A stretch of 64,000 nucleotides of DNA. Origin: Psychrosphaera aestuarii. Lineage in GTDB: Bacteria > Pseudomonadota > Gammaproteobacteria > Enterobacterales > Alteromonadaceae. The stretch spans positions 2,914,001-2,978,000 of the forward strand of contig NZ_CP072844.1 in NCBI RefSeq assembly GCF_017948405.1, written 5' to 3'. Positions 1 to 64,000 of this stretch are shown one piece after another; within the stretch, counting starts at the first letter, position 1, and every line of letters starts with the position of its first letter. The notes beneath the pieces were generated by a model. The model was not told the origin of the DNA. It saw only the letters and a list, made by a program, of their open reading frames with translations, and ran no database searches. The position numbers and the translations under genes are program-made.

Positions 1-372
1 CACCGCTTGGTGACTAATATTAATTACTTTTTTACCTGCACGAGTTGCCGCCCATGCAGAGATCGGCTCAAAATCATTGAGTACTAAGTCGTAATCATCC
101 ACGTTTAAAGCAACAATATCTTTGTATAATTGAAAAAGAGAAGCCTGCTTAACCGTTTTCAAATAACTAATAGAGCCATGTTCTGAGACAAAACTTAGTC
201 CCTTATAAGTGCGATAATTACCAAACACTTCCATATCAAAATATTGCTCCTCTGGTCTTCCAGAAAAAACGTAATCTACCGTTATTCCTTTTTTGGCCAG
301 CGCTTTTGCCATCACCCTTGCACGAGTAATATGTCCATTTCCTGTACCTTGTACGCCATATAAAATCTTCAT
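1..372 (-). CDS. Glycosyltransferase, MJ1255/VC2487 type (5' part only)
   Basis: The gene runs off the left edge, so only the first 124 residues are visible, starting MKILYGVQGTGNGHITRA. The glycine-rich GTGNGH loop at about residues 9-14 and the later NDFEPISAW stretch resemble the N-terminal Rossmann half of GT-B glycosyltransferases in the MJ1255/VC2487 family. The start codon lies 13 bases after the stop of the PAP2 phosphatase gene, so the two are probably co-transcribed and may act together on a lipid-linked substrate; that role is inference. The acceptor, the sugar donor and the C-terminal nucleotide-binding half cannot be seen. Confidence 0.75.
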   Translation of the reverse strand, partial: MKILYGVQGTGNGHITRARVMAKALAKKGITVDYVFSGRPEEQYFDMEVFGNYRTYKGLSFVSEHGSISYLKTVKQASLFQLYKDIVALNVDDYDLVLNDFEPISAWAATRAGKKVINISHQAV

Positions 373-385
373 GGTTCTATTCCTT

Positions 386-919
386 CTACAAAAGCAGAAA
401 TGCATTTATCGCTACCTCGGCGCAAGCAATGCCTAACAAAGCGCCAATAACGGTATCACTTGGGAAATGCACGCCTAATAACACCCGTGATAACGCAATA
501 CCGGTGGCCCACGTATAGGCAAGCATGATTAATTCGGGATAGTAAAACGACACAATAGTTGCAAAAAGAAATGCGGCTCCACTGTGACCGGACGGCATAC
601 TAAATTTGTCTGATGGCGCAATATGCGATTGATAAGATGCTAGTTTGTCAAAAGGACGATGACGTTTAACTATATTTTTAAGTATTAAATAAACCGGCAA
701 TTCGATAGCAAACGCCAACAAAGCGGTTTTAAAAAAGCGAGTGTCATATTCTTGGAGCAGCACCGTTGCTATAGAAATAACAAGGTATAAATAGCCATCG
801 CCTGACTTAGAAAGCCATTTACTTAATTTTATAATTGATGATTTGGAGTTTCGATTTAATTGATAAAAAAGCTGAGTATCTAACTGTTGTAGCTTATTGT
901 CTTTTATTAATCCGGACAT
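386..919 (-). CDS. PAP2-family membrane phosphatase
   Basis: This 177-residue integral membrane protein carries the three signature motifs of type 2 phosphatidic acid phosphatases: KRHRPF near residue 85, PSGH near 108 and SRVLLGVHFPSD near 143. The two histidines and the conserved Arg/Lys residues needed for a phosphohistidine intermediate are all present. Family members remove phosphate from lipid substrates such as phosphatidate, PGP or undecaprenyl pyrophosphate; which one applies here is not evident. Five or six hydrophobic helices are visible. It lies 13 bases upstream of a glycosyltransferase on the same strand, so a shared role in envelope lipid or glycan metabolism is plausible. Confidence 0.88.
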   Translation of the reverse strand: MSGLIKDNKLQQLDTQLFYQLNRNSKSSIIKLSKWLSKSGDGYLYLVISIATVLLQEYDTRFFKTALLAFAIELPVYLILKNIVKRHRPFDKLASYQSHIAPSDKFSMPSGHSGAAFLFATIVSFYYPELIMLAYTWATGIALSRVLLGVHFPSDTVIGALLGIACAEVAINAFLLL

Positions 920-1045
920 AATTACCTCACCTAATCGTGATATGCATTTTCTGCATATTTTGAGATTAGATGAGCTATGTTGCGTACATGTTACCTTTCG
1001 AAGACAAGTTAGTTAAATTTGCACACTATGCATCAAACTGCATAG

Positions 1046-2008
1046 CTATTGAGTCATTGTATCCAGAATATTAAACATTACGCCTTCTCGAAGTGCCGCG
1101 GAAACCACATTAAGTTCTTTAACCCCTAACACTTGAAAGGCTGCGATCATGATTGATAAACCGGCAGCAAAAACATGTTTTCTGCATTCATTCACTTCAC
1201 CAATTGTTAGCCTATCGCTATCTTTGGTATGGATACATAACGCTTTTAAAATATATAAGTCGTCTAACGTCAAAGATTGCTTAAATAAGCTCAGTCCACT
1301 TTGTTGTGCAATCACACTAACCAGACTTTCTACAGAACCTGACGTGCCTAAACATTTATTCCAGCCCATCGCTTTAAAAGCAGATTGAACTTGCTTTAAA
1401 TTATTTGACGCTGCTGATATTGCACTCTCAAATGCGAAGTCTGTCATCTGCCCATCTGCAAAGAACCGATTGGTATAGCTAACACAACCCATATCTAAGC
1501 TGGTCGCAATCTCGGGCTCTTTATGTTGGCCAATAACAAACTCTGTGCTGCCGCCTCCAATATCAATAATTAGTGTTGGCTTATCTAGCAAGTGTGTTTG
1601 TGCTACGCCGTTAAAAATCAGCTTAGCCTCATCTTCACCAGACAGTATTTCAATTGGGTAGCTACAGATGCTTTTCGCTCGCTGAATAAAGACATCAACG
1701 TTGGTGGCATTTCTTAGCGTATAGGTACCGACGATCTTAACGGAGTCGGGTTTGTAGGTTTGAATACGCTGTTCAATTTTTTCTAATGCTTCCAATCCAC
1801 GTTCTATCGCCGCTTCTGAAAGCACCATGTGCTCTGACAGGCCGTCAGCAAGACGCACCTTTTGTTTTAATTTATATAAGATCTTCACTGAGTTGTTACT
1901 CATTTCGCCCACGACAAAGTGAAAGCTATTTGAGCCTATATCCAGTACTGCGATTTTGGTGGTATCACTAAATGCTAAATCGCCAGATCCCGGTTGGGAA
2001 TTTGTCAT
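1046..2008 (-). CDS. Ppx/GppA phosphatase family protein
   Basis: The 320-residue protein has the ASKHA-fold phosphate-binding loops of exopolyphosphatases and guanosine pentaphosphatases: LDIGSNSFHFVVGE near residue 22 and LIIDIGGGSTEFVIG near residue 146. It matches the short form that keeps only the catalytic N-terminal region and lacks the HD-like C-terminal domain of longer Ppx proteins. The family hydrolyses terminal phosphates of polyphosphate or pppGpp; the substrate cannot be decided from sequence. It is the last gene of an apparent three-gene leftward operon, 44 bases after the metallophosphoesterase gene. Confidence 0.88.
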   Translation of the reverse strand: MTNSQPGSGDLAFSDTTKIAVLDIGSNSFHFVVGEMSNNSVKILYKLKQKVRLADGLSEHMVLSEAAIERGLEALEKIEQRIQTYKPDSVKIVGTYTLRNATNVDVFIQRAKSICSYPIEILSGEDEAKLIFNGVAQTHLLDKPTLIIDIGGGSTEFVIGQHKEPEIATSLDMGCVSYTNRFFADGQMTDFAFESAISAASNNLKQVQSAFKAMGWNKCLGTSGSVESLVSVIAQQSGLSLFKQSLTLDDLYILKALCIHTKDSDRLTIGEVNECRKHVFAAGLSIMIAAFQVLGVKELNVVSAALREGVMFNILDTMTQ

Positions 2009-2052
2009 CTACAATGTTGTCCAATAAAAGTATTTTTACCGTTTTATGACAG

Positions 2053-2886
2053 TTAAGATACCCATTTCCGGTCAACTTGTCGATTTTTGTTGTTCTGTTG
2101 CGGTTTGCTCCAATTTACTTGACCTAAAACTTCAATGTTATCAATGGCATCATTCCATTGAAGCAACTTCAGATCTCCTTGTTCTGTTTCAACTAAAAGG
2201 GTGCAGTTCTCAACCCAATCGCCATCATTACAATACATAATGCCGTTTTCTAAGCATATTTGTGGATGATGTATATGACCACAAACTACACCATCAACTT
2301 GCTGTTTTATCGCCTCATTTAAAGCGGCTAATTTATATCTTTCAATTGCCTCATTCGCTTTTTTCACTCTTGATTTTAAATACGATGCTAACGACCAGTA
2401 TGGCAAGCCGATGGCTTTTCTAGCTTTATGTAATTGTCGATTTAAAAATAGCAATAAATCATAAAGCACATCGCCGAGTTTAGCGTGAAAACGACCAAAA
2501 CAAACTTGTTGGTCAAACTTATCGCCATGTAATAAAAGCAATTTTTTACCTGTCACGGTTTCATGAATATACTCTTTATGAATTTGCATGCCGGAAAAAT
2601 TAAACGACTGATAAGTTCTTATCACATCATCGTGATTACCTGGAATATAGATCACCTCAACACCTCGCTGCGATAATGTCAGTAACCTATTAAAGACCTT
2701 ATTATGTGCTTCGGGCCAATACATCCGGCGATTTAACGCCCAGAAATCAACAATATCGCCGACTAGAAAAATTCTTTTGGCGGTACAACTATCCAACAAT
2801 GACAATAAAAAGTCCGCTTTACAGTCTTTGCAACCTAAATGAATATCCGATAACCACATGCTTTCATAATGATGTTGAGAAGTCAT
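2053..2886 (-). CDS. Metallophosphoesterase, UDP-2,3-diacylglucosamine diphosphatase-like
   Basis: This 277-residue calcineurin-like phosphoesterase shows the full metal-binding set: SDIHLG near residue 13, GDIVDFW near 43, GNHDD near 84, HGDKFD near 120 and CGHIHHP near 200. The arrangement resembles LpxH-type enzymes and their paralogues, which cut the pyrophosphate of UDP-diacylglucosamine, but the protein is longer than typical LpxH (about 240 residues). It is more likely a paralogue than LpxH itself. It starts 8 bases after the acyltransferase gene, which supports operonic expression with lipid-modifying enzymes. Confidence 0.82.
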   Translation of the reverse strand: MTSQHHYESMWLSDIHLGCKDCKADFLLSLLDSCTAKRIFLVGDIVDFWALNRRMYWPEAHNKVFNRLLTLSQRGVEVIYIPGNHDDVIRTYQSFNFSGMQIHKEYIHETVTGKKLLLLHGDKFDQQVCFGRFHAKLGDVLYDLLLFLNRQLHKARKAIGLPYWSLASYLKSRVKKANEAIERYKLAALNEAIKQQVDGVVCGHIHHPQICLENGIMYCNDGDWVENCTLLVETEQGDLKLLQWNDAIDNIEVLGQVNWSKPQQNNKNRQVDRKWVS

Positions 2887-2894
2887 AATCTGCC

Positions 2895-4607
2895 TTAGAA
2901 CTTTAAATAACGACTGCGTTTCGCAGGTTTCATTTGGTTGATATCGATAAACACAAACCCATCAATACAATCAGCAAAGTCTGGGTCTATGTTAAAGCCT
3001 AAAAATTGGGTTCCGTTGTCATCACAAAGTTCGGTATATTGTTTAAACAAGGTTGGAATCGTTTGTTGCTTGGATTTCATGAATGCTTTTAACGCCACAA
3101 AGTCAGTCACGACATCAAGGCCTTCATATTGAAGTCCGACGCTTTCACTCAAAATATATGGATTTTTTGGTTGCACCCAATGTAATGGCCCACCAAAGTG
3201 CATTTTATAAAATCGTATTAAACTTGCTTTGCAGTCACTGGGTAATTCATTACTAATTGTCACAGGACCCATGAGGTATTGAATATCGCGGTTATTTTTT
3301 AAATAAGCGCCAACACCTTGCCACAAATAATCTAGACTGCGTTTTCCCCAATACTTAGGCTGAATAAAGCTTCTACCTAGTTCTAGTGTTTTCAAACGCA
3401 CTGACTCGGGCATTCCTTCTAAGTTAAACAGGGTTTGGCTATACAGACCAATATCACTATGGTGGGCAAATACTTTCTTCAAGGATACCATTCGGTATGC
3501 ACCAACAATTTCCAGTTGATTGTCATCCCATAAGATCACATGGTCATAGAACCAGTCGTAACTGTCAAAATCGCGAATTTTACCGGTTCCTTCACCCACG
3601 GTACGAAAGGTAAACTCTCGTAATCGCCCCAGCTCTCTCATTACCGACGACGAGTCGGTGTGTTTAGGCTGAAAACAGTAAATTTGTTTGCCGTCCGTCG
3701 TTTCACCCAGTCGCTGACTTTGTTTCAACTCTTCCCGAACGGCACTGGGCATTTCTGGATGCGCAATGCTTTCTAACCGAGAACTAAACTCTGGCACTGA
3801 ACGACGTTTATTAAGCGCATAAACGTGTTTTTTGAATAGTTTAATTAGTCGCTTATTATCGATAGGAATATTATTGTAAGTACTTGGTTTTATAACCGCA
3901 CCAATTCGAAGCCTTAGCTCTTGATCGTGTTGTTTAAACATTTCGTGAACTAACCAGATGGTGCTAAGAGGTTTAGCCAACATAGACAAACCATAAAAAA
4001 ACGCTGAATTTTTGCCGTCAACATGGATAGGTAAGATATCGGAGTTTGTTTTCTTCGCAAATCTTAAAAAGCCGCTACGCCAGTTGCCATCTTTTATGCC
4101 TGTTGCCGATAACCTTGAAACTTCTCCCGCCGGAAAAATAAGTAATGCGCCACCATCAGTTAGGTGCTGCTCAATTGCCGCCATGTTTTCTTTTGCATTA
4201 CGGCCACCCATATTATTAACAGGAAGCAACATAGGTCTGAGTGGCTCAATTGCCCAAAGTAACTCATTAGCGACCACTTTTACGTCTTTACGAACTTTGC
4301 TCAATAACTTAAGCAATACCAATCCATCTAAACTGCCTATCGGGTGATTGGCAATCGCCACCACTTTGCCCGATGTAGGTATGTTTCGGATCTCTCGCTC
4401 ATTGGCGCTGTAGTCAAATTCAAAAAATTCTAGAGCTTGCTCTACGAAGTCGAGGCCTTTTAAATGTGGATAAGATGCTTCGAATCTTTGAAATTCGCGT
4501 TCATGAAAAATAAATCGCAAAAAGCGTAAAAACGAGTTTTTCAAAAATGGATTGCTACGTTCAATTGCTGGGAATTGCTCTGCTACCACACTTTCAACTG
4601 AAATCAT
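2895..4607 (-). CDS. Two-domain acyltransferase, ornithine-lipid OlsF-like
   Basis: The 570-residue protein appears to fuse two acyltransferases. Residues about 60-260 hold a PlsC-type domain with the NHPIGSLD form of the HX4D motif near residue 86 and an FPAGEVSR motif near 157. Residues about 310-540 resemble the OlsB/GNAT-type N-acyltransferase, including VGAYRMV and LELGRSFIQPKYWG. In bifunctional OlsF the C-terminal half N-acylates ornithine and the N-terminal half O-acylates the lyso-lipid, giving phosphorus-free ornithine lipids. Domain order and length fit that family. Substrate assignment is inference: related fusions exist whose product is untested. It heads a leftward operon with the metallophosphoesterase and Ppx/GppA genes. 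Confidence 0.78.
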   Translation of the reverse strand: MISVESVVAEQFPAIERSNPFLKNSFLRFLRFIFHEREFQRFEASYPHLKGLDFVEQALEFFEFDYSANEREIRNIPTSGKVVAIANHPIGSLDGLVLLKLLSKVRKDVKVVANELLWAIEPLRPMLLPVNNMGGRNAKENMAAIEQHLTDGGALLIFPAGEVSRLSATGIKDGNWRSGFLRFAKKTNSDILPIHVDGKNSAFFYGLSMLAKPLSTIWLVHEMFKQHDQELRLRIGAVIKPSTYNNIPIDNKRLIKLFKKHVYALNKRRSVPEFSSRLESIAHPEMPSAVREELKQSQRLGETTDGKQIYCFQPKHTDSSSVMRELGRLREFTFRTVGEGTGKIRDFDSYDWFYDHVILWDDNQLEIVGAYRMVSLKKVFAHHSDIGLYSQTLFNLEGMPESVRLKTLELGRSFIQPKYWGKRSLDYLWQGVGAYLKNNRDIQYLMGPVTISNELPSDCKASLIRFYKMHFGGPLHWVQPKNPYILSESVGLQYEGLDVVTDFVALKAFMKSKQQTIPTLFKQYTELCDDNGTQFLGFNIDPDFADCIDGFVFIDINQMKPAKRSRYLKF

Positions 4608-4676
4608 GGAACTTACCTATTTAAGTTTGTGCGAACAGGAATAAACTTAAGTGAGTTTGATGACAGAAAGTTGAAC

Positions 4677-4807
4677 AAACAATTTCAATTTGATGACAAT
4701 TGAGCCCAACAATTTCAATTTCAATCTCAATTTCAATCTCAATTTCAACTAAACAATTTCAACTAAACAATTTCAATCTCAACTTCAATTTCAATCTCAA
4801 CTTCATC
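4677..4807. repeat. Degenerate hexanucleotide repeat tract
   Basis: About 130 bases consist mainly of variants of the six-base unit CAATTT, CAATCT, CAACTT or CAACTA in tandem, strongly purine/pyrimidine biased. It lies in the 370-base gap between the end of aceA and the start of the OlsF-like gene, outside any open frame. Such tracts arise by slipped-strand replication. Its position, roughly 70-200 bases upstream of the OlsF-like start, leaves open an effect on promoter spacing. Confidence 0.8.
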
Positions 4808-4850
4808 TATATAAGTATCAACAGTTTTACCAAAAACAAATAAACGAAAA

Positions 4851-4881
4851 TAAAAAAACGCCCGTTATTGCTAACAGGCGT
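4851..4881 (-). terminator. Intrinsic terminator of aceA
   Basis: Read on the minus strand this is a ten-base-pair stem (ACGCCTGTTA with one G-T pair) closed by a GCAA tetraloop and followed by seven T residues. It lies about 100 bases after the aceA stop codon and should end the aceA transcript before the repeat tract. Confidence 0.85.
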
Positions 4882-4981
4882 CTTGTACCCAAAGAAAGGA
4901 TAACTTTGGAAAGTTTGAACTTACAGCTCAGTAAGGTCATTGCTGGTTATTAACCAACAATTAACCATTAATAATCAGCAA

Positions 4982-6583
4982 TTAACCAAACTGGTTCATT
5001 GTATTGTCTTTACCGCCAGCTTTAAGCGCTGCTTCACCAGCAAAGTATTCTTTGTGATCATCGCCTATATCAGAACCAGCCATGTTTTGGTGTTTAACAC
5101 ACGCAATACCTTGGCGAATTTCTTTACGTTGAACACCTGCTACATAACCTAACATACCCGCATCACCAAAGTACTCTTTCGCTAAGTTGTCTGTAGACAA
5201 TGCCGCTGTATGGTAAGTTGGAAGCGTAATTAAGTGGTGGAAGATGCCCGCTTGTTGCGCCGAGTCCGCTTGGAACGTACGGATACGTGCATCAGCTTCA
5301 AGTGCTAATTCTGTTGCATCATACTCTTCGCTCATAAGCTGTGCGCGGTCATAAGACGCTAGGTCTTTACCTTCTTCTAACCATGCATCAAATACTTGCT
5401 GGCGGAAGTTAAGAGTCCAGTTAAAGCTTGGGCTGTTGTTGTAAACAAGTTTTGCATTTGGAACTACTTCACGAATACGGTCAACCATGGCACCAATTTG
5501 TCCAATGTGTGGTTTTTCCGTTTCAATCCATAGTAAGTCAGCACCGTTTTGCAGTGACGTAATACAGTCTAGAACACAACGATCTTCACCTGTACCAGCG
5601 CGGAACTGGAATAAGTTTGAAGGTAAACGCTTAGGACGCAATAGTTTGCCTTCGCGATTTAGTACTAAGTCACCGTTGTTTAAATCTTGTGGAGCTACTT
5701 CTTCACAATCTAAGAAGCTGTTGTATTGATCACCTAAATCACCAGGCTCACGAGTAACCGCGATTTGTTTTGTAAGGCCTGCACCTAATGAATCCGTACG
5801 AGCAACGATAACACCGTCATCAATACCTAATTCTAAGAAGGCATAACGTACAGCTCGAATTTTCGCTAGGAAGTCTTCGTGAGGAACCGTAACTTTACCA
5901 TCTTGGTGACCACATTGCTTTTCATCAGACACTTGGTTTTCAATTTGAATAGCACAAGCACCAGCTTCAATCATTTGTTTAGCCATTAAGTACGTTGCTT
6001 CTGCATTACCAAAACCAGCATCAATATCAGCAATAATTGGCACAACGTGTGTTTGGTGGTTGTCGATTTCGTTTTGTACTTTTTTCGCTAATACTTCATC
6101 GCCCGCTTCACGTGCATCGTCTAGTTGACGGAATAAACCGCCTAACTCACGTGCATCAGCTTGACGTAGGAAGGTGTAAAGCTCAGCAATTAATGATGCA
6201 ACAGACGTTTTTTCATGCATTGATTGGTCAGGTAAAGGACCAAACTCAGAACGAAGTGCGGCGACCATCCAGCCTGATAAGTATAGGTATTTTTTCTCAG
6301 TGGTTTGGAAGTGCTTTTTAATGGAAATCATTTTTTGTTGGCCAATAAAACCATGCCAGCAACCTAAAGACTGAGTGTACTGTGAAGAGTCACGGTCGTA
6401 GTCAGCCATGTCTTTACGCATGATCTCAGCGGTATACTGAGCAATGTCTAAGCCCGTTTTGAATTTGTTTTGCGCTCGCATTCTTGCTGCATACTCTGGC
6501 TCAATTGCAGCCCAGCTTTCACCGTGGCGCGCTTTAATTGCATTCAATAGTTCTATTTCGTTAGTATATGCAGACATATGCAC
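4982..6583 (-). CDS. aceA: Isocitrate lyase (long form)
   Basis: The 533-residue protein catalyses the cleavage of isocitrate to succinate and glyoxylate, the first step of the glyoxylate bypass. The catalytic loop reads KQCGH, followed by QDGKVTVPHEDF, instead of the KKCGH of the short E. coli enzyme, and the protein is about 100 residues longer; both are typical of the long isocitrate lyase subgroup found in Pseudomonas and marine gammaproteobacteria. ADIDAGFGNAEAT (metal site) and WIETEKPHIGQI are also visible. It is divergent from a LysR regulator, beyond which lies malate synthase G, so the whole shunt is grouped here. A strong terminator follows. Confidence 0.96.
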   Translation of the reverse strand: MHMSAYTNEIELLNAIKARHGESWAAIEPEYAARMRAQNKFKTGLDIAQYTAEIMRKDMADYDRDSSQYTQSLGCWHGFIGQQKMISIKKHFQTTEKKYLYLSGWMVAALRSEFGPLPDQSMHEKTSVASLIAELYTFLRQADARELGGLFRQLDDAREAGDEVLAKKVQNEIDNHQTHVVPIIADIDAGFGNAEATYLMAKQMIEAGACAIQIENQVSDEKQCGHQDGKVTVPHEDFLAKIRAVRYAFLELGIDDGVIVARTDSLGAGLTKQIAVTREPGDLGDQYNSFLDCEEVAPQDLNNGDLVLNREGKLLRPKRLPSNLFQFRAGTGEDRCVLDCITSLQNGADLLWIETEKPHIGQIGAMVDRIREVVPNAKLVYNNSPSFNWTLNFRQQVFDAWLEEGKDLASYDRAQLMSEEYDATELALEADARIRTFQADSAQQAGIFHHLITLPTYHTAALSTDNLAKEYFGDAGMLGYVAGVQRKEIRQGIACVKHQNMAGSDIGDDHKEYFAGEAALKAGGKDNTMNQFG

Positions 6584-6693
6584 TTCCTCTATTCACATCA
6601 TTTATTATTAGTTGGAGAGACTAATTTGTATCCCCATGAATTTTTCTGCTGACAACTCTATGCCATTCGACTAGGATTCATGAAATAAATAAT

Positions 6694-6707
6694 TTCCATA
6701 CATGGAA
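6694..6707. promoter_or_regulatory. Palindrome in the aceA/LysR divergent region (candidate LysR operator)
   Basis: TTCCATACATGGAA is a perfect inverted repeat with a two-base centre, and it contains the T-N11-A spacing typical of LysR-type operators. It ends 8 bases before the regulator's start codon and about 110 bases upstream of the aceA start, a position suited to autoregulation. No footprint is known; the assignment rests on symmetry and position. Confidence 0.4.
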
Positions 6708-6715
6708 TTCACGAA

Positions 6716-7648
6716 ATGAATATTAGTAAGATCGACCTCAATCTTTTGGTATACCTTGATGTATTATTACGAGAAAAGAATGTAACTCGAGCTGCAGACA
6801 AGCTGTCAATTACACAACCAGCTATGAGTAATGGCTTAAAAAGACTTCGGGAATTATTCTCAGACCCAATATTAATAAGAACCTCAGAGGGGATGGTGCC
6901 AACTGCAAGAGCACTTGAGTTACAACCCACAATACGTAATATTCTTTCAAAACTGGAAGAAACCCTTCAAAAAGAAAAGAATTTCGATCCGTTAGAATCC
7001 AACAGAACCTTCAGAATTATGGCAAGTGACTATGCAGAAACGACTTTGTTGGCACGGGTTATAGGTAGACTACGCAGCCGCGCACCCGGTGTAACACTTG
7101 ATATTGTTACTCCTTCAGACGTGAGCTTCCACGATGTTGAGCTAGGTAAAGTTGACATGGCCATTAACCGGTTTGATGACCTACCTTTATCATTTCATCA
7201 AAAAGTGATTTGGTACGATACCTTTTCGTGCATGGTCAGCGCGAAACACCCTTGCCTTCCCAATTTAGACTTAGATACATATTTAAAGCATAAACACGTA
7301 TGGGTGAGTAAAACCGGCTTTGGCGTTGGTGTTGGCATTGACCCTACAGAGGTTCAAAAGCTAGGTTGGGTAGATAACGAATTATCTAAATTTGGTAAAA
7401 AACGAGATATCAGTGTGTTCACTCGTCATTATCATATGGCGATGTGGCTAGCTAAAGAACAAGGTCTCATTGCTACATTACCCACTAAGGCTGCCGAACT
7501 CTACGCTGACAACCCAGATACAGTTGTAGTTGAACCTCCATTTGACATACCACCTATCGCACTAAAAATGGCTTGGTCGCCGCTACTTCACCATGATACT
7601 GGTCATATTTGGTTGCGCAGATTAATCGTTGATGTCGGTGCAGAGTAG
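6716..7648 (+). CDS. LysR-family transcriptional regulator
   Basis: The 310-residue protein has the N-terminal winged helix-turn-helix of LysR regulators (VTRAADKLSITQPAMSNGLKRLREL, residues about 20-45) followed by a periplasmic-binding-like effector domain from about residue 95. It is divergent from aceA (132 bases between starts) and 108 bases upstream of glcB on the same strand. Control of the glyoxylate shunt is therefore the natural hypothesis, with the effector unknown. The start is supported by the helix-turn-helix lying at the usual distance from the N terminus. Confidence 0.9.
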   Translation: MNISKIDLNLLVYLDVLLREKNVTRAADKLSITQPAMSNGLKRLRELFSDPILIRTSEGMVPTARALELQPTIRNILSKLEETLQKEKNFDPLESNRTFRIMASDYAETTLLARVIGRLRSRAPGVTLDIVTPSDVSFHDVELGKVDMAINRFDDLPLSFHQKVIWYDTFSCMVSAKHPCLPNLDLDTYLKHKHVWVSKTGFGVGVGIDPTEVQKLGWVDNELSKFGKKRDISVFTRHYHMAMWLAKEQGLIATLPTKAAELYADNPDTVVVEPPFDIPPIALKMAWSPLLHHDTGHIWLRRLIVDVGAE

Positions 7649-7756
7649 TACTATTCATAATAGTTATGATGAAAATATAAATACAAAGGTATTTTTATAT
7701 AATGGTTCGGATCTAGAATTACCGCGCTAACTTTTTTAAACAAATGCGAGTCAGTT

Positions 7757-9988
7757 ATGCCAAACACATTGCGTAAAGAATTGAACAATAAAGACGTACA
7801 GATTAATCAGCTTACAATAGATGCTGGTTTTTACGATTTTGTAAACTCATCTGTATTACCACAAATCCAGTTACCGCAAGAAGTATTTTGGCGTAAAGTC
7901 GAAAGTATTTTTGAAACATATATTCCTGTTAATAAAGCCTTGTTGCAAAAACGTAGCGAATTGCAGCGCCAAATAGATGAATATCACGTCGAAGGTCGCT
8001 CCACAGACTTAAAAGAATACAAAGCATTCTTAAAAGAAATAAACTACCTTGTTGAACCACCAGCACCATTTAATATTGAGTCTACAAACGTAGATGATGA
8101 AATTGCTACCATGGCCGGTCCTCAGTTGGTTGTTCCGGTTATGAACGCCCGATATGCACTTAATGCAGTAAACGCTCGCTGGGGCAGTTTATACGATGCT
8201 CTTTATGGCACTGATGTAATCAGTGAAGAAAACGGAGCCGAAAAAGGCAACACCTATAATCCGGTTCGTGGCAATTTAGTTATCGCTTACGCACGTCAGT
8301 TTCTAAATCAAAACTCGCCAATTGATGGCAGTTGGACTGACGTTAAGTCGTTTAAAGTAGAAGGTGAGCAATTGGTCATCGTTCTATCTAACGGCAATAC
8401 CACTTCTTTATTGGATAGCCAACAGTTCATTGGTTTTCAAGGTAAATCCGATAGCCCTACAGGCCTAATCTTTAAACACAACAATCTTCATTTTATTGTT
8501 CAAATAGATGCAAACCACCCTGTTGGTAAAACCGATGACGCCTTTATTAAAGATGTATTAATGGAGTCGGCATTAACAACAATTATGGACTGTGAAGACT
8601 CAGTTGCAGCCGTAGATGCCGAAGATAAAATTGCCGTATATAAAAACTGGCTTGGTTTAATGCAAGGCGATCTTTCTGAACAAATCAATAAAAACGGCAA
8701 AGTGTTTGAGCGCAAAATGAATGCGGATGTCGACTTTATAAGCAAAGATGGTTTTGCACAGACATTACCAGGACGAGCACTTATGTTTGTTCGTAATGTT
8801 GGCCACCTAATGACAAATCCAGTGATGCAGTTTGCTGGTGAAGATGTTCCTGAAGGCATTTTGGACGGCATTATTACCGCAGCCATTGGCAAAATTGATG
8901 TTAACAAACAACCAACTGCCGATATTAAAAATAGCCAACAAGGTTCTATTTACATTGTAAAACCTAAAATGCACGGTCCAGAAGAAGTTGCCTTTACTCA
9001 AAGTTTATTTGATGCCATTGAAGATGCGTTAGGTTTAACCAGATATACCCTAAAAATGGGCATCATGGATGAAGAGCGACGCACTTCTGTTAATTTAAGA
9101 GCCTGTATCAAAGAAGCAAAAGAACGGGTTGTATTTATCAATACTGGCTTTTTAGACCGAACAGGCGATGAAATTCATACCAGCATGTTAGCGGGCCCAT
9201 TTAAACCAAAAGCAATTTTAAAAACCATGCCGTGGATTAGTGCGTACGAAGAGTCAAATGTGGCCAGTGGCTTAACTAGTGGTTTCTTAGGCAAAGCACA
9301 AATAGGTAAAGGTATGTGGCCAATTCCGGACAATATGGCCGATATGATGGAAGCCAAAATTGGCCATCCAAAGGCCGGCGCCAATACCGCCTGGGTTCCT
9401 TCACCAACAGCGGCGACTTTACACGCACTTCATTACCATCAAGTATCGGTACCTTCGATACAAGACAACTTAATTGCACAAGGCAGTGAAAGTGAATTGT
9501 TAGCCGACGAAGCGAAACGTTTAGATAGTATTTTAACCATTCCGTTGTTAAGTAAAGATGAGCCGTTAACTCCTGGAAAAGTAAACCATGAACTGGATAA
9601 CAATGCCCAAGGCATTTTAGGGTATGTGGTTCGCTGGGTTGATGCTGGTATTGGTTGTTCAAAAGTGCCTGACATTAACAATGTAGGTTTGATGGAAGAC
9701 AGAGCAACGTGTCGAATTTCGTCTCAACATATGGCGAACTGGTTAACACATGGCTTGTGTAGTGAACAACGTATCGTTGTTGTTATGAAAAAAATGGCTG
9801 CTGTGGTTGATCAGCAAAACCAAGATGTTGAAGGTTATGAACCAATGGGGCCAGATTTTGACAACTCCATTGCTTTTAATGCCGCACTTGATTTGGTGAT
9901 TAAAGGGAAAAACCAGCCAAGTGGTTATACAGAACCACTATTACACGCTGCACGACTTGCTAAAAAGGCGTCTTTAAGAACAAACTAA
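7757..9988 (+). CDS. glcB: Malate synthase G
   Basis: The 743-residue protein condenses glyoxylate with acetyl-CoA to give malate. Length and sequence fit isoform G (about 720 residues) rather than the shorter isoform A: MDCEDSVAAVDAEDK near residue 277, GRALMFVRNVGHLMTNP near 338, and the late MEDRATCRISSQHMANWL segment containing the conserved catalytic aspartate neighbourhood. It follows the LysR gene and, with aceA across the divergent region, completes the glyoxylate shunt for growth on acetate or fatty acids. A strong terminator follows its stop codon. Confidence 0.96.
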   Translation: MPNTLRKELNNKDVQINQLTIDAGFYDFVNSSVLPQIQLPQEVFWRKVESIFETYIPVNKALLQKRSELQRQIDEYHVEGRSTDLKEYKAFLKEINYLVEPPAPFNIESTNVDDEIATMAGPQLVVPVMNARYALNAVNARWGSLYDALYGTDVISEENGAEKGNTYNPVRGNLVIAYARQFLNQNSPIDGSWTDVKSFKVEGEQLVIVLSNGNTTSLLDSQQFIGFQGKSDSPTGLIFKHNNLHFIVQIDANHPVGKTDDAFIKDVLMESALTTIMDCEDSVAAVDAEDKIAVYKNWLGLMQGDLSEQINKNGKVFERKMNADVDFISKDGFAQTLPGRALMFVRNVGHLMTNPVMQFAGEDVPEGILDGIITAAIGKIDVNKQPTADIKNSQQGSIYIVKPKMHGPEEVAFTQSLFDAIEDALGLTRYTLKMGIMDEERRTSVNLRACIKEAKERVVFINTGFLDRTGDEIHTSMLAGPFKPKAILKTMPWISAYEESNVASGLTSGFLGKAQIGKGMWPIPDNMADMMEAKIGHPKAGANTAWVPSPTAATLHALHYHQVSVPSIQDNLIAQGSESELLADEAKRLDSILTIPLLSKDEPLTPGKVNHELDNNAQGILGYVVRWVDAGIGCSKVPDINNVGLMEDRATCRISSQHMANWLTHGLCSEQRIVVVMKKMAAVVDQQNQDVEGYEPMGPDFDNSIAFNAALDLVIKGKNQPSGYTEPLLHAARLAKKASLRTN

Positions 9989-10015
9989 TTGTTCGTTAAC
10001 ACAGCCCCCAATGGG

Positions 10016-10057
10016 AAGGCCGGTATCTTTGTTATAATTAACGATACCGGCCTTTTT
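10016..10057 (+). terminator. Intrinsic terminator of glcB
   Basis: A 12-base-pair perfect stem (AAGGCCGGTATC pairing with GATACCGGCCTT) with a 15-base loop is followed by TTT(A)TTTT. It lies between glcB and the convergent pepB, 28 bases after the glcB stop. Confidence 0.88.
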
Positions 10058-10070
10058 ATTTTACTTACTA

Positions 10071-11357
10071 TTATTCAGATATTAATTTTGCAATCGTTCT
10101 TACACCCATTGCCGTAGCACCAGCTGCGTATTTACCCGTTGAATTGTTGTTAAACGCGCCAGCTAAATCCATGTGAAGCCAATTGCTGCCTTCTTCATTC
10201 ACAAATCTAGACAGAAAACCTGCTGCATTTGAAGCGCCTCCCATGCCACCACCTTTTTGCGGACGACTATTGGCAGTATCAGCATAAGCCGATGGGCAAT
10301 TGTTGCGGTGAAACTTAGCAAGCGGTAATCGCCAAGCGCCTTCAAATTCCTCAGCAGCAGCGGCTAAACCACGGTTTGCCATCGAGTCATCAAGCGCAAA
10401 CATGGCATTGTAATCTCCACCAACAGCCATCATTGCGGCACCTGTTAACGTTGCAGCATCAATAATATTTTTCGCGCCCAACTCATTGGCATGTAATAAA
10501 CCGTCGGCTAAAACCAAACGACCTTCTGCATCGGTATTTACCACTTCGACTGTTAAACCGTTTTTGTAAGTAATAACGTCACCTAAACGGTAAGCATTGC
10601 CCGCAATCATATTCTCGGCACAACATAAAATTAAACGGACACGCTTATTGAGTCCACGTAATATTGCCAAACCTAGGGCACCCGTTACAGTAGCTGCACC
10701 GCCCATATCGCATTTCATCGTTAACATGCCTTCCGATGACTTAATAGAATAACCACCGCTATCAAACGTAATACCTTTACCAACGAGCGCGTATTCTATT
10801 GGCGCAGACTCATCGCCTGTTGGGTTATAATCTAAACTTAGTAATACTGGCGGATGAATGCTGGCTCGGCCTACCGAATGAATGCCCATCCAACCAGCTT
10901 CTTGTAAATCATCACCGATGACCAAAGAGTGACTAACCGCATCACCAGCCAATTCTTTGATGAACTTTACCGCTTGATTTGCTAACTCTAGCGGGTACAT
11001 CTCCGCTGGTGGCATATTAGTCATTTCTCGAGTCCAGTCGAACGTCTTTTTACGCGCGTCTAGCTCTTTTACATCTTGTGCTAACCATGCCACTGACTGA
11101 CCACCTTTTGCAGTCACTAAACCTTGGTACAGCGACCACTGTTGCTCGATGTCCCAGTCTCCTTCGATTGCGAGCTGGTTTACTCCCATACCTTGAATTT
11201 TTCGCGCTGTACTTTGAATAACACTTAAAGAATCTTGCAGAGATAGGTCGCCGATGTGAATTGTAAAGCCCTCTGGCGCTACACTTAATTGATTATCTTC
11301 GCCCCAAGCTTGAGGAGCGGGAGTCGTAGAAAGTTTTATACTGAGTAATTTTGTCAT
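10071..11357 (-). CDS. pepB: Aminopeptidase B (M17 family)
   Basis: This 428-residue leucyl-aminopeptidase-family enzyme carries the M17 signature NTDAEGRLVLADGL near residue 270 and the metal-binding stretch VGKGITFDSGGYSIK near 190. The length matches enterobacterial PepB (427 residues) rather than PepA (about 500), because the N-terminal domain is short. It removes N-terminal residues from cytoplasmic peptides using two divalent metals. It is convergent with glcB and has no obvious operon partner. Confidence 0.9.
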   Translation of the reverse strand: MTKLLSIKLSTTPAPQAWGEDNQLSVAPEGFTIHIGDLSLQDSLSVIQSTARKIQGMGVNQLAIEGDWDIEQQWSLYQGLVTAKGGQSVAWLAQDVKELDARKKTFDWTREMTNMPPAEMYPLELANQAVKFIKELAGDAVSHSLVIGDDLQEAGWMGIHSVGRASIHPPVLLSLDYNPTGDESAPIEYALVGKGITFDSGGYSIKSSEGMLTMKCDMGGAATVTGALGLAILRGLNKRVRLILCCAENMIAGNAYRLGDVITYKNGLTVEVVNTDAEGRLVLADGLLHANELGAKNIIDAATLTGAAMMAVGGDYNAMFALDDSMANRGLAAAAEEFEGAWRLPLAKFHRNNCPSAYADTANSRPQKGGGMGGASNAAGFLSRFVNEEGSNWLHMDLAGAFNNNSTGKYAAGATAMGVRTIAKLISE

Positions 11358-11556
11358 AACGCCTATCTCTTTGTTTAAAGTCTATATCCATCATAGAGAA
11401 CTAAATCTCTTTCGTCAGTTCAATATGGGACTTAATTTTGAACAAACAAGTAAAATCCTATCGTTCATCAATCATTTAATTCTTATCTAGCAAGTAAAGC
11501 GATAATCTTTAATAATGGCTATACACGGATAAAAATAATAAATTTTGGAGTATGCT

Positions 11557-12498
11557 ATGCCTTCTGCTAGTTTTTTTGCGTTATTTGATGATATTGCACT
11601 ATTGCTTGATGACGTGGCTGCCATGTCAAAGGTTGCTGCTAAAAAAACGGCAGGTGTATTGGGCGATGATCTCGCTGTAAATGCAGAACAGGTAAGCGGC
11701 GTAAAAGCCAATAGAGAACTTCCCGTTGTTTGGGCCGTCGCCAAAGGAAGTATGCTTAACAAAACCATATTAGTGCCCGCAGCATTACTCATTAGTGCGT
11801 TTTTGCCTTGGTTAATTATTCCGTTATTGGTTTTAGGTGGTTTATTTTTATGTTTTGAGGGCGCTGAAAAAATTATTGAGATTTTTCAGACTAAAACTGA
11901 AGACAAGCAAAAGCACCACGACGAGTTACTAGAAAAAGTAAAACAAAGCCCGGAAGAACTGTTAAATTTTGAGAAAAACAAAATAAAAGGCGCAATCCGC
12001 ACCGACTTTGTATTATCCGCAGAAATTATCATCATTGCACTAGGCAGCTTTGCAGGCGCAACGATGACCAACCAAATTGTTGCTTTATCCTTTATTGCCT
12101 TTGTTATGACCGTAGGTGTGTATGGTCTTGTAGCAGTAATTGTGCGTTTAGATGATGTGGGACTGCATTGGCAACAATTGAAAGGCGACGCATTAGCAAT
12201 AAAAGCCTTGCAGCTTTTAGGTTCGGGCTTACTTTCCTTTGCTCCAAAGTTAATGAAAAGTTTGAGTGTCATTGGACTAATCGCGATGTTTTTAGTCGGT
12301 GGAGGTATGTTGACGCATAACATTGGCGCTGTGCACCACGTCTCTGAGTTGGTGTTGAACTACCTTGGAACTGATTTAGCATTGCCTTCTTTAATAACTT
12401 CTATTGCTAGCGTATTACTTGATGGTCTCTATGGCGTTGTGGCTGGTTTAATTGTTGCCGGCTTGATACATATATTACCTTTTGGTCATAAGTCTTAA
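11557..12498 (+). CDS. DUF808 (YedI-like) membrane protein
   Basis: The 313-residue protein starts MPSASFFALFDDIALLL and continues with the MSKVAAKKTAGVLGDDLAVNA block characteristic of DUF808/YedI proteins. Several hydrophobic helices follow (around residues 70-110, 150-190 and 230-310). Function is unknown. The chosen ATG is preceded by TTGGAG at six bases; an upstream in-frame TTG overlaps that ribosome-binding site and is rejected. sfsA begins four bases after its stop, so the two are probably co-transcribed. Confidence 0.88.
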   Translation: MPSASFFALFDDIALLLDDVAAMSKVAAKKTAGVLGDDLAVNAEQVSGVKANRELPVVWAVAKGSMLNKTILVPAALLISAFLPWLIIPLLVLGGLFLCFEGAEKIIEIFQTKTEDKQKHHDELLEKVKQSPEELLNFEKNKIKGAIRTDFVLSAEIIIIALGSFAGATMTNQIVALSFIAFVMTVGVYGLVAVIVRLDDVGLHWQQLKGDALAIKALQLLGSGLLSFAPKLMKSLSVIGLIAMFLVGGGMLTHNIGAVHHVSELVLNYLGTDLALPSLITSIASVLLDGLYGVVAGLIVAGLIHILPFGHKS

Positions 12499-12502
12499 AC
12501 GA

Positions 12503-13246
12503 ATGATTGAACAAACGCTACAACACGCAACGTTATTAAAGCGGTATAAACGCTTTTTAGTGGATGTAGAGCAGCTGGATGCCAATAAACACAGCCATGT
12601 TTTTACTATTTATTGTGCCAATACCGGTGCAATGACCGGCTGTGCTGACCCTGGCTTTAGCGCTTATTTTAGTGAAAGTAATAACCCTAAACGGAAATAC
12701 AGATATTCATTGGAAAAGACAGTTAATCAATTTGGACATTTTATAGGCGTTAATACCTTATTGGCCAATACCCTTGTTAAAGAAGCCATTGAAAATGGCA
12801 AGATCCCTGAATTAGCTGATTACGCTCGCCTGCAAACCGAAGTAAAATATGGCAATGAAAATAGCCGAATAGATATTTTATTATCGGACGAAGAAGAATT
12901 CACATCCACACACTTAAAACCGCCTTGTTATGTAGAAGTAAAATCGACCACCTTGTTACTCGATGAGAAAACTGGATTGGGGGCCTTTCCAGATGCGAAA
13001 ACAACACGAGGACAGAAACATGTCCGTGAATTGATAGAAATGGTTGAGCAAGGGTATCGAGCTGTTTTAGTCTTTTTAGTTCAACACACTGGGATTAAAA
13101 AAGTGACCGTTGCACGCCATATCGATCCGGCTTATGGAAAATTAATTGACGATGCGGTGAACAAAGGGGTAGAAATTTTAGTATTGCATACCCATATAGA
13201 CGCGCAACAAATATATGTAACTCACTCAAGCCAATTTGAACATTAA
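12503..13246 (+). CDS. sfsA: Sugar fermentation stimulation protein / nuclease SfsA
   Basis: The 247-residue protein matches SfsA: an N-terminal OB-like region (RYKRFLVDVE), NTGAMTGC near residue 45, the ENSRIDILL segment and a nuclease-type YVEVKSTTLL motif near residue 148 followed by PDAKTTRGQKHVREL. The E-x-K core and the preceding aspartate suggest a PD-(D/E)XK-like nuclease; a regulatory role in sugar use was the original description. The start at 12503 is four bases past the upstream stop; a GTG-led extension overlapping the DUF808 gene is unnecessary. Confidence 0.93.
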   Translation: MIEQTLQHATLLKRYKRFLVDVEQLDANKHSHVFTIYCANTGAMTGCADPGFSAYFSESNNPKRKYRYSLEKTVNQFGHFIGVNTLLANTLVKEAIENGKIPELADYARLQTEVKYGNENSRIDILLSDEEEFTSTHLKPPCYVEVKSTTLLLDEKTGLGAFPDAKTTRGQKHVRELIEMVEQGYRAVLVFLVQHTGIKKVTVARHIDPAYGKLIDDAVNKGVEILVLHTHIDAQQIYVTHSSQFEH

Positions 13247-13379
13247 TCTAGCTTTTAGTTGCGAAACAGTGTTATTTTTGCTATATGTAGCCGCCGTTTT
13301 TTGGCATTAGACACTGGTTGCTAATACAAAAATAATAAATTGTGCGCTAACCGGTTGAATTTTAGGAGAAAAGCAACGC

Positions 13380-13820
13380 ATGGCAGAAAAAAAATCATTG
13401 GGATTACTAGCCTCAGCAGGCGTTGAGCCGTACCAAGAAAAACCAAACGAAGAATATATGAGCGATGAACAGCTTGTACATTTTCGTAAGATTTTGGAAG
13501 CATGGCGTAACCAATTGCGTGAAGAAGTTGATCGCACTAAGAACCATATGCAAGATGAAGCAGCAAACTTCCCAGATCCGGTTGACCGTGCATCTCAAGA
13601 AGAGGAATTTGCGCTTGAATTACGTACGCGTGACCGTGAACGTAAATTAATCAAGAAAATTGAAAAGACACTTGGTCTAATAGACAGTGATGATTTTGGT
13701 TTTTGTAAGACTTGTGGCATTGAAATCGGCATTCGTCGTCTTGAAGCCCGTCCTACAGCTGACCAATGTATCGACTGCAAAACCTTGTCTGAAATTAAAG
13801 AAAAACAATTGGGTGGTTAA
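13380..13820 (+). CDS. dksA: RNA polymerase-binding transcription factor DksA
   Basis: At 146 residues the protein has the full DksA layout: a coiled-coil of about residues 35-105 with the acidic tip ([15 protein letters not shown], the Asp residues that enter the polymerase secondary channel), then the zinc finger CKTCGIEIG...CIDC with C-x2-C-x17-C-x2-C spacing. It works with ppGpp in stringent control of rRNA and amino-acid promoters. The dksA-gluQRS-pcnB-folK order is conserved in gammaproteobacteria. Its stop codon lies within a terminator stem, so expression may be largely separate from gluQRS. Confidence 0.97.
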
Positions 13821-13842
13821 GGCTTAGCCTTAACCCTCTTTT
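13815..13842 (+). terminator. Intrinsic terminator overlapping the dksA stop
   Basis: GGTTAAGG pairs with CCTTAACC around a five-base loop, followed by CTCTTTTT. The dksA stop codon is inside the left arm. It should limit read-through into gluQRS. Confidence 0.75.
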
Positions 13843-13850
13843 TCCCTTTC

Positions 13851-14810
13851 GTGACACCATCCCCATTTTTAAATCAGATTCAATTTAACAAGTCTAATAC
13901 TCAGGTTAGAGGACGATTCGCTCCATCGCCGAGTGGTCCATTACATTTTGGCTCGTTATATGCCGCGCTAGGTAGTTACCTGCATGCAAAAGCAAACAAC
14001 GGTTTGTGGTTTGTTCGTATTGAAGATATTGACACAACTCGAGTTCAGGCTGAGGCTCGCCAACAAATTTTAGATGCATTATTTGCATTTGGAATGGAAT
14101 GGGACGTCGATACACAAACTCAATCTCAGCTTCGGCAAAGCGACGACGGGTGTCTAACACAAACTCAAAGGCTAGCGCGCTATCAACAATGTTTTGATTA
14201 TTTAGCCAATAAATCAATGCTATACGGTTGTGAATGTACCCGCAAAGAAATAAAAGCGTCCGGCTCTAGTTACGCTGGTCAATGTCGACACAAACAGTTA
14301 ACGCTCAACGATCACCCAGTCCGAATTAAACAATTAAGTCCGGTGCTTAGTTTTAATGATTTACACTTTGGCCATCAAATAGCGCCAGGATCGCTAAGTA
14401 AAGAAGATTACTTAATCAAACGCCGAGATGGCCTTTTTAGCTATCAATTAGCCGTTGTTGTTGATGATATCGATCAAGGTATTACGCATGTAGTGCGCGG
14501 TTCAGACATCATGCCACTAACGGCACGGCAGCTATCGCTATATCATGAGTTTGAAGTAACCGCGCCGCAATTTTTTCATCTACCCGTCATTTCAACAGCT
14601 GTAGGTCAAAAACTAAGTAAACAAAATCACGCGCCAGCAATCAATATTAATAACCCTCGCCCAGAGCTTTTAAAAGCGTTGCAATTACTTGGCTTACCCG
14701 TTGAAGATCATTCCAAATTACCGCATTTTAGCTGTTCAGAAATACTTGATTGGGCGATAGAACACGTCGATTTTAAGCGCCTTCCAACGTCGCAAGAAAT
14801 AATCATTTAA
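13851..14810 (+). CDS. gluQ: Glutamyl-queuosine tRNA(Asp) synthetase
   Basis: This 319-residue paralogue of the glutamyl-tRNA synthetase catalytic core attaches glutamate to queuosine at position 34 of tRNA(Asp). GRFAPSPSGPLHFGSL near residue 21 is the HIGH-type signature, and the zinc-binding pattern C-x-C-x11-Y-x3-C is visible as CECTRKEIKASGSSYAGQC. The anticodon-binding domain of true GluRS is absent, as expected. The start is a GTG 30 bases after dksA; about 20 residues precede the conserved core. It is also known as YadB/GluQRS. Confidence 0.94.
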   Translation: MTPSPFLNQIQFNKSNTQVRGRFAPSPSGPLHFGSLYAALGSYLHAKANNGLWFVRIEDIDTTRVQAEARQQILDALFAFGMEWDVDTQTQSQLRQSDDGCLTQTQRLARYQQCFDYLANKSMLYGCECTRKEIKASGSSYAGQCRHKQLTLNDHPVRIKQLSPVLSFNDLHFGHQIAPGSLSKEDYLIKRRDGLFSYQLAVVVDDIDQGITHVVRGSDIMPLTARQLSLYHEFEVTAPQFFHLPVISTAVGQKLSKQNHAPAININNPRPELLKALQLLGLPVEDHSKLPHFSCSEILDWAIEHVDFKRLPTSQEIII

Positions 14811-14922
14811 GCTAATTACGCATTTATTTTTTATTTTGCTCATATTGCTGTAAAATGCGCCGCTAACACGCAATCGCAGGAGCGATTTGTGGTAATTGGA
14901 TTTAATGTAGGTATATAAATAC

Positions 14923-16497
14923 GTGGTTTTTAAAAAAGTAATTTCATGGTTTGGCAAAGATTCAAGCGCAAGCAAAAAAGAAGCGACAAAAGCGCCTCGC
15001 AAAGAATTCGAAGGTAAACGTCGTGAGCCAGCCAAACATTCATCCAGCAAGCCTCGTCCAAAGAAGCCTCAAGCGCCGTTTCTTGATAACAACGCGACGT
15101 TAATTCCACGTGAATCACACCCTATTTCTCGTAAAGACATCAGTCCAAATGCCCTAAAGGTGCTTTATCGTTTAAAAGATAATGGCTACGAAGCGTATTT
15201 GGTTGGTGGTTGTATCCGCGATATTTTATTAGGCCTACAGCCAAAAGATTTTGACGTCGTTACCAATGCAACACCTGAACAAGTAAAAGCAAGCTTTAGT
15301 AATTGTCGTTTGATTGGCCGCCGCTTTCGTTTAGCACACATTATGTTTGGCCGAGAGATAATTGAAGTAGCAACCATGCGTGGTCATCACGATACACCTG
15401 ATGATAACGATAACGGTGTTACAAAAGCCAATGATGAAGTCACGCAAGCGAAAAAGGTCTCTCGTCAAAGTGATGAAGGTCAGTTGCTACGTGATAATGT
15501 ATATGGAACGATTGATGAAGATGCCGAGCGCCGAGACTTTACTATCAACGCGTTATATTACGATATTCGTAATTTCTCGATATTAGACTTTGCCAACGGC
15601 ATGGCCGATATCGAAAAAGGCGTTGTCGATTTAATTGGTGATCCAGAAACTCGCTATCGTGAAGATCCCGTTCGAATGTTACGTGCAATTCGTTTTTCAA
15701 CTAAATTAAGAATGAAAATCGCTGATCGCACTAAACAACCAATTTATGAGTTAAACCATTTACTAATTAATATCCCACCAGCGCGCTTATTTGACGAAGC
15801 GTTAAAGCTATTTTTAGCGGGCAAAGCGGTTGATAACGTGGCGGCTCTTCGAGAATTTGGTATATTCCGCTACTTTTTCCCGGTTGCAGAGCAAGTACTA
15901 ACTGGTAATCCTCTTGATAAAGAAGAACGCTTGTTAGCAACTATGCTAGCCAATACAGATGCACGCATTAATGCAGAGAAAAGTATTTCGCCAGCCTTCG
16001 TATTGGCTGCATTGTTTTGGTATCCACTTGAAGCCCACGCCAGTGAATTAGAGCTAGAAAGTGGCTTGTCTCCATATGATGCATTCCAACTTGCCATGAA
16101 TGACATTCTACAACGCGCGGTGCAAACCGTTGCAATTCCAAAACGTTTTACCGCGACGATGCGTGATATTTGGAGTTCACAACACAGATTATTGAAAATG
16201 CAGGGTAAACGCCCAATGCAAATGGTTGAAAACCCTCGCTTCCGCGCTGCTTATGACTTTTTATTATTAAGAGCAGAAGCCGAAGGTGGTGAGCTTCATG
16301 ACATTGCGCAGTTCTGGACCGATTATCAGCAAACGGATGAAGCTAAGCGCGCCATCGCAAAGTCGATAAAAGCGCGAGCTAGTAACACAGCCCCTTATGG
16401 CGACAAAAACGCCCCAAATGACGATAAAAGCGGTGTAAAGCCTAAGTCAAAGCGCAGTAAATACCGAGGCAGCCGTCGCCGTAAAAAAGAGCAATAA
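14923..16497 (+). CDS. pcnB: Poly(A) polymerase I
   Basis: The 524-residue protein belongs to the class II nucleotidyltransferases that add 3' poly(A) tails to RNA and promote its decay. The catalytic signature LVGGCIRDILLGLQPKDFDVVT is near residue 94, RRFRLAH near 132 and RRDFTINALYYD near 205. A basic, lysine/arginine-rich tail ends the protein, as in E. coli PcnB. The reading frame opens with a GTG; no better ATG exists upstream of the conserved core. Its stop is three bases before the folK start, so the pair is translationally close. Confidence 0.95.
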   Translation: MVFKKVISWFGKDSSASKKEATKAPRKEFEGKRREPAKHSSSKPRPKKPQAPFLDNNATLIPRESHPISRKDISPNALKVLYRLKDNGYEAYLVGGCIRDILLGLQPKDFDVVTNATPEQVKASFSNCRLIGRRFRLAHIMFGREIIEVATMRGHHDTPDDNDNGVTKANDEVTQAKKVSRQSDEGQLLRDNVYGTIDEDAERRDFTINALYYDIRNFSILDFANGMADIEKGVVDLIGDPETRYREDPVRMLRAIRFSTKLRMKIADRTKQPIYELNHLLINIPPARLFDEALKLFLAGKAVDNVAALREFGIFRYFFPVAEQVLTGNPLDKEERLLATMLANTDARINAEKSISPAFVLAALFWYPLEAHASELELESGLSPYDAFQLAMNDILQRAVQTVAIPKRFTATMRDIWSSQHRLLKMQGKRPMQMVENPRFRAAYDFLLLRAEAEGGELHDIAQFWTDYQQTDEAKRAIAKSIKARASNTAPYGDKNAPNDDKSGVKPKSKRSKYRGSRRRKKEQ

Positions 16498-16500
16498 TCA

Positions 16501-16983
16501 ATGTCTGAACTTGTTTATATTGGCTTAGGGGCGAATTTGAATAACCCTTACGACACAATTCGTTCTGCGATAACGGCACTTTCTACGCTTGCTGATTGTG
16601 AATTCGTTGGGCAATCAAAAATTTATGCAAGCAAGCCAATGGGCCCAGCTGACCAACCAGATTACGTAAACGCAGTTGTCGCACTTAAAACATCATTATC
16701 TGCACATGATATTTTTTCTCTGACCTGTCAGTTAGAGCAAGCCCACGGACGCACTCGTAATGGCGAACATTGGGGGCCGCGCACGTTAGATTTAGACATT
16801 TTGCTTTATGGTGATAACCTCATAAACGACGACCAACTAACAGTACCTCATTATGGTTTAAAAGAACGTGAGTTTGTTGTTTTTCCAATGTTAGACATAG
16901 ACCCACTGTTAGTTTTACCTTGTGGAACAGCACTTTCTGACATCGCAAAAACATTAGCTTTTAACGATATGAACGCAATTTAG
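16501..16983 (+). CDS. folK: HPPK, folate biosynthesis pyrophosphokinase
   Basis: The 160-residue enzyme transfers pyrophosphate from ATP to 6-hydroxymethyl-7,8-dihydropterin. Visible signatures are GLGANLNNP near residue 8, QPDYVNAV near 50 and GPRTLDLDILLYGD near 91, which holds the magnesium-binding aspartates. It follows pcnB by three bases and precedes panB by 21 bases, the conserved arrangement linking folate and pantothenate genes. Confidence 0.96.
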   Translation: MSELVYIGLGANLNNPYDTIRSAITALSTLADCEFVGQSKIYASKPMGPADQPDYVNAVVALKTSLSAHDIFSLTCQLEQAHGRTRNGEHWGPRTLDLDILLYGDNLINDDQLTVPHYGLKEREFVVFPMLDIDPLLVLPCGTALSDIAKTLAFNDMNAI

Positions 16984-17004
16984 ATAATAATTCTGGATAG
17001 AAAA

Positions 17005-17799
17005 ATGAGTAAAATCACTACCTCTAAGCTATTAAAGATGAAGCAAGACGGCGAAAAAATTACGGCGATTACGGCCTATGATGCCAGCTTTGCAGGCTTA
17101 TTTGATCAACAAGGCATTCATGTAATGCTTATTGGTGATTCTATGGGTATGGTTCTGCACGGCCAGGATAGCACGCTAAGCGTTACCAACGAGCAAATAG
17201 CCTACCACACCAAGTGTGTACGTGCGGGCACGGAAAATGCGCTTGTAATAGCGGATATGCCGTTTATGAGTTATAGCTCTGCCACTGAAGCACTAAAAAA
17301 TAGTCATGCGTTAATGGCCGCAGGTGCCAACATGGTTAAAATTGAAGGCGGAGAGTGGCTGTACGACACGATTACTCAGTTGACCCAAAACGGTGTACCT
17401 GTTTGTGGCCACTTAGGCTTAACTCCACAATCGGTTAATGTTTTTGGTGGATTTAAAATCCAAGGCCGTGATGCTGAAAAAGCCAAAGAAATGATTGAAC
17501 ATGCAAAAGGCTTGGAGCGCGCAGGAGCACAACTTCTGGTACTAGAATGTGTACCTGTTGATTTAGCAAATGCAATTACACAAGCTATTAATATTCCAAC
17601 TATAGGCATAGGTGCCGGTGCTGGAACCGACGGTCAAATTTTGGTAATGCATGATATTTTAGGTATTAGCTCAGGTTATATTCCAAAGTTTTCAAAAAAC
17701 TATATTGAGTTAACTGGCAGTCTTCAAGAGGCTGTTCGTTTATATATTGATGAAGTCCAAAGCGGCGTATTCCCAGACGAAGCCCGCTGGTTTAAATAG
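17005..17799 (+). CDS. panB: Ketopantoate hydroxymethyltransferase
   Basis: The 264-residue TIM-barrel enzyme adds a hydroxymethyl group from methylene-tetrahydrofolate to 2-oxoisovalerate, the first committed step to pantothenate. [13 protein letters not shown] near residue 22, [11 protein letters not shown] near 43 and VKIEGG near 112 are typical. It is followed 11 bases later by panC and stands in one rightward transcription unit with folK, whose product pathway supplies the folate cofactor. Confidence 0.97.
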
Positions 17800-17810
17800 A
17801 ATCCTCTTAT

Positions 17811-18677
17811 ATGCAAATTATTCAATCACTAACTGAGCTACGTTCATGGCGTCAACAATGCCATAAAGACGGTAAAACCGTCGCTTTTGTGCCAACAATG
17901 GGCAACCTTCATGAAGGCCACATTGAGTTGGTAACACAAGCGCATCAATATGCTGACTATGTTATTACGTCGATTTTTGTTAACCCAATGCAGTTTGGTA
18001 AAAACGAAGACTTAGACGCATATCCACGCACGTTTGAAGCAGACTGTGACAAATTAAAAGCAGTAAATAACCACGTAGTCTTTTACCCAAGCGTTGAAGA
18101 TATGTACCCAAGTGGACTATCAGCGCAAACCGTCGTTTCTGTGCCAAACAATGAGTTTGAATTTTGTGCAGAAGCGACACAACGCCCAGGTCATTTTGAC
18201 GGCGTCGCCACTGTAGTTACAAAGTTATTTAACATGGTACAACCAGACACCGCCTTGTTTGGGCAAAAGGACTATCAACAAGTTCGCTTAATTCAAACTA
18301 TGGTAAAAGATCTTAATTTACCAATTAAAATCGTTCCGGTTCCAACGGTTCGGGAAAAATCAGGGTTAGCAAAAAGCTCTCGAAATGGTTATTTGAATGA
18401 TGATCAAAAAGCGACCGCTGCAATTATTTTCCAAGCTTTAACGGCTGTGGGAGAAACGCTACAAAATGGCGCAAGGAATATCTCAGAGATACAGACCTTT
18501 GCCATAGAAATGATTGAACTTGCGGGACTGAAGCCTGACTATCTAGAAATACGTGATGCAGCCAGTTTTGCGCCTGTAAATGACAAGACGACAGAAGCTG
18601 TCATTTTGGTGGCCGCCTTTATTGGCAAAGCAAGATTAATTGATAACTTAGTGGTAAAGCTAAATAACGCTAAATAA
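17811..18677 (+). CDS. panC: Pantothenate synthetase
   Basis: The 288-residue enzyme ligates pantoate and beta-alanine with ATP. The nucleotidyl-transfer motif PTMGNLHEGHIELV (HxGH type) is near residue 28, and FGQKDYQQ near 148 and KSSRNGYL near 184 (KMSKS-like) follow. It lies directly after panB. The beta-alanine it needs is probably made by the convergent panP product; no panD is visible in the window. Confidence 0.97.
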   Translation: MQIIQSLTELRSWRQQCHKDGKTVAFVPTMGNLHEGHIELVTQAHQYADYVITSIFVNPMQFGKNEDLDAYPRTFEADCDKLKAVNNHVVFYPSVEDMYPSGLSAQTVVSVPNNEFEFCAEATQRPGHFDGVATVVTKLFNMVQPDTALFGQKDYQQVRLIQTMVKDLNLPIKIVPVPTVREKSGLAKSSRNGYLNDDQKATAAIIFQALTAVGETLQNGARNISEIQTFAIEMIELAGLKPDYLEIRDAASFAPVNDKTTEAVILVAAFIGKARLIDNLVVKLNNAK

Positions 18678-18700
18678 TGATTAAACTAAGTCGATAGATA

Positions 18701-18731
18701 AGTCGCTAGCTTACAAGCAAGCGACTTTTTT
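18701..18731 (+). terminator. Intrinsic terminator of panC overlapping the panP stop codon
   Basis: AGTCGCT pairs with AGCGACT around a short inner stem (GCT/AGC) and is followed by six T residues. The stop codon of the convergent panP gene (18711-18713) falls inside this hairpin, so the panB-panC terminator and the last panP codons share bases. Confidence 0.8.
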
Positions 18732-20363
18732 CATAATTGCAGGCAAACTTCTCCAACTCTCTTTCGCTATCTCTTTTTGCTCAGCCAAAATGTCCGCTAA
18801 AATTTCTTTTGTCGTTAATGGATTTGCTAGTACACAGCGAAATACTGTTATTGTTTGGCCATTGTGAGATTTGGGTGTCAGACGTGTACGTGATACAAAA
18901 GAACGACCTGACTCACGCTGCTTCTTCTGAATAAACTTAGTTAAGTCATTTAAAAGCTCATTGATAATTTGCTTCTGTTCAGCATCACACGTCGCCATAT
19001 AGTCTTTCACAACTTTTGGTACATAGCGATACGTTAGCAAACAAAGTTCTGGCTCAGAAACCAATTCAAAGTCTTCTTCTTGCTTTATAAGTTCGGCAAA
19101 ATATTTGGCTGTGTCGATACTTCTATCTATTAGCATCTCGTAACCACTGCGGCCCATAACTTTTAAACAAGCATAAACCAGCATAGACATGCCCGGTCGA
19201 CTGCCTTCTAACGTATGTGAACCTAAGTCTTTAGAGCCTTTACGCAGAATATATTCAGCATGATGCTCAATGACATCCGTAGAGTGTGCGTCTTTAAATA
19301 GCACCATGCCAGCGCCCATAGGCACATACATTTGTTTGTGAGCATCAACTGTAATCGAGTCAGCACGCTCAATCCCTTTTAATAACGGACGTTGCGTATT
19401 CGACATCATAGTTGCACCACCCCAGGCTGCATCTACATGAAAGTGTATGCCTTCTCGTTCCGCAATATCCGCCATTTTGTCCAATGGGTCAATATTGCCA
19501 GTTTCAGTGGTTCCAGCAACACCGACTAAAGCTAAAATGCCTGCATTTTCAGCTTTTAATTCAGTTATACGTTGCTCTAATGCGTCGATACAAATTTTAT
19601 TATTTTCATCAGTCTTTACCGAAACAATATCTTGTCGGCCAAGGCCAAGTACATCTGCTGCTTTGCCCAAAGAGTAATGACCGCGCTCTGATACCAATAC
19701 AACTAAGCGTTCATAACCATAGTGGCTCATCGCTCGGAACAAACCGGCCTTTGACACACCTTTAAAATCGCCGTCAGGCCCTAACAACGTATTTCGAGCA
19801 ATCCAAAGCGCACTTATATTAGCGACGGTTCCACCAGAGCAAAATGCGCCAAGAGAGGTATCTGCGCTGTGCATAACACTTTGATAGTAACTATCGTTTT
19901 CTGCAGTGCTTCTAGTTTCACCATAGGCAATACGGTGCAACATGCCAATGACTTGCCGTTCTAGTGGCGTAAACGCTTTAGACGTTTCTATTTTTACTAG
20001 GTTCTGGTTTAAACCCACCATTAGCTTTGACAATGGTAACAAAAAATAAGGTAAAGCAGATGTCATGTGACCTATAAAGCTAGGCGATGAGGTATGAACC
20101 GATTGCGCAACCAACTTATCTAATAGTTCATCAGCTAACGCCGAAACAAACTGCGGATGTTCAGGCACCACTGAGTCTTGAAAGTCTTGTTCAATTTCAG
20201 AAAGTGGCTTTTCCACTGCAACTATATTGTCACGTAAAAAACCATCTAGATTTTGAGATACTTCCTGTTCAATTCGCGCCAGTGTTGAATCTGGTGCTTC
20301 AGGAATAGTAAAGATCCTAAACAAATTTTCTTCCGACGCTGCGGCTAAACGTTTATCTGCCAT
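18711..20363 (-). CDS. panP: PLP-dependent aspartate 1-decarboxylase PanP
   Basis: The 550-residue protein is a fold-type I, group II pyridoxal-phosphate decarboxylase. FCSGGTVANISALWIAR near residue 165, FHVDAAWGGA near 310 and TVDAHKQMYVPMGAG near 337, holding the PLP lysine, are visible. Length and position beside panC identify it as PanP, the glutamate-decarboxylase-like enzyme reported in Vibrio to make beta-alanine from aspartate where PanD is missing. The gene is convergent with panC. Glutamate decarboxylase is the alternative reading, but context argues for aspartate. Confidence 0.88.
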   Translation of the reverse strand: MADKRLAAASEENLFRIFTIPEAPDSTLARIEQEVSQNLDGFLRDNIVAVEKPLSEIEQDFQDSVVPEHPQFVSALADELLDKLVAQSVHTSSPSFIGHMTSALPYFLLPLSKLMVGLNQNLVKIETSKAFTPLERQVIGMLHRIAYGETRSTAENDSYYQSVMHSADTSLGAFCSGGTVANISALWIARNTLLGPDGDFKGVSKAGLFRAMSHYGYERLVVLVSERGHYSLGKAADVLGLGRQDIVSVKTDENNKICIDALEQRITELKAENAGILALVGVAGTTETGNIDPLDKMADIAEREGIHFHVDAAWGGATMMSNTQRPLLKGIERADSITVDAHKQMYVPMGAGMVLFKDAHSTDVIEHHAEYILRKGSKDLGSHTLEGSRPGMSMLVYACLKVMGRSGYEMLIDRSIDTAKYFAELIKQEEDFELVSEPELCLLTYRYVPKVVKDYMATCDAEQKQIINELLNDLTKFIQKKQRESGRSFVSRTRLTPKSHNGQTITVFRCVLANPLTTKEILADILAEQKEIAKESWRSLPAIMKKVACL

Positions 20364-20459
20364 TTTAAATAATTGGTTGTCTATAAATTTTTCGGTACTT
20401 TACTGGAAGTTAAACTTAAAGTCTGTAGTTAAGCAGACAAAAAGCCTTCACGCAAAGTG

Positions 20460-21149
20460 CTATTGGTTAAAGCGACAGGTTAATTGAAAACTCTGTTGCC
20501 CACTCGCCCAGTACTTTCGTTCAAAAGGCGTCATTGCTTCATCGCTCTTATATTCCGCAACTTGCGGCTCAAACCCCGCTATAACAAGCGCTTCTGCAAA
20601 TTCGTCGACATAAATTGACCAGTTGCTGCGAACGGTTATCTGCTCAGCAATACATGGAATACTGCTAAATACCGCTGATCCATGCCAACGTCGTTGTAAA
20701 TGTTTTGCTTTAGGCCAAGGGTTTGGATATAGCAAGAAGTGTTCTTTTACCTGCCATTCTGCTTTGGCAATTAATCGCCAAAGATCATTTAAGTCGCCAC
20801 GTAAAATAATAAAATTAGAAACCTGATGAACAAGGTGATGTTCAATTTTCTCAACTCTATGCTCAGACTTATCAATACCAATAACTAAAGCGTTAGGGTG
20901 ATTCGCCGCCAGGTGCACTGTACTTTCACCAACTCCACAGCATGAGTCTAAAATAATGTAACGACTTGAATCTTGCGCTAAAAAATCGATAACCTGCTGA
21001 TTTAATTGTGCAAATGTTTCAAGCGAAAAAGGTGCATACGGCTTTTTAAATTCGTGTGTTAAGTGTTTAACAACAACTTTATTTAAGTCCTCATGCACAC
21101 CCGTTTGATTACTGGTGATTGAACGAGAATTGCCAGTGTTATCCATCAT
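20460..21149 (-). CDS. TrmB-like SAM-dependent methyltransferase
   Basis: The 229-residue protein has a class I methyltransferase fold with a modified glycine loop ILDSCCGVGEST near residue 86, an acidic residue at the end of strand 2 (IGIDKSEHRVEKI), and LYPNPWPKAKHLQRRWHG near 149, equivalent to the FPDPWxKxRHxKRR motif of the tRNA m7G46 methyltransferase TrmB. The Asp to Asn change in PNPW and other differences suggest a divergent paralogue rather than the housekeeping TrmB. The stop overlaps the PhnA-type gene's end region by four bases, so the two are co-transcribed. Confidence 0.75.
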   Translation of the reverse strand: MMDNTGNSRSITSNQTGVHEDLNKVVVKHLTHEFKKPYAPFSLETFAQLNQQVIDFLAQDSSRYIILDSCCGVGESTVHLAANHPNALVIGIDKSEHRVEKIEHHLVHQVSNFIILRGDLNDLWRLIAKAEWQVKEHFLLYPNPWPKAKHLQRRWHGSAVFSSIPCIAEQITVRSNWSIYVDEFAEALVIAGFEPQVAEYKSDEAMTPFERKYWASGQQSFQLTCRFNQ

Positions 21150-21727
21150 ACTTTTTTAACAAACTTAGTTAAGATAACAATCTTCTGTCCATTAACGCGC
21201 CCTTCTATATGTTCAGGGTTATTTGTTAATGAAATGCCGCGAACTGTAGTACCTTGTTTTGCTGTGAAGCCCCCACCTTTTACTGGTAAGTCTTTAATCA
21301 AATACACATTATCACCGGCAGACAAGCGGTCGCCATTAGAATCGATATGTTCTGCATCGCCACCAGCGTTTCTGTGCGCCAAACCTGACTCCGCCCAAGA
21401 TGTAGTTTCTTCTTCTAAATACATCATGTCTAAAAGGTCTTGAGCCCAAGTTTCACCCTGATTCGTTAATAGCTTAAGCTGTTGCCAGGCCAGTACTTGT
21501 ACCGCCGGTACCTGACTCCACATGCTGTCATTTAAACAACGCCAATGTGTAACGTCTAACGTGTCGCTGGAGTTAAGTTCAGCATCACACTTTTCGCATA
21601 CCAACACACAATCATCGGAATTGTCGCCAGCCTTTGGCAGCACCGCATAAACTGATAAGTTTTCTGAGCTTGTGCAAAGTTCACAGGCATTGTTGCCGCG
21701 TTCTTGAAGTGTTGATTCGATAGACAT
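21146..21727 (-). CDS. PhnA (YjdM)-domain protein
   Basis: The protein of 193 residues begins MSIESTLQERGNNACELC. It has an N-terminal zinc ribbon (CELC, then CEKC about 30 residues on) and ends in the PhnA domain (HIDSNGDRLSAGDNVYLIKDLPVKGGG, ..EGRVNGQKIVILTKFVKK). Despite the gene name, PhnA/YjdM proteins are not established phosphonoacetate hydrolases and their role is unclear. The start at 21727 has GGAG at nine bases; upstream Met codons in the same frame lack one. It is translationally coupled to the downstream TrmB-like gene by a four-base overlap. Confidence 0.88.
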   Translation of the reverse strand: MSIESTLQERGNNACELCTSSENLSVYAVLPKAGDNSDDCVLVCEKCDAELNSSDTLDVTHWRCLNDSMWSQVPAVQVLAWQQLKLLTNQGETWAQDLLDMMYLEEETTSWAESGLAHRNAGGDAEHIDSNGDRLSAGDNVYLIKDLPVKGGGFTAKQGTTVRGISLTNNPEHIEGRVNGQKIVILTKFVKKV

Positions 21728-21812
21728 TAGATACTCCATTGAGCCTTTAAAATTTAAGGCCGGCATTATGCCTATTTTTATCGATTAAAAAAAGTAAAAG
21801 GACGCTAACGCA

Positions 21813-22283
21813 TCAATTTGCTTCAGGGCCTTTTACAACCTCTAATATTGCCGATACCCACTCCCCAATAATAGGAATGAATTCCATTTGAGAAAGAATA
21901 TAAACAAGAAATGACAGCACAACCGTCGCGCCTAAGACACTGCCTAAACCCACAGCAATGCCTTTCACAAGACTAAACCATATAAAACGAGGTAAAGAGT
22001 TATATGTTTGAACAAGTTTGTGGTTATTTAACTGAAGAAGTTGCTCATTAATTTGTTTAGTTTGTATGTGCAGCTTTTTCCACATCTCTTGCATACTAAT
22101 GTCGTCTAATTTAGGTTCTGCATCTGAACCCTCACTTTGTGGCACATGGCTGAGTTTATTTGAATCATCGGTGCTCTTTGCATTTTGGGCGTTCTTTTTT
22201 ACCGTTAATGCCGTTTTCATTTTTTTAAACTGATTTCGCATAATAATCACTTTGGCGAGAAGTCTTTTCTCTAGCTTATGCAT
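21813..22283 (-). CDS. DUF5665-like membrane protein
   Basis: The protein has a basic, low-complexity N-terminal third, a central segment (MWKKLHIQTKQINEQLLQL) likely to be helical, and one strong transmembrane helix near the C terminus preceded by GIAVGLGSVLGATVV, resembling DUF5665. Function is unknown. The start is uncertain: Met codons at 22295, 22283, 22241 and 22220 are all in frame and none has a good ribosome-binding site. It is divergent from metJ. Confidence 0.6.
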   Translation of the reverse strand: MHKLEKRLLAKVIIMRNQFKKMKTALTVKKNAQNAKSTDDSNKLSHVPQSEGSDAEPKLDDISMQEMWKKLHIQTKQINEQLLQLNNHKLVQTYNSLPRFIWFSLVKGIAVGLGSVLGATVVLSFLVYILSQMEFIPIIGEWVSAILEVVKGPEAN

Positions 22284-22343
22284 ATGCGTAATCAAATGAA
22301 AGGGTTAAATAAATTTATATGCAAAAGCAAATCCCGACTTTAA

Positions 22344-22359
22344 AGCCGTCTAGAAGTTT
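22344..22359. promoter_or_regulatory. Tandem met-box-like sequence upstream of metJ
   Basis: Two adjacent octamers, AGCCGTCT and AGAAGTTT, match the MetJ consensus AGACGTCT at 7 and 6 of 8 positions with the exact head-to-tail spacing MetJ dimers need. They lie about 110 bases upstream of metJ and 21 bases upstream of a candidate -35 box. MetJ autoregulation is well known in enterobacteria; this site is inferred from consensus only. Confidence 0.4.
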
Positions 22360-22380
22360 TTCCATATAGCAATCGATCGT

Positions 22381-22408
22381 TTGACTAATTTTGTTAATAC
22401 AATACAAT
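22381..22408 (+). promoter_or_regulatory. Candidate sigma-70 promoter of metJ
   Basis: TTGACT and TACAAT are separated by 16 bases, 58 bases upstream of the metJ start. Five of six -35 and five of six -10 positions match consensus. Confidence 0.5.
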
Positions 22409-22466
22409 TTCATTAACTAAATGCGACGTTATGTCGTAGATGCAATAACTCATGAACAGGTGTTTT

Positions 22467-22784
22467 ATGGCCAAGTGGAACGGGGAATACATTCATCCCT
22501 ATGCAGAACATGGAAAAAAGGCGGATAAAGTTAAAAAGATCACAGTATCGATCCCGCTAAATGTATTAAAAGTATTAACCGATGAACGAACTCGTCGTCA
22601 GGTTAACAATCTCAGACATGCAACAAATAGTGAATTATTGTGCGAAGCCTTTCTTCACGCATTCACAGGACAACCATTGCCTTCAGATAATGACTTGAAG
22701 AAAGAGAACCCAGATCAAATTCCAGAAGAAGTTCGTAACATTCTCACAGAAATGGGCAAGGATATTCCAAAAATAAAAGATTAA
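22467..22784 (+). CDS. metJ: Methionine repressor MetJ
   Basis: The 105-residue ribbon-helix-helix protein begins [20 protein letters not shown] and contains [22 protein letters not shown] (DNA-binding strand and helix A) and [21 protein letters not shown], matching MetJ almost throughout. With S-adenosylmethionine as corepressor it shuts methionine-biosynthesis genes by binding arrays of met boxes. The start at 22467 is chosen by similarity; an earlier in-frame ATG adds five residues. A tandem met-box-like sequence and a promoter lie upstream. Confidence 0.96.
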
Positions 22785-22849
22785 ATCGATTGTGAGGTGC
22801 CATACCTAATATTGACCATGACACCTCTACTCTTCGCCTAATAACGTCA

Positions 22850-24088
22850 CTATGCCTTAGGTATTGGCATACCAAGCTTTGCGACACCGCTCTCTATAGC
22901 AGCCGCAGACACTGCACTTGCAACTTTTTCTAGCAAACGCGGGTCCATTGGTTTTGGAATAATGTAATTCTTACCAAAACTTAATTCAGACATTCCTGAT
23001 GCTGTTAATACTTCTTTTGGCACAGGCTCTTTTGCCAAACTTCGAATCGCCTCAACCGCTGCAACTTTCATTTCATCATTAATTGCGGTTGCTCTTACGT
23101 CTAGCGCACCTCTAAAAATGAAAGGAAAGCACAGTACATTATTCACTTGATTAGGATAATCAGAACGTCCCGTTGCCATGATTAAATCATCGCGCACTTT
23201 GAGCGCTAGTTCTGGTTTGATTTCAGGGTCTGGGTTTGAGCAAGCAAAAACCACTGGATTTGACGCCATCAGTTTTAATGATTCAGGTGCCAATAGGTTT
23301 GCTCCGGACACCCCAACAAAAACATCGGCGCCGTCAATTACGTCTTCTAATGTTCGCTTGTCGGTATTATTCGCGAATAACTGCTTATATTCGTTTAAAT
23401 CATCACGTCTGGTGTGAATCACACCTTTTCTATCTAACATGTATATGCGTTCTCGCTGAGCACCACATTTAATAAGTAACTCCATGCAGGCAATAGCAGC
23501 AGCACCGGCTCCTAAACAAACAATAGTGCAGTCATGTAACTCCTTGCCTTGAATTTCAAGCGCGTTTAACATCCCTGCGGCTGTCACAATGGCTGTACCG
23601 TGCTGGTCGTCATGGAAAATAGGAACGCTACATCGCTTTTTGAGCTCTTGCTCAATTTCAAAACATTCCGGGGCTTTAATATCTTCTAGATTGATACCAC
23701 CAAAAGAATCGGCAATATTAGCCACCGTATTGATAAACTCATCGACGGTACGGTGAGTCACCTCAATATCAAAGGAGTCAATATTTGCGAAGCGCTTAAA
23801 TAGCAATGCCTTGCCTTCCATTACCGGTTTTGAAGCTAATGGGCCTAAATTACCCAAACCTAAAATTGCTGTACCGTTGCTAATTACCGCTACAGTGTTG
23901 CCTTTTGCTGTGTACTTGTAGGCATTGTCTGGATCTGCTGCAATTTCTCGTACCGGCTCTGCTACGCCAGGGCTGTAGGCTAAAGATAAATCATCTACCG
24001 TTTCGGCCGCGGTAGTTAGTGCGATGCTAATTTTTCCTGGGGTCGGTTGGCTATGATAATCGAGTGCGCGTTGCTTAAAATCTGACAT
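22850..24088 (-). CDS. Malic enzyme, short MaeB type without phosphotransacetylase domain
   Basis: The 412-residue protein oxidatively decarboxylates malate to pyruvate. It has the malic enzyme N-domain ([13 protein letters not shown] near residue 35, [12 protein letters not shown] near 150) and the NAD(P)-binding domain with [13 protein letters not shown] near 187 and ACSNPDPEI near 280. E. coli MaeB is about 760 residues because of a C-terminal Pta-like domain, which is absent here. The start at 24088 has GGAAG at seven bases; upstream extension is unlikely. With aceA and glcB in the same window it fits growth on C2 and C4 carbon. Cofactor preference (NADP or NAD) cannot be read. Confidence 0.92.
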
Positions 24089-24421
24089 TAAGTTACTTCC
24101 AGTAAGGTGACAAAACGTCGCCACTGTACTGGATTAAAAAGCCTTTAACGATAAGAAGTTACCGCTTAGGGTAGAACTCATACCAGTTGGTAAAATAATA
24201 ACAACATCTAGCGTCAGCCGGTACTTTTCATAAGTCTAGGGAGTTAAAAGCTATTGGTGAGAGATTGCGACAGAAAGCGTTTTTTATGTCTAAATCGATA
24301 CAAATATAAGGTCTAACTTTGCTTTTTGAAATGCGATAACAAAAACCAACTGAAAGATAATTACCACGTTATCCATTTACTAACTAAGTGTGCGTTTTTG
24401 TAAACCGACAAACTACAGGCA
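24089..24421. other. Intergenic region between malic enzyme and rpmE, no gene seen
   Basis: This stretch of about 330 bases upstream of the malic enzyme contains no open frame with a plausible start, no tRNA-like cloverleaf and no strong hairpin apart from the rpmE terminator at its right edge. It presumably holds the malic enzyme promoter. Confidence 0.6.
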
Positions 24422-24444
24422 TAAAAAAAGCACCCGAAGGTGCT
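24422..24444 (-). terminator. Intrinsic terminator of rpmE
   Basis: On the minus strand AGCACC pairs with GGTGCT around a TTCG tetraloop and is followed by seven T residues. It lies 22 bases after the rpmE stop. Confidence 0.88.
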
Positions 24445-24465
24445 TCTTTTAGCAAGATGGTAAAA

Positions 24466-24678
24466 TTACTTTTTACCAAGCATGCTGAAACGTTTCTTGA
24501 AGCGATCAACACGACCACCAGTATCAACGTTACGTTGTTGACCTGTGTAGAACGGGTGACACGCAGAACAAACGTCTAAGTGTAAATCTTTACCTACTGT
24601 AGAACGAGTTACAAACTTGTTACCACATGAACAAGAAACGTTAATTTCTTCGTATTTAGGGTGAATATCTTTTTGCAT
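24466..24678 (-). CDS. rpmE: 50S ribosomal protein L31
   Basis: The 70-residue protein is the zinc-binding (C+) form of L31: a Cys pair at CSCG near residue 16-18 and CSACH near 37-40 hold the zinc. It bridges the ribosomal subunits. The neighbouring terminator and promoter show it is a single-gene unit. A zinc-free paralogue, if any, lies outside this window. Confidence 0.97.
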
Positions 24679-24770
24679 GGGATTACCTCATTGGGCCGTA
24701 TCGCCAAACGGTCACTTATTAAAAAATAATGCCGAATACCATACGAGATTTATATAAAATTAGGGCGCGA

Positions 24771-24798
24771 ATTATAATGAGTATCGGGTAAAGATCAA
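24771..24798 (-). promoter_or_regulatory. Sigma-70 promoter of rpmE
   Basis: On the minus strand TTGATC and a perfect TATAAT are separated by 16 bases. The predicted start point gives a leader of about 85 bases before rpmE, which would leave room for the known translational feedback of L31 on its own leader (documented in E. coli; not tested here). Confidence 0.65.
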
Positions 24799-24831
24799 GC
24801 AATAAATAAAGTCAAACCGCTTTTTATGTAA

Positions 24832-25173
24832 CTATCGACGAGCTTGTCTTTGCTTCTCTCTTGCTTTATCAATTTGCGCAATTTGTTCTGGGCTTAAATA
24901 TATACTACTACCTGGATATGGTTGACCAAATTGGTAGTCCCACTTGGCTGGCTGAAACTCAGATACTAATCGATTCACTCTATTACAAAGCTTATTTTTC
25001 GGTCGAAACCCTAAGCGCTTTTCATAGTTAACTAAGAACTCACGATCCACTTGCTCAAACGCGAGAATACAGTATCCTTCTGTAGAATAAACGCGAGCTT
25101 CTTGTGCGTGTGTAGCAAACGCTAACATAAAAAAAGAACTCGAAAACAGAATACTAAATATTAGATGACGCAT
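24832..25173 (-). CDS. Small exported protein of unknown function
   Basis: The 113-residue protein begins MRHLIFSILFSSSFFMLAFATHAQEA, a clear signal peptide with likely cleavage after AHA/THA-Q. The mature part has two cysteines (GYCILAF, NKLCNRV) that may form a disulfide and a basic tail. The start at 25173 is preceded by AAGG; the frame extends 21 residues further upstream but that would bury the signal peptide. I do not recognise the family. It is divergent from priA. Confidence 0.65.
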   Translation of the reverse strand: MRHLIFSILFSSSFFMLAFATHAQEARVYSTEGYCILAFEQVDREFLVNYEKRLGFRPKNKLCNRVNRLVSEFQPAKWDYQFGQPYPGSSIYLSPEQIAQIDKAREKQRQARR

Positions 25174-25311
25174 TTTAACCTTACTTTGATGTCTAAAAAT
25201 TTTAATCATGTTTGTTGAAAGATGAATAGTCGACAAACACTATAAATTACAACATTAAAAAAGTAAGTGATTGTTCACTTGTTGTCAAGAGAAGCAAAGG
25301 TCTGCTAATTA

Positions 25312-27537
25312 ATGGCGCTATTTTCCCAAGTTATTTTGCATATTGCATTGCCGGTTCCCTTAAGAAGGCTTTTTGATTACTTATTGCCTAGTGAGCTGGA
25401 AACTGATGCTATAGATGTCGCTAACACGATTGAAAAAGTTACGATAGGACAGAGAGTTGTTGTACCTTTTGGACGACAAACATTAGTCGGCGTGGTTTTA
25501 GCTGTCGACACCCACACTGATCAGGATGTAGCAAAATTAAAACCTGCATTGTCATTTGTAGAAAACCAAGCCAGTTTTGACGCCGCACAACTTCAACTAT
25601 TAAACTGGGCTGCAGAATATTACCAACATCCAATTGGTGATGTATTTTCGATGGCTTTACCTGGTGCCCTACGAAGCCCAAAAACCATTGATGAACAACT
25701 ACCCAAAGTTTTACAAAAATGCGATGAACTTCCAGACAAGCAAGCACTGCCTAAAAACGCCAAACAAATACATAAATTATATGATGTTATACGTTCTGGA
25801 AGTTTTACGCGGGACGAGCTAAACAAAAAAGACATCACTAGCACCACTATCAAAAAGTTTATCGATAAAAATTGGGCGGAGTGGACTACTAGCGGTCAAG
25901 GTAGTAGCGCAGTAACAGCAAGTCATATCAATGAAGGATTAGCGCTTAATACCGAACAAGCTATTGCTGTGGCTGCAATCAATGCTGTTAATCACCACCA
26001 ATGCTTTTTGATTGATGGCGTAACGGGTAGCGGAAAGACCGAAGTATATCTGCAAGCCATTGAACACCGCTTACTAAATCAGTGGCAGGTCCTAGTGTGT
26101 GTTCCAGAGATTGGCCTAACGCCGCAAACGATAGCAAGATTTAAACAACGATTTGATGTCCCTGTTGCGCTTTGGCACTCAGCAATGACCGACAAACAAC
26201 GTTTTGATACTTGGCAACAAACTCGTAGCGGTAAAGCCCGCATCGTTATCGCAACTCGCTCTGGTATTTTCCTGCCGTTTAAATCACTTGGTATGATTAT
26301 TATTGATGAAGAGCATGATGCGTCATTCAAACAACAAGATGGTTTTAAGTACCATTGCCGTAGTTTAGCTTTATATCGAGCCCATCAAGCCAACATTCCA
26401 GTAGTACTTGGTTCTGCGACGCCTAGCTTAGAAACCTTATATAATGTTGAGCAAGGTAAGTTTAGCTATTTACAGCTTCAACGACGAGCCGGTGGCAGTC
26501 AGATGCCAACAACTCACTTGTTAGATCTTAATCGCTGCCAAACTCAAGCTGCATTAGGCCAACCTTTAATTGATGAAATCTCCAATCAATTAGATAAAGG
26601 CCGCCAAGTTATGCTGTTTATTAATCGTCGAGGTTTCGCTCCGGTTCTTATGTGTGAAGAGTGTCATTGGCTGACAGAGTGCGGTCGTTGCAGTAGTTTC
26701 ACCACTTATCACAAAAATAGTAATCTATTGATTTGCCACCACTGTGGTTTTCAACACCCAACGTTGCATCAATGTTTAGGGTGTGGCTCAACAAGAATGA
26801 CGCCCGTTGGTACCGGCACTGAGCAAATAGAATCAAATTTAGCTAATTTATTTCCAGCCACGGAAATAGTCCGATTAGATCGCGATAGCACCAGTAAAAA
26901 AGGCGAATTCGACGATAAACTAAATAAAATTAACGCCGGCCAGCCCATGATTATTGTTGGCACCCAAATGATTGCCAAAGGTCATCATTTTCCTAACGTG
27001 AGTTTAGTGGGTATTGTTGATGTTGATGGGGCTTTGTTTAGTAGCGATTTTAGAGCCGCTGAAAAACTCTCGCAATTGGTGGTTCAGGTTGCAGGTCGAG
27101 CTGGCCGAGGATCAATAAAAGGCCAGGTCTGGCTGCAAACTAAGTTTCCTGAACATCCTGTTATTCAAGACTTAGTGAATAATGAATATAAAGACTTTGC
27201 TAAATACGCATTAAATGAGCGAAAAATGCTCAGTCTTCCACCCTATTCACATCATATTATTTTAAGAGCTGAGTCGACCATCCCTGATTTAGGACAACAG
27301 TGGTTATCGAACCTGTCTGGCTATTTATCAGATTACGAAGGGTTATCAATACTAGGACCGACACCTGCTCCTATGACACGAAAAGCAGGTAAGTTTAGAC
27401 ATATGTTGATAATTCAAAGTCAATCTCGCCCTTATTTGCATAAATTAGTGAATTGGTTACTAGAAAACTTGGATACCATCCAAAAGGATAATAGAATCCG
27501 TTGGTCGGTCGATGTCGACCCTGTAGATTTAAGTTAA
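25312..27537 (+). CDS. priA: Primosomal helicase PriA (N')
   Basis: The 741-residue 3'-5' helicase reloads the replisome at stalled forks. It shows the N-terminal DNA-binding domain (FDYLLP, VVPFGRQTLVGVV), Walker A GVTGSGKTEVYL near residue 237, the DEEHD box near 332, GSATPSLET near 365, and the eight-cysteine zinc region from CEECHWLTECGRC near 443 to CLGCGS near 485. The priA-ftsN-hslV-hslU order is conserved in gammaproteobacteria. Confidence 0.97.
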   Translation: MALFSQVILHIALPVPLRRLFDYLLPSELETDAIDVANTIEKVTIGQRVVVPFGRQTLVGVVLAVDTHTDQDVAKLKPALSFVENQASFDAAQLQLLNWAAEYYQHPIGDVFSMALPGALRSPKTIDEQLPKVLQKCDELPDKQALPKNAKQIHKLYDVIRSGSFTRDELNKKDITSTTIKKFIDKNWAEWTTSGQGSSAVTASHINEGLALNTEQAIAVAAINAVNHHQCFLIDGVTGSGKTEVYLQAIEHRLLNQWQVLVCVPEIGLTPQTIARFKQRFDVPVALWHSAMTDKQRFDTWQQTRSGKARIVIATRSGIFLPFKSLGMIIIDEEHDASFKQQDGFKYHCRSLALYRAHQANIPVVLGSATPSLETLYNVEQGKFSYLQLQRRAGGSQMPTTHLLDLNRCQTQAALGQPLIDEISNQLDKGRQVMLFINRRGFAPVLMCEECHWLTECGRCSSFTTYHKNSNLLICHHCGFQHPTLHQCLGCGSTRMTPVGTGTEQIESNLANLFPATEIVRLDRDSTSKKGEFDDKLNKINAGQPMIIVGTQMIAKGHHFPNVSLVGIVDVDGALFSSDFRAAEKLSQLVVQVAGRAGRGSIKGQVWLQTKFPEHPVIQDLVNNEYKDFAKYALNERKMLSLPPYSHHIILRAESTIPDLGQQWLSNLSGYLSDYEGLSILGPTPAPMTRKAGKFRHMLIIQSQSRPYLHKLVNWLLENLDTIQKDNRIRWSVDVDPVDLS

Positions 27538-27558
27538 TAGTATTAAGGCTCTTTGCCC

Positions 27559-28101
27559 ATGAAAAATAAAGATTACGTTAGTCAGAAAAAACGACAGAAA
27601 CCAGTAAAGCATGACGTTCCAAAAGGTCGACCTTTTCCCGTTGTGAAAATGTTATTAGTCGCCGCGTTGATAGCTGGTTTTGTTGGTGGTTTGCTCTATA
27701 TCAAGAGTGACTCCAGCGATTTTCAAGAAACACAACCGCAAGTTCACAAAAAACAAACCCAAAAGTCAAAACCACTGCCTCCTCCTCCTGAAGATGAAGA
27801 GTGGTCATTTATTGAAGAGCTTGAAAATAAAAACGTTGAAGTAGAATCAGAAGAACTTAAAGATCGCGGGCCATACAAAATGCAATGCGCAAGCTTCCGT
27901 AGTCAATCGGACGCCGAAGGCTTTAAAGCACAGATCGCATTTGCTGGCTATGAGTCACAAGTGATACCTTCCCAAGGCACATCAGGCATGTGGTATAAAG
28001 TTGTTTTAGGCCCGTTTGAACGCAAGCGCGATGCTGAGAAAACCCGTCATATTCTGAAGCGAAATGACATCACTGGTTGTCAAATTTGGTTGTGGCGTTA
28101 A
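27559..28101 (+). CDS. ftsN: Cell division protein FtsN (SPOR domain)
   Basis: The 180-residue bitopic protein has a short basic cytoplasmic N terminus, one transmembrane helix (MLLVAALIAGFVGGLLYI, about residues 31-48), a proline-rich periplasmic linker and a C-terminal SPOR domain (residues about 105-180, YKMQCASFRSQSDAEGFKAQ...) that binds denuded peptidoglycan at the septum. It is shorter than E. coli FtsN (319). Position between priA and hslV supports the name. The ATG at 27559 is preferred over a TTG six bases earlier. Confidence 0.88.
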   Translation: MKNKDYVSQKKRQKPVKHDVPKGRPFPVVKMLLVAALIAGFVGGLLYIKSDSSDFQETQPQVHKKQTQKSKPLPPPPEDEEWSFIEELENKNVEVESEELKDRGPYKMQCASFRSQSDAEGFKAQIAFAGYESQVIPSQGTSGMWYKVVLGPFERKRDAEKTRHILKRNDITGCQIWLWR

Positions 28102-28181
28102 GCATTTAACGTCACCTCTTGAAATCCCCATAAATACCCCTACATAAGCTAGACTTATTTAAACTCTGGAGTGGATTATTC

Positions 28182-28700
28182 ATGACCACAATTGTATCTG
28201 TACGACGCGGTAAAGACGTTGTACTTGGTGGTGACGGACAAGTGTCACTAGGCAATACTGTAATGAAAGGCAACGCCGTAAAAGTCCGTCGTCTGTATAA
28301 AGGTAAAGTAATTGCAGGCTTTGCCGGCGGTACCGCCGATGCGTTTACCCTATTTGAAAAGTTTGAAGCTAAACTTGAAATGCACCAAGGTCACTTAACC
28401 AAAGCCGCAGTAGAATTAGCCAAAGACTGGCGTACCGATAAAATGTTGCGAAAGCTTGAGGCTTTGCTTGCGGTAGCCGATGAAACTGCCTCGTTAATTA
28501 TTTCTGGTAATGGCGATGTTATTCAACCAGAAAACGATCTTATTGCGATAGGTTCTGGTGGCCCATTTGCGCAAGCAGCTGCCACTGCACTTTTAGAGAA
28601 TACTGATCTAGGCGCCAAAGATATTGTAGAGAAAAGTCTAAATATTGCGGGCTCTATCTGTGTTTATACAAACACAAATTTAACCATCGAAGAATTGTAA
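28182..28700 (+). CDS. hslV: ATP-dependent protease subunit HslV
   Basis: The 172-residue proteasome-like peptidase has the catalytic N-terminal threonine exposed after Met removal ([10 protein letters not shown]), and the conserved [14 protein letters not shown] and [12 protein letters not shown] segments. It forms the double-hexamer core that degrades proteins unfolded by HslU, which is encoded 31 bases downstream. The pair belongs to the heat-shock regulon in relatives. Confidence 0.98.
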
Positions 28701-28731
28701 CGATAGTAAGTATTAGAATTAAGGTTATTCC

Positions 28732-30066
28732 ATGTCATCAATGACCCCTAGAGAAATTGTTCACGAATTAGATCAGCACATTGTTGGTCAAGATAAAGCA
28801 AAAAAAGCCGTCGCTATTGCGCTAAGAAACCGCTGGCGCAGAATGCAGCTAGAGCCAACGCTTCGAGCAGAAGTAACGCCAAAAAATATCTTAATGATAG
28901 GCCCGACAGGTGTCGGTAAAACTGAAATTGCCCGTCGACTAGCAAAATTAGCGAACGCACCATTCATTAAGGTTGAAGCGACTAAGTTCACCGAAGTGGG
29001 TTATGTTGGTAAAGAAGTAGAATCGATTATTCGCGATCTTACCGAAATTTCAGTAAAACTAACTCGCGAAGTCGCCATTGAAAAGAACAAACATAAAGCT
29101 GAAGAAGCAGCTGAAGAGCGAATTCTTGATGCATTATTGCCTCCTGCTCGCGATACCTTTGGCCAAGTAGTTGAGTCAGATCAGCCAGAAAGCTCAGCTC
29201 GTCAAGTATTACGCAAGCGATTCCGCCAAGGCGAACTAGACGATAAAGAGATTGAAATCGACATTGCTCAAAAAGAAATTGGCGTAGAAATCATGGCTCC
29301 TCCTGGTATGGAAGAAATGACTTCTCAGCTTCAAGGGATGTTCCAAAACTTATCAGGCGATAAGAAAAAAGCACGCAAACTAAAAGTTAGTGCTGCGTTT
29401 AAGATGCTGTTAGACGAAGAAGCCGCAAAGCTTATTAACAATGACGATTTAAAAGAAATGGCCATTGAAGCTGTAGAACAAAACGGCATTGTGTTTATAG
29501 ACGAGATTGACAAAATTTGTAAACGTGAAGGCGCGAACAGTGCTGACGTATCACGAGAAGGTGTTCAAAGAGATCTACTTCCGCTTGTTGAAGGCTCTAC
29601 TGTGACAACTAAGTATGGCATGGTTAAAACTGACCATATGTTGTTCATCGCATCTGGTGCTTTTCAGATGAGTAAACCATCTGATTTAATTCCTGAATTG
29701 CAAGGCCGTTTACCAATTCGTGTTGAGCTAAACGCATTAACGCCAGAAGACTTCGAACGCATTCTTACTGAACCAAACGCGTCCTTGACCGAACAATACA
29801 GAGCGCTGCTTGCCACTGAAGGCGTGACGGTTACATTTAGTGAAGATGGTATAAAGCAGATTGCACAAGCCGCATTTCGAGTAAATGAGAAAAACGAGAA
29901 TATTGGTGCAAGAAGATTACATACCGTCTTAGAGCGTTTAATTGAAGAGATTTCTTACAATGCGTCTGACCGCAGCGGTGAGTCTTTTGTTATCGATGCA
30001 GACTTTGTTAAAGAAAATTTAGACGAAGTCATTGAAGATGAAGATTTAAGTAAATTTATTCTATAA
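28732..30066 (+). CDS. hslU: ATPase subunit HslU of the HslVU protease
   Basis: The 444-residue AAA+ unfoldase contains [17 protein letters not shown] at the N terminus, Walker [10 protein letters not shown] near residue 59, Walker [11 protein letters not shown] near 252, the inserted I domain between about 110 and 230, and the C-terminal [13 protein letters not shown] tail that docks into HslV (here DEDLSKFIL). A clear terminator follows. Confidence 0.98.
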
Positions 30067-30130
30067 GTTGAAGCTCACAATTTTTTGAGACAATACTACA
30101 TCATTTAAACTGTGATAATGCTTCACGTTA

Positions 30131-30160
30131 AAGCCAGTTGCCTATGCTACTGGCTTTTTT
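30131..30160 (+). terminator. Intrinsic terminator of hslVU
   Basis: AAGCCAGT pairs with ACTGGCTT around a ten-base loop, followed by TTTTTT. It lies 64 bases after the hslU stop. Confidence 0.85.
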
Positions 30161-30253
30161 ATTCGTTGAGTTTCTTTTATTTACATTAATGTGTGTTAGT
30201 GTTTTTAATAGCATATTATTTTAATTTGCGATTACTCAAAGAGTGCAGATGGA

Positions 30254-31087
30254 ATGAAAATTACGTTTTTTGGCGCGAGAGCTCAAATACCGACACCTGG
30301 TCCAGAAACACAACGTTTTGGCGGAAATACACATTGTATTATGCTCACCGCTAAAAGTGGTCAGAAGCTTTTATTAAACGCAGGTTCGGGAATTCGCTTT
30401 GCAAGCCATGAATTTGACGACTACCACGATCCAATTCATATCTTACTTAGCCAACATCACTGGGATCATATTCAAGGGTTTCCATTTTTTGACCCAATAA
30501 AGAAGCCTAAACAGCAGATTACTATTTACCCAGCCAATACTAATGAATCGCACGATACCGCTATACTGGATCAAATAAACAAAACTTACACAGCGGATAA
30601 ATTTCATTTACTTCCATCTACTATTACTATCAAAAAAACAAAGTTTAACCTCCCTGAGGCTGTGCAAATTGGTGATTTTTCAATACAAGCAATGAAAGTC
30701 AATCACCCCGGCGGAGGCTCCGCCTACAAGATAACAGCGGATGATAAAACGATCGTTGTCTGCAACAACAATGAGTTATTTGCGCCCGACGCTAATAATT
30801 ATCATAGCTTTGAAGAATGGAGCTTGTTTTGTCAATATGCTGATTTACTGGTCCATGATGCACGTTTTATGAATGCGGATATGGTGAACCGTTTAGGAAT
30901 GGGACATAGCTGCCTAAATGACGTTATTGAATTAGGCATTGCGGCGGAAGTAAAAATGTTATGTATGTCGTGTTTAGATCCGTCAAGTAGTGATGAGCTA
31001 TTAGACTTTTTAACCACTCGGTTATTTGCTGATAGGTTGCCCTTTAGCTTCTTTTTTGCAAAAGAAGGTCGGCAGATGCACATTTAG
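30254..31087 (+). CDS. MBL-fold protein with substituted metal ligands
   Basis: The 277-residue protein has the metallo-beta-lactamase fold of the family whose members read S-H-x-H-W-D-H-I-Q-G. Here the motif is SQHHWDHIQG, so the first zinc ligand is Gln67 instead of His. The usual DAG is NAG (residue 42), and the bridging Asp in the T-D-x-E block is replaced within CNNNE (residues 168-172). His149 in NHPGGGS and His199 in HDARF remain. Loss of several ligands suggests altered metal use or a non-catalytic role. No operon partner is visible; it is convergent with gpsA. Confidence 0.82.
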   Translation: MKITFFGARAQIPTPGPETQRFGGNTHCIMLTAKSGQKLLLNAGSGIRFASHEFDDYHDPIHILLSQHHWDHIQGFPFFDPIKKPKQQITIYPANTNESHDTAILDQINKTYTADKFHLLPSTITIKKTKFNLPEAVQIGDFSIQAMKVNHPGGGSAYKITADDKTIVVCNNNELFAPDANNYHSFEEWSLFCQYADLLVHDARFMNADMVNRLGMGHSCLNDVIELGIAAEVKMLCMSCLDPSSSDELLDFLTTRLFADRLPFSFFFAKEGRQMHI

Positions 31088-31105
31088 CTGTGCTTGACCG
31101 ACCTT
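31065..31105 (-). terminator. Long hairpin at the 3' ends of the MBL gene and gpsA
   Basis: AAGGTCGG pairs with CCGACCTT and encloses a second stem GCACA/TGTGC. It starts 24 bases after the gpsA stop on the minus strand and overlaps the last codons of the convergent MBL-fold gene. There is only a weak T run, so termination is plausible but not certain. Confidence 0.4.
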
Positions 31106-31128
31106 GAGACAATTTCAATTTACCGATT

Positions 31129-32139
31129 TTATTCGCTCTTCGGATCTCTAGCTAACAAAGCCATCGCCGCATGTTCAGCAGGCTTACCTTGATATAGTAC
31201 TTGATAGATTTGCTCTGTGATTGGCATTTCTACACCCGCTCGCTGAGAAAGCATGTGTACTTCTTTGGTATTGCGATAACCTTCTACCACTTGACCAATT
31301 TCTGCCATAGCATCATCAACCGACTTGCCTTGGCCTAATGCTAAGCCAAAACGTCTGTTACGAGACTGATTATCTGTACAAGTTAATACTAAATCACCTA
31401 AGCCGGCCATGCCCATTAAGGATTGAGGATCCGCTCCTAATGCAGACGCAAGGCGCATCATTTCCGCTAGTCCGCGAGTGATTAACGCAGTACGAGCATT
31501 TGCTCCGTAACCAATACCATCGGCCATACCAGCACCAATCGCAATTACATTTTTCACCGCTCCACCTAATTGCACAGCAGTGAAGTCTTTGTTCTTATAA
31601 ACTCGAAACTTTCTTTCACAATGTAGCAAGTCACAAAGTAACTGAGCGAAATCATCATCTTCTGATGAGCACGAAATGGCGGTTGGCAGACCTTTCACCA
31701 TTTCTTTGGCAAATGTCGGCCCAGATAACACTGCCAATGATGGCGTATCACCTAATACGTCTTTGGCGACGTCTTGAAGTAGTCGTCCAGACTCTGGATC
31801 TAAACCCTTTGTTGCCCAACACAATTTAGGCTTGGCTGGTAACATAGGTTTAATCTGTATAAGTAGATCAGAGAAAACATGACTTGGAACAACCACTAAA
31901 TGTAGTTCAGATTGCGTTACCGCCAGCTGCAGATTATCGGTCACCTGCAAGCTCTCTGGGAATGTTGCCCCCGGAAGGTACTTGGCATTTTCTCGGCTGG
32001 ATTGCATCGCAGCGATTTGTTTTTTATCACGTCCCCACATAATGACGTCGTGACCATTTCTGGCAAAACAAAAAGCGAGTGCGGTCCCATATGAGCCCGC
32101 ACCTAATACTGCAATCTTAAACTTTTTTTCGATATCCAT
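31129..32139 (-). CDS. gpsA: Glycerol-3-phosphate dehydrogenase [NAD(P)+]
   Basis: The 336-residue enzyme makes sn-glycerol 3-phosphate for phospholipid synthesis. [20 protein letters not shown] near residue 10 is the dinucleotide fold; [10 protein letters not shown] near 140, [15 protein letters not shown] near 193 (active-site lysine) and [17 protein letters not shown] near 256 are typical. It follows secB by three bases; secB-gpsA is a conserved pair, here extended by grxC and a rhodanese gene. Confidence 0.97.
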
Positions 32140-32142
32140 AGA

Positions 32143-32631
32143 TTAAGAATCTAGAGCTTGGCCTTCTGCGGCCTGCTTTTGAGCTTGTTCCATGTATTGT
32201 GCAAATAGCATATCAAAGTTAACTGGCGCTAAGTTTAATGCTGGGAATGTTCCACGGTTAACTAAGTTTGATACTGCTTCGCGAGCATATGGGAACAAGG
32301 TATTTGGGCAGAATGCACCAAGGATATGTGCCATTTGCTGCTCTGGCATGTTACCTAATACAAAAATACCGGCTTGTTGAACTTCACATAAGAACGCAGT
32401 TTGATCTTCAACCGTCGCAGTGACTGTTACTGAAAGAACAACTTCAAATACACCTGGTTCAATTTGAGTACTTTTATTATCTAAGTCCAGTTTTACTTCA
32501 GGCTTCCACTCTTTTGTAAAAATAGTTGGCGCGTTTGGCGCTTCAAACGAAAGGTCTTTCAAAAAGATACGTTGAATTGAGAATTGTGGTGCACCTTGCT
32601 CTTCTTGAGCTGCTGTAGCTTGATCTGTCAT
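32143..32631 (-). CDS. secB: Protein-export chaperone SecB
   Basis: The 162-residue tetrameric chaperone keeps precursors unfolded for Sec[20 protein letters not shown] near residue 17 and [32 protein letters not shown] near 108 are diagnostic. It lies between grxC and gpsA on the same strand. Confidence 0.97.
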
Positions 32632-32692
32632 AAGAAATTTCCTGAAATTTTTATAGTTATAGTTTTGATTTAATCGCGCGAATAACTAAACG

Positions 32693-32947
32693 TTAAAGAA
32701 GCGCGTCTAATTTTTTTTGTTGCTCTAGGGCAAACAAATCGTCACAACCGCCAACATGCATATCACCAATAAAAATCTGTGGTACTGTTGAACGCCCCAA
32801 TGCGCGTTCAATCATTGGCGCTCGCAATTCTGGCTGTTGATCAATTTTAATCTCGTTGTAGCTAATATTCTTTGAGTCTAACAATGACTTAGCACGCACA
32901 CAAAACGGGCAGTATGCCTTAGTATAAATATCTATTTGTTTCATCAA
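32693..32947 (-). CDS. grxC: Glutaredoxin 3
   Basis: The 84-residue thioredoxin-fold protein has the dithiol active site YCPFC near residue 12, the TVPQIFIGD cis-proline loop and a GGCDDL C-terminal motif. It reduces glutathione-mixed disulfides. It sits 19 bases after the rhodanese gene and 61 bases before secB. Confidence 0.96.
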   Translation of the reverse strand: MMKQIDIYTKAYCPFCVRAKSLLDSKNISYNEIKIDQQPELRAPMIERALGRSTVPQIFIGDMHVGGCDDLFALEQQKKLDALL

Positions 32948-32966
32948 AAAACCTTACTCTACTTGT

Positions 32967-33398
32967 TTATTTACTTTTAATTACTGGTAAGTTTGCACTT
33001 GTCCAAGTTTGCATGCCACCTTGTAAAACCGCGACGTTTTCATAACCCGCTTTTACTAATGTATTTGCAGCTGTTTTAGCTGAAATACCTGCGTTACACA
33101 CCACTATTATTGGGTTTGTCTTATTTTTTTCAAGTGAACCAAACTGTGCATTGCTGATTTTTTCCATCGGCAGGTTAACAGAGTCAGTGATATGACCTTT
33201 ATTAAACTCAGCCGGTTTACGGATATCAACTACAACGCCGTTTTCACGATTAACTAGCATTGTCATTTCATGAGTATTAACTGTCTTAACCTTCGACAAT
33301 GCACCAGTTACATAACTAGAAACTAAAAGAACGAATAATATCGCCCACGCAGCCGTCATATACACATGATTACCTAAAAATTCGATAAATTGCGCCAT
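32967..33398 (-). CDS. yibN: Membrane-anchored rhodanese-like protein (YibN)
   Basis: The 143-residue protein has an N-terminal transmembrane helix (residues about 12-30) and a single rhodanese domain with the active-site cysteine in VVCNAGISAKTA near residue 102. Rhodanese domains carry persulfide sulfur; the physiological acceptor is unknown. The yibN-grxC-secB-gpsA order is conserved in gammaproteobacteria, as is the divergent gpmI. Confidence 0.9.
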   Translation of the reverse strand: MAQFIEFLGNHVYMTAAWAILFVLLVSSYVTGALSKVKTVNTHEMTMLVNRENGVVVDIRKPAEFNKGHITDSVNLPMEKISNAQFGSLEKNKTNPIIVVCNAGISAKTAANTLVKAGYENVAVLQGGMQTWTSANLPVIKSK

Positions 33399-33542
33399 TT
33401 ACACTATTCCATTTTTACAACAAAAGTCGCGCGATTATACCTACATCTCAGAAAGAGTCCAAAAGCTAATTTTTTGTGACTTTAGTGCGCAATTGACGTT
33501 AGAATAATCAATATAAAATTTATCTAATTTGTAGAGTGAGTT

Positions 33543-35072
33543 ATGTCTGATAAAAAACCATTTGTGCTATGTATTTTAGATGGCTGGGGCCATAGAGAAG
33601 AAACATCAAACAATGCCATTGCACACGCCAATACACCAGTTTTAGATAAGCTTTGGAAGGATTGTCCAAGTACGCTTATTTCAGGCAGTGGTATGGACGT
33701 TGGTTTGCCAGATGGTCAAATGGGTAACTCGGAGGTTGGCCATGTAAACCTTGGCGCTGGACGTATTGTTTATCAAGACTTCACTCGAATTAGTAAAGCG
33801 ATAAACGATGGCGACTTTTTCAATAACCCTACATTAGTTCAATCGGTTGATTCTGCTATAGAGAAAAATGGCGCTGTTCATATTATGGGGCTATTGTCGC
33901 CAGGTGGCGTGCATAGTCATGAAGATCACATTCTTGCGATGATTAAGTTAGCAGAACAACGTGGCGCGACAAAAGTATATGTTCATGCCTTTTTAGATGG
34001 TCGAGATACGCCACCAAGAAGCGCAAAAAACTCACTTGAAATGCTAGAAACACACTTTGCAGAAACGCAGTCAGGTAAAGTCGCGTCTTTGATTGGTCGC
34101 TATTATGCGATGGATCGTGATAATCGTTGGGATCGTGTTGAGACGGCTTACAATATGCTGACGTTAGGTAAATCTGACTATACCGCCAACTCTGCTGTTG
34201 AAGGCTTAGATAAAGCTTATTCAAGAGATGAAAACGATGAATTTGTAAAATCGACCATTATTGGGGAAGCTGCTAAAGTTGAAGATAACGACTCTTTAAT
34301 ATTTATGAACTTTAGAGCTGATAGAGCACGAGAGATAACTCGCAGCTTTGTTGAAACGGAATTCTCAGGCTTTACACGTCAAATCGTTCCTAAATTATCA
34401 AAGTTTGTAATGTTGACTGAATATGCTGCCGACATTGATACTGTCGTCGCTTTTCCGCCAGCTGCATTAGATAATGTACTGGGCGAATGGCTAGAAAAGC
34501 ACAACAAAACACAACTTCGTATATCTGAAACTGAAAAGTATGCGCACGTAACGTTCTTTTTCTCTGGTGGTCGAGAAGCGTTATTTGAGGGAGAAAAACG
34601 AGAACTAATTCCTTCGCCTCAAGTTGCAACCTATGATTTACAACCAGAAATGAATTCTGAGTTACTTACAGATAAATTAGTTGAAGCGATTAAATCAAAA
34701 GAATACGACTTCATTGTTGTGAACTATCCAAATGGCGATATGGTTGGCCACACTGGCGTTTTTGAAGCTGCAGTCAAGGCCTGTGAGGCGGTAGATCATT
34801 GTGTAGGTCGAGTTGTTGAAGCATTACGAGAAGTGGGTGGTGAATGTCTTATTACCGCCGATCATGGTAACGCTGAACAAATGAGTGACGTCAACACAGG
34901 TCAAGCACATACTGCGCATACTAGTGAGCCTGTACCTTTTATTTATGTAGGGCGAGAAGCGACACCGGTGACAGACGGTAAACTAAGCGATGTTGCACCA
35001 ACAATTTTAAACCTTATTGGGATGCCGCAACCCGCTGAAATGACTGGCAAACCATTAATGATGGTTAAATAG
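33543..35072 (+). CDS. gpmI: Phosphoglycerate mutase, cofactor-independent
   Basis: The 509-residue manganese enzyme interconverts 3- and 2-phosphoglycerate. The N-terminal metal site LDGWGHRE, the phosphoserine site MGNSEVGH near residue 60 and the C-terminal [10 protein letters not shown] metal site near 440 are intact. It is divergent from yibN and followed one base later by envC. Also named gpmM. Confidence 0.97.
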
Positions 35073-35073
35073 T

Positions 35074-36240
35074 ATGAAATCACAAGGAATCGTGAAACTT
35101 CTTGCATGGGTGATGATTAGCGCATTAAGCCTAACCGTCACCAATGCGTCTGCTAGATTACTCTTGGTCAATGATTCAGCGTTAGAAAAGTCGAATCAGC
35201 AACTCGCCGATATAAAAGCTCAGATTAAAAAACAAACCCAAGCTTTAGATAAAAAGATCGCCGAAAAGTCGACTTTAGAAGACACGTTTAAACGTTCAGA
35301 ATTAAAAGTGTCGGAGCTAGTTATCGCGTTACAACAAACACAAAATCAATTAAATAGTGTTAAAGATAAAGTAATAAAGTTAACAGCAGAACAAAATAAG
35401 CTATTGGCAAAACAAGAGCAGCAGCAACAAATCCTCGGGGAAATGGTTCGTACCGCCTATCTAAACGGCAAACATGACTACACTAAGCTATTACTTAATC
35501 AAAATGATCCTGCTCAATTAGAACGACTTATCACCTATTATCGTAAACTGAATGATGCTCGTGTTGAGCAACTCGAAGAAATTGAGTACACCCTTTCTCG
35601 TTTACAAGAAATTGCTCGCGATTTAACACAACAGCAACAACAGCTTAATGAGCTAAACGAGCAACAAAATCAAGAACGCTCACAGCTTGTGTCGAGACAA
35701 AATGATAGAAAAAAAGCGCTGGCACAACTGAATCGTAAAATAGCGAGTGACTCAAGTAAGTTAGAACAACTTCAAGCCGATGAGCAAAGATTGGCTATTG
35801 CAATTGAAAATGCGCAACGTAATGCAATACCAAGACCGGAAGATTTAGCGGGCCTGTACAACTTAAAGAAACAATTAAACTGGCCTGTTAAGGGGCGGAT
35901 TACCAAGCGATTTGGTCAACGTCGACAAGGTTCGATGCGTTGGAAAGGCGTTATTATTGATGCCAACTTAGGTAAGTCAGTAAACGCTATTGCTGATGGA
36001 ATTGTTTTATATACAGATTGGTTAAAAGGGTTTGGTTGGGTTACGGTAATTGATCACGGTAAAGGCTACATGAGTTTATACGGTCATAATCAGGCCTTAT
36101 TAAAGCAGGCTGGCGATTTTGTTGAGAAAAGTGAACCTATTGCACTGCTTGGTCAAAGCGGAGGCAAAGCAACACCAGGTTTATATTTTGAAATCAGATA
36201 CAAAGGCAAAACTGTAGACCCTGCGCGGTGGTGTCGTTAA
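35074..36240 (+). CDS. envC: Murein hydrolase activator EnvC
   Basis: The 388-residue periplasmic protein has a signal peptide (LLAWVMISALSLTVTNASA), a long coiled coil (residues about 35-245, rich in Gln and Lys) and a C-terminal LytM domain. The LytM zinc ligands are replaced (HxGxD position reads WKGVIID and the HxH reads GLYFEI), matching EnvC, which activates the AmiA/AmiB amidases at the septum rather than cutting peptidoglycan. It is recruited by FtsEX, which is also encoded in this window. Confidence 0.95.
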   Translation: MKSQGIVKLLAWVMISALSLTVTNASARLLLVNDSALEKSNQQLADIKAQIKKQTQALDKKIAEKSTLEDTFKRSELKVSELVIALQQTQNQLNSVKDKVIKLTAEQNKLLAKQEQQQQILGEMVRTAYLNGKHDYTKLLLNQNDPAQLERLITYYRKLNDARVEQLEEIEYTLSRLQEIARDLTQQQQQLNELNEQQNQERSQLVSRQNDRKKALAQLNRKIASDSSKLEQLQADEQRLAIAIENAQRNAIPRPEDLAGLYNLKKQLNWPVKGRITKRFGQRRQGSMRWKGVIIDANLGKSVNAIADGIVLYTDWLKGFGWVTVIDHGKGYMSLYGHNQALLKQAGDFVEKSEPIALLGQSGGKATPGLYFEIRYKGKTVDPARWCR

Positions 36241-36312
36241 AGCTTTTGTTAAAGGTGACTTTATCGATCAGTAGGTTATAATCATTTTTATAAATATAAA
36301 AACAACTAAATT

Positions 36313-36347
36313 TAAGTAGGACCTTAGGATACATAAGGCCACTTAAT
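36313..36347. other. Imperfect hairpin between envC and yibQ
   Basis: TAAGT, GG and CCTTA segments pair with TAAGG, CC and ACTTA across a seven-base loop, with single unpaired bases. No T run follows on the plus strand. It could be an mRNA-processing or attenuator element; function unknown. Confidence 0.35.
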
Positions 36348-36381
36348 CATAATAAAATATAACTAAAATTAGATTGTTAAC

Positions 36382-37176
36382 GTGCGCATAATTTTAAAAT
36401 GGACTGGCGTTATTGCCATAATATTGAGCTTATTTGTACCTGCTGTTAATGCGGGCAAAGTCGCGATCGTAATTGATGACATTGGCTACAAACGCTCTGA
36501 CAAAAAATTAGTAGACTTAGATGCGGCGTTAACCTTTGCCGTGTTACCACACACTCCCCTTGGCAGAAAGTACGCAAAACTCGCCGCAAAAAATCAACGC
36601 GATGTCATTATTCACCTTCCAATGCAAGCTCGCAGTAATAATGAGTTATTAGGGCCCGGCGCATTACTGAACGGCATGAGTAAACAGCAGTATCAAAATA
36701 CACTTATTGCAGCGTTAGAAGATATTCCGTATGCAATAGGTGTTAATAATCATATGGGCAGTTTACTGACGCAAATGGAGCAACCTATGGCGTGGACAAT
36801 GGAATTGCTTAGACAACATAATATGTTTTTTCTAGACAGCAAAACCACTCGACATAGTAAAATTGAAGTCATTGCTTCTGAGTGGGGTGTAAATTCGCTT
36901 CATCGAAATATTTTTTTAGATCACGAAAAAGACAAAGAGCAAATTAGAAAACAATTCAAACGTCTTATTAATATTGCCAGAAATTATGGGACAGCCATCG
37001 GCATTGGCCACCCGTATACTGAAACTTATGAAGTACTGCAAGAACAACTTTTGGAGCTTGAAGAGGCTGGTATTGAGTTAGTCCCACTGTCTAGTCTGTT
37101 ACCGACTTCTCCGGTTATTCAATTTGCAGGACAGCGACCTGAAAACGAGCAGCTTGAACCAACAATAACTGAATAA
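36382..37176 (+). CDS. yibQ: Divergent polysaccharide deacetylase family protein (YibQ)
   Basis: The 264-residue exported protein has a signal peptide ending near VNA-GK and a NodB-related fold: VAIVIDDIGYKRSDK near residue 27, FAVLPHTPLGRK near 53, VIIHLPMQ near 75 and GVNNHMGSLLT near 119. This family keeps the Asp and His positions but lacks proof of deacetylase activity. The start codon is GTG. gpmI-envC-yibQ is a conserved order, suggesting an envelope role. Confidence 0.9.
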   Translation: MRIILKWTGVIAIILSLFVPAVNAGKVAIVIDDIGYKRSDKKLVDLDAALTFAVLPHTPLGRKYAKLAAKNQRDVIIHLPMQARSNNELLGPGALLNGMSKQQYQNTLIAALEDIPYAIGVNNHMGSLLTQMEQPMAWTMELLRQHNMFFLDSKTTRHSKIEVIASEWGVNSLHRNIFLDHEKDKEQIRKQFKRLINIARNYGTAIGIGHPYTETYEVLQEQLLELEEAGIELVPLSSLLPTSPVIQFAGQRPENEQLEPTITE

Positions 37177-37215
37177 CCATTTTTAAGTCATATAAAACTG
37201 ACTGGCTTAGCCAGC

Positions 37216-38031
37216 CTAATTTACTTCTACTTCGTAGGAAGTGAACTTTCTGATATTTATGACCCCTGTATCTAAAATTAAATACTGCCCTTTTATGCCT
37301 TGAAGTACGCCACTTACAACCGGGTTCTTATCGAAGTTATGAGAAGCGATTTTGCTTGGATATTGATCAACTGGAAAATTAATGTCTACAACTTCTTCTG
37401 ATAACTGCTCAACAGCGTCAGCACCAAACTTGAGCCTTACTTCATCTAAGCGTTCATTAATCAATGGAATTAGCTCTAACGCTTTTTGTTGCAGATCAAT
37501 TTCAATATTGTCGCCCTTAAGCATGGCTCGCCAATTTGTCTTATCGGCAATAAAATCAGTCAACGCCGTTTCAACCAATCCTGAAATGAGACGGGTTTTA
37601 ACCTTAAAAATAGGCAGAGCTTGAGTCGCACCTTGATCAATCCAGCGAGTAGGAATTTGCGTATGTCTAGTAATACCAACTTTTAAACCAGAAGTATTGG
37701 CGAGATAGACATAATGCGGGATCATACAATTGTCTTCGCCCCACTGAGGCTCACGACATGTCCCCTCCGCATGGTGACATGTTTCTGGCTTCATAATACA
37801 CATATCACACGCTGCTAATTTCCGCATACAAGGAAAACAAAAGCCTTGTGAGAAGCTCTTTTTGGTTTTTTTGCCACAGTTAGAGCAGTGAATATTGCCT
37901 GTGTGTGTCAATGTAACTTGAGTTCCAATTCGCGCTGACAAATCAAATAACTCTTCTCCTACTGGCAGTGAATAAGTTACGTTACTTTGTGCATCTAACG
38001 TAGATCGCATCTTTTTTATATTGCCAATCAT
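37216..38031 (-). CDS. DUF2797 zinc-ribbon protein
   Basis: The 271-residue protein has paired cysteines (CSNCGKK near residue 46, CFPCMRKLAACDMC near 61, CHH and CREP nearby) consistent with a multi-zinc N-terminal region, then VYLANTSGLKVGITRHTQIPTRWIDQGA near 108, which resembles the GIY-YIG-like core of DUF2797. Catalysis is unproven. It is convergent with yibQ and lies downstream of the rpoH terminator. Confidence 0.85.
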   Translation of the reverse strand: MIGNIKKMRSTLDAQSNVTYSLPVGEELFDLSARIGTQVTLTHTGNIHCSNCGKKTKKSFSQGFCFPCMRKLAACDMCIMKPETCHHAEGTCREPQWGEDNCMIPHYVYLANTSGLKVGITRHTQIPTRWIDQGATQALPIFKVKTRLISGLVETALTDFIADKTNWRAMLKGDNIEIDLQQKALELIPLINERLDEVRLKFGADAVEQLSEEVVDINFPVDQYPSKIASHNFDKNPVVSGVLQGIKGQYLILDTGVINIRKFTSYEVEVN

Positions 38032-38069
38032 GAGTGTCCTTAAATAAATTATAGTTAGCGGCCTAAATG

Positions 38070-38091
38070 AAAAAACCAGCCGAAGCTGGTT
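38070..38091 (-). terminator. Intrinsic terminator of rpoH
   Basis: On the minus strand AACCAGC pairs with GCTGGTT around TTCG and is followed by a T run (six A residues on the plus strand). It lies about 50 bases after the rpoH stop. Confidence 0.85.
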
Positions 38092-38139
38092 TTATTATAC
38101 GTCAATTTGAGTGTCTAACTGTTCATTTTTATCAATGAA

Positions 38140-39006
38140 TTATGCAGCTAGAAGACCTTGGATTTTTTTCATCGCATTTTTTTCTAACTGACGAACTCGC
38201 TCAGCAGAAACAGAATACTTATCAGCTAACTCCTGTAATGTTGTTTTGCTGTTATCATCTAACCAACGACTATAAAGAATATCTTGGCTTCGCTCATCTA
38301 GCGTTTTAATTGCCGATAATAAGCGCTGATTTGAGCGTTCTTCCCACTGCTCATTTGCAATGTTTTCGGCCATATCAGAGTTGTCTGCTTCGAGATATAG
38401 TGATGGTGAATATGCCGCTGTATCTGAGTCTTCGTCATCTACACCCATATCAAATGCCATATCGTAATTGCTCATGCGAGATTCCATCTCAAGCACTTCT
38501 TTTTTAGTAACACCTAGTGTCTCTGCAACATTTGCAACTTCATCATTACTAAACCAACCTAAGCGCTTTTTAGACTTACGAAGGTTAAAGAACAATTTAC
38601 GTTGTGCTTTTGTTGTTGCAACTTTAACGATACGCCAATTTTTTAAAACAAATTCATGAATCTCCGCTTTAATCCAATGTACAGCGAAAGAAACTAAACG
38701 AACCCCTACTTCAGGGTTAAAACGTTTTACTGCTTTCATAAGGCCAATATTGCCTTCTTGAATTAAATCAGCTTGAGGTAATCCATATCCAGAGTAACTA
38801 CGTGCAATGTGAACAACAAAACGTAAATGAGAAAATATTAATTGACGTGCAGACTCTAAGTCTCCGTCTTCATAAAGTTTATACGCAAGTTCACGTTCTT
38901 GATCCGCAGACAACATATCAATGCCAGAAACATAAGACACGTACGACTCGATACTACCTGTTTGAGGCGATAAGGCTAATGTCATTGATTTATTAACTTG
39001 ACTCAT
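38140..39006 (-). CDS. rpoH: RNA polymerase heat-shock sigma factor RpoH
   Basis: The 288-residue sigma-32 factor has region 2 ([41 protein letters not shown] near residues 81-125), the RpoH box [10 protein letters not shown] near 136 that is unique to this sigma, and region 4 with the [25 protein letters not shown] helix-turn-helix near 255. It directs transcription of chaperones and proteases, including hslVU in relatives. A perfect CIRCE element lies 45 bases upstream of the start, implying an extra layer of control by HrcA. A terminator separates it from ftsX upstream. Confidence 0.97.
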
Positions 39007-39051
39007 TGTGAAGCTCCTTTAGAAACCTGAATTGGTTAACTGACAATGATA

Positions 39052-39078
39052 TTAGCACTCTCAATCTAAGAGTGCTAA
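39052..39078. promoter_or_regulatory. CIRCE element (HrcA operator) upstream of rpoH
   Basis: TTAGCACTC and GAGTGCTAA form a perfect inverted repeat separated by exactly nine bases, identical to the CIRCE consensus bound by the heat-shock repressor HrcA. One further base pair extends each arm. It sits 45-72 bases upstream of the rpoH ATG. CIRCE normally controls groESL and dnaK operons, so its presence here suggests that HrcA represses the sigma-32 gene. Confidence 0.85.
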
Positions 39079-39210
39079 TTTTATTTTAACTATTTATAGA
39101 ACAAAAAGATCTATGTAAAACGAACAACACAGGAAAACAAAATATAACTAAATATCATTGACTTAAACAAAACACTATTCGTGGTATTGTGGTGTAAATT
39201 AGCGAATAAC

Positions 39211-39235
39211 AAAAAAGGTGGCTAAGACCACCTTT
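39211..39235 (-). terminator. Intrinsic terminator of ftsYEX
   Basis: On the minus strand AAAGGTGG pairs with CCACCTTT around a six-base loop and ends in TTTTTT. It lies 46 bases after the ftsX stop and upstream of the rpoH regulatory region. Confidence 0.85.
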
Positions 39236-39280
39236 GCTATATTTGACTATTTTGCTGTACGTTGGTTAGCGAGATATGGA

Positions 39281-40267
39281 TTAATCAAGGCTGGGTTCAA
39301 TTTCTTTTATATGACGATGAACTGACCAGTAGGCACCTGAGAAGCCTAACCCTGAAGCCAAAAGTAGTAACATTAGGAATTCAGAAAATGTTAAACCCTG
39401 AATTTCAAAATCAGACATGTACAAACCAGAGATATCCACCAAAGCAGACTGCATCCACCACACAACAAAGGTAAGGACTATAAAAGCAACTAATCCCCCC
39501 ATTAAGCCATACCATATCCCAGTATAAACAAACGGCCTTTGGATAAAGGACTCTGTTGCGCCAACCAGTTTCATTACTTCTATTTCTTCCCGACGAGAGA
39601 TAATAGACAACCGTATGGTGTTTCCAATAATAAGTACAACGGATACTAAAAGAAGAATAGCGACTGTAATAACCGATTCTTCAAGCATAGATACAATGGC
39701 GTTTAGTCTCGCTAACCAATCTATGTCTAACTTACCAAAATCAACCTCACGCTCTTTTTGTAGTTTATACAATAAACTTTTCGCTGGCTGTGCTTGTCGA
39801 TACTGGGGTTGTGGCGTTACTATTAATGACGCTGGTAACGGGTTGCTTTTCAAGTAATCAAGGGCTTGGCCGAAGCCTGACAGCTTTTTAAATTCCACCA
39901 GCGCGTCGTCTTTGCTTATATAGCGCAAAGACTCAACTTCATCGTAAGCACCAATTCGTCGAATAGCGCTTGAGATTTGTTGCTCTGATAAGTCTTCATG
40001 TAAAAACAGACTTATTTCTGAGGCACTATCCCACTGAACATTAATTGATTGAACGTTTTTAACAATTATATGCAAGGTTGCTGGCAAAGTAAGTGACAGA
40101 CCCATCACTAAGATCGTCATTACTGAGGCAATTGGGGTTCGCCAAATTTCACCTAAACTTGTTACTATTTGACGAATATTGTTAACCCAGAAAAAAATAA
40201 ATCGCTGAATTGGAACTATTTTTTGTTTAGATGCACCTGATTGTTCAGAATTAAATAGAATACTCAT
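39281..40267 (-). CDS. ftsX: Cell division ABC transporter-like permease FtsX
   Basis: The 328-residue protein has four transmembrane helices (around residues 45-70, 195-215, 247-270 and 293-315) and the large periplasmic loop between the first two that recruits EnvC. SIISRREEIEVMKLVGAT near 225 is the conserved cytoplasmic coupling segment. It pairs with FtsE, encoded eight bases upstream, to regulate septal amidase activation. Confidence 0.95.
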   Translation of the reverse strand: MSILFNSEQSGASKQKIVPIQRFIFFWVNNIRQIVTSLGEIWRTPIASVMTILVMGLSLTLPATLHIIVKNVQSINVQWDSASEISLFLHEDLSEQQISSAIRRIGAYDEVESLRYISKDDALVEFKKLSGFGQALDYLKSNPLPASLIVTPQPQYRQAQPAKSLLYKLQKEREVDFGKLDIDWLARLNAIVSMLEESVITVAILLLVSVVLIIGNTIRLSIISRREEIEVMKLVGATESFIQRPFVYTGIWYGLMGGLVAFIVLTFVVWWMQSALVDISGLYMSDFEIQGLTFSEFLMLLLLASGLGFSGAYWSVHRHIKEIEPSLD

Positions 40268-40275
40268 GTGCGTCC

Positions 40276-40965
40276 TTAAAACCCTAAACCATTGGTGGTG
40301 GAAGTTAATCCATCGTTAATCATTTGTCCTTTGTTTAACGTAAGCGTGCGGTTTTTCATTCGAGCAATTAAGCCTAAATCATGAGTCGCAATTAAAACCG
40401 ATACTCCTACATCATTAAACTGTTGAAATACGTTAATGATTTCTTTGGACAGTTCTGGGTCTAAGTTTCCCGTTGGTTCGTCCGCAAGTAACAATGGTGG
40501 CTTATTCACAACCGCTCTCGCAATACCTACTCGCTGCTGTTCGCCACCCGATAACGTTTTTGGATAGCATTTAGCTTTATCTAGTAGGCCTACTTTATCT
40601 AGTGCTGCATGGACACGCTTCGCAATTTCGCCTTGTGTATATCCTTCAATAACCAGGGGCAACGCCACATTGTCAAACACAGTATGCTCTTGTAAGAGTC
40701 TATGATTTTGGAAAATCATGCCAATGTCACGGCGAGCATATGGAACTTTGTTCGGGGTAATTAAGTTTAGGTTTTTGTCGTTTATAAAAACGTTACCGAT
40801 TGACGGACGCTCAATCATACTAATTAATTTTAGTAAGGTGCTCTTTCCTGCACCAGAGTGTCCTGTCAAAAAAGCCATTTCTCCTTTTGCAACTTCAAAT
40901 GAGACTTTTTCAAGCGCTCTAAAGCCACCTGGATAGGTTTTACTGACTTGTTCAAATCGGATCAT
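40276..40965 (-). CDS. ftsE: Cell division ATP-binding protein FtsE
   Basis: The 229-residue ATPase has Walker A GHSGAGKST near residue 36, the signature LSGGEQQRVGIARA near 139 and Walker B LLLADEPTGNLD near 159. It drives conformational change in FtsX at the division site. The ftsY-ftsE-ftsX operon order is conserved. Confidence 0.97.
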   Translation of the reverse strand: MIRFEQVSKTYPGGFRALEKVSFEVAKGEMAFLTGHSGAGKSTLLKLISMIERPSIGNVFINDKNLNLITPNKVPYARRDIGMIFQNHRLLQEHTVFDNVALPLVIEGYTQGEIAKRVHAALDKVGLLDKAKCYPKTLSGGEQQRVGIARAVVNKPPLLLADEPTGNLDPELSKEIINVFQQFNDVGVSVLIATHDLGLIARMKNRTLTLNKGQMINDGLTSTTNGLGF

Positions 40966-41058
40966 TTACGCTTCCCTAAACTTTAGAGCGAACATAGCCA
41001 CTCTATGATTCTTATTATTATTTACAGATTAACTCAACCAAATCTGGTTAAAAAGTAT

Positions 41059-42366
41059 TTAGTCGAATAACGCGTCAATAAATGTTTTATGCTCAAATGT
41101 TCTTAAGTCATCAACACCCTCACCAACGCCAATATAACGAATAGGAATATTATGCTGGGCTGCAACTGAGAAAATAACACCGCCCTTCGCTGAGCCATCA
41201 AGCTTAGTTAAGGTGATGCCTGTTAAGCCCACCGCTTCATTAAACAGCTTTGTTTGACTCATGGCGTTCTGACCTGTTGTCGCGTCAATTGTAAGCATAA
41301 CTTCATGTGGTACTTTGTCGTTTATCTTTTTCAACACACGAACAATTTTTTCTAATTCTTGCATCAAGTTATCTTTATTTTGCAAGCGACCTGCTGTGTC
41401 AGCAATTAACACATCAACCTTTCGCGCAGAGGCTGCTTGGTATGCGTCAAAAATAACTGACGCACTATCAGCTCCTGTATGCTGCGCAACAACTGGTACA
41501 TTGTTTCTTTCGCCCCAGACTTGCAATTGCTCAACCGCTGCGGCTCTAAACGTATCGCCTGCCGCTAACATTACAGATTTACCCTGCTGCTGAAATTGTT
41601 TCGCTAATTTACCGATTGTTGTGGTTTTACCAACTCCATTCACACCTACCATCAAAATTACGAATGGCCCGTCATCATTGTGGATCACTAAAGGCTTATC
41701 AGCTGTCGCCAAAATATCGGTCATTTCTTTTTTTAATAAGCCATACAAGGCATCAGCATCTTTTAGTTGTTTTCTGTCAGCATGTTCCGTCAGGCTATCA
41801 ATTAACTTCATCGTTGTATCCATGCCAACATCGGCCATCAACAACTGAGTCTCTAATTCTTCATATAGGTCATCATCTATTTGCTTTCCGGCAAACAATG
41901 ACAAAAAACCTCCGCCAATTTGCTCACGAGTTTTGGCCAACCCACGTTTTAAACGCTCAAATAAACCAGGCTTTTCTTGTGGCTGTGGCTGCGCATCAAC
42001 AATAGGTGTGAGTTCTGCCTGTTCTTCAATCTCTACCGGCGCTTTACTTTCGGCGGTGAGCTCCTGAGTAGATGTCGGCTCTAATTCGGAAAACGAGACT
42101 GCATCTGTTTGCTCAGTATCTTCTGTCTGCTTAGCATCTTCTGTCAGCTCAGTATCTTCTGCCTGCTCAGTTTGCTCGGTTTGCGCTTTTTGCTCCGTAT
42201 GTTCATCGATAGATTTAGGTGCAGGAGAAATGGGCGCCTCTATAGACGATTCAAGTTGGCTTTCAACGCCCTCGTTCTCAGTGTTTGCTACTGATTGCTC
42301 CGGTGTTGCCGGCGCCTCTTTTTTATCTTTACTAAACCAAGAAAAGAAACCTGACTTCTTTGCCAT
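41059..42366 (-). CDS. ftsY: Signal recognition particle receptor FtsY
   Basis: The 435-residue protein has a basic amphipathic start (MAKKSGFFSWFSKDKK), a long acidic A domain with low-complexity TEQTEQ/TEDTEQ repeats (residues about 20-125) and the NG GTPase region: GVNGVGKTTTIGKLA near 240, DTAGRLQNKD near 320 and TKLDGSAKGG near 385. It brings ribosome-SRP complexes to the membrane. The start at 42366 is chosen because the MAKK motif is conserved; a Met nine codons upstream is less likely. Divergent from rsmD. Confidence 0.96.
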   Translation of the reverse strand: MAKKSGFFSWFSKDKKEAPATPEQSVANTENEGVESQLESSIEAPISPAPKSIDEHTEQKAQTEQTEQAEDTELTEDAKQTEDTEQTDAVSFSELEPTSTQELTAESKAPVEIEEQAELTPIVDAQPQPQEKPGLFERLKRGLAKTREQIGGGFLSLFAGKQIDDDLYEELETQLLMADVGMDTTMKLIDSLTEHADRKQLKDADALYGLLKKEMTDILATADKPLVIHNDDGPFVILMVGVNGVGKTTTIGKLAKQFQQQGKSVMLAAGDTFRAAAVEQLQVWGERNNVPVVAQHTGADSASVIFDAYQAASARKVDVLIADTAGRLQNKDNLMQELEKIVRVLKKINDKVPHEVMLTIDATTGQNAMSQTKLFNEAVGLTGITLTKLDGSAKGGVIFSVAAQHNIPIRYIGVGEGVDDLRTFEHKTFIDALFD

Positions 42367-42454
42367 TAAAAAAACCTTTAAATGTGAACGCATGAGCGGG
42401 ATAATATGGCCTGTATGTTATCGTAAATCTTCGCAGATTTTAACTGTTCAATTG

Positions 42455-43102
42455 ATGAATAAAGGTGCAACTTTGAAACCCTCCTCAAATTTCCCGACTC
42501 GAACCAAAAAGAAATCGAGTAAAACACATAATAAAGGTGAAATTCGTCTCATTGGCGGTCAATGGCGAGGCAGACGCCTTCGGGTTCACGATAAGGAAGG
42601 TTTACGTCCGACTACCGATCGTTTAAAAGAAACATTATTTAACTGGCTAATGACTGAAATTCGTAACTCTACTGTTTTAGATTGTTTTGCGGGTGCTGGC
42701 TCCTTAGGCTTTGAAGCTGCTTCAAGAGGCGCTAAACAAGTGACTGCGATAGAAAAAAATAAACAGGCTGCCTTACAGTTAAAAGAAAATTGCCAATCGC
42801 TAAATGCAGGCACACAAATCACTGTTCATCAAGGCGACTTTTTTCAAAAAGCCAAATCAATAAGTGGCCAATTCAATATTGTTTTTGTTGACCCTCCATT
42901 TCACGCTAACTTGGTTCAACCGGCTATTGAGCTATTAATGGCTACCAACAAATTAGCCGAAAACTCATTGCTGTATATCGAGCAGGAACAAGGTGCAGAC
43001 TTTGATCTCAGCAATAGTAACAAGGCCGATAATTTTGAGTTAATAAAACAAAAGGATGCGGGCCAAGTTAACGCCCAACTCTATCGATTTATAAGCAATT
43101 AG
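42455..43102 (+). CDS. rsmD: 16S rRNA (guanine-966-N2)-methyltransferase RsmD
   Basis: The protein of about 215 residues carries IRLIGGQWRGRRL, the RPTTDRLKETLFNWL substrate segment, VLDCFAGAGSLGFEAASRGA for SAM binding and the catalytic DPPF motif (IVFVDPPFH). It methylates G966 of 16S rRNA. The frame is open well upstream into ftsY's antisense, but homologues begin near the ATG at 42455 or a TTG at 42473 that follows AAAGGTG. Divergent from ftsY, a conserved arrangement. Confidence 0.93.
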   Translation: MNKGATLKPSSNFPTRTKKKSSKTHNKGEIRLIGGQWRGRRLRVHDKEGLRPTTDRLKETLFNWLMTEIRNSTVLDCFAGAGSLGFEAASRGAKQVTAIEKNKQAALQLKENCQSLNAGTQITVHQGDFFQKAKSISGQFNIVFVDPPFHANLVQPAIELLMATNKLAENSLLYIEQEQGADFDLSNSNKADNFELIKQKDAGQVNAQLYRFISN

Positions 43103-43180
43103 AAAAACTATACTTCTGTCCCTGGTCTCAATAGACGAAGTTACCGAATAGCGTTAATCGATAATTGCTCACTACTATTT

Positions 43181-44155
43181 TTAACTCGAGCTCAAGTTTG
43201 CTAAGTCTACAGGGCTCTTCGTGAAACCGAACCTATTTCCCAAAATGTGGGTATAAATTTCTGTTGTTTTTAAATCAGAATGCCCTAACAACTCCTGCAC
43301 TGTTCTGATGTCGGTTCCCATCTGCAGAAGCTGGGTCGCAAATGAATGCCTAAACGTATGTGCCGTTACTCGTTTTGTCACACCACTAGCGGATACTGCT
43401 TTCCTTAATTGTTTCCTAAACGCCGACTCATGGATATGATGACGACAAATATAACCATCAAATGGATGTACGCAACGCGAGGATGACAGGAAAAGATATT
43501 GCCAACAAAAGTCCTTCGCAGCGTCACCAATTTTACGCTTCAGCCCTAAACTCATTGATGTAAAGCCCTCTCCTTCACTCAAGTCGCGTTCATGAATTCG
43601 GCGAGCCAATCTAATTTGATCTTGTAACGGCGCAATTAACGACATTGGCATTATCGTATACCTGTCTTTAGCCCCTTTCCCTCTATGAACAAGAATGGTT
43701 TTATTTTCGAAATTTAGGTCTTTTATCCTCAACTTAAGTACTTCATTGATTCTAAACCCTGAGCCATAAAGCAATGCAGTTATAAGCTTGTATTTGCCTT
43801 TCATCTGCATGAGAATTTCTTGCGCCTCATGAGACTCTAGAACCGTTGGCAACCGCTTAGGCTTGGTTGTATTAGAATAAGACAGCCCCTCGATTTCACG
43901 TTTTATAACATTCCTATACATAAATATAATTGCACACAAGGCTAGATTTTGTGTTGCTGCACTGACTTTTCTATCAACCGCTAGATAATTTAGAAAGCGC
44001 TCAATATCTAAGTTGCCTAAATCCTCTGGATGGCGCATGTCACAAAAGCGAATAAAATTTACAATCCAATAAATATAACTCTTTTCTGTTTTTAAACTGC
44101 ATCTGCGCGTCCGCATTTCAATCCGAACCGTTTCTATAAAGGGAATTTGTTTCAT
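43181..44155 (-). CDS. intI: Integron integrase IntI
   Basis: This 324-residue tyrosine recombinase has all five catalytic residues: Arg135 (GFRINEVL), Lys160 (RGKGAKDR), His266 and Arg269 (HTFRH), His292 (GHSD) and the nucleophile Tyr301 (IYTH). The insertion between about residues 222 and 252 (SSSRCVHPFDGYICRHHIHES) is the IntI-specific patch that recognises folded attC sites and separates integron integrases from XerCD. The start at 44155 has GGAG at six bases; the 13 extra upstream codons overlap a LexA-like box. The gene is intact, so the array may still be active. Confidence 0.97.
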   Translation of the reverse strand: MKQIPFIETVRIEMRTRRCSLKTEKSYIYWIVNFIRFCDMRHPEDLGNLDIERFLNYLAVDRKVSAATQNLALCAIIFMYRNVIKREIEGLSYSNTTKPKRLPTVLESHEAQEILMQMKGKYKLITALLYGSGFRINEVLKLRIKDLNFENKTILVHRGKGAKDRYTIMPMSLIAPLQDQIRLARRIHERDLSEGEGFTSMSLGLKRKIGDAAKDFCWQYLFLSSSRCVHPFDGYICRHHIHESAFRKQLRKAVSASGVTKRVTAHTFRHSFATQLLQMGTDIRTVQELLGHSDLKTTEIYTHILGNRFGFTKSPVDLANLSSS

Positions 44156-44163
44156 AATGACTC

Positions 44164-44183
44164 CACTGTGTTTATACCCAGTT
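44164..44183. promoter_or_regulatory. LexA-box-like sequence upstream of intI
   Basis: CACTGTGTTTATACCCAGTT matches the LexA consensus (CTGT-N8-ACAG) in 7 of the 8 core positions, and it overlaps a perfect 12-base palindrome CAGTTATAACTG at 44179-44190. It begins 9 bases upstream of the intI ATG. SOS control of integron integrases through LexA is established in Vibrio and class 1 integrons; here it is an inference. Confidence 0.45.
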
Positions 44184-44194
44184 ATAACTGTCAT

Positions 44195-44484
44195 TTTTCT
44201 AGTCTGCGAATTAATCTGTACCCTATATCTAAATTTTGTATCGGTTTGCGAATTCGACGCCCTGATATTTATTTAAGAAAACAATAAAATAGCTAAAACA
44301 GATAAAATTAAACAAGAATAAAACTGAACCCTCTTTTTATTTTCTCGTTTTTACCCGAAAAGTTTTTCTTTCAAACTTTTTAATAATTATCTACAGTACT
44401 GATATTAAATAAATAAATTCGTGTAATAGACAATATCTTATTAAGTCGACAAGTCAGCTTAAAAAGAATTCCACCTAATACACT
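44195..44484. other. intI-attI intergenic region
   Basis: This AT-rich segment of about 290 bases holds no gene. It should contain the intI promoter, any cassette promoter Pc and the accessory part of attI. I could not pick out a convincing -35/-10 pair reading into the cassettes. Confidence 0.5.
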
Positions 44485-44491
44485 GTTATGT
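44472..44491 (+). other. attI recombination core
   Basis: GTTATGT at 44485-44491 is the first GTTRRRY-like box of the array and lies 16 bases before the start codon of the first cassette gene. An ACCTAAT half-box is 6 bases to its left, giving an inverted simple site. Since no palindromic attC arm precedes it, this is the attI junction rather than an attC. Confidence 0.6.
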
Positions 44492-44506
44492 GTATTGGAG
44501 ATTTAA

Positions 44507-44773
44507 GTGACACACGGAGGAGCTGGAGCAATATTTCCATTATTAGCGTTGCTCGTTTTAGCTTTACCAATAATTTTATTTTGGGTCTTTCGTGGGTCTG
44601 GTAATTTCCAAAAAAGACGACTTATTGGCTTTAGTCAATTAGCAGTTTTGGCTCTATCAATCGTTTTATTCTTTACAGGTATCGAGCAATTGCAAAGCAT
44701 TGGTTTTGGTACAGCGTTTATTATTTTATTAAGTATGCTATTTACACCAGTCATATTTAAAAACCGAGTGTAA
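44507..44773 (+). CDS. Cassette 1: small membrane protein, unknown
   Basis: The 88-residue protein is almost wholly hydrophobic, with three likely transmembrane helices (residues about 8-28, 40-58 and 65-83) and a basic loop FQKRRLIG between the first two. The start is GTG with GGAG at eight bases. I recognise no family. As the first cassette it is closest to any array promoter. Confidence 0.7.
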   Translation: MTHGGAGAIFPLLALLVLALPIILFWVFRGSGNFQKRRLIGFSQLAVLALSIVLFFTGIEQLQSIGFGTAFIILLSMLFTPVIFKNRV

Positions 44774-44778
44774 AATAC

Positions 44779-44897
44779 ACATAACAAACGCCTGAATTTG
44801 CTCGTAAACTCGCTCGGACAATTAACAATGGGTTATTGTCGCTTGCGCTCAATAATTTTAACCCATTGTTAAATTGCCGCTTAGGCGGGCGTTAGGT
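44779..44897 (+). repeat. attC 1
   Basis: From ACATAAC to GTTAGGT, 119 bases. The central stem pairs CAATGGGTTA with TAACCCATTG. Member of the CGCTCGGACAATTAAC family shared with the sites at 45804, 47146 and 49186. Confidence 0.9.
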
Positions 44898-44913
44898 ATA
44901 CAAGGATAGTACG

Positions 44914-45378
44914 GTGAAAAACTTAACTTTCGTTTTAATCTGCTTATTGCTTTCTCTCTCAAGCAACGTCAAAGCAGCTTTTACTTCTGCGCAATTAATT
45001 GAAAAAGCCAAAGCGTTTGTCTCAGCTAAAAATGCACGCCAACAGCCCAATTCAACAATAAAAGAAATTGATAATTATATTTCTTTACTCTCTGATGACT
45101 TTGTTGACGAGCACGTTAAATTTAAGTTTACTTATACAAGTAAAACGAAACTTCGTGAAGATATTGTAAGTAAACTCAAAGATAAAGTAGTTTACAGTAA
45201 TATCGAAATTATTGAGATCATGGTTGGTGCAAATGTTGTGTTTGTAAAAATGAATGAATCAGGCAAAGTAAAACCAGCTCATTTAGACAAAACAATTGAG
45301 TACAATAAAATCAATATTGTCTCTTTAGAATTTGATAACGCAGGATTAGTTAAGCATATTCGTCGACATCACGGCTAA
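44914..45378 (+). CDS. Cassette 2: exported NTF2-like protein
   Basis: The 154-residue protein begins with a signal peptide (MKNLTFVLICLLLSLSSNVKA) and continues with a single domain whose helix-then-strand pattern (IDNYISLLSDDFVDEH, then four beta segments ending VSLEFDNAGLVKHIRRHH) resembles SnoaL/NTF2-like folds. Such domains bind small ligands or act as enzymes; no catalytic residues are assigned. The start is GTG with AAGGATAG upstream. Confidence 0.7.
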   Translation: MKNLTFVLICLLLSLSSNVKAAFTSAQLIEKAKAFVSAKNARQQPNSTIKEIDNYISLLSDDFVDEHVKFKFTYTSKTKLREDIVSKLKDKVVYSNIEIIEIMVGANVVFVKMNESGKVKPAHLDKTIEYNKINIVSLEFDNAGLVKHIRRHHG

Positions 45379-45383
45379 TGTAT

Positions 45384-45480
45384 ACCTAACAAGTGGTTCA
45401 AGAAGGTCTCGTAATAGCTTGCTCGAGCCTTCGGCAAACATTTTAGCAAGCTAAACTCGCCTCTTAACCAGGCGTTATAT
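45384..45480 (+). repeat. attC 2
   Basis: From ACCTAAC to GTTATAT, 97 bases, with the arms AGCTTGCT and AGCAAGCT in the centre. Founder of the family shared with the sites at 46728, 47536, 50013 and 50462. Confidence 0.92.
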
Positions 45481-45504
45481 GTCTATTCGAAAATGGAGTT
45501 TGAT

Positions 45505-45801
45505 ATGAAACTAAACAAGTTAGTTTGGAAACGTTTTATCTTAATTGCTTTGTTTTTTCACCTCCCAATTGCAGCCATTTTAGTGGGAATAACTGGGGCG
45601 ATGTTACCAGCTTTGTTTTGGATAAATATTCCTGTGTTGTGGACTGGAATTGCAAGTGCAATGGGAGAAAGTCATTTTCTAATTCGAGAGTTTGGAGCTT
45701 TACCACAGTCGGTATTGGCCTATGTTGTAATCTCGGGGTTTTGGCTAATAGTATCTTTTGCGATTTCAATTGTAAGTGTACGATTGTCTGAAAAGCTTTA
45801 G
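45505..45801 (+). CDS. Cassette 3: small membrane protein (copy A of a duplicated cassette)
   Basis: The 98-residue protein begins MKLNKLVWKRFILIALFFH and has three predicted transmembrane helices (about residues 10-28, 34-54 and 72-92). The ATG at 45505 is preceded by GGAG at six bases; an upstream ATG at 45493 overlaps that site. Nearly the same gene, with flanking attC sites of the same two families, recurs at 46848. Function unknown. Confidence 0.7.
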   Translation: MKLNKLVWKRFILIALFFHLPIAAILVGITGAMLPALFWINIPVLWTGIASAMGESHFLIREFGALPQSVLAYVVISGFWLIVSFAISIVSVRLSEKL

Positions 45802-45803
45802 AC

Positions 45804-45921
45804 ATATAACAAGCGCCTGAATTCGCTCGTAAACTCGCTCGGACAATTAACAATGGGTTATTGTCGCTGCGCTCAATAGTTTTAACCCATTGTTAAATCG
45901 CCGTTTAGGCGGGCGTTAAGC
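45804..45921 (+). repeat. attC 3
   Basis: From ATATAAC to GTTAAGC, 118 bases. Almost identical to the site at 47146, with the CAATGGGTTA/TAACCCATTG stem. Confidence 0.9.
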
Positions 45922-46225
45922 GCCCTACTGTTCTTCTGAGCAATGTGTGTAATTGAAGTTGTTCGTTCAAACTGGACGTGGGGACAGTTATATCGAGTGT
46001 ATTTTTAGTGTACGCTTGAGCGATACGCAACACATGCGAAGCTAGCTTCAACTTGTTGCTTTGATGCACAAGCATCAATGTAAAATTTTTATCCATATGA
46101 CAGATTTTGTGTCCGTATGTTTGTGTTTGTACTGCAACGTCTTTTTTACAATCGTTGCATCAGTGACCATGTTAGTGACAGTGTACGAAACGAACATCAC
46201 CACCGAGTAACAGGTGAGTAAAAGC
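45922..46225. other. Cassette 4: body with no convincing gene
   Basis: The roughly 300-base body between two attC sites has no open frame on the plus strand longer than 37 codons. A minus-strand frame of 63 codons runs through the preceding attC and lacks a ribosome-binding site. The cassette may carry a regulatory RNA, a promoter or a decayed gene. Confidence 0.6.
46097..46210 (+). CDS. Cassette 4: possible 37-residue hydrophobic peptide
   Basis: The frame begins MTDFVSVCLCLYCNVFF and ends at a TAA 15 bases before the attC R'' box, the usual position for a cassette gene. The centre could form one membrane helix, like small type I toxins. No ribosome-binding site is seen, so this may be chance. 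Confidence 0.22.
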   Translation: MTDFVSVCLCLYCNVFFTIVASVTMLVTVYETNITTE

Positions 46226-46326
46226 GCTTAACAAGCCTCTGAACCCAGACTCGCCAAAGCTGTCATGCTATTTGCTGGGCAAATCGCTCGCCAGCAATTA
46301 GCTCACTGGTTAACGGGGCGTTAGGG
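46226..46326 (+). repeat. attC 4
   Basis: From a perfect GCTTAAC box to GTTAGGG, 101 bases; centre pairs AGCTGTCATGCTATTTGCTG-side bases with CAGCAATTAGCT. Not a member of the recurrent families. Confidence 0.85.
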
Positions 46327-46331
46327 TTACC

Positions 46332-46727
46332 ATGAGGCATACTTTATTTTTAGTGTTAATGTTATCTTTTTATTGTCATTCAGAAAGCCTTAATCCACTA
46401 ATAGGACATTGGAAAACTGATCATGAGCGTACATTAGCGAGTACTAAAAAAAATACAAAAGCGTATCAATGTTTCCAACAAAAATTATGTGGCACTACAG
46501 ACTTAATCTTTTCAGAAAACGAGCTGATTTCTATTTCATATTCCCAAGATGGCGAAGAAATTATGAGGTATTCAGAGCCATATAAAATAACTTCATTTAA
46601 GGGTAATGAAATCACAATCTATTATCCTAAAAAAGACAAAAATTTTTCCTATCAAATAAAATCTAATGTGTTTTATTATTCATCGGAAGAACATGGTTTT
46701 ACAGAGTATTTTTTGCTAAAAAAGTAA
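46332..46727 (+). CDS. Cassette 5: small exported protein, unknown
   Basis: The 131-residue protein has a short signal peptide (MRHTLFLVLMLSFYCHSES) and a mature domain rich in beta-strand-forming residues, starting LIGHWKTDHERT, which recalls lipocalin-like 'GxW' openings. Two cysteines (YQCFQQKLCG) may pair. The family is not recognised. The frame stops just before the attC. Confidence 0.65.
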   Translation: MRHTLFLVLMLSFYCHSESLNPLIGHWKTDHERTLASTKKNTKAYQCFQQKLCGTTDLIFSENELISISYSQDGEEIMRYSEPYKITSFKGNEITIYYPKKDKNFSYQIKSNVFYYSSEEHGFTEYFLLKK

Positions 46728-46823
46728 CCCTAACAAGTGGTTCAAGAAGGTCTCGTAATAGCTTGCTCGAGCCTTCGGCAACATTTTAGCAAGCTAAACT
46801 CGCCTCTTAACCAGGCGTTATAT
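46728..46823 (+). repeat. attC 5
   Basis: From CCCTAAC to GTTATAT, 96 bases. One base shorter than the site at 45384 and otherwise nearly identical. Confidence 0.92.
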
Positions 46824-46847
46824 GTCTATTCGAAAATGGAGTTTGAT

Positions 46848-47162
46848 ATGAAACTAAACAAGTTAGTTTGGAAACGTTTTATCTTAATTGCTTTGCTTTT
46901 TCACCTCCCAATTGCAGCCGTTTTATTGGGAATAACTGGGGCGATGTTACCAGCTTTGTTTTGGATAAATATTCCTGTGTTGTGGACTGGAATTGCAAGT
47001 GCACTGGGAGAAAGTCATTTTCTAATTCAAGAGTTTGGAGCTTTACCGCAGTCGGTATTGGCCTATGTCGTAATCTCGGGGTTTTGGCTAATAGTATCTT
47101 TTGCGATGTCAATTGTAAGTGTACGATTGTCTGAAAGCTTTAGACATATAACAAGCGCCTGA
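46848..47162 (+). CDS. Cassette 6: small membrane protein (copy B, frameshifted C terminus)
   Basis: This 104-residue protein differs from the cassette 3 product by six substitutions in the first 96 residues and then by a one-base deletion in the GAAAAGC run near the end. That shift replaces the last two residues with SFRHITSA read into the attC. Three membrane helices are kept. The same GGAG and start are used. Two surviving near-copies suggest either recent duplication or repeated capture. Confidence 0.7.
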   Translation: MKLNKLVWKRFILIALLFHLPIAAVLLGITGAMLPALFWINIPVLWTGIASALGESHFLIQEFGALPQSVLAYVVISGFWLIVSFAMSIVSVRLSESFRHITSA

Positions 47163-47263
47163 ATTCGCTCGTAAACTCGCTCGGACAATTAACAATGGGT
47201 TATTGTCGCTGCGCTCAATAGTTTTAACCCATTGTTAAATCGCCGTTTAGGCGGGCGTTAGTT
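47146..47263 (+). repeat. attC 6
   Basis: From ATATAAC to GTTAGTT, 118 bases. Near-identical to the site at 45804. The end of the cassette 6 gene lies inside its left arm. Confidence 0.9.
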
Positions 47264-47295
47264 GTACTGGAATAATCTCATCACATGGAGTGCTT

Positions 47296-47541
47296 ATGAA
47301 AAATTTATCTGAAATTTGGTTTTGGTTTACTTTATTATTTTGTCCTATCGGCATTCTTGTCGGTATTTTTCAACTGGCCAGCCTTTCAGGATTTTGGCTA
47401 TATTCTGATACCGCTATATCAATGCACGAGTTACTTAAATCTGGCCAGTTAGTCATGATACTTGTAGGCTTTACTTGCGCTTGTGTTTTTGCTGACACCC
47501 TTAAAAAAGCTAAAATTCGCTTTCGAAGAAAGTACAACTAA
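47296..47541 (+). CDS. Cassette 7: two-helix membrane protein, unknown
   Basis: The 81-residue protein begins MKNLSEIWFWFTLLFCP and has two membrane helices (about residues 6-28 and 47-65) separated by a short polar loop, with a very basic C terminus (KKAKIRFRRKYN). The ATG at 47296 has GGAG at five bases; an upstream GTG overlaps it. Its stop codon lies in the attC R'' box. Confidence 0.7.
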   Translation: MKNLSEIWFWFTLLFCPIGILVGIFQLASLSGFWLYSDTAISMHELLKSGQLVMILVGFTCACVFADTLKKAKIRFRRKYN

Positions 47542-47632
47542 CAAGTGGTTAAAGAAGGTCTCGTAATAGCTTGCTCGAGCCTTCGGCAAACATTTTAGCA
47601 AGCTAAACTCGCCTCTTAACCAGGCGTTAGGG
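47536..47632 (+). repeat. attC 7
   Basis: From AACTAAC to GTTAGGG, 97 bases; same family as the site at 45384. Confidence 0.92.
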
Positions 47633-47636
47633 GCCT

Positions 47637-48113
47637 ATGAAGATTGTCGTCGCATTTATGTCCGCAATACTTTTACCAGCATTATTAATTACTGCTTGGT
47701 ACTTGTATGGCCAATTTGTTACTTTCGAACATGATGACCCCTATATCTGGGTTCGTACGCGAGGCTTTCTAGCTATCTGTATTGCAGTTTCAGCTGGCTT
47801 TGTTGTGTTTCTAGGTCTTCCTGCTTACTTTCTGTTACGTAAGTTTAATTCGGTAAATTGGTGGGCAACTTTAATTTCAGGCTTTGTTTTAGGAGCTATA
47901 CCAATGGCAATTTTTACATGGCCGTTAAGATATCCTGAAATGAAAACATCAGCGTCGGTAAATGGTGTAAAAACTATGATTGATGGTGTGCCCACTTTAG
48001 ATGGTTGGTTACAGTTTTTACAAGGTGTATCATTTTTAGGTGTTTGTGGCATGGCAGGAGCTTTGGCTTTCTGGCTAGTAGCCCCTAACAAGCCACTCAA
48101 GCAGGACAAATAA
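47637..48113 (+). CDS. Cassette 8: four-helix membrane protein, unknown
   Basis: The 158-residue protein has four predicted membrane helices (about residues 5-24, 42-66, 74-97 and 128-150) and a soluble loop between the last two. The last nine residues (PNKPLKQDK) are encoded by the left arm of the attC. The attC-derived AGGGG directly before the ATG can act as its ribosome-binding site. Family not recognised. Confidence 0.7.
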   Translation: MKIVVAFMSAILLPALLITAWYLYGQFVTFEHDDPYIWVRTRGFLAICIAVSAGFVVFLGLPAYFLLRKFNSVNWWATLISGFVLGAIPMAIFTWPLRYPEMKTSASVNGVKTMIDGVPTLDGWLQFLQGVSFLGVCGMAGALAFWLVAPNKPLKQDK

Positions 48114-48182
48114 CAGTTGGTTTTTGCTCCTTCGTCGCTTATTTTAACCAACTATTATTTACCTCTTAGCGGAGCGTTAGGT
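48083..48182 (+). repeat. attC 8
   Basis: From CCCTAAC to GTTAGGT, 100 bases, with the AGTTGGTT/AACCAACT stem. The 3' end of the cassette 8 gene lies within it. Confidence 0.85.
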
Positions 48183-48192
48183 GTACAAGTAC

Positions 48193-48612
48193 ATGCAGCC
48201 CAGATTGATTCTCGAGTTTTTACATAGTGACCCTTCTAAAATATGGGTAAATGCATGCAATAATTCCTTCGCAGGAGAAACTGAGCAATATATAAATGAT
48301 CAGATGTTGGAAGTACTTTCTGAACAATTAACAAATTTTCCTAAATCCGTCTCAGATGAAGTAACCTTAAAAGCTGGTGACGCTTGCTCAACTCATGGCT
48401 ATTGCGAGCTTAAATTCCATTGCTTCGATTCGACTGGCCATACGGCTGTCTTAATCTCGGTAGCCGATGACAATGAAAATGTTGCAAAATTTACAGTTCA
48501 GTTTGAGGCGTCATCATTGGATGGTTTTGTATCTTCTATCAAACTTGCTTTAAAGTCAGGATCGGGTGTATCAGAATTAATTGGTATAAAGCCGTATACA
48601 CAAAATGTGTAA
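48193..48612 (+). CDS. Cassette 9: soluble protein, unknown
   Basis: The protein of 139 residues begins MQPRLILEFLHSDPSKIW and alternates strands and helices without a signal peptide or membrane helix; five cysteines are scattered. A GTG at 48181 inside the attC R' box could add four residues. Size and fold pattern would suit an immunity or antitoxin-like protein but nothing specific is recognised. Confidence 0.6.
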   Translation: MQPRLILEFLHSDPSKIWVNACNNSFAGETEQYINDQMLEVLSEQLTNFPKSVSDEVTLKAGDACSTHGYCELKFHCFDSTGHTAVLISVADDNENVAKFTVQFEASSLDGFVSSIKLALKSGSGVSELIGIKPYTQNV

Positions 48613-48616
48613 GTAC

Positions 48617-48727
48617 ACCTAACAAGCGCATTAAGTCAGACGGTTCAATTTGTCCGATTTTTTGCAAATATAAACGACGCAAAAAAGCGTCCAATTAATT
48701 GACCCGCTTCTTATGCGGGCGTTAGGC
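48617..48727 (+). repeat. attC 9
   Basis: From ACCTAAC to GTTAGGC, 111 bases. Outer arms AACAAGCGCAT and ATGCGGGCGTT pair. A distinct sequence type. Confidence 0.85.
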
Positions 48728-48749
48728 ATACCAACAAGGAAGTCATAAA

Positions 48750-49181
48750 TTGAAATATTTAATCTTAATATCAACTTTATTTTTAGGTGCATGTAGCTCA
48801 ACCCCTAATGTCAATATAGCTGACACTATGAACTTAATAGCTTTAACCGAAGAAAATGCTCCTGATGGAGTAAAAGGTATTTTTAAGTTTCAGGTCAAAG
48901 CATCAGGAATTCGAAGAGGAGAAGTCTTTTTGAATACGGAGCTAGACTACCGAGACAGAAGAGCTGTAACTATTGCTATATCACCAAAAATTGTCTCGCA
49001 ATTAACCGATAAATACGGCTCATCACCTGGTACTTATTTCATTGATAAGACAGTAGAGGTTACAGGTGAGGCTAAACGAGTAAAAATATATTTCATTTAC
49101 AAAGGGTTAAAGACTAGTAAATATTACTTTCAAACACATATTAATGTATCTTCAATCGAGCAAATCAAGGTTTTGGGCTAA
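48750..49181 (+). CDS. Cassette 10: lipoprotein, unknown
   Basis: The 143-residue protein has a lipoprotein signal (MKYLILISTLFLGACSS, lipobox LGAC) and a mature domain of mainly beta-strands. The start is a TTG with AAGGAAG nine bases upstream; no ATG is available before the signal peptide. Likely anchored in the outer membrane. Family not recognised. Confidence 0.7.
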   Translation: MKYLILISTLFLGACSSTPNVNIADTMNLIALTEENAPDGVKGIFKFQVKASGIRRGEVFLNTELDYRDRRAVTIAISPKIVSQLTDKYGSSPGTYFIDKTVEVTGEAKRVKIYFIYKGLKTSKYYFQTHINVSSIEQIKVLG

Positions 49182-49185
49182 GTAT

Positions 49186-49301
49186 GCCTAACAAGAGCCT
49201 TAAGGCTCGCAAGCTCGCTCGGACAATTAACAATGGGTTATTGTCGCTGCGCTCAATAAGTTAAACCCATTATTAATTCGCCGCTTAGGCAGGCGTTAGG
49301 C
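49186..49301 (+). repeat. attC 10
   Basis: From a perfect GCCTAAC to GTTAGGC, 116 bases; a diverged member of the 44779 family (same central stem, different left arm). Confidence 0.9.
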
Positions 49302-49356
49302 TTATTGTCTCGCGGCGGCATTTTACAAAAAAAATTACTTAAGGAATAATTAGTAC

Positions 49357-50004
49357 ATGGAAAAGTTCAAAGTACCTCTTATTATTTTGCTATCAATTAT
49401 ATCGATAGCATTGTTCTATCAACATCAAAAAATTGTAGATGAAAATTCACTTTTAAAAATAAAATTATCTGAACGACTAGTTGTTTTAAAAGATACTTCT
49501 AAATCAATTATTGCCATTGATGACAATTGTTCCGAAAAATATCAAAATAACCCTATAAACAGCAGTAAAGTTACTAATGAAATAATCGAAAATGCCTCTA
49601 TTAACAACAGTGAAGTTACTACTGAAATAATCGAAAGTGACTCTGTTGTAGTTAATGAAGAAGGAAGTACTGAATTTGAAACAACCCAAGAAAATCGAAA
49701 TATCAAAACGGTTCCTTTTGAAGATCAAGAAATAGATTATGAATGGGCAACAACAATTGAAACAGCGGTTAGTGATGTTTTTATAACGAGTGAAATATTA
49801 GAGAATTTCACATTAGAAAATGTGGAGTGTCGTTCGTCTACATGTGAAGTTAGAATGCCTAAGGGGCAGGAAGATACATTTCACCAATCAGTACTAGTTC
49901 TTTTGGCTCTTGAAGAGGTAGGCATTAAGCATCACTCTTTAAAGATGAGTTCAGATACTGAAGAAGGTACTGTTGTGTTTTACTTTAGTAAACATGAATC
50001 GTAG
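49357..50004 (+). CDS. Cassette 11: membrane-anchored protein with internal repeat, unknown
   Basis: The 215-residue protein has an N-terminal membrane helix (residues about 5-22), a linker with a tandem repeat of about 16 residues (VTNEIIENASINNSE then VTTEIIESDS), and a C-terminal domain from about residue 125 beginning DYEWATTIETAVSDVF and containing the pair ECRSSTCEVRM, probably a disulfide. A periplasmic location is inferred. Ribosome-binding site AAGGA is present. Confidence 0.7.
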   Translation: MEKFKVPLIILLSIISIALFYQHQKIVDENSLLKIKLSERLVVLKDTSKSIIAIDDNCSEKYQNNPINSSKVTNEIIENASINNSEVTTEIIESDSVVVNEEGSTEFETTQENRNIKTVPFEDQEIDYEWATTIETAVSDVFITSEILENFTLENVECRSSTCEVRMPKGQEDTFHQSVLVLLALEEVGIKHHSLKMSSDTEEGTVVFYFSKHES

Positions 50005-50012
50005 TAAAATAA

Positions 50013-50109
50013 GCCTAACAAGTGGTTTAAGAAGGTCTCGTAATAGCTTGCTCGAGCCTTCGGCAAACATTTTAGCAAGCTAAACTCGCCTCTTAACCAG
50101 GCGTTATAT
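50013..50109 (+). repeat. attC 11
   Basis: From GCCTAAC to GTTATAT, 97 bases; same family as the site at 45384. Confidence 0.92.
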
Positions 50110-50123
50110 TTCAGGGATGAATC

Positions 50124-50393
50124 ATGTTTATATTAAAAATTTTGTTATTAATGGCCGCACTCCAGCTCCACACTCAAACAGATGAGCCTGTTAAGCCGAC
50201 ATTGCTGTACCTTATTCCTATTGTGATCCTTTCTTTATTTTCAGGCGCTAATATATTCCATTTATTATTCGTCAGTATTATTCTTGGCTGTGTTCTGCTC
50301 TGTTATTTTCTATTCCTTTCTAGGTGGAAAGATGGGTTACCGTATTATGGAATAATGATCGGTGGACTGGTTATAATACTCATAGGTTTTTAA
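50124..50393 (+). CDS. Cassette 12: small membrane protein, unknown
   Basis: The 89-residue protein has three hydrophobic helices (about residues 4-16, 27-62 as one or two, and 74-89) and a short soluble loop QTDEPVKP. AGGGA precedes the ATG. Family not recognised. Confidence 0.65.
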   Translation: MFILKILLLMAALQLHTQTDEPVKPTLLYLIPIVILSLFSGANIFHLLFVSIILGCVLLCYFLFLSRWKDGLPYYGIMIGGLVIILIGF

Positions 50394-50461
50394 TAAAAGT
50401 TACGTATCACTTTGAAACTATTCAACAAATACAAACAGTAACTTACATTGTGCAAAAAGAA

Positions 50462-50559
50462 ATATAACAAGTGGTTCAAGAGGGCCTCGTAAAAGCTTGC
50501 TCGAGCCTTCGGCAAATAGTCTAGCAAGCTTAAACTCGCCTCTTAACCAGGCGTTATAT
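50462..50559 (+). repeat. attC 12
   Basis: From ATATAAC to GTTATAT, 98 bases; a diverged member of the 45384 family. Confidence 0.9.
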
Positions 50560-50572
50560 TGCAGGTTAAATT

Positions 50573-50938
50573 TTGAACACTCTGTTTATTGCTCTTTTCA
50601 TATCGTATGTCATTGTCTATGTGGTAATTTTTTATTGGAAAAATCATCCAGACATAAAGAAAATAGCAAGTCGAGAAAAACAATCTAAATTGAAATTAGG
50701 TGTTGTGGTTATACTTGTAACTGTCTTTTTTGCTTTAGTTTTTGTCCGACCGCACAGTTTATGGCTATTCATATTCTTAGTTATTCCAATACTCTTTGTA
50801 CTTTTTTTAACGAAATTGATTAAAAATCCATACCCTAAAAATTTTAAGTTGTTGTTAGGTGGAGGTGCTGCTATGAATGGACTATGTTGGTTAGCAATTG
50901 GTTACGAAATGTCTCAAATAGTAAACTATGCAATATAA
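50573..50938 (+). CDS. Cassette 13: membrane protein, unknown
   Basis: The 121-residue protein starts at a TTG (MNTLFIALFISYVIVYVV) and has three or four helices (about residues 2-20, 43-58, 63-80 and 97-112). A basic loop KIASREKQSKLK lies after the first. The stop is in the attC R'' box. Family not recognised. Confidence 0.65.
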   Translation: MNTLFIALFISYVIVYVVIFYWKNHPDIKKIASREKQSKLKLGVVVILVTVFFALVFVRPHSLWLFIFLVIPILFVLFLTKLIKNPYPKNFKLLLGGGAAMNGLCWLAIGYEMSQIVNYAI

Positions 50939-51033
50939 CAAGCGCCTAAACCACGATAACTTTCTGTTGTCATGGTTTTCGCAAACAACGCAAAAAGCCA
51001 TGCCAACCGTTACGTGTTAGGCGGGCGTTATGT
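50933..51033 (+). repeat. attC 13
   Basis: From ATATAAC to GTTATGT, 101 bases, with CATGG and CCATG centre arms. Same family as the site at 53824. Confidence 0.9.
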
Positions 51034-51036
51034 TTG

Positions 51037-51324
51037 TCAGCTAATTCGGTGCTGTGCAATTTTATAAACTTCTCCTTTGTCTCTTTTGCCAACCGTTATC
51101 ACTTTGACGGTTACTTTCTCGTCTTGCACTTCATAAACCAGTCTGTAACCCGCTTGCCTCAACTTAATTTTATAAAGGTTATTTGCGCCGGTTAACTTTG
51201 CACTAGTTATATGAGGCCCATCGAGTACAGCCTTTAACTTCTTTTTAAATTGTTCTCTTACTGTCGAGCCTAACTTTTTCCATTCTTTAAAGGCAGATTT
51301 ATTAAACTCTAACTCATAGGTCAT
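51037..51324 (-). CDS. Cassette 14: RelE/ParE-family toxin
   Basis: The 95-residue protein matches RelE-type mRNA interferases: YELEFNKSAFKEWKKLG at the N terminus, LYKIKLRQAGYRLVYEV near residue 49 with the conserved arginines, and VITVGKRDKGEVYK near 75. It is read against the array direction, as toxin-antitoxin cassettes often are, and overlaps the antitoxin gene by 11 bases. It should cleave ribosome-bound mRNA when free. Confidence 0.9.
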   Translation of the reverse strand: MTYELEFNKSAFKEWKKLGSTVREQFKKKLKAVLDGPHITSAKLTGANNLYKIKLRQAGYRLVYEVQDEKVTVKVITVGKRDKGEVYKIAQHRIS

Positions 51325-51562
51325 TGAGACCTACCTTAATAGACTCTTCACCTCGTCTCTGCTCGACGATTCTTAGTAATTCTAAATCCTCTAAATGATC
51401 AATCATTTGTTCATAAGTTGCTGCTGGAATGCAATAGAACGCAGGCTCATTCCTATTTAAAACGGCAATTGCTTCACCGTCTGCACTTAACGCAACTTTC
51501 ATAGGATTGGCTTTTAATTCACTTATGCTCGCGGCCGTTTCAGTTAAAATTCTATTTGCCAT
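51314..51562 (-). CDS. Cassette 14: Phd/YefM-family antitoxin
   Basis: The 82-residue protein has the Phd/YefM N-terminal fold (ASISELKANPMKVALSADGEAIAVLNRNEPAFYCIPAATYEQM) that binds DNA as a dimer, and an acidic C-terminal tail (EQRRGEESIKVGLNDL) that neutralises the toxin. Start chosen at MANRIL, as in relatives. Being first and overlapping the toxin gene allows coupled translation. The operon carries its own promoter, so it does not depend on the array promoter. Confidence 0.9.
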   Translation of the reverse strand: MANRILTETAASISELKANPMKVALSADGEAIAVLNRNEPAFYCIPAATYEQMIDHLEDLELLRIVEQRRGEESIKVGLNDL

Positions 51563-51617
51563 ACTCTCACCAGTACTGTTTAAAGGTCTTTTAATAGGTC
51601 TGATTATAGTTCGACAA

Positions 51618-51720
51618 ACATAACAAGGCAATCAAGAAAGACAAAAAACTGTTGCCTCTTGCTCCTACGTCGCTAAAGTATAAGCAACAAATTTTTTTGC
51701 TTCTTATTGAAGCGTTATAT
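51618..51720 (+). repeat. attC 14
   Basis: From ACATAAC to GTTATAT, 103 bases, outer arms AACAAGGCAAT and TTATTGAAGCGTT. Follows the toxin-antitoxin cassette. Confidence 0.85.
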
Positions 51721-51754
51721 TTTAATCGATAATCATCATCACAAGGAGAATATG

Positions 51755-52069
51755 ATGAAAAAACTATTTGCCACCGCAGTTGTTGTCGGTACACTTCTTA
51801 CAACAGGTTGTGCTAGCACAAGTCCATGGGATGGTGTTCCCTATGCAGAGCGGCAGGCTTGGTCAGGTATTGGTGTATCCCCTTATGATGCCAAGCAACT
51901 TCGCAGCAACGGGTTCACCCCTAATGATATTGGTCAATGGGTTCAGTACGGAATTAATTCCCCTCAAGTTATAGTCAGTTGGCATAGAGCTGGCTTTACT
52001 CCAAAACAAACGTCTAAATGGCTTAAAAAAGGTATATCCTTAAAAGAAGCTATTGATTTAACTAGCTAA
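51755..52069 (+). CDS. Cassette 15: lipoprotein with short helical repeats
   Basis: The 104-residue lipoprotein (MKKLFATAVVVGTLLTTGC, lipobox TTGC) carries about three repeats of roughly 20 residues, each with a G-I/F-S/T-P core and a following W (SPYDAKQLRSNGFTPNDIGQW, then NSPQVIVSWHRAGFTPKQTSKW, then KGISLKEAIDL). AAGGAG is six bases before the ATG chosen. Function unknown. Confidence 0.72.
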   Translation: MKKLFATAVVVGTLLTTGCASTSPWDGVPYAERQAWSGIGVSPYDAKQLRSNGFTPNDIGQWVQYGINSPQVIVSWHRAGFTPKQTSKWLKKGISLKEAIDLTS

Positions 52070-52070
52070 A

Positions 52071-52164
52071 ATATAACAAGTTGCTCAAAAGGACTTTTAA
52101 AGTTTGGCTCGCGCTTCGCGCAGTGTAGCCAAAACTTTAAAAGCCCATTAGCAAAGCGTTAGTT
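52071..52164 (+). repeat. attC 15
   Basis: From ATATAAC to GTTAGTT, 94 bases; the AAAGTTTGGCT/AGCCAAAACTTT stem is evident. Confidence 0.85.
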
Positions 52165-52212
52165 TTTTTGTTCTGGTTTTGTTAGTTAACCATAAATTAA
52201 AGGAGAATCTTT

Positions 52213-52524
52213 ATGGGTTGGTTTAGTAAAAGTAAAGGCACGGATCCATTGTCCGTTTTCAATAAATACAGAAATAGGGCTAGAATCACTTCCTCTCACT
52301 ATATAGACCCCGATGGGTTTGAATACCCCAAATCATGTGTAGGTTGCCACGATTGTATTTTTAGAACCAAAGGAGGTTTGTTAGTGAATGGTTGTAAAAT
52401 TTACGACAAGCCAGATTCAGAAATGGCTGAAATTGTAAAGAATGTAATCTCTAGTAACTATTGCGAATACTTTTTAGATCGCTCATTTGATGATGCCGAT
52501 GAGGCCAGAAAAGAGCTTGGATAA
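52213..52524 (+). CDS. Cassette 16, gene 1: cysteine-rich soluble protein, unknown
   Basis: The 103-residue protein begins MGWFSKSKGTDPLSVF and has a CVGCHDC cluster near residue 43, with further cysteines at about 62 and 81, a pattern that could bind a metal or Fe-S cluster. AAAGGAG precedes the ATG. It is the first of three genes in the longest cassette. Family not recognised. Confidence 0.68.
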   Translation: MGWFSKSKGTDPLSVFNKYRNRARITSSHYIDPDGFEYPKSCVGCHDCIFRTKGGLLVNGCKIYDKPDSEMAEIVKNVISSNYCEYFLDRSFDDADEARKELG

Positions 52525-52535
52525 GGAAAAACACG

Positions 52536-52763
52536 ATGGCAATTTTTAAATTTGAAGCAAAAAAGATGAAGACTGGTGCGCATGTTAAAGTTGAGGTGTT
52601 TCTAGGGGGTAAGTCTAGAGGCTTTACATCCGAGCGAGCCGGCTCTCCACTGATGGTAGAAACTACACAATCAGGATCTTTTAGTTGGTACGCCAAAAGA
52701 ATGGGGAGTAAGGTCGACTCTGGAGAGTCATCAGGTGGAAACATATTGATCGCAGTTGACTAA
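52536..52763 (+). CDS. Cassette 16, gene 2: small beta-rich protein, unknown
   Basis: The 75-residue protein (MAIFKFEAKKMKTGAHVKVEV...) starts 11 bases after gene 1 with AAGGA upstream, so the two are an operon. The residues suggest a small all-beta fold. It ends just before a 15-base-pair palindrome. Family not recognised. Confidence 0.62.
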   Translation: MAIFKFEAKKMKTGAHVKVEVFLGGKSRGFTSERAGSPLMVETTQSGSFSWYAKRMGSKVDSGESSGGNILIAVD

Positions 52764-52770
52764 ATATACG

Positions 52771-52802
52771 TTTACGCCTAGATTATTTAATCTAGGCGTA
52801 AA
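52771..52802. terminator. Perfect 15-bp palindrome between cassette 16 genes 2 and 3
   Basis: TTTACGCCTAGATTA pairs with its exact complement across two central bases. It lies 7 bases after the stop of gene 2 and 18 bases before the start of gene 3. No GTTRRRY or RYYYAAC boxes are present, so it is not an attC, and no T run follows; a terminator or mRNA-stabilising hairpin is likely. Confidence 0.5.
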
Positions 52803-52820
52803 GCTCAGACGAGGTGGTTT

Positions 52821-53330
52821 ATGAGAAAGGAAAAATTATCCAAGGTAATTGATCAATACGCTGATTATATTAAGGATGGTTCTAATAACTGGGAAAAGAA
52901 AAATGATCATTTAATGGAAATGCTTCTTGACTCATGTGAAGAAGAATCAGAACCTTCCGAAACAATAGAAGAACCATTAATTGATTGCTATTGGAACGAC
53001 CTGCCAGCTTATAAGCTGATACTGCATCTAATTTATTTGTTTCACCTTGTTATCATGATTGTAACGTCTTTGGAGTTCTCATTTTCCTATTCATTTCGTG
53101 ACTTCTACGAGTATACACCATGGGGAATGTGGGGAATGGGTAACTATTTTTCCGCTATTGTTATGGTAATCCTCTATGGGTTTGGTGCAGTATGTCTTAC
53201 TTTTTTTGGGTCGGCGTTTATGAGCCTGTTTCTTAAAAACCATCTTTTGTCGCCCTATGGAAATTACAAAGCGTTTATTCCTTTTTACATTTTATTGATT
53301 CCATTTTTTGTAATACCTCTTATGGGGTGA
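52821..53330 (+). CDS. Cassette 16, gene 3: membrane protein, unknown
   Basis: The 169-residue protein has an acidic soluble N-terminal third (EEESEPSETIEEP) and three helices (about residues 68-90, 111-135 and 150-167). AGGTGG precedes the ATG. Family not recognised. It shares a cassette with genes 1 and 2 since no attC separates them. Confidence 0.68.
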   Translation: MRKEKLSKVIDQYADYIKDGSNNWEKKNDHLMEMLLDSCEEESEPSETIEEPLIDCYWNDLPAYKLILHLIYLFHLVIMIVTSLEFSFSYSFRDFYEYTPWGMWGMGNYFSAIVMVILYGFGAVCLTFFGSAFMSLFLKNHLLSPYGNYKAFIPFYILLIPFFVIPLMG

Positions 53331-53338
53331 GCACCAAA

Positions 53339-53433
53339 AACTAACAAGAAATTCAACAAGGACTAAAACAGCGGGCTATTCGCTTCGCTCCATTTTAGCC
53401 CACTATTTTTAGCCTGTTAATTAGGCGTTAACT
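53339..53433 (+). repeat. attC 16
   Basis: From AACTAAC to GTTAACT, 95 bases; GCGGGCTA/TAGCCCAC-type central arms. Confidence 0.83.
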
Positions 53434-53823
53434 TCACATAAAATTCTGCAACATAATTAATCTGTCGCAATATATTTGTGTCCTTAAATTAAAGTCCCCT
53501 TTCCTCTTTATTCTGAATTTATGAGTCTGCTTTAAGAGGCTATTTGCCATTATCACAAGACGCCAAGCCTAGCCGCTTGGCTATTGAAAGTTTCACTTTC
53601 CAATAACGTTCAGCAAGGCTTGAATTAGTTTCTACTGGTGATGTTTGATATTACTAACGATTTTGGAGCTTTTTTCTTTTAGTACTTACTATCGCCGCGC
53701 TCATGGCTTGGCTTATCAACTATTTGAGTAGTAGGCCTTCGGTTTTCTGAATAATTAGCGAGTTGATTTAGAAAGGAATTTAGGTAAAGTAGTTTTCTAT
53801 TATTTTCAGCGTTGTCTAGTGAT
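53434..53823. other. Cassette 17: apparently non-coding, structured
   Basis: The 390 bases between two attC sites have no open frame longer than about 20 codons in any sensible position. The middle, 53563-53622, can fold: CAAGCCT at 53564 pairs with AGGCTTG at 53616, enclosing a second stem (GAAAGT/ACTTTC with ATTG/CAAT); CCAAGC/GCTTGG is an alternative. It may encode a small RNA. Confidence 0.5.
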
Positions 53824-53925
53824 AGTTAACAAGCGCCTAAACTCCGTCAATGTTTCGTTGTCACGGTTTTGGCAAACAACGCAAAAAGCCGCGCCAACAC
53901 ATTGCGTGTTAGGCGGGCGTTATAT
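53824..53925 (+). repeat. attC 17
   Basis: From AGTTAAC to GTTATAT, 102 bases. Same family as the site at 50933. Confidence 0.9.
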
Positions 53926-53938
53926 TTACAGGGAAGTC

Positions 53939-54304
53939 ATGCGTTACATCACTTTAGTATTTGCCATCTTGTGTTTAATTAGTTGTGCATCAAAACCACC
54001 AGTACCAGACAGTTGCTCTGATATGGATTCATGTGTCTCTTTAGTTAAATCAAAGTTAGTATCAAATATGATGGTGGATAAAAAGTATGAAGGTTATGAA
54101 GTTAAGATAGAGTTTTTCTTAAATGACAATGCTGAAGTTGTAGAATATAAAGTAACAAGTGAATCAGGTTTGTTAGAGCTTGATAATGCAGGAATTGATG
54201 CTATTAAAAAATCATCTCCATTCACTGCAATTAAAGTTTTACCTTTAGAAGTTTTTAATGAATTTAAGCATGTCAAACTTACAATAATTCCAACATTTGA
54301 TTAA
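53939..54304 (+). CDS. Cassette 18: lipoprotein with TonB-C-like domain
   Basis: The 121-residue protein has a lipoprotein signal (MRYITLVFAILCLISC) and a domain with the TonB/TolA C-terminal pattern: VKIEFFLNDNAEVVEYKVTSESG, then LLELDNAGIDAIKKSSPF, then a final VKLTIIPTF strand. No membrane helix or proline-rich spacer exists, so it is not an energy transducer; it may interact with envelope partners. ATG at 53939 follows GGGAAG. Confidence 0.75.
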   Translation: MRYITLVFAILCLISCASKPPVPDSCSDMDSCVSLVKSKLVSNMMVDKKYEGYEVKIEFFLNDNAEVVEYKVTSESGLLELDNAGIDAIKKSSPFTAIKVLPLEVFNEFKHVKLTIIPTFD

Positions 54305-54310
54305 TTGTAA

Positions 54311-54408
54311 ATATAACAAGCTAATAAACAAGGACAAAAAACAGTTGGCTGTTTTCGTTCCTCAACATTTTAGCCAACAATTTTTTGCCCATTATTAGGG
54401 CGTTATAT
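54311..54408 (+). repeat. attC 18
   Basis: From ATATAAC to GTTATAT, 98 bases, with the AGTTGGCT/AGCCAACA-type central stem shared with the sites at 54728 and 56344. Confidence 0.87.
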
Positions 54409-54460
54409 TTACAATTGAATCGGTGAATCAATCACCAACAATTAAACTTAAGGATGGGTT

Positions 54461-54727
54461 ATGAAAAAAGTATTATTGGTAATATCAAGCGTTATAGCTT
54501 TAGCGGCTTGCAATGAATCTAGTTTATTTTCTAAAGATTTAACTTCAGAGGAAGTACGCTGTGGCAGTAAACCTGCTGAAGTTGCATTTCAAATATTGGC
54601 TACGATAGATCCAGAACTAACGGATGAACACTTTGATATAAGTAAAACAATCGAAGTTTATAAAGCCGAGGGATGTAGTGCTGAGTTTGTAAAAGACGCT
54701 TTGCATGCAATGACTAGCGAAAGGTAA
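54461..54727 (+). CDS. Cassette 19: small lipoprotein, unknown
   Basis: The 88-residue protein has a lipoprotein signal (MKKVLLVISSVIALAAC, lipobox LAAC) and an acidic mature domain of about 70 residues with helical character and two more cysteines (EVRCGSK, AEGCSAE), which may pair. AAGGATGG lies upstream. Family not recognised. Confidence 0.7.
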   Translation: MKKVLLVISSVIALAACNESSLFSKDLTSEEVRCGSKPAEVAFQILATIDPELTDEHFDISKTIEVYKAEGCSAEFVKDALHAMTSER

Positions 54728-54827
54728 ATATAACAAGGCAATCAAGCAGGAAAATTTACAGCTGGCTGTTTTCACTGCGTTCAACATTTTAGCCAGCTAT
54801 AAATTTCCTCTTATTGAGGCGTTATGT
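54728..54827 (+). repeat. attC 19
   Basis: From ATATAAC to GTTATGT, 100 bases, with a GCTGGCT/AGCCAGC stem. Confidence 0.87.
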
Positions 54828-54845
54828 GCTTCAAGGAGCCTCAAA

Positions 54846-55313
54846 ATGTATTTAACTGCTAGAAATATCGTCGCTGTCTTATTTTTAGTTCTCATTCACT
54901 ATCCAACAGCATCGCATTCAAAGGAAAAAACAATGACTGCAAAAGGTAATTTCGAAATTGATTTAAAACCAGCTCAAGATGAGCAAAATCCAGCGGGCAG
55001 AATGCTTATCAACAAAGTCTATTCTGGCGACCTCCAAGGAAAGGGAAGCGGCCAAATGCTTAGTAAACGCACAGAAAGTGGCGCGTCAGCTTACTCAGCC
55101 ATAGAAGAATTCCAGGGTAATATAGGTGGTAAAACAGGTGGATTCACACTTGTACACAATGGGTATATGACACCAAGCGAACAAAAATTAGAAATTATTG
55201 TGTTATCAGGATCAGGAACAGGGGAGCTTGCAGGTATTACAGGCACTATGGATATTATTCAAACAAATGGTGGTCATCACTACGTTCTTAGCTACGAGTT
55301 ACCACGCACATAA
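54846..55313 (+). CDS. Cassette 20: exported DUF3224 protein
   Basis: The 155-residue protein has a signal peptide (residues about 1-25) and a DUF3224 domain: MTAKGNFEIDLKPA, GRMLINKVYSGDLQGKGSGQML, GGFTLVHNGYM and SGTGELAGITGTMDI, followed by HHYVLSYELP. The fold is probably a beta barrel of the allene-oxide-cyclase type; function unknown. AAGGAG precedes the ATG. Most DUF3224 proteins are cytoplasmic and start at a position equal to residue 30 here, so export is a local addition. Confidence 0.82.
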   Translation: MYLTARNIVAVLFLVLIHYPTASHSKEKTMTAKGNFEIDLKPAQDEQNPAGRMLINKVYSGDLQGKGSGQMLSKRTESGASAYSAIEEFQGNIGGKTGGFTLVHNGYMTPSEQKLEIIVLSGSGTGELAGITGTMDIIQTNGGHHYVLSYELPRT

Positions 55314-55412
55314 CAAAGCGCTTAACACGTTCACTTCGTTCACTGGGACAGTAACGCAGCGGCGCTTCGCGATTATGCCGCTACGTCACTGCCCGTTAGC
55401 TTAGCGTTAGTT
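55308..55412 (+). repeat. attC 20
   Basis: From ACATAAC to GTTAGTT, 105 bases. The right side reads CCCGTTAGCTTAGCGTTAG, important for seeing that the last attC at 58472 is incomplete. Confidence 0.87.
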
Positions 55413-55447
55413 GCAAGGCGTCTAATCCAGTTTCGGAGTATAAAATT

Positions 55448-56374
55448 ATTAAGATTACATTAGTTCTAATTTTCACCTTCTTGCTAAATACGGCTAATGC
55501 GAGTGAATGGGTAGATACAACACAGCATAAAATACATTACGTAGAAATGGACGACAATATAAAATTAGAGGTTGTTGATTGGGGTGGCAAAGGTACACCT
55601 CTTGTATTTCTTGCTGGCCTTGCTCTTAATGCTCATACGTTTGATCCATTAGTTTCTTCGTTTGTTGATTCATATAGGGTTATCGGTATGACTCGTGTTG
55701 GTCATGGAAACTCAGAATCCCGAAATGAAAATTATTCAACAGCTAGGTTAACTAAAGATATCATTACCATTTTAGATAAAATGAATATTGAGAATGCTAT
55801 TTTTGCAGGTCACTCTTTTGCTGGAGGTGAGTTAAATCATCTAGGAAGGCATTTTCCTGAAAGAGTAAAAGGCCTAATTTATATCGATGCTATCCAAGAT
55901 TTAAATTATATGGACAGCCACTTAGCAGTGTGCCCAGACTTAGGTTACGCAACAATAGATATATTAAAGTATCAAGATAATTTCTATAATACACAGAGAG
56001 TTAAAAATCCTGATGGTAGCTATTTACCATATGCTGACCTCTCAGTTTTGGGGAGGTTCCTTACTGAAGAAGAAGAACGTCATTACTCTGGAATCGAAGC
56101 GCCTGCGATTGCAATTAGTCATATACCAGAACAAACAAAAGACTTTTTCATTGGCTTAGGTAATCCTACCCAGAAGTGCTTTGAAGAGATGAACAAGCTA
56201 ACTTACCTTGGTATCGCTAGTTTTATAAAAGATAAACAAAATGCAGATGTGGCAGCCATTCAGAATAGCCAACACATGATGCATATGGCGACACCTGAAA
56301 AACTTGTTATGGTGATGAAAAATTGGCTTGCGAGAACATTTGCAACTAACAAGGAAATTAACAAGGACACGTAA
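55448..56374 (+). CDS. Cassette 21: exported alpha/beta hydrolase, probable ATT start
   Basis: The protein has the alpha/beta hydrolase fold: PLVFLAGLALNAHTFDPL (oxyanion region), the nucleophile elbow GHSFAGG with the serine, YIDAIQ after strand 6 and the final histidine in NSQHMMH. A signal peptide (KITLVLIFTFLLNTANA) lies in frame only if translation begins at an ATT at 55448, nine bases after CGGAG; the first standard start, a TTG at 55481, would remove most of it. The C terminus runs into the attC. Substrate unknown. Confidence 0.75.
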   Translation: MKITLVLIFTFLLNTANASEWVDTTQHKIHYVEMDDNIKLEVVDWGGKGTPLVFLAGLALNAHTFDPLVSSFVDSYRVIGMTRVGHGNSESRNENYSTARLTKDIITILDKMNIENAIFAGHSFAGGELNHLGRHFPERVKGLIYIDAIQDLNYMDSHLAVCPDLGYATIDILKYQDNFYNTQRVKNPDGSYLPYADLSVLGRFLTEEEERHYSGIEAPAIAISHIPEQTKDFFIGLGNPTQKCFEEMNKLTYLGIASFIKDKQNADVAAIQNSQHMMHMATPEKLVMVMKNWLARTFATNKEINKDT

Positions 56375-56446
56375 CAGTTGGCTACGTTTCGCTTCGCTAC
56401 ACAATTTTAGCCAACCATTACTTAGCCTGTTATTTAGGCGTTAGCT
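56344..56446 (+). repeat. attC 21
   Basis: From AACTAAC to GTTAGCT, 103 bases; AGTTGGCT/AGCCAACC stem. Confidence 0.87.
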
Positions 56447-56460
56447 GCTTGAAGGACTTA

Positions 56461-56985
56461 ATGGACATGGATTTTGATACTAAACTAAAAAACGCAGAGT
56501 TTTGGTTTACACAAGCGTCTCAAATGTTTGAAGCATCAAAGGCTTTATTTAACTCAATGACTTCAAAGGATTCATCAGATGAACTTCGAGTTGGTGCGCA
56601 TAAAGGATCTCTTTTTTTACTAGGAATAGCCACTGAAAATGCTTTCAAAGGAGTTTTGGCTTTTAAAGAAGAACTAAAAATTGAAAATGAGAGACTAAAA
56701 CCAATTACCCCAAAAGGTGTTTCTCCCCATGACTTGGAATGGCTTTCAGAAAAAATAGGCCATACTTTTTCTGAAAAGGAGATAGAGTTGTTTAAACGCT
56801 TAAGTGTATACACCATCTGGGCAGGTAAATACGGAACACCTCTAAAGAAAAGTGAGTTCCTCAAAGATAAAGGGGCACTGTTTCAGAGCGAATCCGATTA
56901 CGATGTTATATCTGACGTTATCTCAAGGCTCAAGATCGAAGCTGGATTCAATAAGAATTCAGGATGGCCATCATTACGCAGCTAA
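56461..56985 (+). CDS. Cassette 22: HEPN-like protein
   Basis: The 174-residue helical protein has a pattern seen in HEPN domains: a GSLFLLGIATENAFKGVLAF helix near residue 49, an SPHDLEWLSEKIG segment near 88 and a final LSVYTIWAGKYGTP helix near 115. The RNase-type R-x4-6-H motif is not evident. HEPN proteins often act in toxin-antitoxin or phage defence, or bind nucleotidyltransferases; no partner is present here. ATG at 56461 has AAGGA at five bases. Confidence 0.6.
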   Translation: MDMDFDTKLKNAEFWFTQASQMFEASKALFNSMTSKDSSDELRVGAHKGSLFLLGIATENAFKGVLAFKEELKIENERLKPITPKGVSPHDLEWLSEKIGHTFSEKEIELFKRLSVYTIWAGKYGTPLKKSEFLKDKGALFQSESDYDVISDVISRLKIEAGFNKNSGWPSLRS

Positions 56986-57096
56986 CAAACGCATAAACAC
57001 TCGCTGCGCTCGCTAGGGACAAAAACACGTAGGCTCCCTGCGCTTCGCTTGGTATTGTAGCCTACGTATTTTTGCCCGTTATGCGGGCCGTTAGCT
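56980..57096 (+). repeat. attC 22
   Basis: From AGCTAAC to GTTAGCT, 117 bases; central ACGTAGGCT pairs with AGCCTACGT. Confidence 0.87.
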
Positions 57097-57109
57097 TTCA
57101 AGGAACGAT

Positions 57110-57826
57110 ATGAGATTGTGTCTAATATTGCTGTATTTAACTACGTTCAGTTTTATTACTTGCGCCAAAAGTGAAACACCGCTGTCGGAGCTAGCATCAC
57201 ATATAAGGCTTCCTTATCAAAAAGGAGAACATGTATCTCCATCAGAATTAAAGTTATACGAATTACAAATAAAAATGATTGGTGAATCCTTTAAAAGTAA
57301 AGAACCACTTTGCTACAACTACGATGAGCCATATCAAAAAATACAAAAAGAACTGGCGATATTGGTAGCTAAATCAGCTGTTAGTGATTCCAAGTATATT
57401 TTAGAAGCTGCTGTAATGGCTGATAGCTTCTCTGATGTTAAGCGGCTAGTTGAAGCTGGAGCTCCTTTTATTACTCGCAGACTGTCATGGGGAGCCAGTC
57501 TGTTACATATTGCTGCAATTCATTCCAGCCCGAAGGTCATAAATTACCTTCACTCTCAGGGAATAGACGTAAATATAAAAATTGAAGATACTGGTGTTAC
57601 CCCTTTACATCTGGCAGTTAATTCAAACAAAACTATGAATATAGTAGCGCTAGTAGAGCTTGGAGCGGATGTAAACGCTAAAGATGATCAAGGTTCAGTT
57701 CCAATAATTAACACATTTGGTTGTAAAGACATCGATACTTTTAATTACTTACTTAAAAAAGGCACTAAAATTTACCCCAAAGTTATTGAGGTGGCTGATA
57801 AAATAGGTGCAAACATTGAAAGCTAA
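57110..57826 (+). CDS. Cassette 23: exported ankyrin-repeat protein
   Basis: The 238-residue protein has a signal peptide with a possible lipobox (FSFITCAKS) and three ankyrin repeats in the C-terminal half: SLLHIAAIHSSPKVINYLHSQGIDVN near residue 129, TPLHLAVNSNKTMNIVALVELGADVN near 163 and a weaker third. They would mediate protein binding in the periplasm. AAGGAA lies before the ATG. The partner is unknown. Confidence 0.82.
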   Translation: MRLCLILLYLTTFSFITCAKSETPLSELASHIRLPYQKGEHVSPSELKLYELQIKMIGESFKSKEPLCYNYDEPYQKIQKELAILVAKSAVSDSKYILEAAVMADSFSDVKRLVEAGAPFITRRLSWGASLLHIAAIHSSPKVINYLHSQGIDVNIKIEDTGVTPLHLAVNSNKTMNIVALVELGADVNAKDDQGSVPIINTFGCKDIDTFNYLLKKGTKIYPKVIEVADKIGANIES

Positions 57827-57923
57827 CAAGTGCCTAAACCAAAGGACGCAAAACAGCAGGCTTGCGCTCCTTCGTCGCTAATTTTAGCCTGCTATTTTAT
57901 TGCCGCTTAGCAAAGCGTTAGAT
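57821..57923 (+). repeat. attC 23
   Basis: From AGCTAAC to GTTAGAT, 103 bases; AGCAGGCT/AGCCTGCT stem. Confidence 0.87.
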
Positions 57924-57964
57924 TCTTTGGAAACTTATTTATTCTGAACAGCAAAAGGACTTAC

Positions 57965-58459
57965 ATGGTTTCTCTTCGAGACTTCACCGAAAATGATATT
58001 AATAGTCTTGTTACTATTTTAAATGACGAATCAGTAACGCAATTTCTATCCACCAAAATCCCTTTCCCATATACGCTAGAAGACGCAAAATGGTGGGTAA
58101 GCGAAGGAAGCCAAGGCGACTTAATAAAAGCTATAACAGTTAACGGTCAATTTGCAGGTTGTATTGGCGTAAACCGCGGCGAATTCGAATATCAAAAGTC
58201 GGGAGAAATCGGGTATTGGATTGCACAAGAGTTCTGGCGAAAAGGTGTCGCATCTTCAGCTTTAAACAAAATGTCAGAGTACGTTTTTTCGCACACCGAT
58301 ATTGTTCGCCTTTTTGCATCTGTATTTTCTGGTAATGCTGCATCAATGGGCTTACTTTTAAAATGTGGCTTTACTCAAGAAGCGGTGTTGCAAAAGGCCA
58401 TTTTTAAAAACGGACAGTTCTACGATAATTATGTCTTCGCTAAACTGATGTCGTTTTAG
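57965..58459 (+). CDS. Cassette 24: GNAT acetyltransferase, RimJ/RimL-like
   Basis: The 164-residue protein matches the GNAT fold of RimJ/RimL-type N-acetyltransferases: LRDFTENDINSL at the start, GEIGYWIAQEFWRKGVASSALNKM near residue 81 (acetyl-CoA loop Q/R-x-x-G-x-A variant RKGVAS), and NAASMGLLLKCGFTQEAVLQ near 120. The acceptor amine is unknown. AAAAGGA precedes the ATG. It is the last intact cassette gene. Confidence 0.88.
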   Translation: MVSLRDFTENDINSLVTILNDESVTQFLSTKIPFPYTLEDAKWWVSEGSQGDLIKAITVNGQFAGCIGVNRGEFEYQKSGEIGYWIAQEFWRKGVASSALNKMSEYVFSHTDIVRLFASVFSGNAASMGLLLKCGFTQEAVLQKAIFKNGQFYDNYVFAKLMSF

Positions 58460-58471
58460 AATGCGAGAAAA

Positions 58472-58572
58472 ATCTAACAAGGCGCTTAACTCGTTCCCTT
58501 CGAACACTGGGAAACAAGCACGCGGCGGCTTCGCCATTTTCGCCGCATGTTTGTGCCCGTTAGCTTTCTTAT
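58472..58572 (+). repeat. attC 24, truncated on the right
   Basis: The left side (ATCTAAC, then GGCGCTTAAC) and the GCGGCG/CGCCGC centre are intact, but after CCCGTTAGCTT the expected AGCGTTAG is missing and unrelated sequence begins. The related site at 55308 shows the full form. Without the R' box it should not recombine normally, which marks the end of the array. Confidence 0.75.
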
Positions 58573-58618
58573 CTTCCAAGTTGTAAATTGAGTAATCAAG
58601 GTATACTTTTAACTCACG

Positions 58619-58803
58619 TATGATTTCGAATTTAATACACAAAAAGTACGCTTAATTTTGAGAAGCATAGAATCGACTTTGTTGATGCTCAAGAGTTCTG
58701 GTCTGCGGTAATTACCTATCGGAAAAAGAACATCCTCATAATTTCGGTTCGAAGCTCCAGAAAGAAAGAGGTGAACTTCTATGAACGCCAGCAAATTTGG
58801 TGA
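58619..58803 (+). pseudogene. Decayed BrnT toxin gene
   Basis: Translation in two frames recovers a BrnT-like ribonuclease toxin: YDFEFNTQKVR from 58619, then after a one-base loss at about 58650 LNFEKHRIDFVDAQEFW and directly SAVITYRKKNILIISVRSSRK up to a TGA at 58801. The middle block normally between the two tryptophans is absent, and no start codon precedes the first segment. Frameshift, internal deletion and missing start mark it as dead. Confidence 0.7.
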
Positions 58804-58852
58804 AGCGTTTGACAAAATCAAGAAACACTATCTCGCCCTACCTCATTTCTAG
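58781..58852 (+). pseudogene. BrnA antitoxin N-terminal remnant
   Basis: A 23-codon frame beginning MNASKFGEAFDK overlaps the end of the BrnT remnant as in brnTA operons. BrnA is normally 80-100 residues with a ribbon-helix-helix domain; all of that is missing after residue 23. Confidence 0.5.
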
Positions 58853-59189
58853 CTGATTTAGCTTTTCTTTGCTCCATAGAAGTTTTGGCTGATTCGTGCT
58901 CAATAAATTTTGAGTTTCCAGATTCCAGTTTTCAGTTTTCAGTTTTCAGTTTTCAGTTTTCAGTTTTCAGTTTTCAGTTTTCAGTTTTCAAATGGCCTAG
59001 TTTATCTGTTCAGTTAGCCAACTATCATGCATTGTTTTTTTCGTTGCTGTTCTGCTAATTGCTCAGTTAGCTCTCGGCATTCATCGCTAATTGTTCGACC
59101 TCGCTTGTCATTTTCTATTGCAAACAGCGCAATAAAACTGTCAAACTGTTTAACCCATTATTGAAGCGCTACTTTCCTATCGAGGCGTC
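58853..59189. other. Non-coding stretch after the integron
   Basis: No gene is seen. It contains the heptamer repeat at 58926-58988 and, just before the next gene, CCTATCGAGGCGTCATGA, which resembles a worn attC right end. Confidence 0.5.
58926..58988. repeat. Heptanucleotide tandem repeat, nine copies of CAGTTTT
   Basis: Nine exact copies of CAGTTTT lie in a row, with a partial tenth. Period 7 is not a multiple of three and there is no open frame, so this is a simple sequence repeat, prone to length change. Confidence 0.95.
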
Positions 59190-60023
59190 ATGAAAAAAGT
59201 CGCTATTGCTATCTCTATTTTGGCCTTTGTCATTATTTACTTTCTTCCAAAAGAGCAAAGTCGGTTTGATAAGTTGCGTACTAAAAATGATAGCAATCAA
59301 GTAACTTATGAACACTTAATCGCTAACGAGAAGATTTCAACTGAAGCTGACTTTGAAGAAAAGGTGTTTACCACTTCTGAAGAATACTTGTATAAAGCCA
59401 AACAAATACGTCGTTGCAACACGATACCTAAAACTCAAGATGAGCTTGATGATTGGCTGATTAAAGCAAATGAGGTGGGTGAGCCACACGAATATATCGA
59501 AGATGTTTTACTTCGTTTTGAGCAGTGTTCACCGTTTCAATTTATATCTGAGGATTTTGTTGAATTACTCTTTCTCGCGATTGAATTAGGTTATGATAAT
59601 GCCATCGCAGAATTATGGGCTGTTTCGGATAACGAATACCTTCAAAGTAAAGGCTTAGATGAATTAAATAGAGAAGAGACTATAGAGCAAAGAGTTGAAT
59701 TTAATAAATTGAAATACCGCCTTTCCGAACGTATTGCTTTAGCTGGCGGAGAAAATGCACTATTACGTCTAGTTAAAGGATATCAAAACGACGATCCTGA
59801 TACTGGAAAGCCAAACTATATAAAAGCCATCGCTTATGCTGATTTTGGGTTAAACATAGTGAAGAGCAATGATGTTTATCTAAAATTAGACTTTATGAAA
59901 CGACGTATTTCTCTGAATATGGATTTACAATCACTTGAAGAGGCACAAACGTTGACTGAAAGTTTATTGAGCCAGCTTAATAAAACGGAGACTAATAGTA
60001 CTGTTTTAGGAAGCAGCCACTAA
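59190..60023 (+). CDS. Membrane-anchored protein, unknown
   Basis: The 277-residue protein has one N-terminal membrane helix (VAIAISILAFVIIYFLP) and a largely helical, acidic remainder, with a late segment (YIKAIAYADFGLNIVKSND, then SLEEAQTLTESLLSQL) reminiscent of Sel1/TPR-type repeats. It is not recognised. No clear ribosome-binding site precedes the ATG. It may be an old cassette gene because attC-like sequence abuts its start. Confidence 0.6.
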   Translation: MKKVAIAISILAFVIIYFLPKEQSRFDKLRTKNDSNQVTYEHLIANEKISTEADFEEKVFTTSEEYLYKAKQIRRCNTIPKTQDELDDWLIKANEVGEPHEYIEDVLLRFEQCSPFQFISEDFVELLFLAIELGYDNAIAELWAVSDNEYLQSKGLDELNREETIEQRVEFNKLKYRLSERIALAGGENALLRLVKGYQNDDPDTGKPNYIKAIAYADFGLNIVKSNDVYLKLDFMKRRISLNMDLQSLEEAQTLTESLLSQLNKTETNSTVLGSSH

Positions 60024-60159
60024 TTGTGGTGGTATGTGGCTGTACTATTTGTTGTCGCCGGCAAACCTATAAATATTGTTATTTTATTCTATTTGGCTGT
60101 TATATTTGTCTTATCAGGCTGTTGTAAATATGTATCAAACATAAAAAGGAAATAAAAAG

Positions 60160-60519
60160 ATGAGTCAGAACCTTAAGCTTAACTATGCAGAGTTTCCCGC
60201 TAAAGATTTAGCTTCGACTAAACATTTTTTTGCTCAAGCTTTTGGTTGGACTTTTGTTGATTACGGTCCAGACTACACCGCGTTTACTGATCAAGGCTTA
60301 GATGGAGGTTTCTACAAGTCGGATTTGAACTCGAGCACAGCAAACGGATCTGCTCTACTTGTTCTAAAAACTAACAATCTAGAAGCTACTCAAGCTACCG
60401 TCGAAAAGTGTGGAGGGAAGATATCCACTCCAATATTCTCGTTTCCCGGTGGTCGTCGTTTTCACTTTATAGAACCGAGCGGTAATGAATTTGCTGTATG
60501 GTGTTTAGAAGATTCTTAA
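60160..60519 (+). CDS. VOC (glyoxalase/bleomycin-resistance fold) family protein
   Basis: The 119-residue protein has the paired beta-alpha-beta-beta-beta modules of the VOC superfamily: NYAEFPAKDLASTKHFFAQAFGW at the N terminus, FTDQGLDGGFY in the first module and GGRRFHFIEPSGNEFAVWC at the end with the metal-binding HF and E positions. Likely a dioxygenase-like or antibiotic-binding protein; substrate unknown. AAAAAGGAAA precedes the ATG. Confidence 0.88.
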   Translation: MSQNLKLNYAEFPAKDLASTKHFFAQAFGWTFVDYGPDYTAFTDQGLDGGFYKSDLNSSTANGSALLVLKTNNLEATQATVEKCGGKISTPIFSFPGGRRFHFIEPSGNEFAVWCLEDS

Positions 60520-60582
60520 TAGATAAAACGTTTCAAATACTCGTTTTTGGTAAATCGGAATAACGTTGATCTCTGGTTTCTG

Positions 60583-61125
60583 CTATTGAAGTTGAACCCA
60601 ATTTAATTCTACTTGCTCATCACCAATGGCCACGTACATAGACTGCCCTGAGATCGTTAATGAAATATCCATTGTGCGATTCGCGTGTGACGCTATAGAT
60701 TTAATTTCTTCCCAGTCAAACTGATAAACCTCGACGGCAATGGTAGATAATTGAGGTTGTGATTGTTTCCACCAAACCTCTGATTTTGAATTAAACGTAT
60801 AAATCATGGTTTTTGTTGCTAAACGTGACGCTTTTTTCATTCGTTCAAAGCTAGGCTCACCCACGTCCAACCAAAGGTGCAACTGATCATCGAGGCCCTT
60901 TAACCAAATATCCGGTTCATCTACTGAGCTCAGTCCCTTTGTGAAAGTCATGAGCTTTTCATGATCGTTAGCACTTTGAATACAGAACGCCATTACTCGT
61001 ACCATCATGCGTTCGATTGTTTCTGAAGGGTGTTGCGCTACCGTTAACTGAATGCTGTCGTAATGATCATTGTTAAAGTCTGACAATGCAATTTTAAATT
61101 TATAGATGGTTGGCTTTAAGGCCAT
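60583..61125 (-). CDS. yaeQ: YaeQ family protein
   Basis: The 180-residue protein matches YaeQ: MALKPTIYKFKIALSDFNND at the start, ETIERMMVRVMAFC near residue 37, LWLDVGEPSFERMKKASRLA near 78 and a final domain ending VQLQ. The fold is PD-(D/E)XK-like, but the role is unclear. The start is the conserved MALKPTIYK; ten upstream codons in frame are rejected. Confidence 0.92.
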   Translation of the reverse strand: MALKPTIYKFKIALSDFNNDHYDSIQLTVAQHPSETIERMMVRVMAFCIQSANDHEKLMTFTKGLSSVDEPDIWLKGLDDQLHLWLDVGEPSFERMKKASRLATKTMIYTFNSKSEVWWKQSQPQLSTIAVEVYQFDWEEIKSIASHANRTMDISLTISGQSMYVAIGDEQVELNWVQLQ

Positions 61126-61544
61126 ATTAGGCAAACTCCAGAAGTGACAGAACAAATTAGCTTGTGTTTAAGCAAAGCGCGACCATCATACGCAGGACTG
61201 GGTGTAAAAGCATTAAATATGCGTTATGAATACAAGCTACTCATTTTAGAAAGGCAATATGACGAAAGCAACAACCGCAGTTATTGGACTTGGTGATACT
61301 GACGCCCAACTTTAACGTGTCTATTGGCAACCGGCCAGCCTTTGATTTTAAAGCCAGCGATGACAAGGTTCTTGCTGCTTAACATGGTTAGACAATGAGT
61401 TTGCTGTCTGATCAGAGTCGTGTTTAAAGTAATTACCAAACAGGCAAATAGAATTTAACCCACCGAAAAATAAACATTTATTGAGTATTCCCACTCTATG
61501 TATTACTGTTAACTGACCATAACGGTAAACTACTTGGAGAATTT
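61126..61544. other. Intergenic region with a possible gene remnant
   Basis: The 400 bases hold no complete gene. A short frame at 61259-61315 looks like the N terminus of a dinucleotide-binding protein. The rest shows nothing recognised; the promoter of the PA2779-type gene should lie near its right end. Confidence 0.5.
61259..61384 (+). pseudogene. Possible remnant of an NAD(P)-dependent oxidoreductase
   Basis: MTKATTAVIGLGDTDAQL from 61259 resembles the first 18 residues of a beta-hydroxyacid-dehydrogenase-type enzyme (IGLG loop), then stops. A second frame just after reads VSIGNRPAFDFKASDDK, which could be the next part of such a fold (V-x-x-x-N-R) following a deletion. AAGG precedes the ATG. 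Weak evidence. Confidence 0.3.
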
Positions 61545-61916
61545 ATGAAAAAAATTATTAGTTATTTCTGTATTGCTCTTTTAACTATAGGGTCAAGTGC
61601 ATCTGCATACGCTGGCGTGATCTCATCTGACAAAATTTTACAAAGTGCTAGTTCTCAATACCAAAAGTCTGAAATTTTATCCATGGTTGACTCTGCAGAA
61701 GTTCAGCAGAAACTGATTGAACTTGGCGTAAACCCTCAAGTTGCTAAAGACCGCATAAATGCCATGACCCCGTCTGAATTAGCAAGTGTTAATGCAGAAA
61801 TGGACGACATGCCTGCAGGTGGTATTGTTGGTACTGTGGTTACCGTATTTGTCGTTTTATTTGTGCTCGACATTTTAGGCGTTACTGACGTATTCGATTT
61901 TATCAACCCAATCTAG
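61545..61916 (+). CDS. PA2779-family membrane protein
   Basis: The 123-residue protein has a signal peptide (MKKIISYFCIALLTIGSSASAYA), a conserved middle part (VQQKLIELGVNPQVAKDRINAMTPSELASVN) and a C-terminal membrane helix after a GG (PAGGIVGTVVTVFVVLFVLDILG). This is the PA2779 pattern. It is followed by the PA2778-type peptidase gene, with which it is nearly always paired. The function is unknown. Confidence 0.88.
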   Translation: MKKIISYFCIALLTIGSSASAYAGVISSDKILQSASSQYQKSEILSMVDSAEVQQKLIELGVNPQVAKDRINAMTPSELASVNAEMDDMPAGGIVGTVVTVFVVLFVLDILGVTDVFDFINPI

Positions 61917-61957
61917 ACGATCACCTTCTTATTTAATAAATCGTAATATTGTTAAAT

Positions 61958-61985
61958 CGCCCTGCCTGTCAGGGCGTTACTTTAA
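61958..61985 (+). terminator. Hairpin between PA2779- and PA2778-type genes
   Basis: CGCCCTG pairs with CAGGGCG around a five-base loop, followed by TTACTTT. It may be a partial terminator or attenuator tuning the ratio of the two gene products. Confidence 0.4.
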
Positions 61986-62007
61986 AGATAACAGGCAGAG
62001 CAAAATC

Positions 62008-62973
62008 TTGGTTTATATAAAACATGGTTTGAAGTTTCTAACTCTAGCGGTTCTTTCGCTGTATTTATCTGGATGTATCGCCCCTCAAACGGAGCGCTTT
62101 TTAACTACCTCAACAAACGCTGAACACTTGATAAAAGATGTTCCTTTTTATCCTCAACAAGAGTTTTTTTGTGGGCCAACCACCATTGCCGAAGTATTAA
62201 ACTTTTATGGAGAGTCGATTAAACCTAATGACATCGCCCCGTCGTTATTTATTCCAGGAAGAAATGGCAGCTTACAAGTTGAAATGGCGTCAAGCATTCG
62301 ACAGCTTGGTTACATTGCATATCAAGATCAATTGAACCTGACAGAACTGATTAATATTGTTGAAAAGGATGTGCCTGTCATTGTCCTGCAGAATAATGGA
62401 TTGTCTTGGTATCCAAGATGGCACTATGCCGTTGTTATTGGTTATGAAAAAGCATCTCAATCGTTAATAATGCACACTGGCTTAACGGCAAACCGCAAGG
62501 TCGATATGTCGCTGTTTGAGAGAACTTGGAAACGCGCAAAACACTGGGCGATCGCTCCAATGCCAGTGAGCCTGGCACCGACTGGGTTAAAGGAAATTCC
62601 ATACCTACAAGCTGCACAAGATCTCATCACCGTCGGTCAACAAACGAACGGCGTTATAGCATTAACAACAGCATATAATCATTGGAAAGAGTCTCACCTT
62701 CCTGCACTGTTACTCGCTAATCATTTTATTGAAAGTGAGCCTAATAGAGCGAGAGAATGGTACAAAAAAGCCTTCAAGTTGGCACCAAACAACGCCCCTC
62801 TTTTAAACAACTACGCGTATACTTTGGGGAAATTAGGTTGTAAAAATACGGCTAAACAGTTAATTCAACAAGCCATTGATGCAGAGCCGAATAACGAAAA
62901 CTATATAAACACGTTAAACTCGATACGCTCTATGATTCCAAACGCTAAGCGTATTGAAGAATGTTCATTATAA
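62008..62973 (+). CDS. PA2778-family cysteine peptidase lipoprotein with TPR
   Basis: The 321-residue protein has a lipoprotein signal (LTLAVLSLYLSGC), a C39-like papain-fold peptidase domain with Cys in QQEFFCGPTTIAEVLNFYG near residue 55 and His in RWHYAVVIGY near 139, and C-terminal TPR-like repeats (AREWYKKAFKLAPNNAPLLNNYAYTLGKLG). The start is TTG at 62008 or a later TTG at 62029, since no ATG precedes the signal peptide. The partner PA2779-type gene is just upstream. The substrate is unknown. Confidence 0.85.
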   Translation: MVYIKHGLKFLTLAVLSLYLSGCIAPQTERFLTTSTNAEHLIKDVPFYPQQEFFCGPTTIAEVLNFYGESIKPNDIAPSLFIPGRNGSLQVEMASSIRQLGYIAYQDQLNLTELINIVEKDVPVIVLQNNGLSWYPRWHYAVVIGYEKASQSLIMHTGLTANRKVDMSLFERTWKRAKHWAIAPMPVSLAPTGLKEIPYLQAAQDLITVGQQTNGVIALTTAYNHWKESHLPALLLANHFIESEPNRAREWYKKAFKLAPNNAPLLNNYAYTLGKLGCKNTAKQLIQQAIDAEPNNENYINTLNSIRSMIPNAKRIEECSL

Positions 62974-62987
62974 AAAGGAATATAAAT

Positions 62988-63425
62988 ATGAAATTGAAAA
63001 TAATTACACTGCTATCTTTATTGCTCTCTTTCTCGGCTTTTTCAAATGAATACCAAGAAGAAATAGATAAGTTTTTTAATCTTTATAAAGCTGAGAAAAT
63101 CAGCCAAGCTGTTGATTCAATTTATTCAACAAATAAGTACGTGTCGTCAATTCCAGATCAAGTCCAAAATGTCAAAAACCAATTAACTGCTGCGAAGGGC
63201 ATGTTAGGTGAAATAAATTTCATCAACAAAATTTCTGATTATAAAGTGGGTGATTTGATGGTGCAGGTGACTTACATAGTAACTTATGATCGACAACCAC
63301 TACGATTTGAGTTTCAGTTTTTTAAGGTAAACGACGGCTGGAGAGTCTATTCATTTTCTTTCGACGATGATCTTGATGACGAGCTGAAAGTGCTAGCTAG
63401 AAAGTCAGCACTTTCAAATAGTTAG
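62988..63425 (+). CDS. Small exported protein, unknown
   Basis: The 145-residue protein has a signal peptide (MKLKIITLLSLLLSFSAFS) and a single domain resembling NTF2-like folds: a helical EEIDKFFNLYKAEKISQAVDSIY followed by beta-rich parts ending DGWRVYSFSFD. The ATG at 62988 has AAAAAGGA upstream; the frame is open nine codons earlier, overlapping the previous gene. Probably co-transcribed with the PA2778-type gene. Confidence 0.72.
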   Translation: MKLKIITLLSLLLSFSAFSNEYQEEIDKFFNLYKAEKISQAVDSIYSTNKYVSSIPDQVQNVKNQLTAAKGMLGEINFINKISDYKVGDLMVQVTYIVTYDRQPLRFEFQFFKVNDGWRVYSFSFDDDLDDELKVLARKSALSNS

Positions 63426-63896
63426 TTAACTTGAAACTTTTGCCTCTATAAATGCTTTGGCCGCTTCAGATAAGTGAGCAAAGCTTAGGTAATATCGGCC
63501 TTTGGTGTAGGTTAAAATAACACCCTTTTCCGTTCGTGTTATCGACTTTATGTCATCCCACTCAATGGTAACCTCGTGATACAAGGTCTGTGTTGATACA
63601 CCGGCCTCGTCTATTTTTAACGTCACGTCTGAATTCGACTCTTTTGATAGCATTTGACGCCAAACCCACCACGTTTGCTGCCAATAAACACTCATTGCCT
63701 CTATCACGGACAAAACAATAATAAATATAGCGACATGCCAAAGTTGACCGAGCAGCAAAGCAATACAGCCGAGTATTAAAATCGCTAGAGCTTTTTTATA
63801 AGCTTTAAGGCCTGTAGGTTTGTTCGCTGATTGTTCAAAGCACTCATGGTAGAACGCTTTATCTAACTTAAAAGTTGTCTCGAATGTAAAACTCAA
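63426..63896 (-). CDS. YcxB-like membrane protein
   Basis: The 156-residue protein has an N-terminal strand pair (FTFETTFKLDKAFY), two membrane helices (about residues 34-50 and 51-70) and a C-terminal beta domain (VTLKIDEAGVSTQTLYHEVTIEWDDIKSITRTEKGVILTY) typical of YcxB-like PH-domain proteins. Its stop abuts the end of the convergent upstream gene. Function unknown. Confidence 0.75.
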   Translation of the reverse strand: MSFTFETTFKLDKAFYHECFEQSANKPTGLKAYKKALAILILGCIALLLGQLWHVAIFIIVLSVIEAMSVYWQQTWWVWRQMLSKESNSDVTLKIDEAGVSTQTLYHEVTIEWDDIKSITRTEKGVILTYTKGRYYLSFAHLSEAAKAFIEAKVSS

Positions 63897-64000
63897 AATT
63901 AATCTCTGCTGTGATTTTTTGTGTAGTTTACCTTTAACTATTATTAAAGCCTAGTTTAAGTAAACCTGAGGTGATCACTATAAGTGATGCGCCGGCGGGT

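Follow-up and report, generated by a model that had tools for sequence, protein, structure and literature searches.

The window, a stretch of 64,000 nucleotides from the 3.05-Mb contig of Psychrosphaera aestuarii (genome G000), harbours an ordinary chromosomal integron. Its integrase gene is intact, and it carries 24 gene cassettes, most of them unknown. In our interpretation (probability about 0.94), this integron is sedentary and complete, and its own integrase IntI would move small genes in and out of it, making it a shuffled store. The anatomy of the locus, the folds of its attC and the turnover of cassettes between species were observed directly; catalysis, SOS induction and transcription are presumed by analogy with the integrase family.

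Genomic location and organisation

The integron is located between rsmD and a flanking gene at position 59190, and its parts follow one another in the order intI (minus strand), LexA-like box, attI insertion point and 24 cassettes, the last ending at 58568 (Table 1). The contig, the flanking genes and the use of the same site in another species of the genus, G005, which carries an orthologous integrase (69% identity) next to rsmD, identify the site as chromosomal. The earlier note had proposed an intact chromosomal integron with 24 attC sites. The integrase, attI, the attC array and variable cassettes were all present, and 23 of the attC sites are intact; the terminal one is degenerate.

The V. 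cholerae superintegron consists of a divergent intI, an attI and an attC array with mostly unknown cassettes, and the window shows the same layout. It differs from V. cholerae in having 24 cassettes, several attC families per array, and a second complete integron on the contig.

Table 1. Features of the integron and its flanks, in window positions; the attC positions of cassettes 1 to 23 are supported by both models R1 and R3.
Feature	Position	Strand	Description
ftsY	41059-42393		beyond rsmD on the left
rsmD	42449-43102	+	left flanking chromosomal gene
intI	43181-44155	-	integron integrase (lineage A), 324 aa from ATG 44155 (probable start); frame open to 44194
LexA-like box	44166-44181	-	CTG-N10-CAG, 10 nt before the intI start; putative
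attI/leader region	44156-44485	+	insertion point at GTT beginning 44485; core motif similar in 3 other platforms
Cassette 1	44486-44891	+	ORF 44507-44773 (88 aa); attC 44779-44897
Cassette 2	44892-45474	+	ORF 44914-45378 (154 aa); attC 45384-45480
Cassette 3	45475-45915	+	ORF 45493-45801 (102 aa); attC 45804-45921; 98% identical to cassette 6
Cassette 4	45916-46320	+	without ORF >=70 aa; attC 46226-46326
Cassette 5	46321-46817	+	ORF 46332-46727 (131 aa); attC 46728-46823
Cassette 6	46818-47257	+	duplicate of cassette 3; ORF ~46836-47162; attC 47146-47263
Cassette 7	47258-47626	+	ORF 47290-47541 (83 aa); attC 47536-47632
Cassette 8	47627-48176	+	ORF 47637-48113 (158 aa); attC 48083-48182; 94% identical cassette in G005 rsmD array
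Cassette 9	48177-48721	+	ORF 48193-48612 (139 aa); attC 48617-48727; 79% identical cassette in second G005 cluster
Cassette 10	48722-49295	+	ORF 48750-49181 (143 aa); attC 49186-49301
Cassette 11	49296-50103	+	ORF 49357-50004 (215 aa); attC 50013-50109; 99% identical protein named Psychrosphaera sp.
Cassette 12	50104-50553	+	ORF 50124-50393 (89 aa); attC 50462-50559
Cassette 13	50554-51027	+	ORF 50573-50938 (121 aa); attC 50933-51033
Cassette 14	51028-51714	-	ParE/RelE-like toxin 51037-51324 and Phd/YafN-like antitoxin 51314-51562 (below cut-offs), both minus strand; attC 51618-51720
Cassette 15	51715-52158	+	ORF 51752-52069 (105 aa); attC 52071-52164
Cassette 16	52159-53427	+	ORFs 52213-52524, 52536-52763, 52821-53330; single attC 53339-53433
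Cassette 17	53428-53919	+	ORF-less, longest ORF 40 aa; attC 53824-53925; 18 further copies in G005
Cassette 18	53920-54402	+	ORF 53939-54304 (TonB C-terminal-like); attC 54311-54408
Cassette 19	54403-54821	+	ORF 54461-54727 (88 aa, lipoprotein signal); attC 54728-54827
Cassette 20	54822-55406	+	ORF 54846-55313 (DUF3224); attC 55308-55412
Cassette 21	55407-56440	+	ORF 55481-56374 (alpha/beta hydrolase); attC 56344-56446
Cassette 22	56441-57090	+	ORF 56461-56985 (174 aa, unnamed conserved family); attC 56980-57096
Cassette 23	57091-57917	+	ORF 57110-57826 (ankyrin repeats); attC 57821-57923
Cassette 24	57918-58568	+	ORF 57965-58459 (GNAT acetyltransferase)
attC24	58472-58574	+	degenerate terminal attC; 24.9 bits with R1, not found with R3
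Right flanking gene	59190-60023	+	43%-identical relative right of the G005 array

Integrase and attI

The intI product matches the integron integrase model TIGR02249 with 376 bits (cut-off 265), and its best solved relative is IntI4 of 2a3v (249 bits, residues 19-328 of the 337-aa frame). The catalytic positions R, H, R, H and Y, invariant in 29 of 29 aligned IntI, are all present in the window intI, in agreement with the earlier note. Translation probably starts at ATG 44155 rather than at 44194, because the LexA-like box would fall inside the longer frame. Of 16 platforms, 11 have a similar CTG-N10-CAG motif close to the start of intI, while five, including that of G007, were without the box in the stretch examined. 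The box of the window intI deviates from the usual consensus. The genome also possesses lexA (254 bits), and this gene together with the putative LexA-binding site fits an SOS-controlled integrase.

The predicted attI adjoins intI, as judged from the anatomy of the locus. Its insertion point was placed by a 12-nt match of cassette ends, and the attI core, located roughly 310-340 nt from the start of the integrase, is alike in four platforms. The search for a Pc promoter gave 38 promoter-like matches vs a shuffle mean of 45, and did not single out Pc.

attC sites and cassette proteins

The 24 cassettes were delimited from paired core sites. The attC fold emerges when the first 23 attC are aligned without structure; of its 23 pairs, 14 show changes on both sides. 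A covariance model built from these sites (R1) finds all 24 sites of the window. Model R3, built solely from the 24 sites of the second array of the genome, finds 23 of the 24; four other window matches were reverse-strand shadows of array sites. The covariance search proposed in the earlier note, run with a model from another array, thus did not fail on most sites, and the attC sites show the R and L folded architecture. Several attC families occur within the array. Rfam at gathering score detected one match in the window, the L31 leader, and at gathering and relaxed scores could not detect any family for the array or cassette 17, whose one relaxed match has E 2.2 and 15.9 bits against a cut-off of 50.

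Pfam was searched with 24 of the 25 array proteins, leaving out the duplicate cassette 6. Seven had a match above the gathering score, one of them only to a lipoprotein signal; the remaining 17 bear out the earlier estimate that more than two thirds of the proteins are unrecognised. A profile search of solved structures detected no relative of cassettes 11 and 22 at E < 0.1. Ten proteins were also compared with PADLOC for defence functions, and two candidates were rejected: the RelE-like toxin, which matched a CARF-RelE model at E 0.009, and the ankyrin cassette, which matched PDC-M72A in its repeat region (E 4e-11).

Cassette exchange with related species

Only cassettes 8 and 17, two of 24, have a DNA match in the rsmD array of G005. 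The conserved gene order that the earlier note had named as refuting its reading is therefore absent between these species, and cassette content varies between relatives. Cassette pairs between G000 and G005 are 70 to 99.7% identical, including three at 93.9, 97.1 and 99.7%, whereas housekeeping identity is 71% for rsmD and 81% for the ftsY core. Cassettes thus move, since some interspecies pairs are 94-99.7% identical while rsmD is 71% identical; the pairs at 70-79% are no closer than housekeeping genes and need no recent transfer.

In 116 of 174 non-redundant cassettes, the two ends of the cassette are inverted repeats of each other over 10-12 nt. For ends that adjoin in the array, a match of 4 nt is the commonest (105 of 225). 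Matched ends within one cassette are expected for units moving as circles. The longer pairing of cassette ends is not a novelty, as excerpts of PMC2727003 already describe 9-11 complementary nt at the ends of most cassettes.

Second integron and other attC loci

The genome also encodes a second complete integron at 1.476 Mb. Its integrase, of lineage B, shares 53% identity with that of the window; the frame of this second integrase is open over 320 aa, and a LexA-like box is present. Apart from the two integrons, the genome possesses two attC clusters without integrase and one lone attC. At least 62 attC matches were counted in all; with 150 of 1424 candidates scored, at least 61 reach E <= 0.01, and 60 of these fall in four clusters, two of which adjoin the two integrase genes.

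It could be argued that the window integrase is now inactive or rarely active, and that the lineage B integrase moves the cassettes in trans. The open frame and LexA-like box of the second integrase would allow this, the attI core is similar at lineage A and B platforms, and attC families are common to both arrays. In G005, moreover, a cluster of 74-75 attC without integrase has three 100% identical cassettes in common with the rsmD array. Nevertheless, both the window intI, with its full set of catalytic residues, and its G005 orthologue have open frames, which makes movement in trans unlikely in comparison with movement by the resident integrase.

More than one intI per genome has been reported in over one fifth of integron-containing lineages in excerpts of PMC2426708, and genomes with several intI genes also appear in those of PMC9229058. 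Compared with these, the rsmD-adjacent site differs in carrying lineage A in G000 and G005 and lineage B in G007. A literature search found no case of two integrons on one chromosome with CALIN, and another for Psychrosphaera with integron returned a paper on quinolone resistance.

Cassette 17, a multi-copy non-coding cassette

Cassette 17 is present once in G000 and in 18 copies across both G005 arrays, where it accounts for nine of the 26 cassettes of the rsmD integron. The 19 copies are 83-100% identical and conserved over their full length. No ORF is conserved among the 16 distinct copies, but four of the 19 contain a minus-strand ORF of 69 aa, above the 150-bp non-coding limit given in PMC1382264. 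With no long ORF, full-length conservation and paralogous copies, it is a multi-copy non-coding cassette. DNA searches of six other genomes of the genus gave no match, and of 369 genomes of the class G000 as sole match, among candidates scored; these searches score few candidates per genome (six of the 18 G005 copies were listed), so distant relatives could be missed. The core model R2, run with strict filters on 394 genomes of the order drawn without G005, likewise matched only G000. Weak matches in G028, G330 and G355 (E 4e-4 to 7e-4) were attributed to chance, with no attC in the surrounding 9.1 kb.

Multi-copy non-coding cassettes are already known in Vibrio, and cassette 17 adds another. 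In the excerpts of PMC1382264, these are ORF-less, >80% identical between species and present in many copies (45 and 34 for one family in two V. vulnificus strains), with selfish, promoter or RNA roles proposed. Cassette 17 is likewise ORF-less and multi-copy, although from a different genus; the likeness drawn is one of description. Vibrio promoter cassettes (excerpts of PMC11014356) and the sRNA-Xcc1 cassette of Xanthomonas, which acts through RNA (via excerpts of PMC8876359 and PMC12444791) and also encodes SymE, offer further possible parallels to cassette 17. The possible identities of the family are promoter, RNA gene and selfish cassette, which are not mutually exclusive.

Cassette 17 may be a promoter cassette with a sense-strand transcription start that would express downstream cassettes. 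A sigma-70-like TTAACT-18-CATAAT is present at 53428-53457, TATAAT occupies the same place in 15 of the 18 G005 copies, and promoter activity has been published for gene-less Vibrio cassettes (PMC11014356). Nonetheless, the stretch has two promoter-like sites vs 1.5 expected from shuffles, the -35-like hexamer coincides with the recombination core, and the conserved 400-nt body probably exceeds the needs of a promoter.

That cassette 17 encodes a structured non-coding RNA is rather doubtful. Together with the missing conserved ORF, an invariant run of 24 columns (shuffle p 0.001) and uneven conservation (p 0.0015) are in favour. The sense-strand consensus fold has a z of -4.6 (0 of 60 shuffles as low) and lies below the minus strand by more than in all 60 shuffles. 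With a structure derived from the same alignment, 98.2% of cells were paired vs 97.6, both-side-change cells were 9 vs 4.4, and the covariation score was reached by two of 500 shuffles. However, the support from the fold score was mostly lost because, in a control on seven other cassette families, a coding one was equally strong (the cassette 9 pair, z -4.5). Five cassette 17 copies alone gave only -1.6, single-sequence folds were ordinary (-0.68 and -0.55), both-side changes occurred in three of 86 pairs vs 2.5 in shuffles, and the minus strand was also below its 60 shuffles (z -2.4).

Similarly doubtful is a selfish or neutral cassette that simply recombines well. Adjacent copies in G005 (cassettes 3-4, 7-8, 15-17 and 23-24 of one array, 12-14 of the other) and identical copies in both arrays are consistent with it, but some blocks within the body that do not adjoin the recombination ends are invariant, which gene conversion could also have produced. 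Improbable is the more specific proposal of a structured regulatory RNA of up to ~370 nt, multiplied to a third of an array and present in both arrays of one genome, whose copy number would determine how much of a regulator acts on the array or the whole cell.

Proposed mechanism and implications

By analogy with other integrons, IntI production would be under LexA/SOS control, and IntI would recognise the folded bottom strand of attC sites. Recombination between two attC would excise cassettes as circles, and recombination between attI and attC would insert them at attI. Given excision and insertion by IntI, the array would be a shuffled store, whose small genes may be acquired, duplicated or lost, and swapped with relatives.

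The locus adds a marine genus where a single genome offers two integrase lineages and five attC loci for comparison. The same rsmD site with different integrase lineages in sister species is a further comparison offered by this genus, and cassette 17, with one copy in G000 and 18 in G005, provides a compact case for the question of the function of ORF-less cassettes.

Integrase and attC sites of the array

The array beside rsmD is an intact chromosomal integron, as the earlier note had read it, and of an ordinary kind. Its integrase scores 376 bits with the integron-integrase model TIGR02249 (cut-off 265) and has IntI4 of entry 2a3v as its closest solved relative by sequence. The catalytic residues R, H, R, H and Y, all five of which had been reported in the gene, are identical in all 29 aligned IntI. 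The start is probably ATG 44155 and not 44194, because a LexA-like box sits just ahead of ATG 44155. The genome (G000) also possesses a lexA gene. Such a box was present near the integrase start in 11 of the 16 platforms, within a searched span of 210-290 nt around each start and with its exact position inspected in three of the eleven. None was found within this span in G036, G054a, G006a, G007 and the Shewanella locus. According to PMC3108266, 56.6% of 1,103 intI sequences carry putative LexA sites. In four platforms that were compared, the attI core next to GTTAT is similar and lies some 310-340 nt away from the start of the integrase; the insertion point in the sister species G005 rests on a 5-nt match.

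Positional pairing of inverse core and core sites gave 24 cassettes. The expected attC fold emerges from a structure-free alignment of the first 23 sites, and 14 of its 23 pairs changed on both sides in at least one sequence. The earlier note had proposed a covariance search; to avoid circularity this was done with model R3, trained on 24 attC of another array in the same genome, where two weaker sites were omitted. R3 recovered 23 of the 24 window sites, although its training sites had themselves been detected by R1, the model built from the window, so the independence is one of sequence and not of search. R3 made four further matches across the 64 kb, all of them shadows of array sites on the opposite strand. 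The last site scored only 24.9 bits with R1 and was missed by R3, and for this reason we take the array to terminate in a degenerate attC. The previous count of 24 sites thus holds for 23, with a degenerate last one.

Coordinates of features in the window and in compared loci
Feature	Position	Remark
Integrase gene	43181-44194	minus strand
LexA-like CTG-N10-CAG	44166-44181	directly upstream of ATG 44155 of intI
Cassette 16	52159-53427	three ORFs
Palindrome, 14 pairs	52771-52802	between second and third ORF of cassette 16
Cassette 17	53428-53919	no ORF
attC of cassette 17	53824-53925	window copy
attC of a cassette 17 copy	L123 3426-3540	three attC types among the copies
Cassette 22 protein	56461-56985
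Terminal attC	58472-58574
Tandem GTTTTCA-like 7-nt unit	58908-58997	immediately right of array
L31 ribosomal-protein leader (Rfam RF03157)	24685-24745	sole window Rfam match at gathering score
Second integron of G000	L002 1519-2481; L026, L028; G000:C1:1456734-1476726	complete
attC loci of G000 without integrase	L117, L118, L119
Second attC cluster of G005	L122-L124; G005:C3:209842-254387	44.5 kb
rsmD site of G007	L127; G007:C1:1722363-1723979	integrase lineage differs from that of G000 and G005

Integrons in the genome and in relatives

The window takes up positions 2.914-2.978 Mb on one contig of 3.05 Mb. Another integrase gene, likewise intact and 53% identical to that of the window, lies at 1.476 Mb; its array has 26 attC matches, two of them weak (36.4 and 29.2 bits). 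A 451-aa gene adjoins this second integron, and its product presumably resembles an ABC1-type kinase. Clusters of 8 and 3 attC sites and one lone attC were found without an integrase. In total 62 attC matches were detected, the window's 24 included, with 150 of 1424 candidates scored across the genome. More than one intI per genome is already known, as stated in PMC2426708 and PMC9229058.

Judged from coordinates, rsmD adjoins an integrase in G000, G005 and G007, and lies far from it or on a separate contig in G001-G004; rsmD was not found in G006. In the tree of 29 IntI, the window integrase groups with that of G005 (support 100/98), and G007, the second integrase of G000 and G006 form a separate group (100/98). 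Because this tree parts G007 from the window and G005, the single chromosomal rsmD site hosts two integrase lineages.

Cassette content and turnover

Most array proteins had been described as unrecognised, in agreement with the Pfam scan of 24 of the 25 (the duplicate cassette 6 left out), in which seven exceeded the gathering score: ParE toxin, TonB_2, lipoprotein signal, DUF3224, alpha/beta hydrolase, ankyrin and GNAT. The antitoxin partner of ParE stays slightly below its cut-off (28.5, cut-off 29.8). NCBIfam, run on 20 proteins, placed the toxin above cut-off and two more proteins below it only. Of the 22 window cassettes that have an ORF of at least 70 aa, 13 contain a hydrophobic 19-mer, as do 121 of the 218 such cassettes overall; for window 1-41000, where the length cut-off differs (at least 150 aa), the count is 10 out of 34 ORFs. 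Signal-peptide enrichment in cassettes is already published (PMC10963911). The cassette 11 protein is 99% identical to one named Psychrosphaera sp. The protein of cassette 22 has 17 relatives, with which it forms a well-conserved family without a name that has a conserved RLS-Y-T-WAGKY stretch. The palindrome in cassette 16 is possibly the seam of two fused cassettes.

For comparison, a script was used to cut 247 cassettes out of 18 attC clusters in nine genomes, with first cassettes padded and one G005 attC at a stretch border omitted. The set covers the attC of G000 and G005 nearly whole, 15/21 in G001, 6/36 in G002, 8/41 in G003, 37/57 in G004, 6/16 in G006 and 8/16 in G007. Three of the 24 window cassettes (8, 9 and 17) have a DNA-level match in another species. 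A conserved cassette order among relatives would have spoken against the earlier reading; only two of the 24 are common with the rsmD array of G005, which is another species. Cassette pairs between G000 and G005 are 70 to 99.7% identical, three of them at 93.9, 97.1 and 99.7%, against 71% for rsmD and 81% for the ftsY core. Whole cassettes are identical between the two arrays within G005 (three pairs) and between arrays within G004 (two pairs). The second G005 cluster contains 74 attC plus one cut at the border, and no integrase remnant was found within the 59 kb examined. Cassette ends match over 10-12 nt in 116 of 174 non-redundant cassettes, near the 9-11 nt stated for most cassettes in PMC2727003.

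An amplified cassette without ORF

Twenty-eight out of 229 non-first cassettes lack an ORF of 70 aa. The cassette 17 family accounts for 19 of them, with one copy in the window, nine in the rsmD array of G005 and another nine in the second cluster of that genome. Among the 16 distinct copies identity runs from 83 to 99% and 153 of 405 columns vary, with an invariant run of 24 columns, and no conserved ORF was found. The longest ORF (69 aa, minus strand) is present in 4 of the 19 copies, and two short frames of unequal length recur in 15 and 12 of the 16. Three attC types occur on the same body, which looks like the outcome of attC exchange. No convincing member was found outside G000 and G005 in 395 family, 394 order (core model R2) and 369 class genomes. 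Three matches in family genomes were set aside as chance-like.

The consensus fold lies below 60/60 shuffles on the sense strand (z -4.6) and on the opposite, minus strand (z -2.4); the corresponding values in a coarser test that preceded it, based on 15 shuffles, were -3.5 and -2.7. Little weight is placed on this score, because the control, which covered seven further cassette families with 8 to 35 shuffles for each, yielded z -4.5 for one coding pair, and a set of five cassette 17 copies came to only -1.6. Both-side changes affect 3 pairs against 2.5 in shuffles and 9 cells against 4.4, and the covariation score was equalled by 2 of 500 shuffles. A promoter-like pair lies at the cassette start; comparable matches are equally frequent in shuffles.

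Cassette 17 is a further case of the multi-copy non-coding cassettes already described in Vibrio. For V. vulnificus, PMC1382264 reports 45 and 34 copies of such cassettes, describes them as conserved from one species to another and proposes for them a selfish, a promoter or an RNA role; most of 29 Vibrio gene-less cassettes showed promoter activity, according to PMC11014356. PMC5371416, PMC11551772 and PMC2945992 provide general background only. The value of the locus lies in comparisons, with two platforms and five attC loci within one genome, an rsmD site common to relatives and an amplified cassette without ORF.
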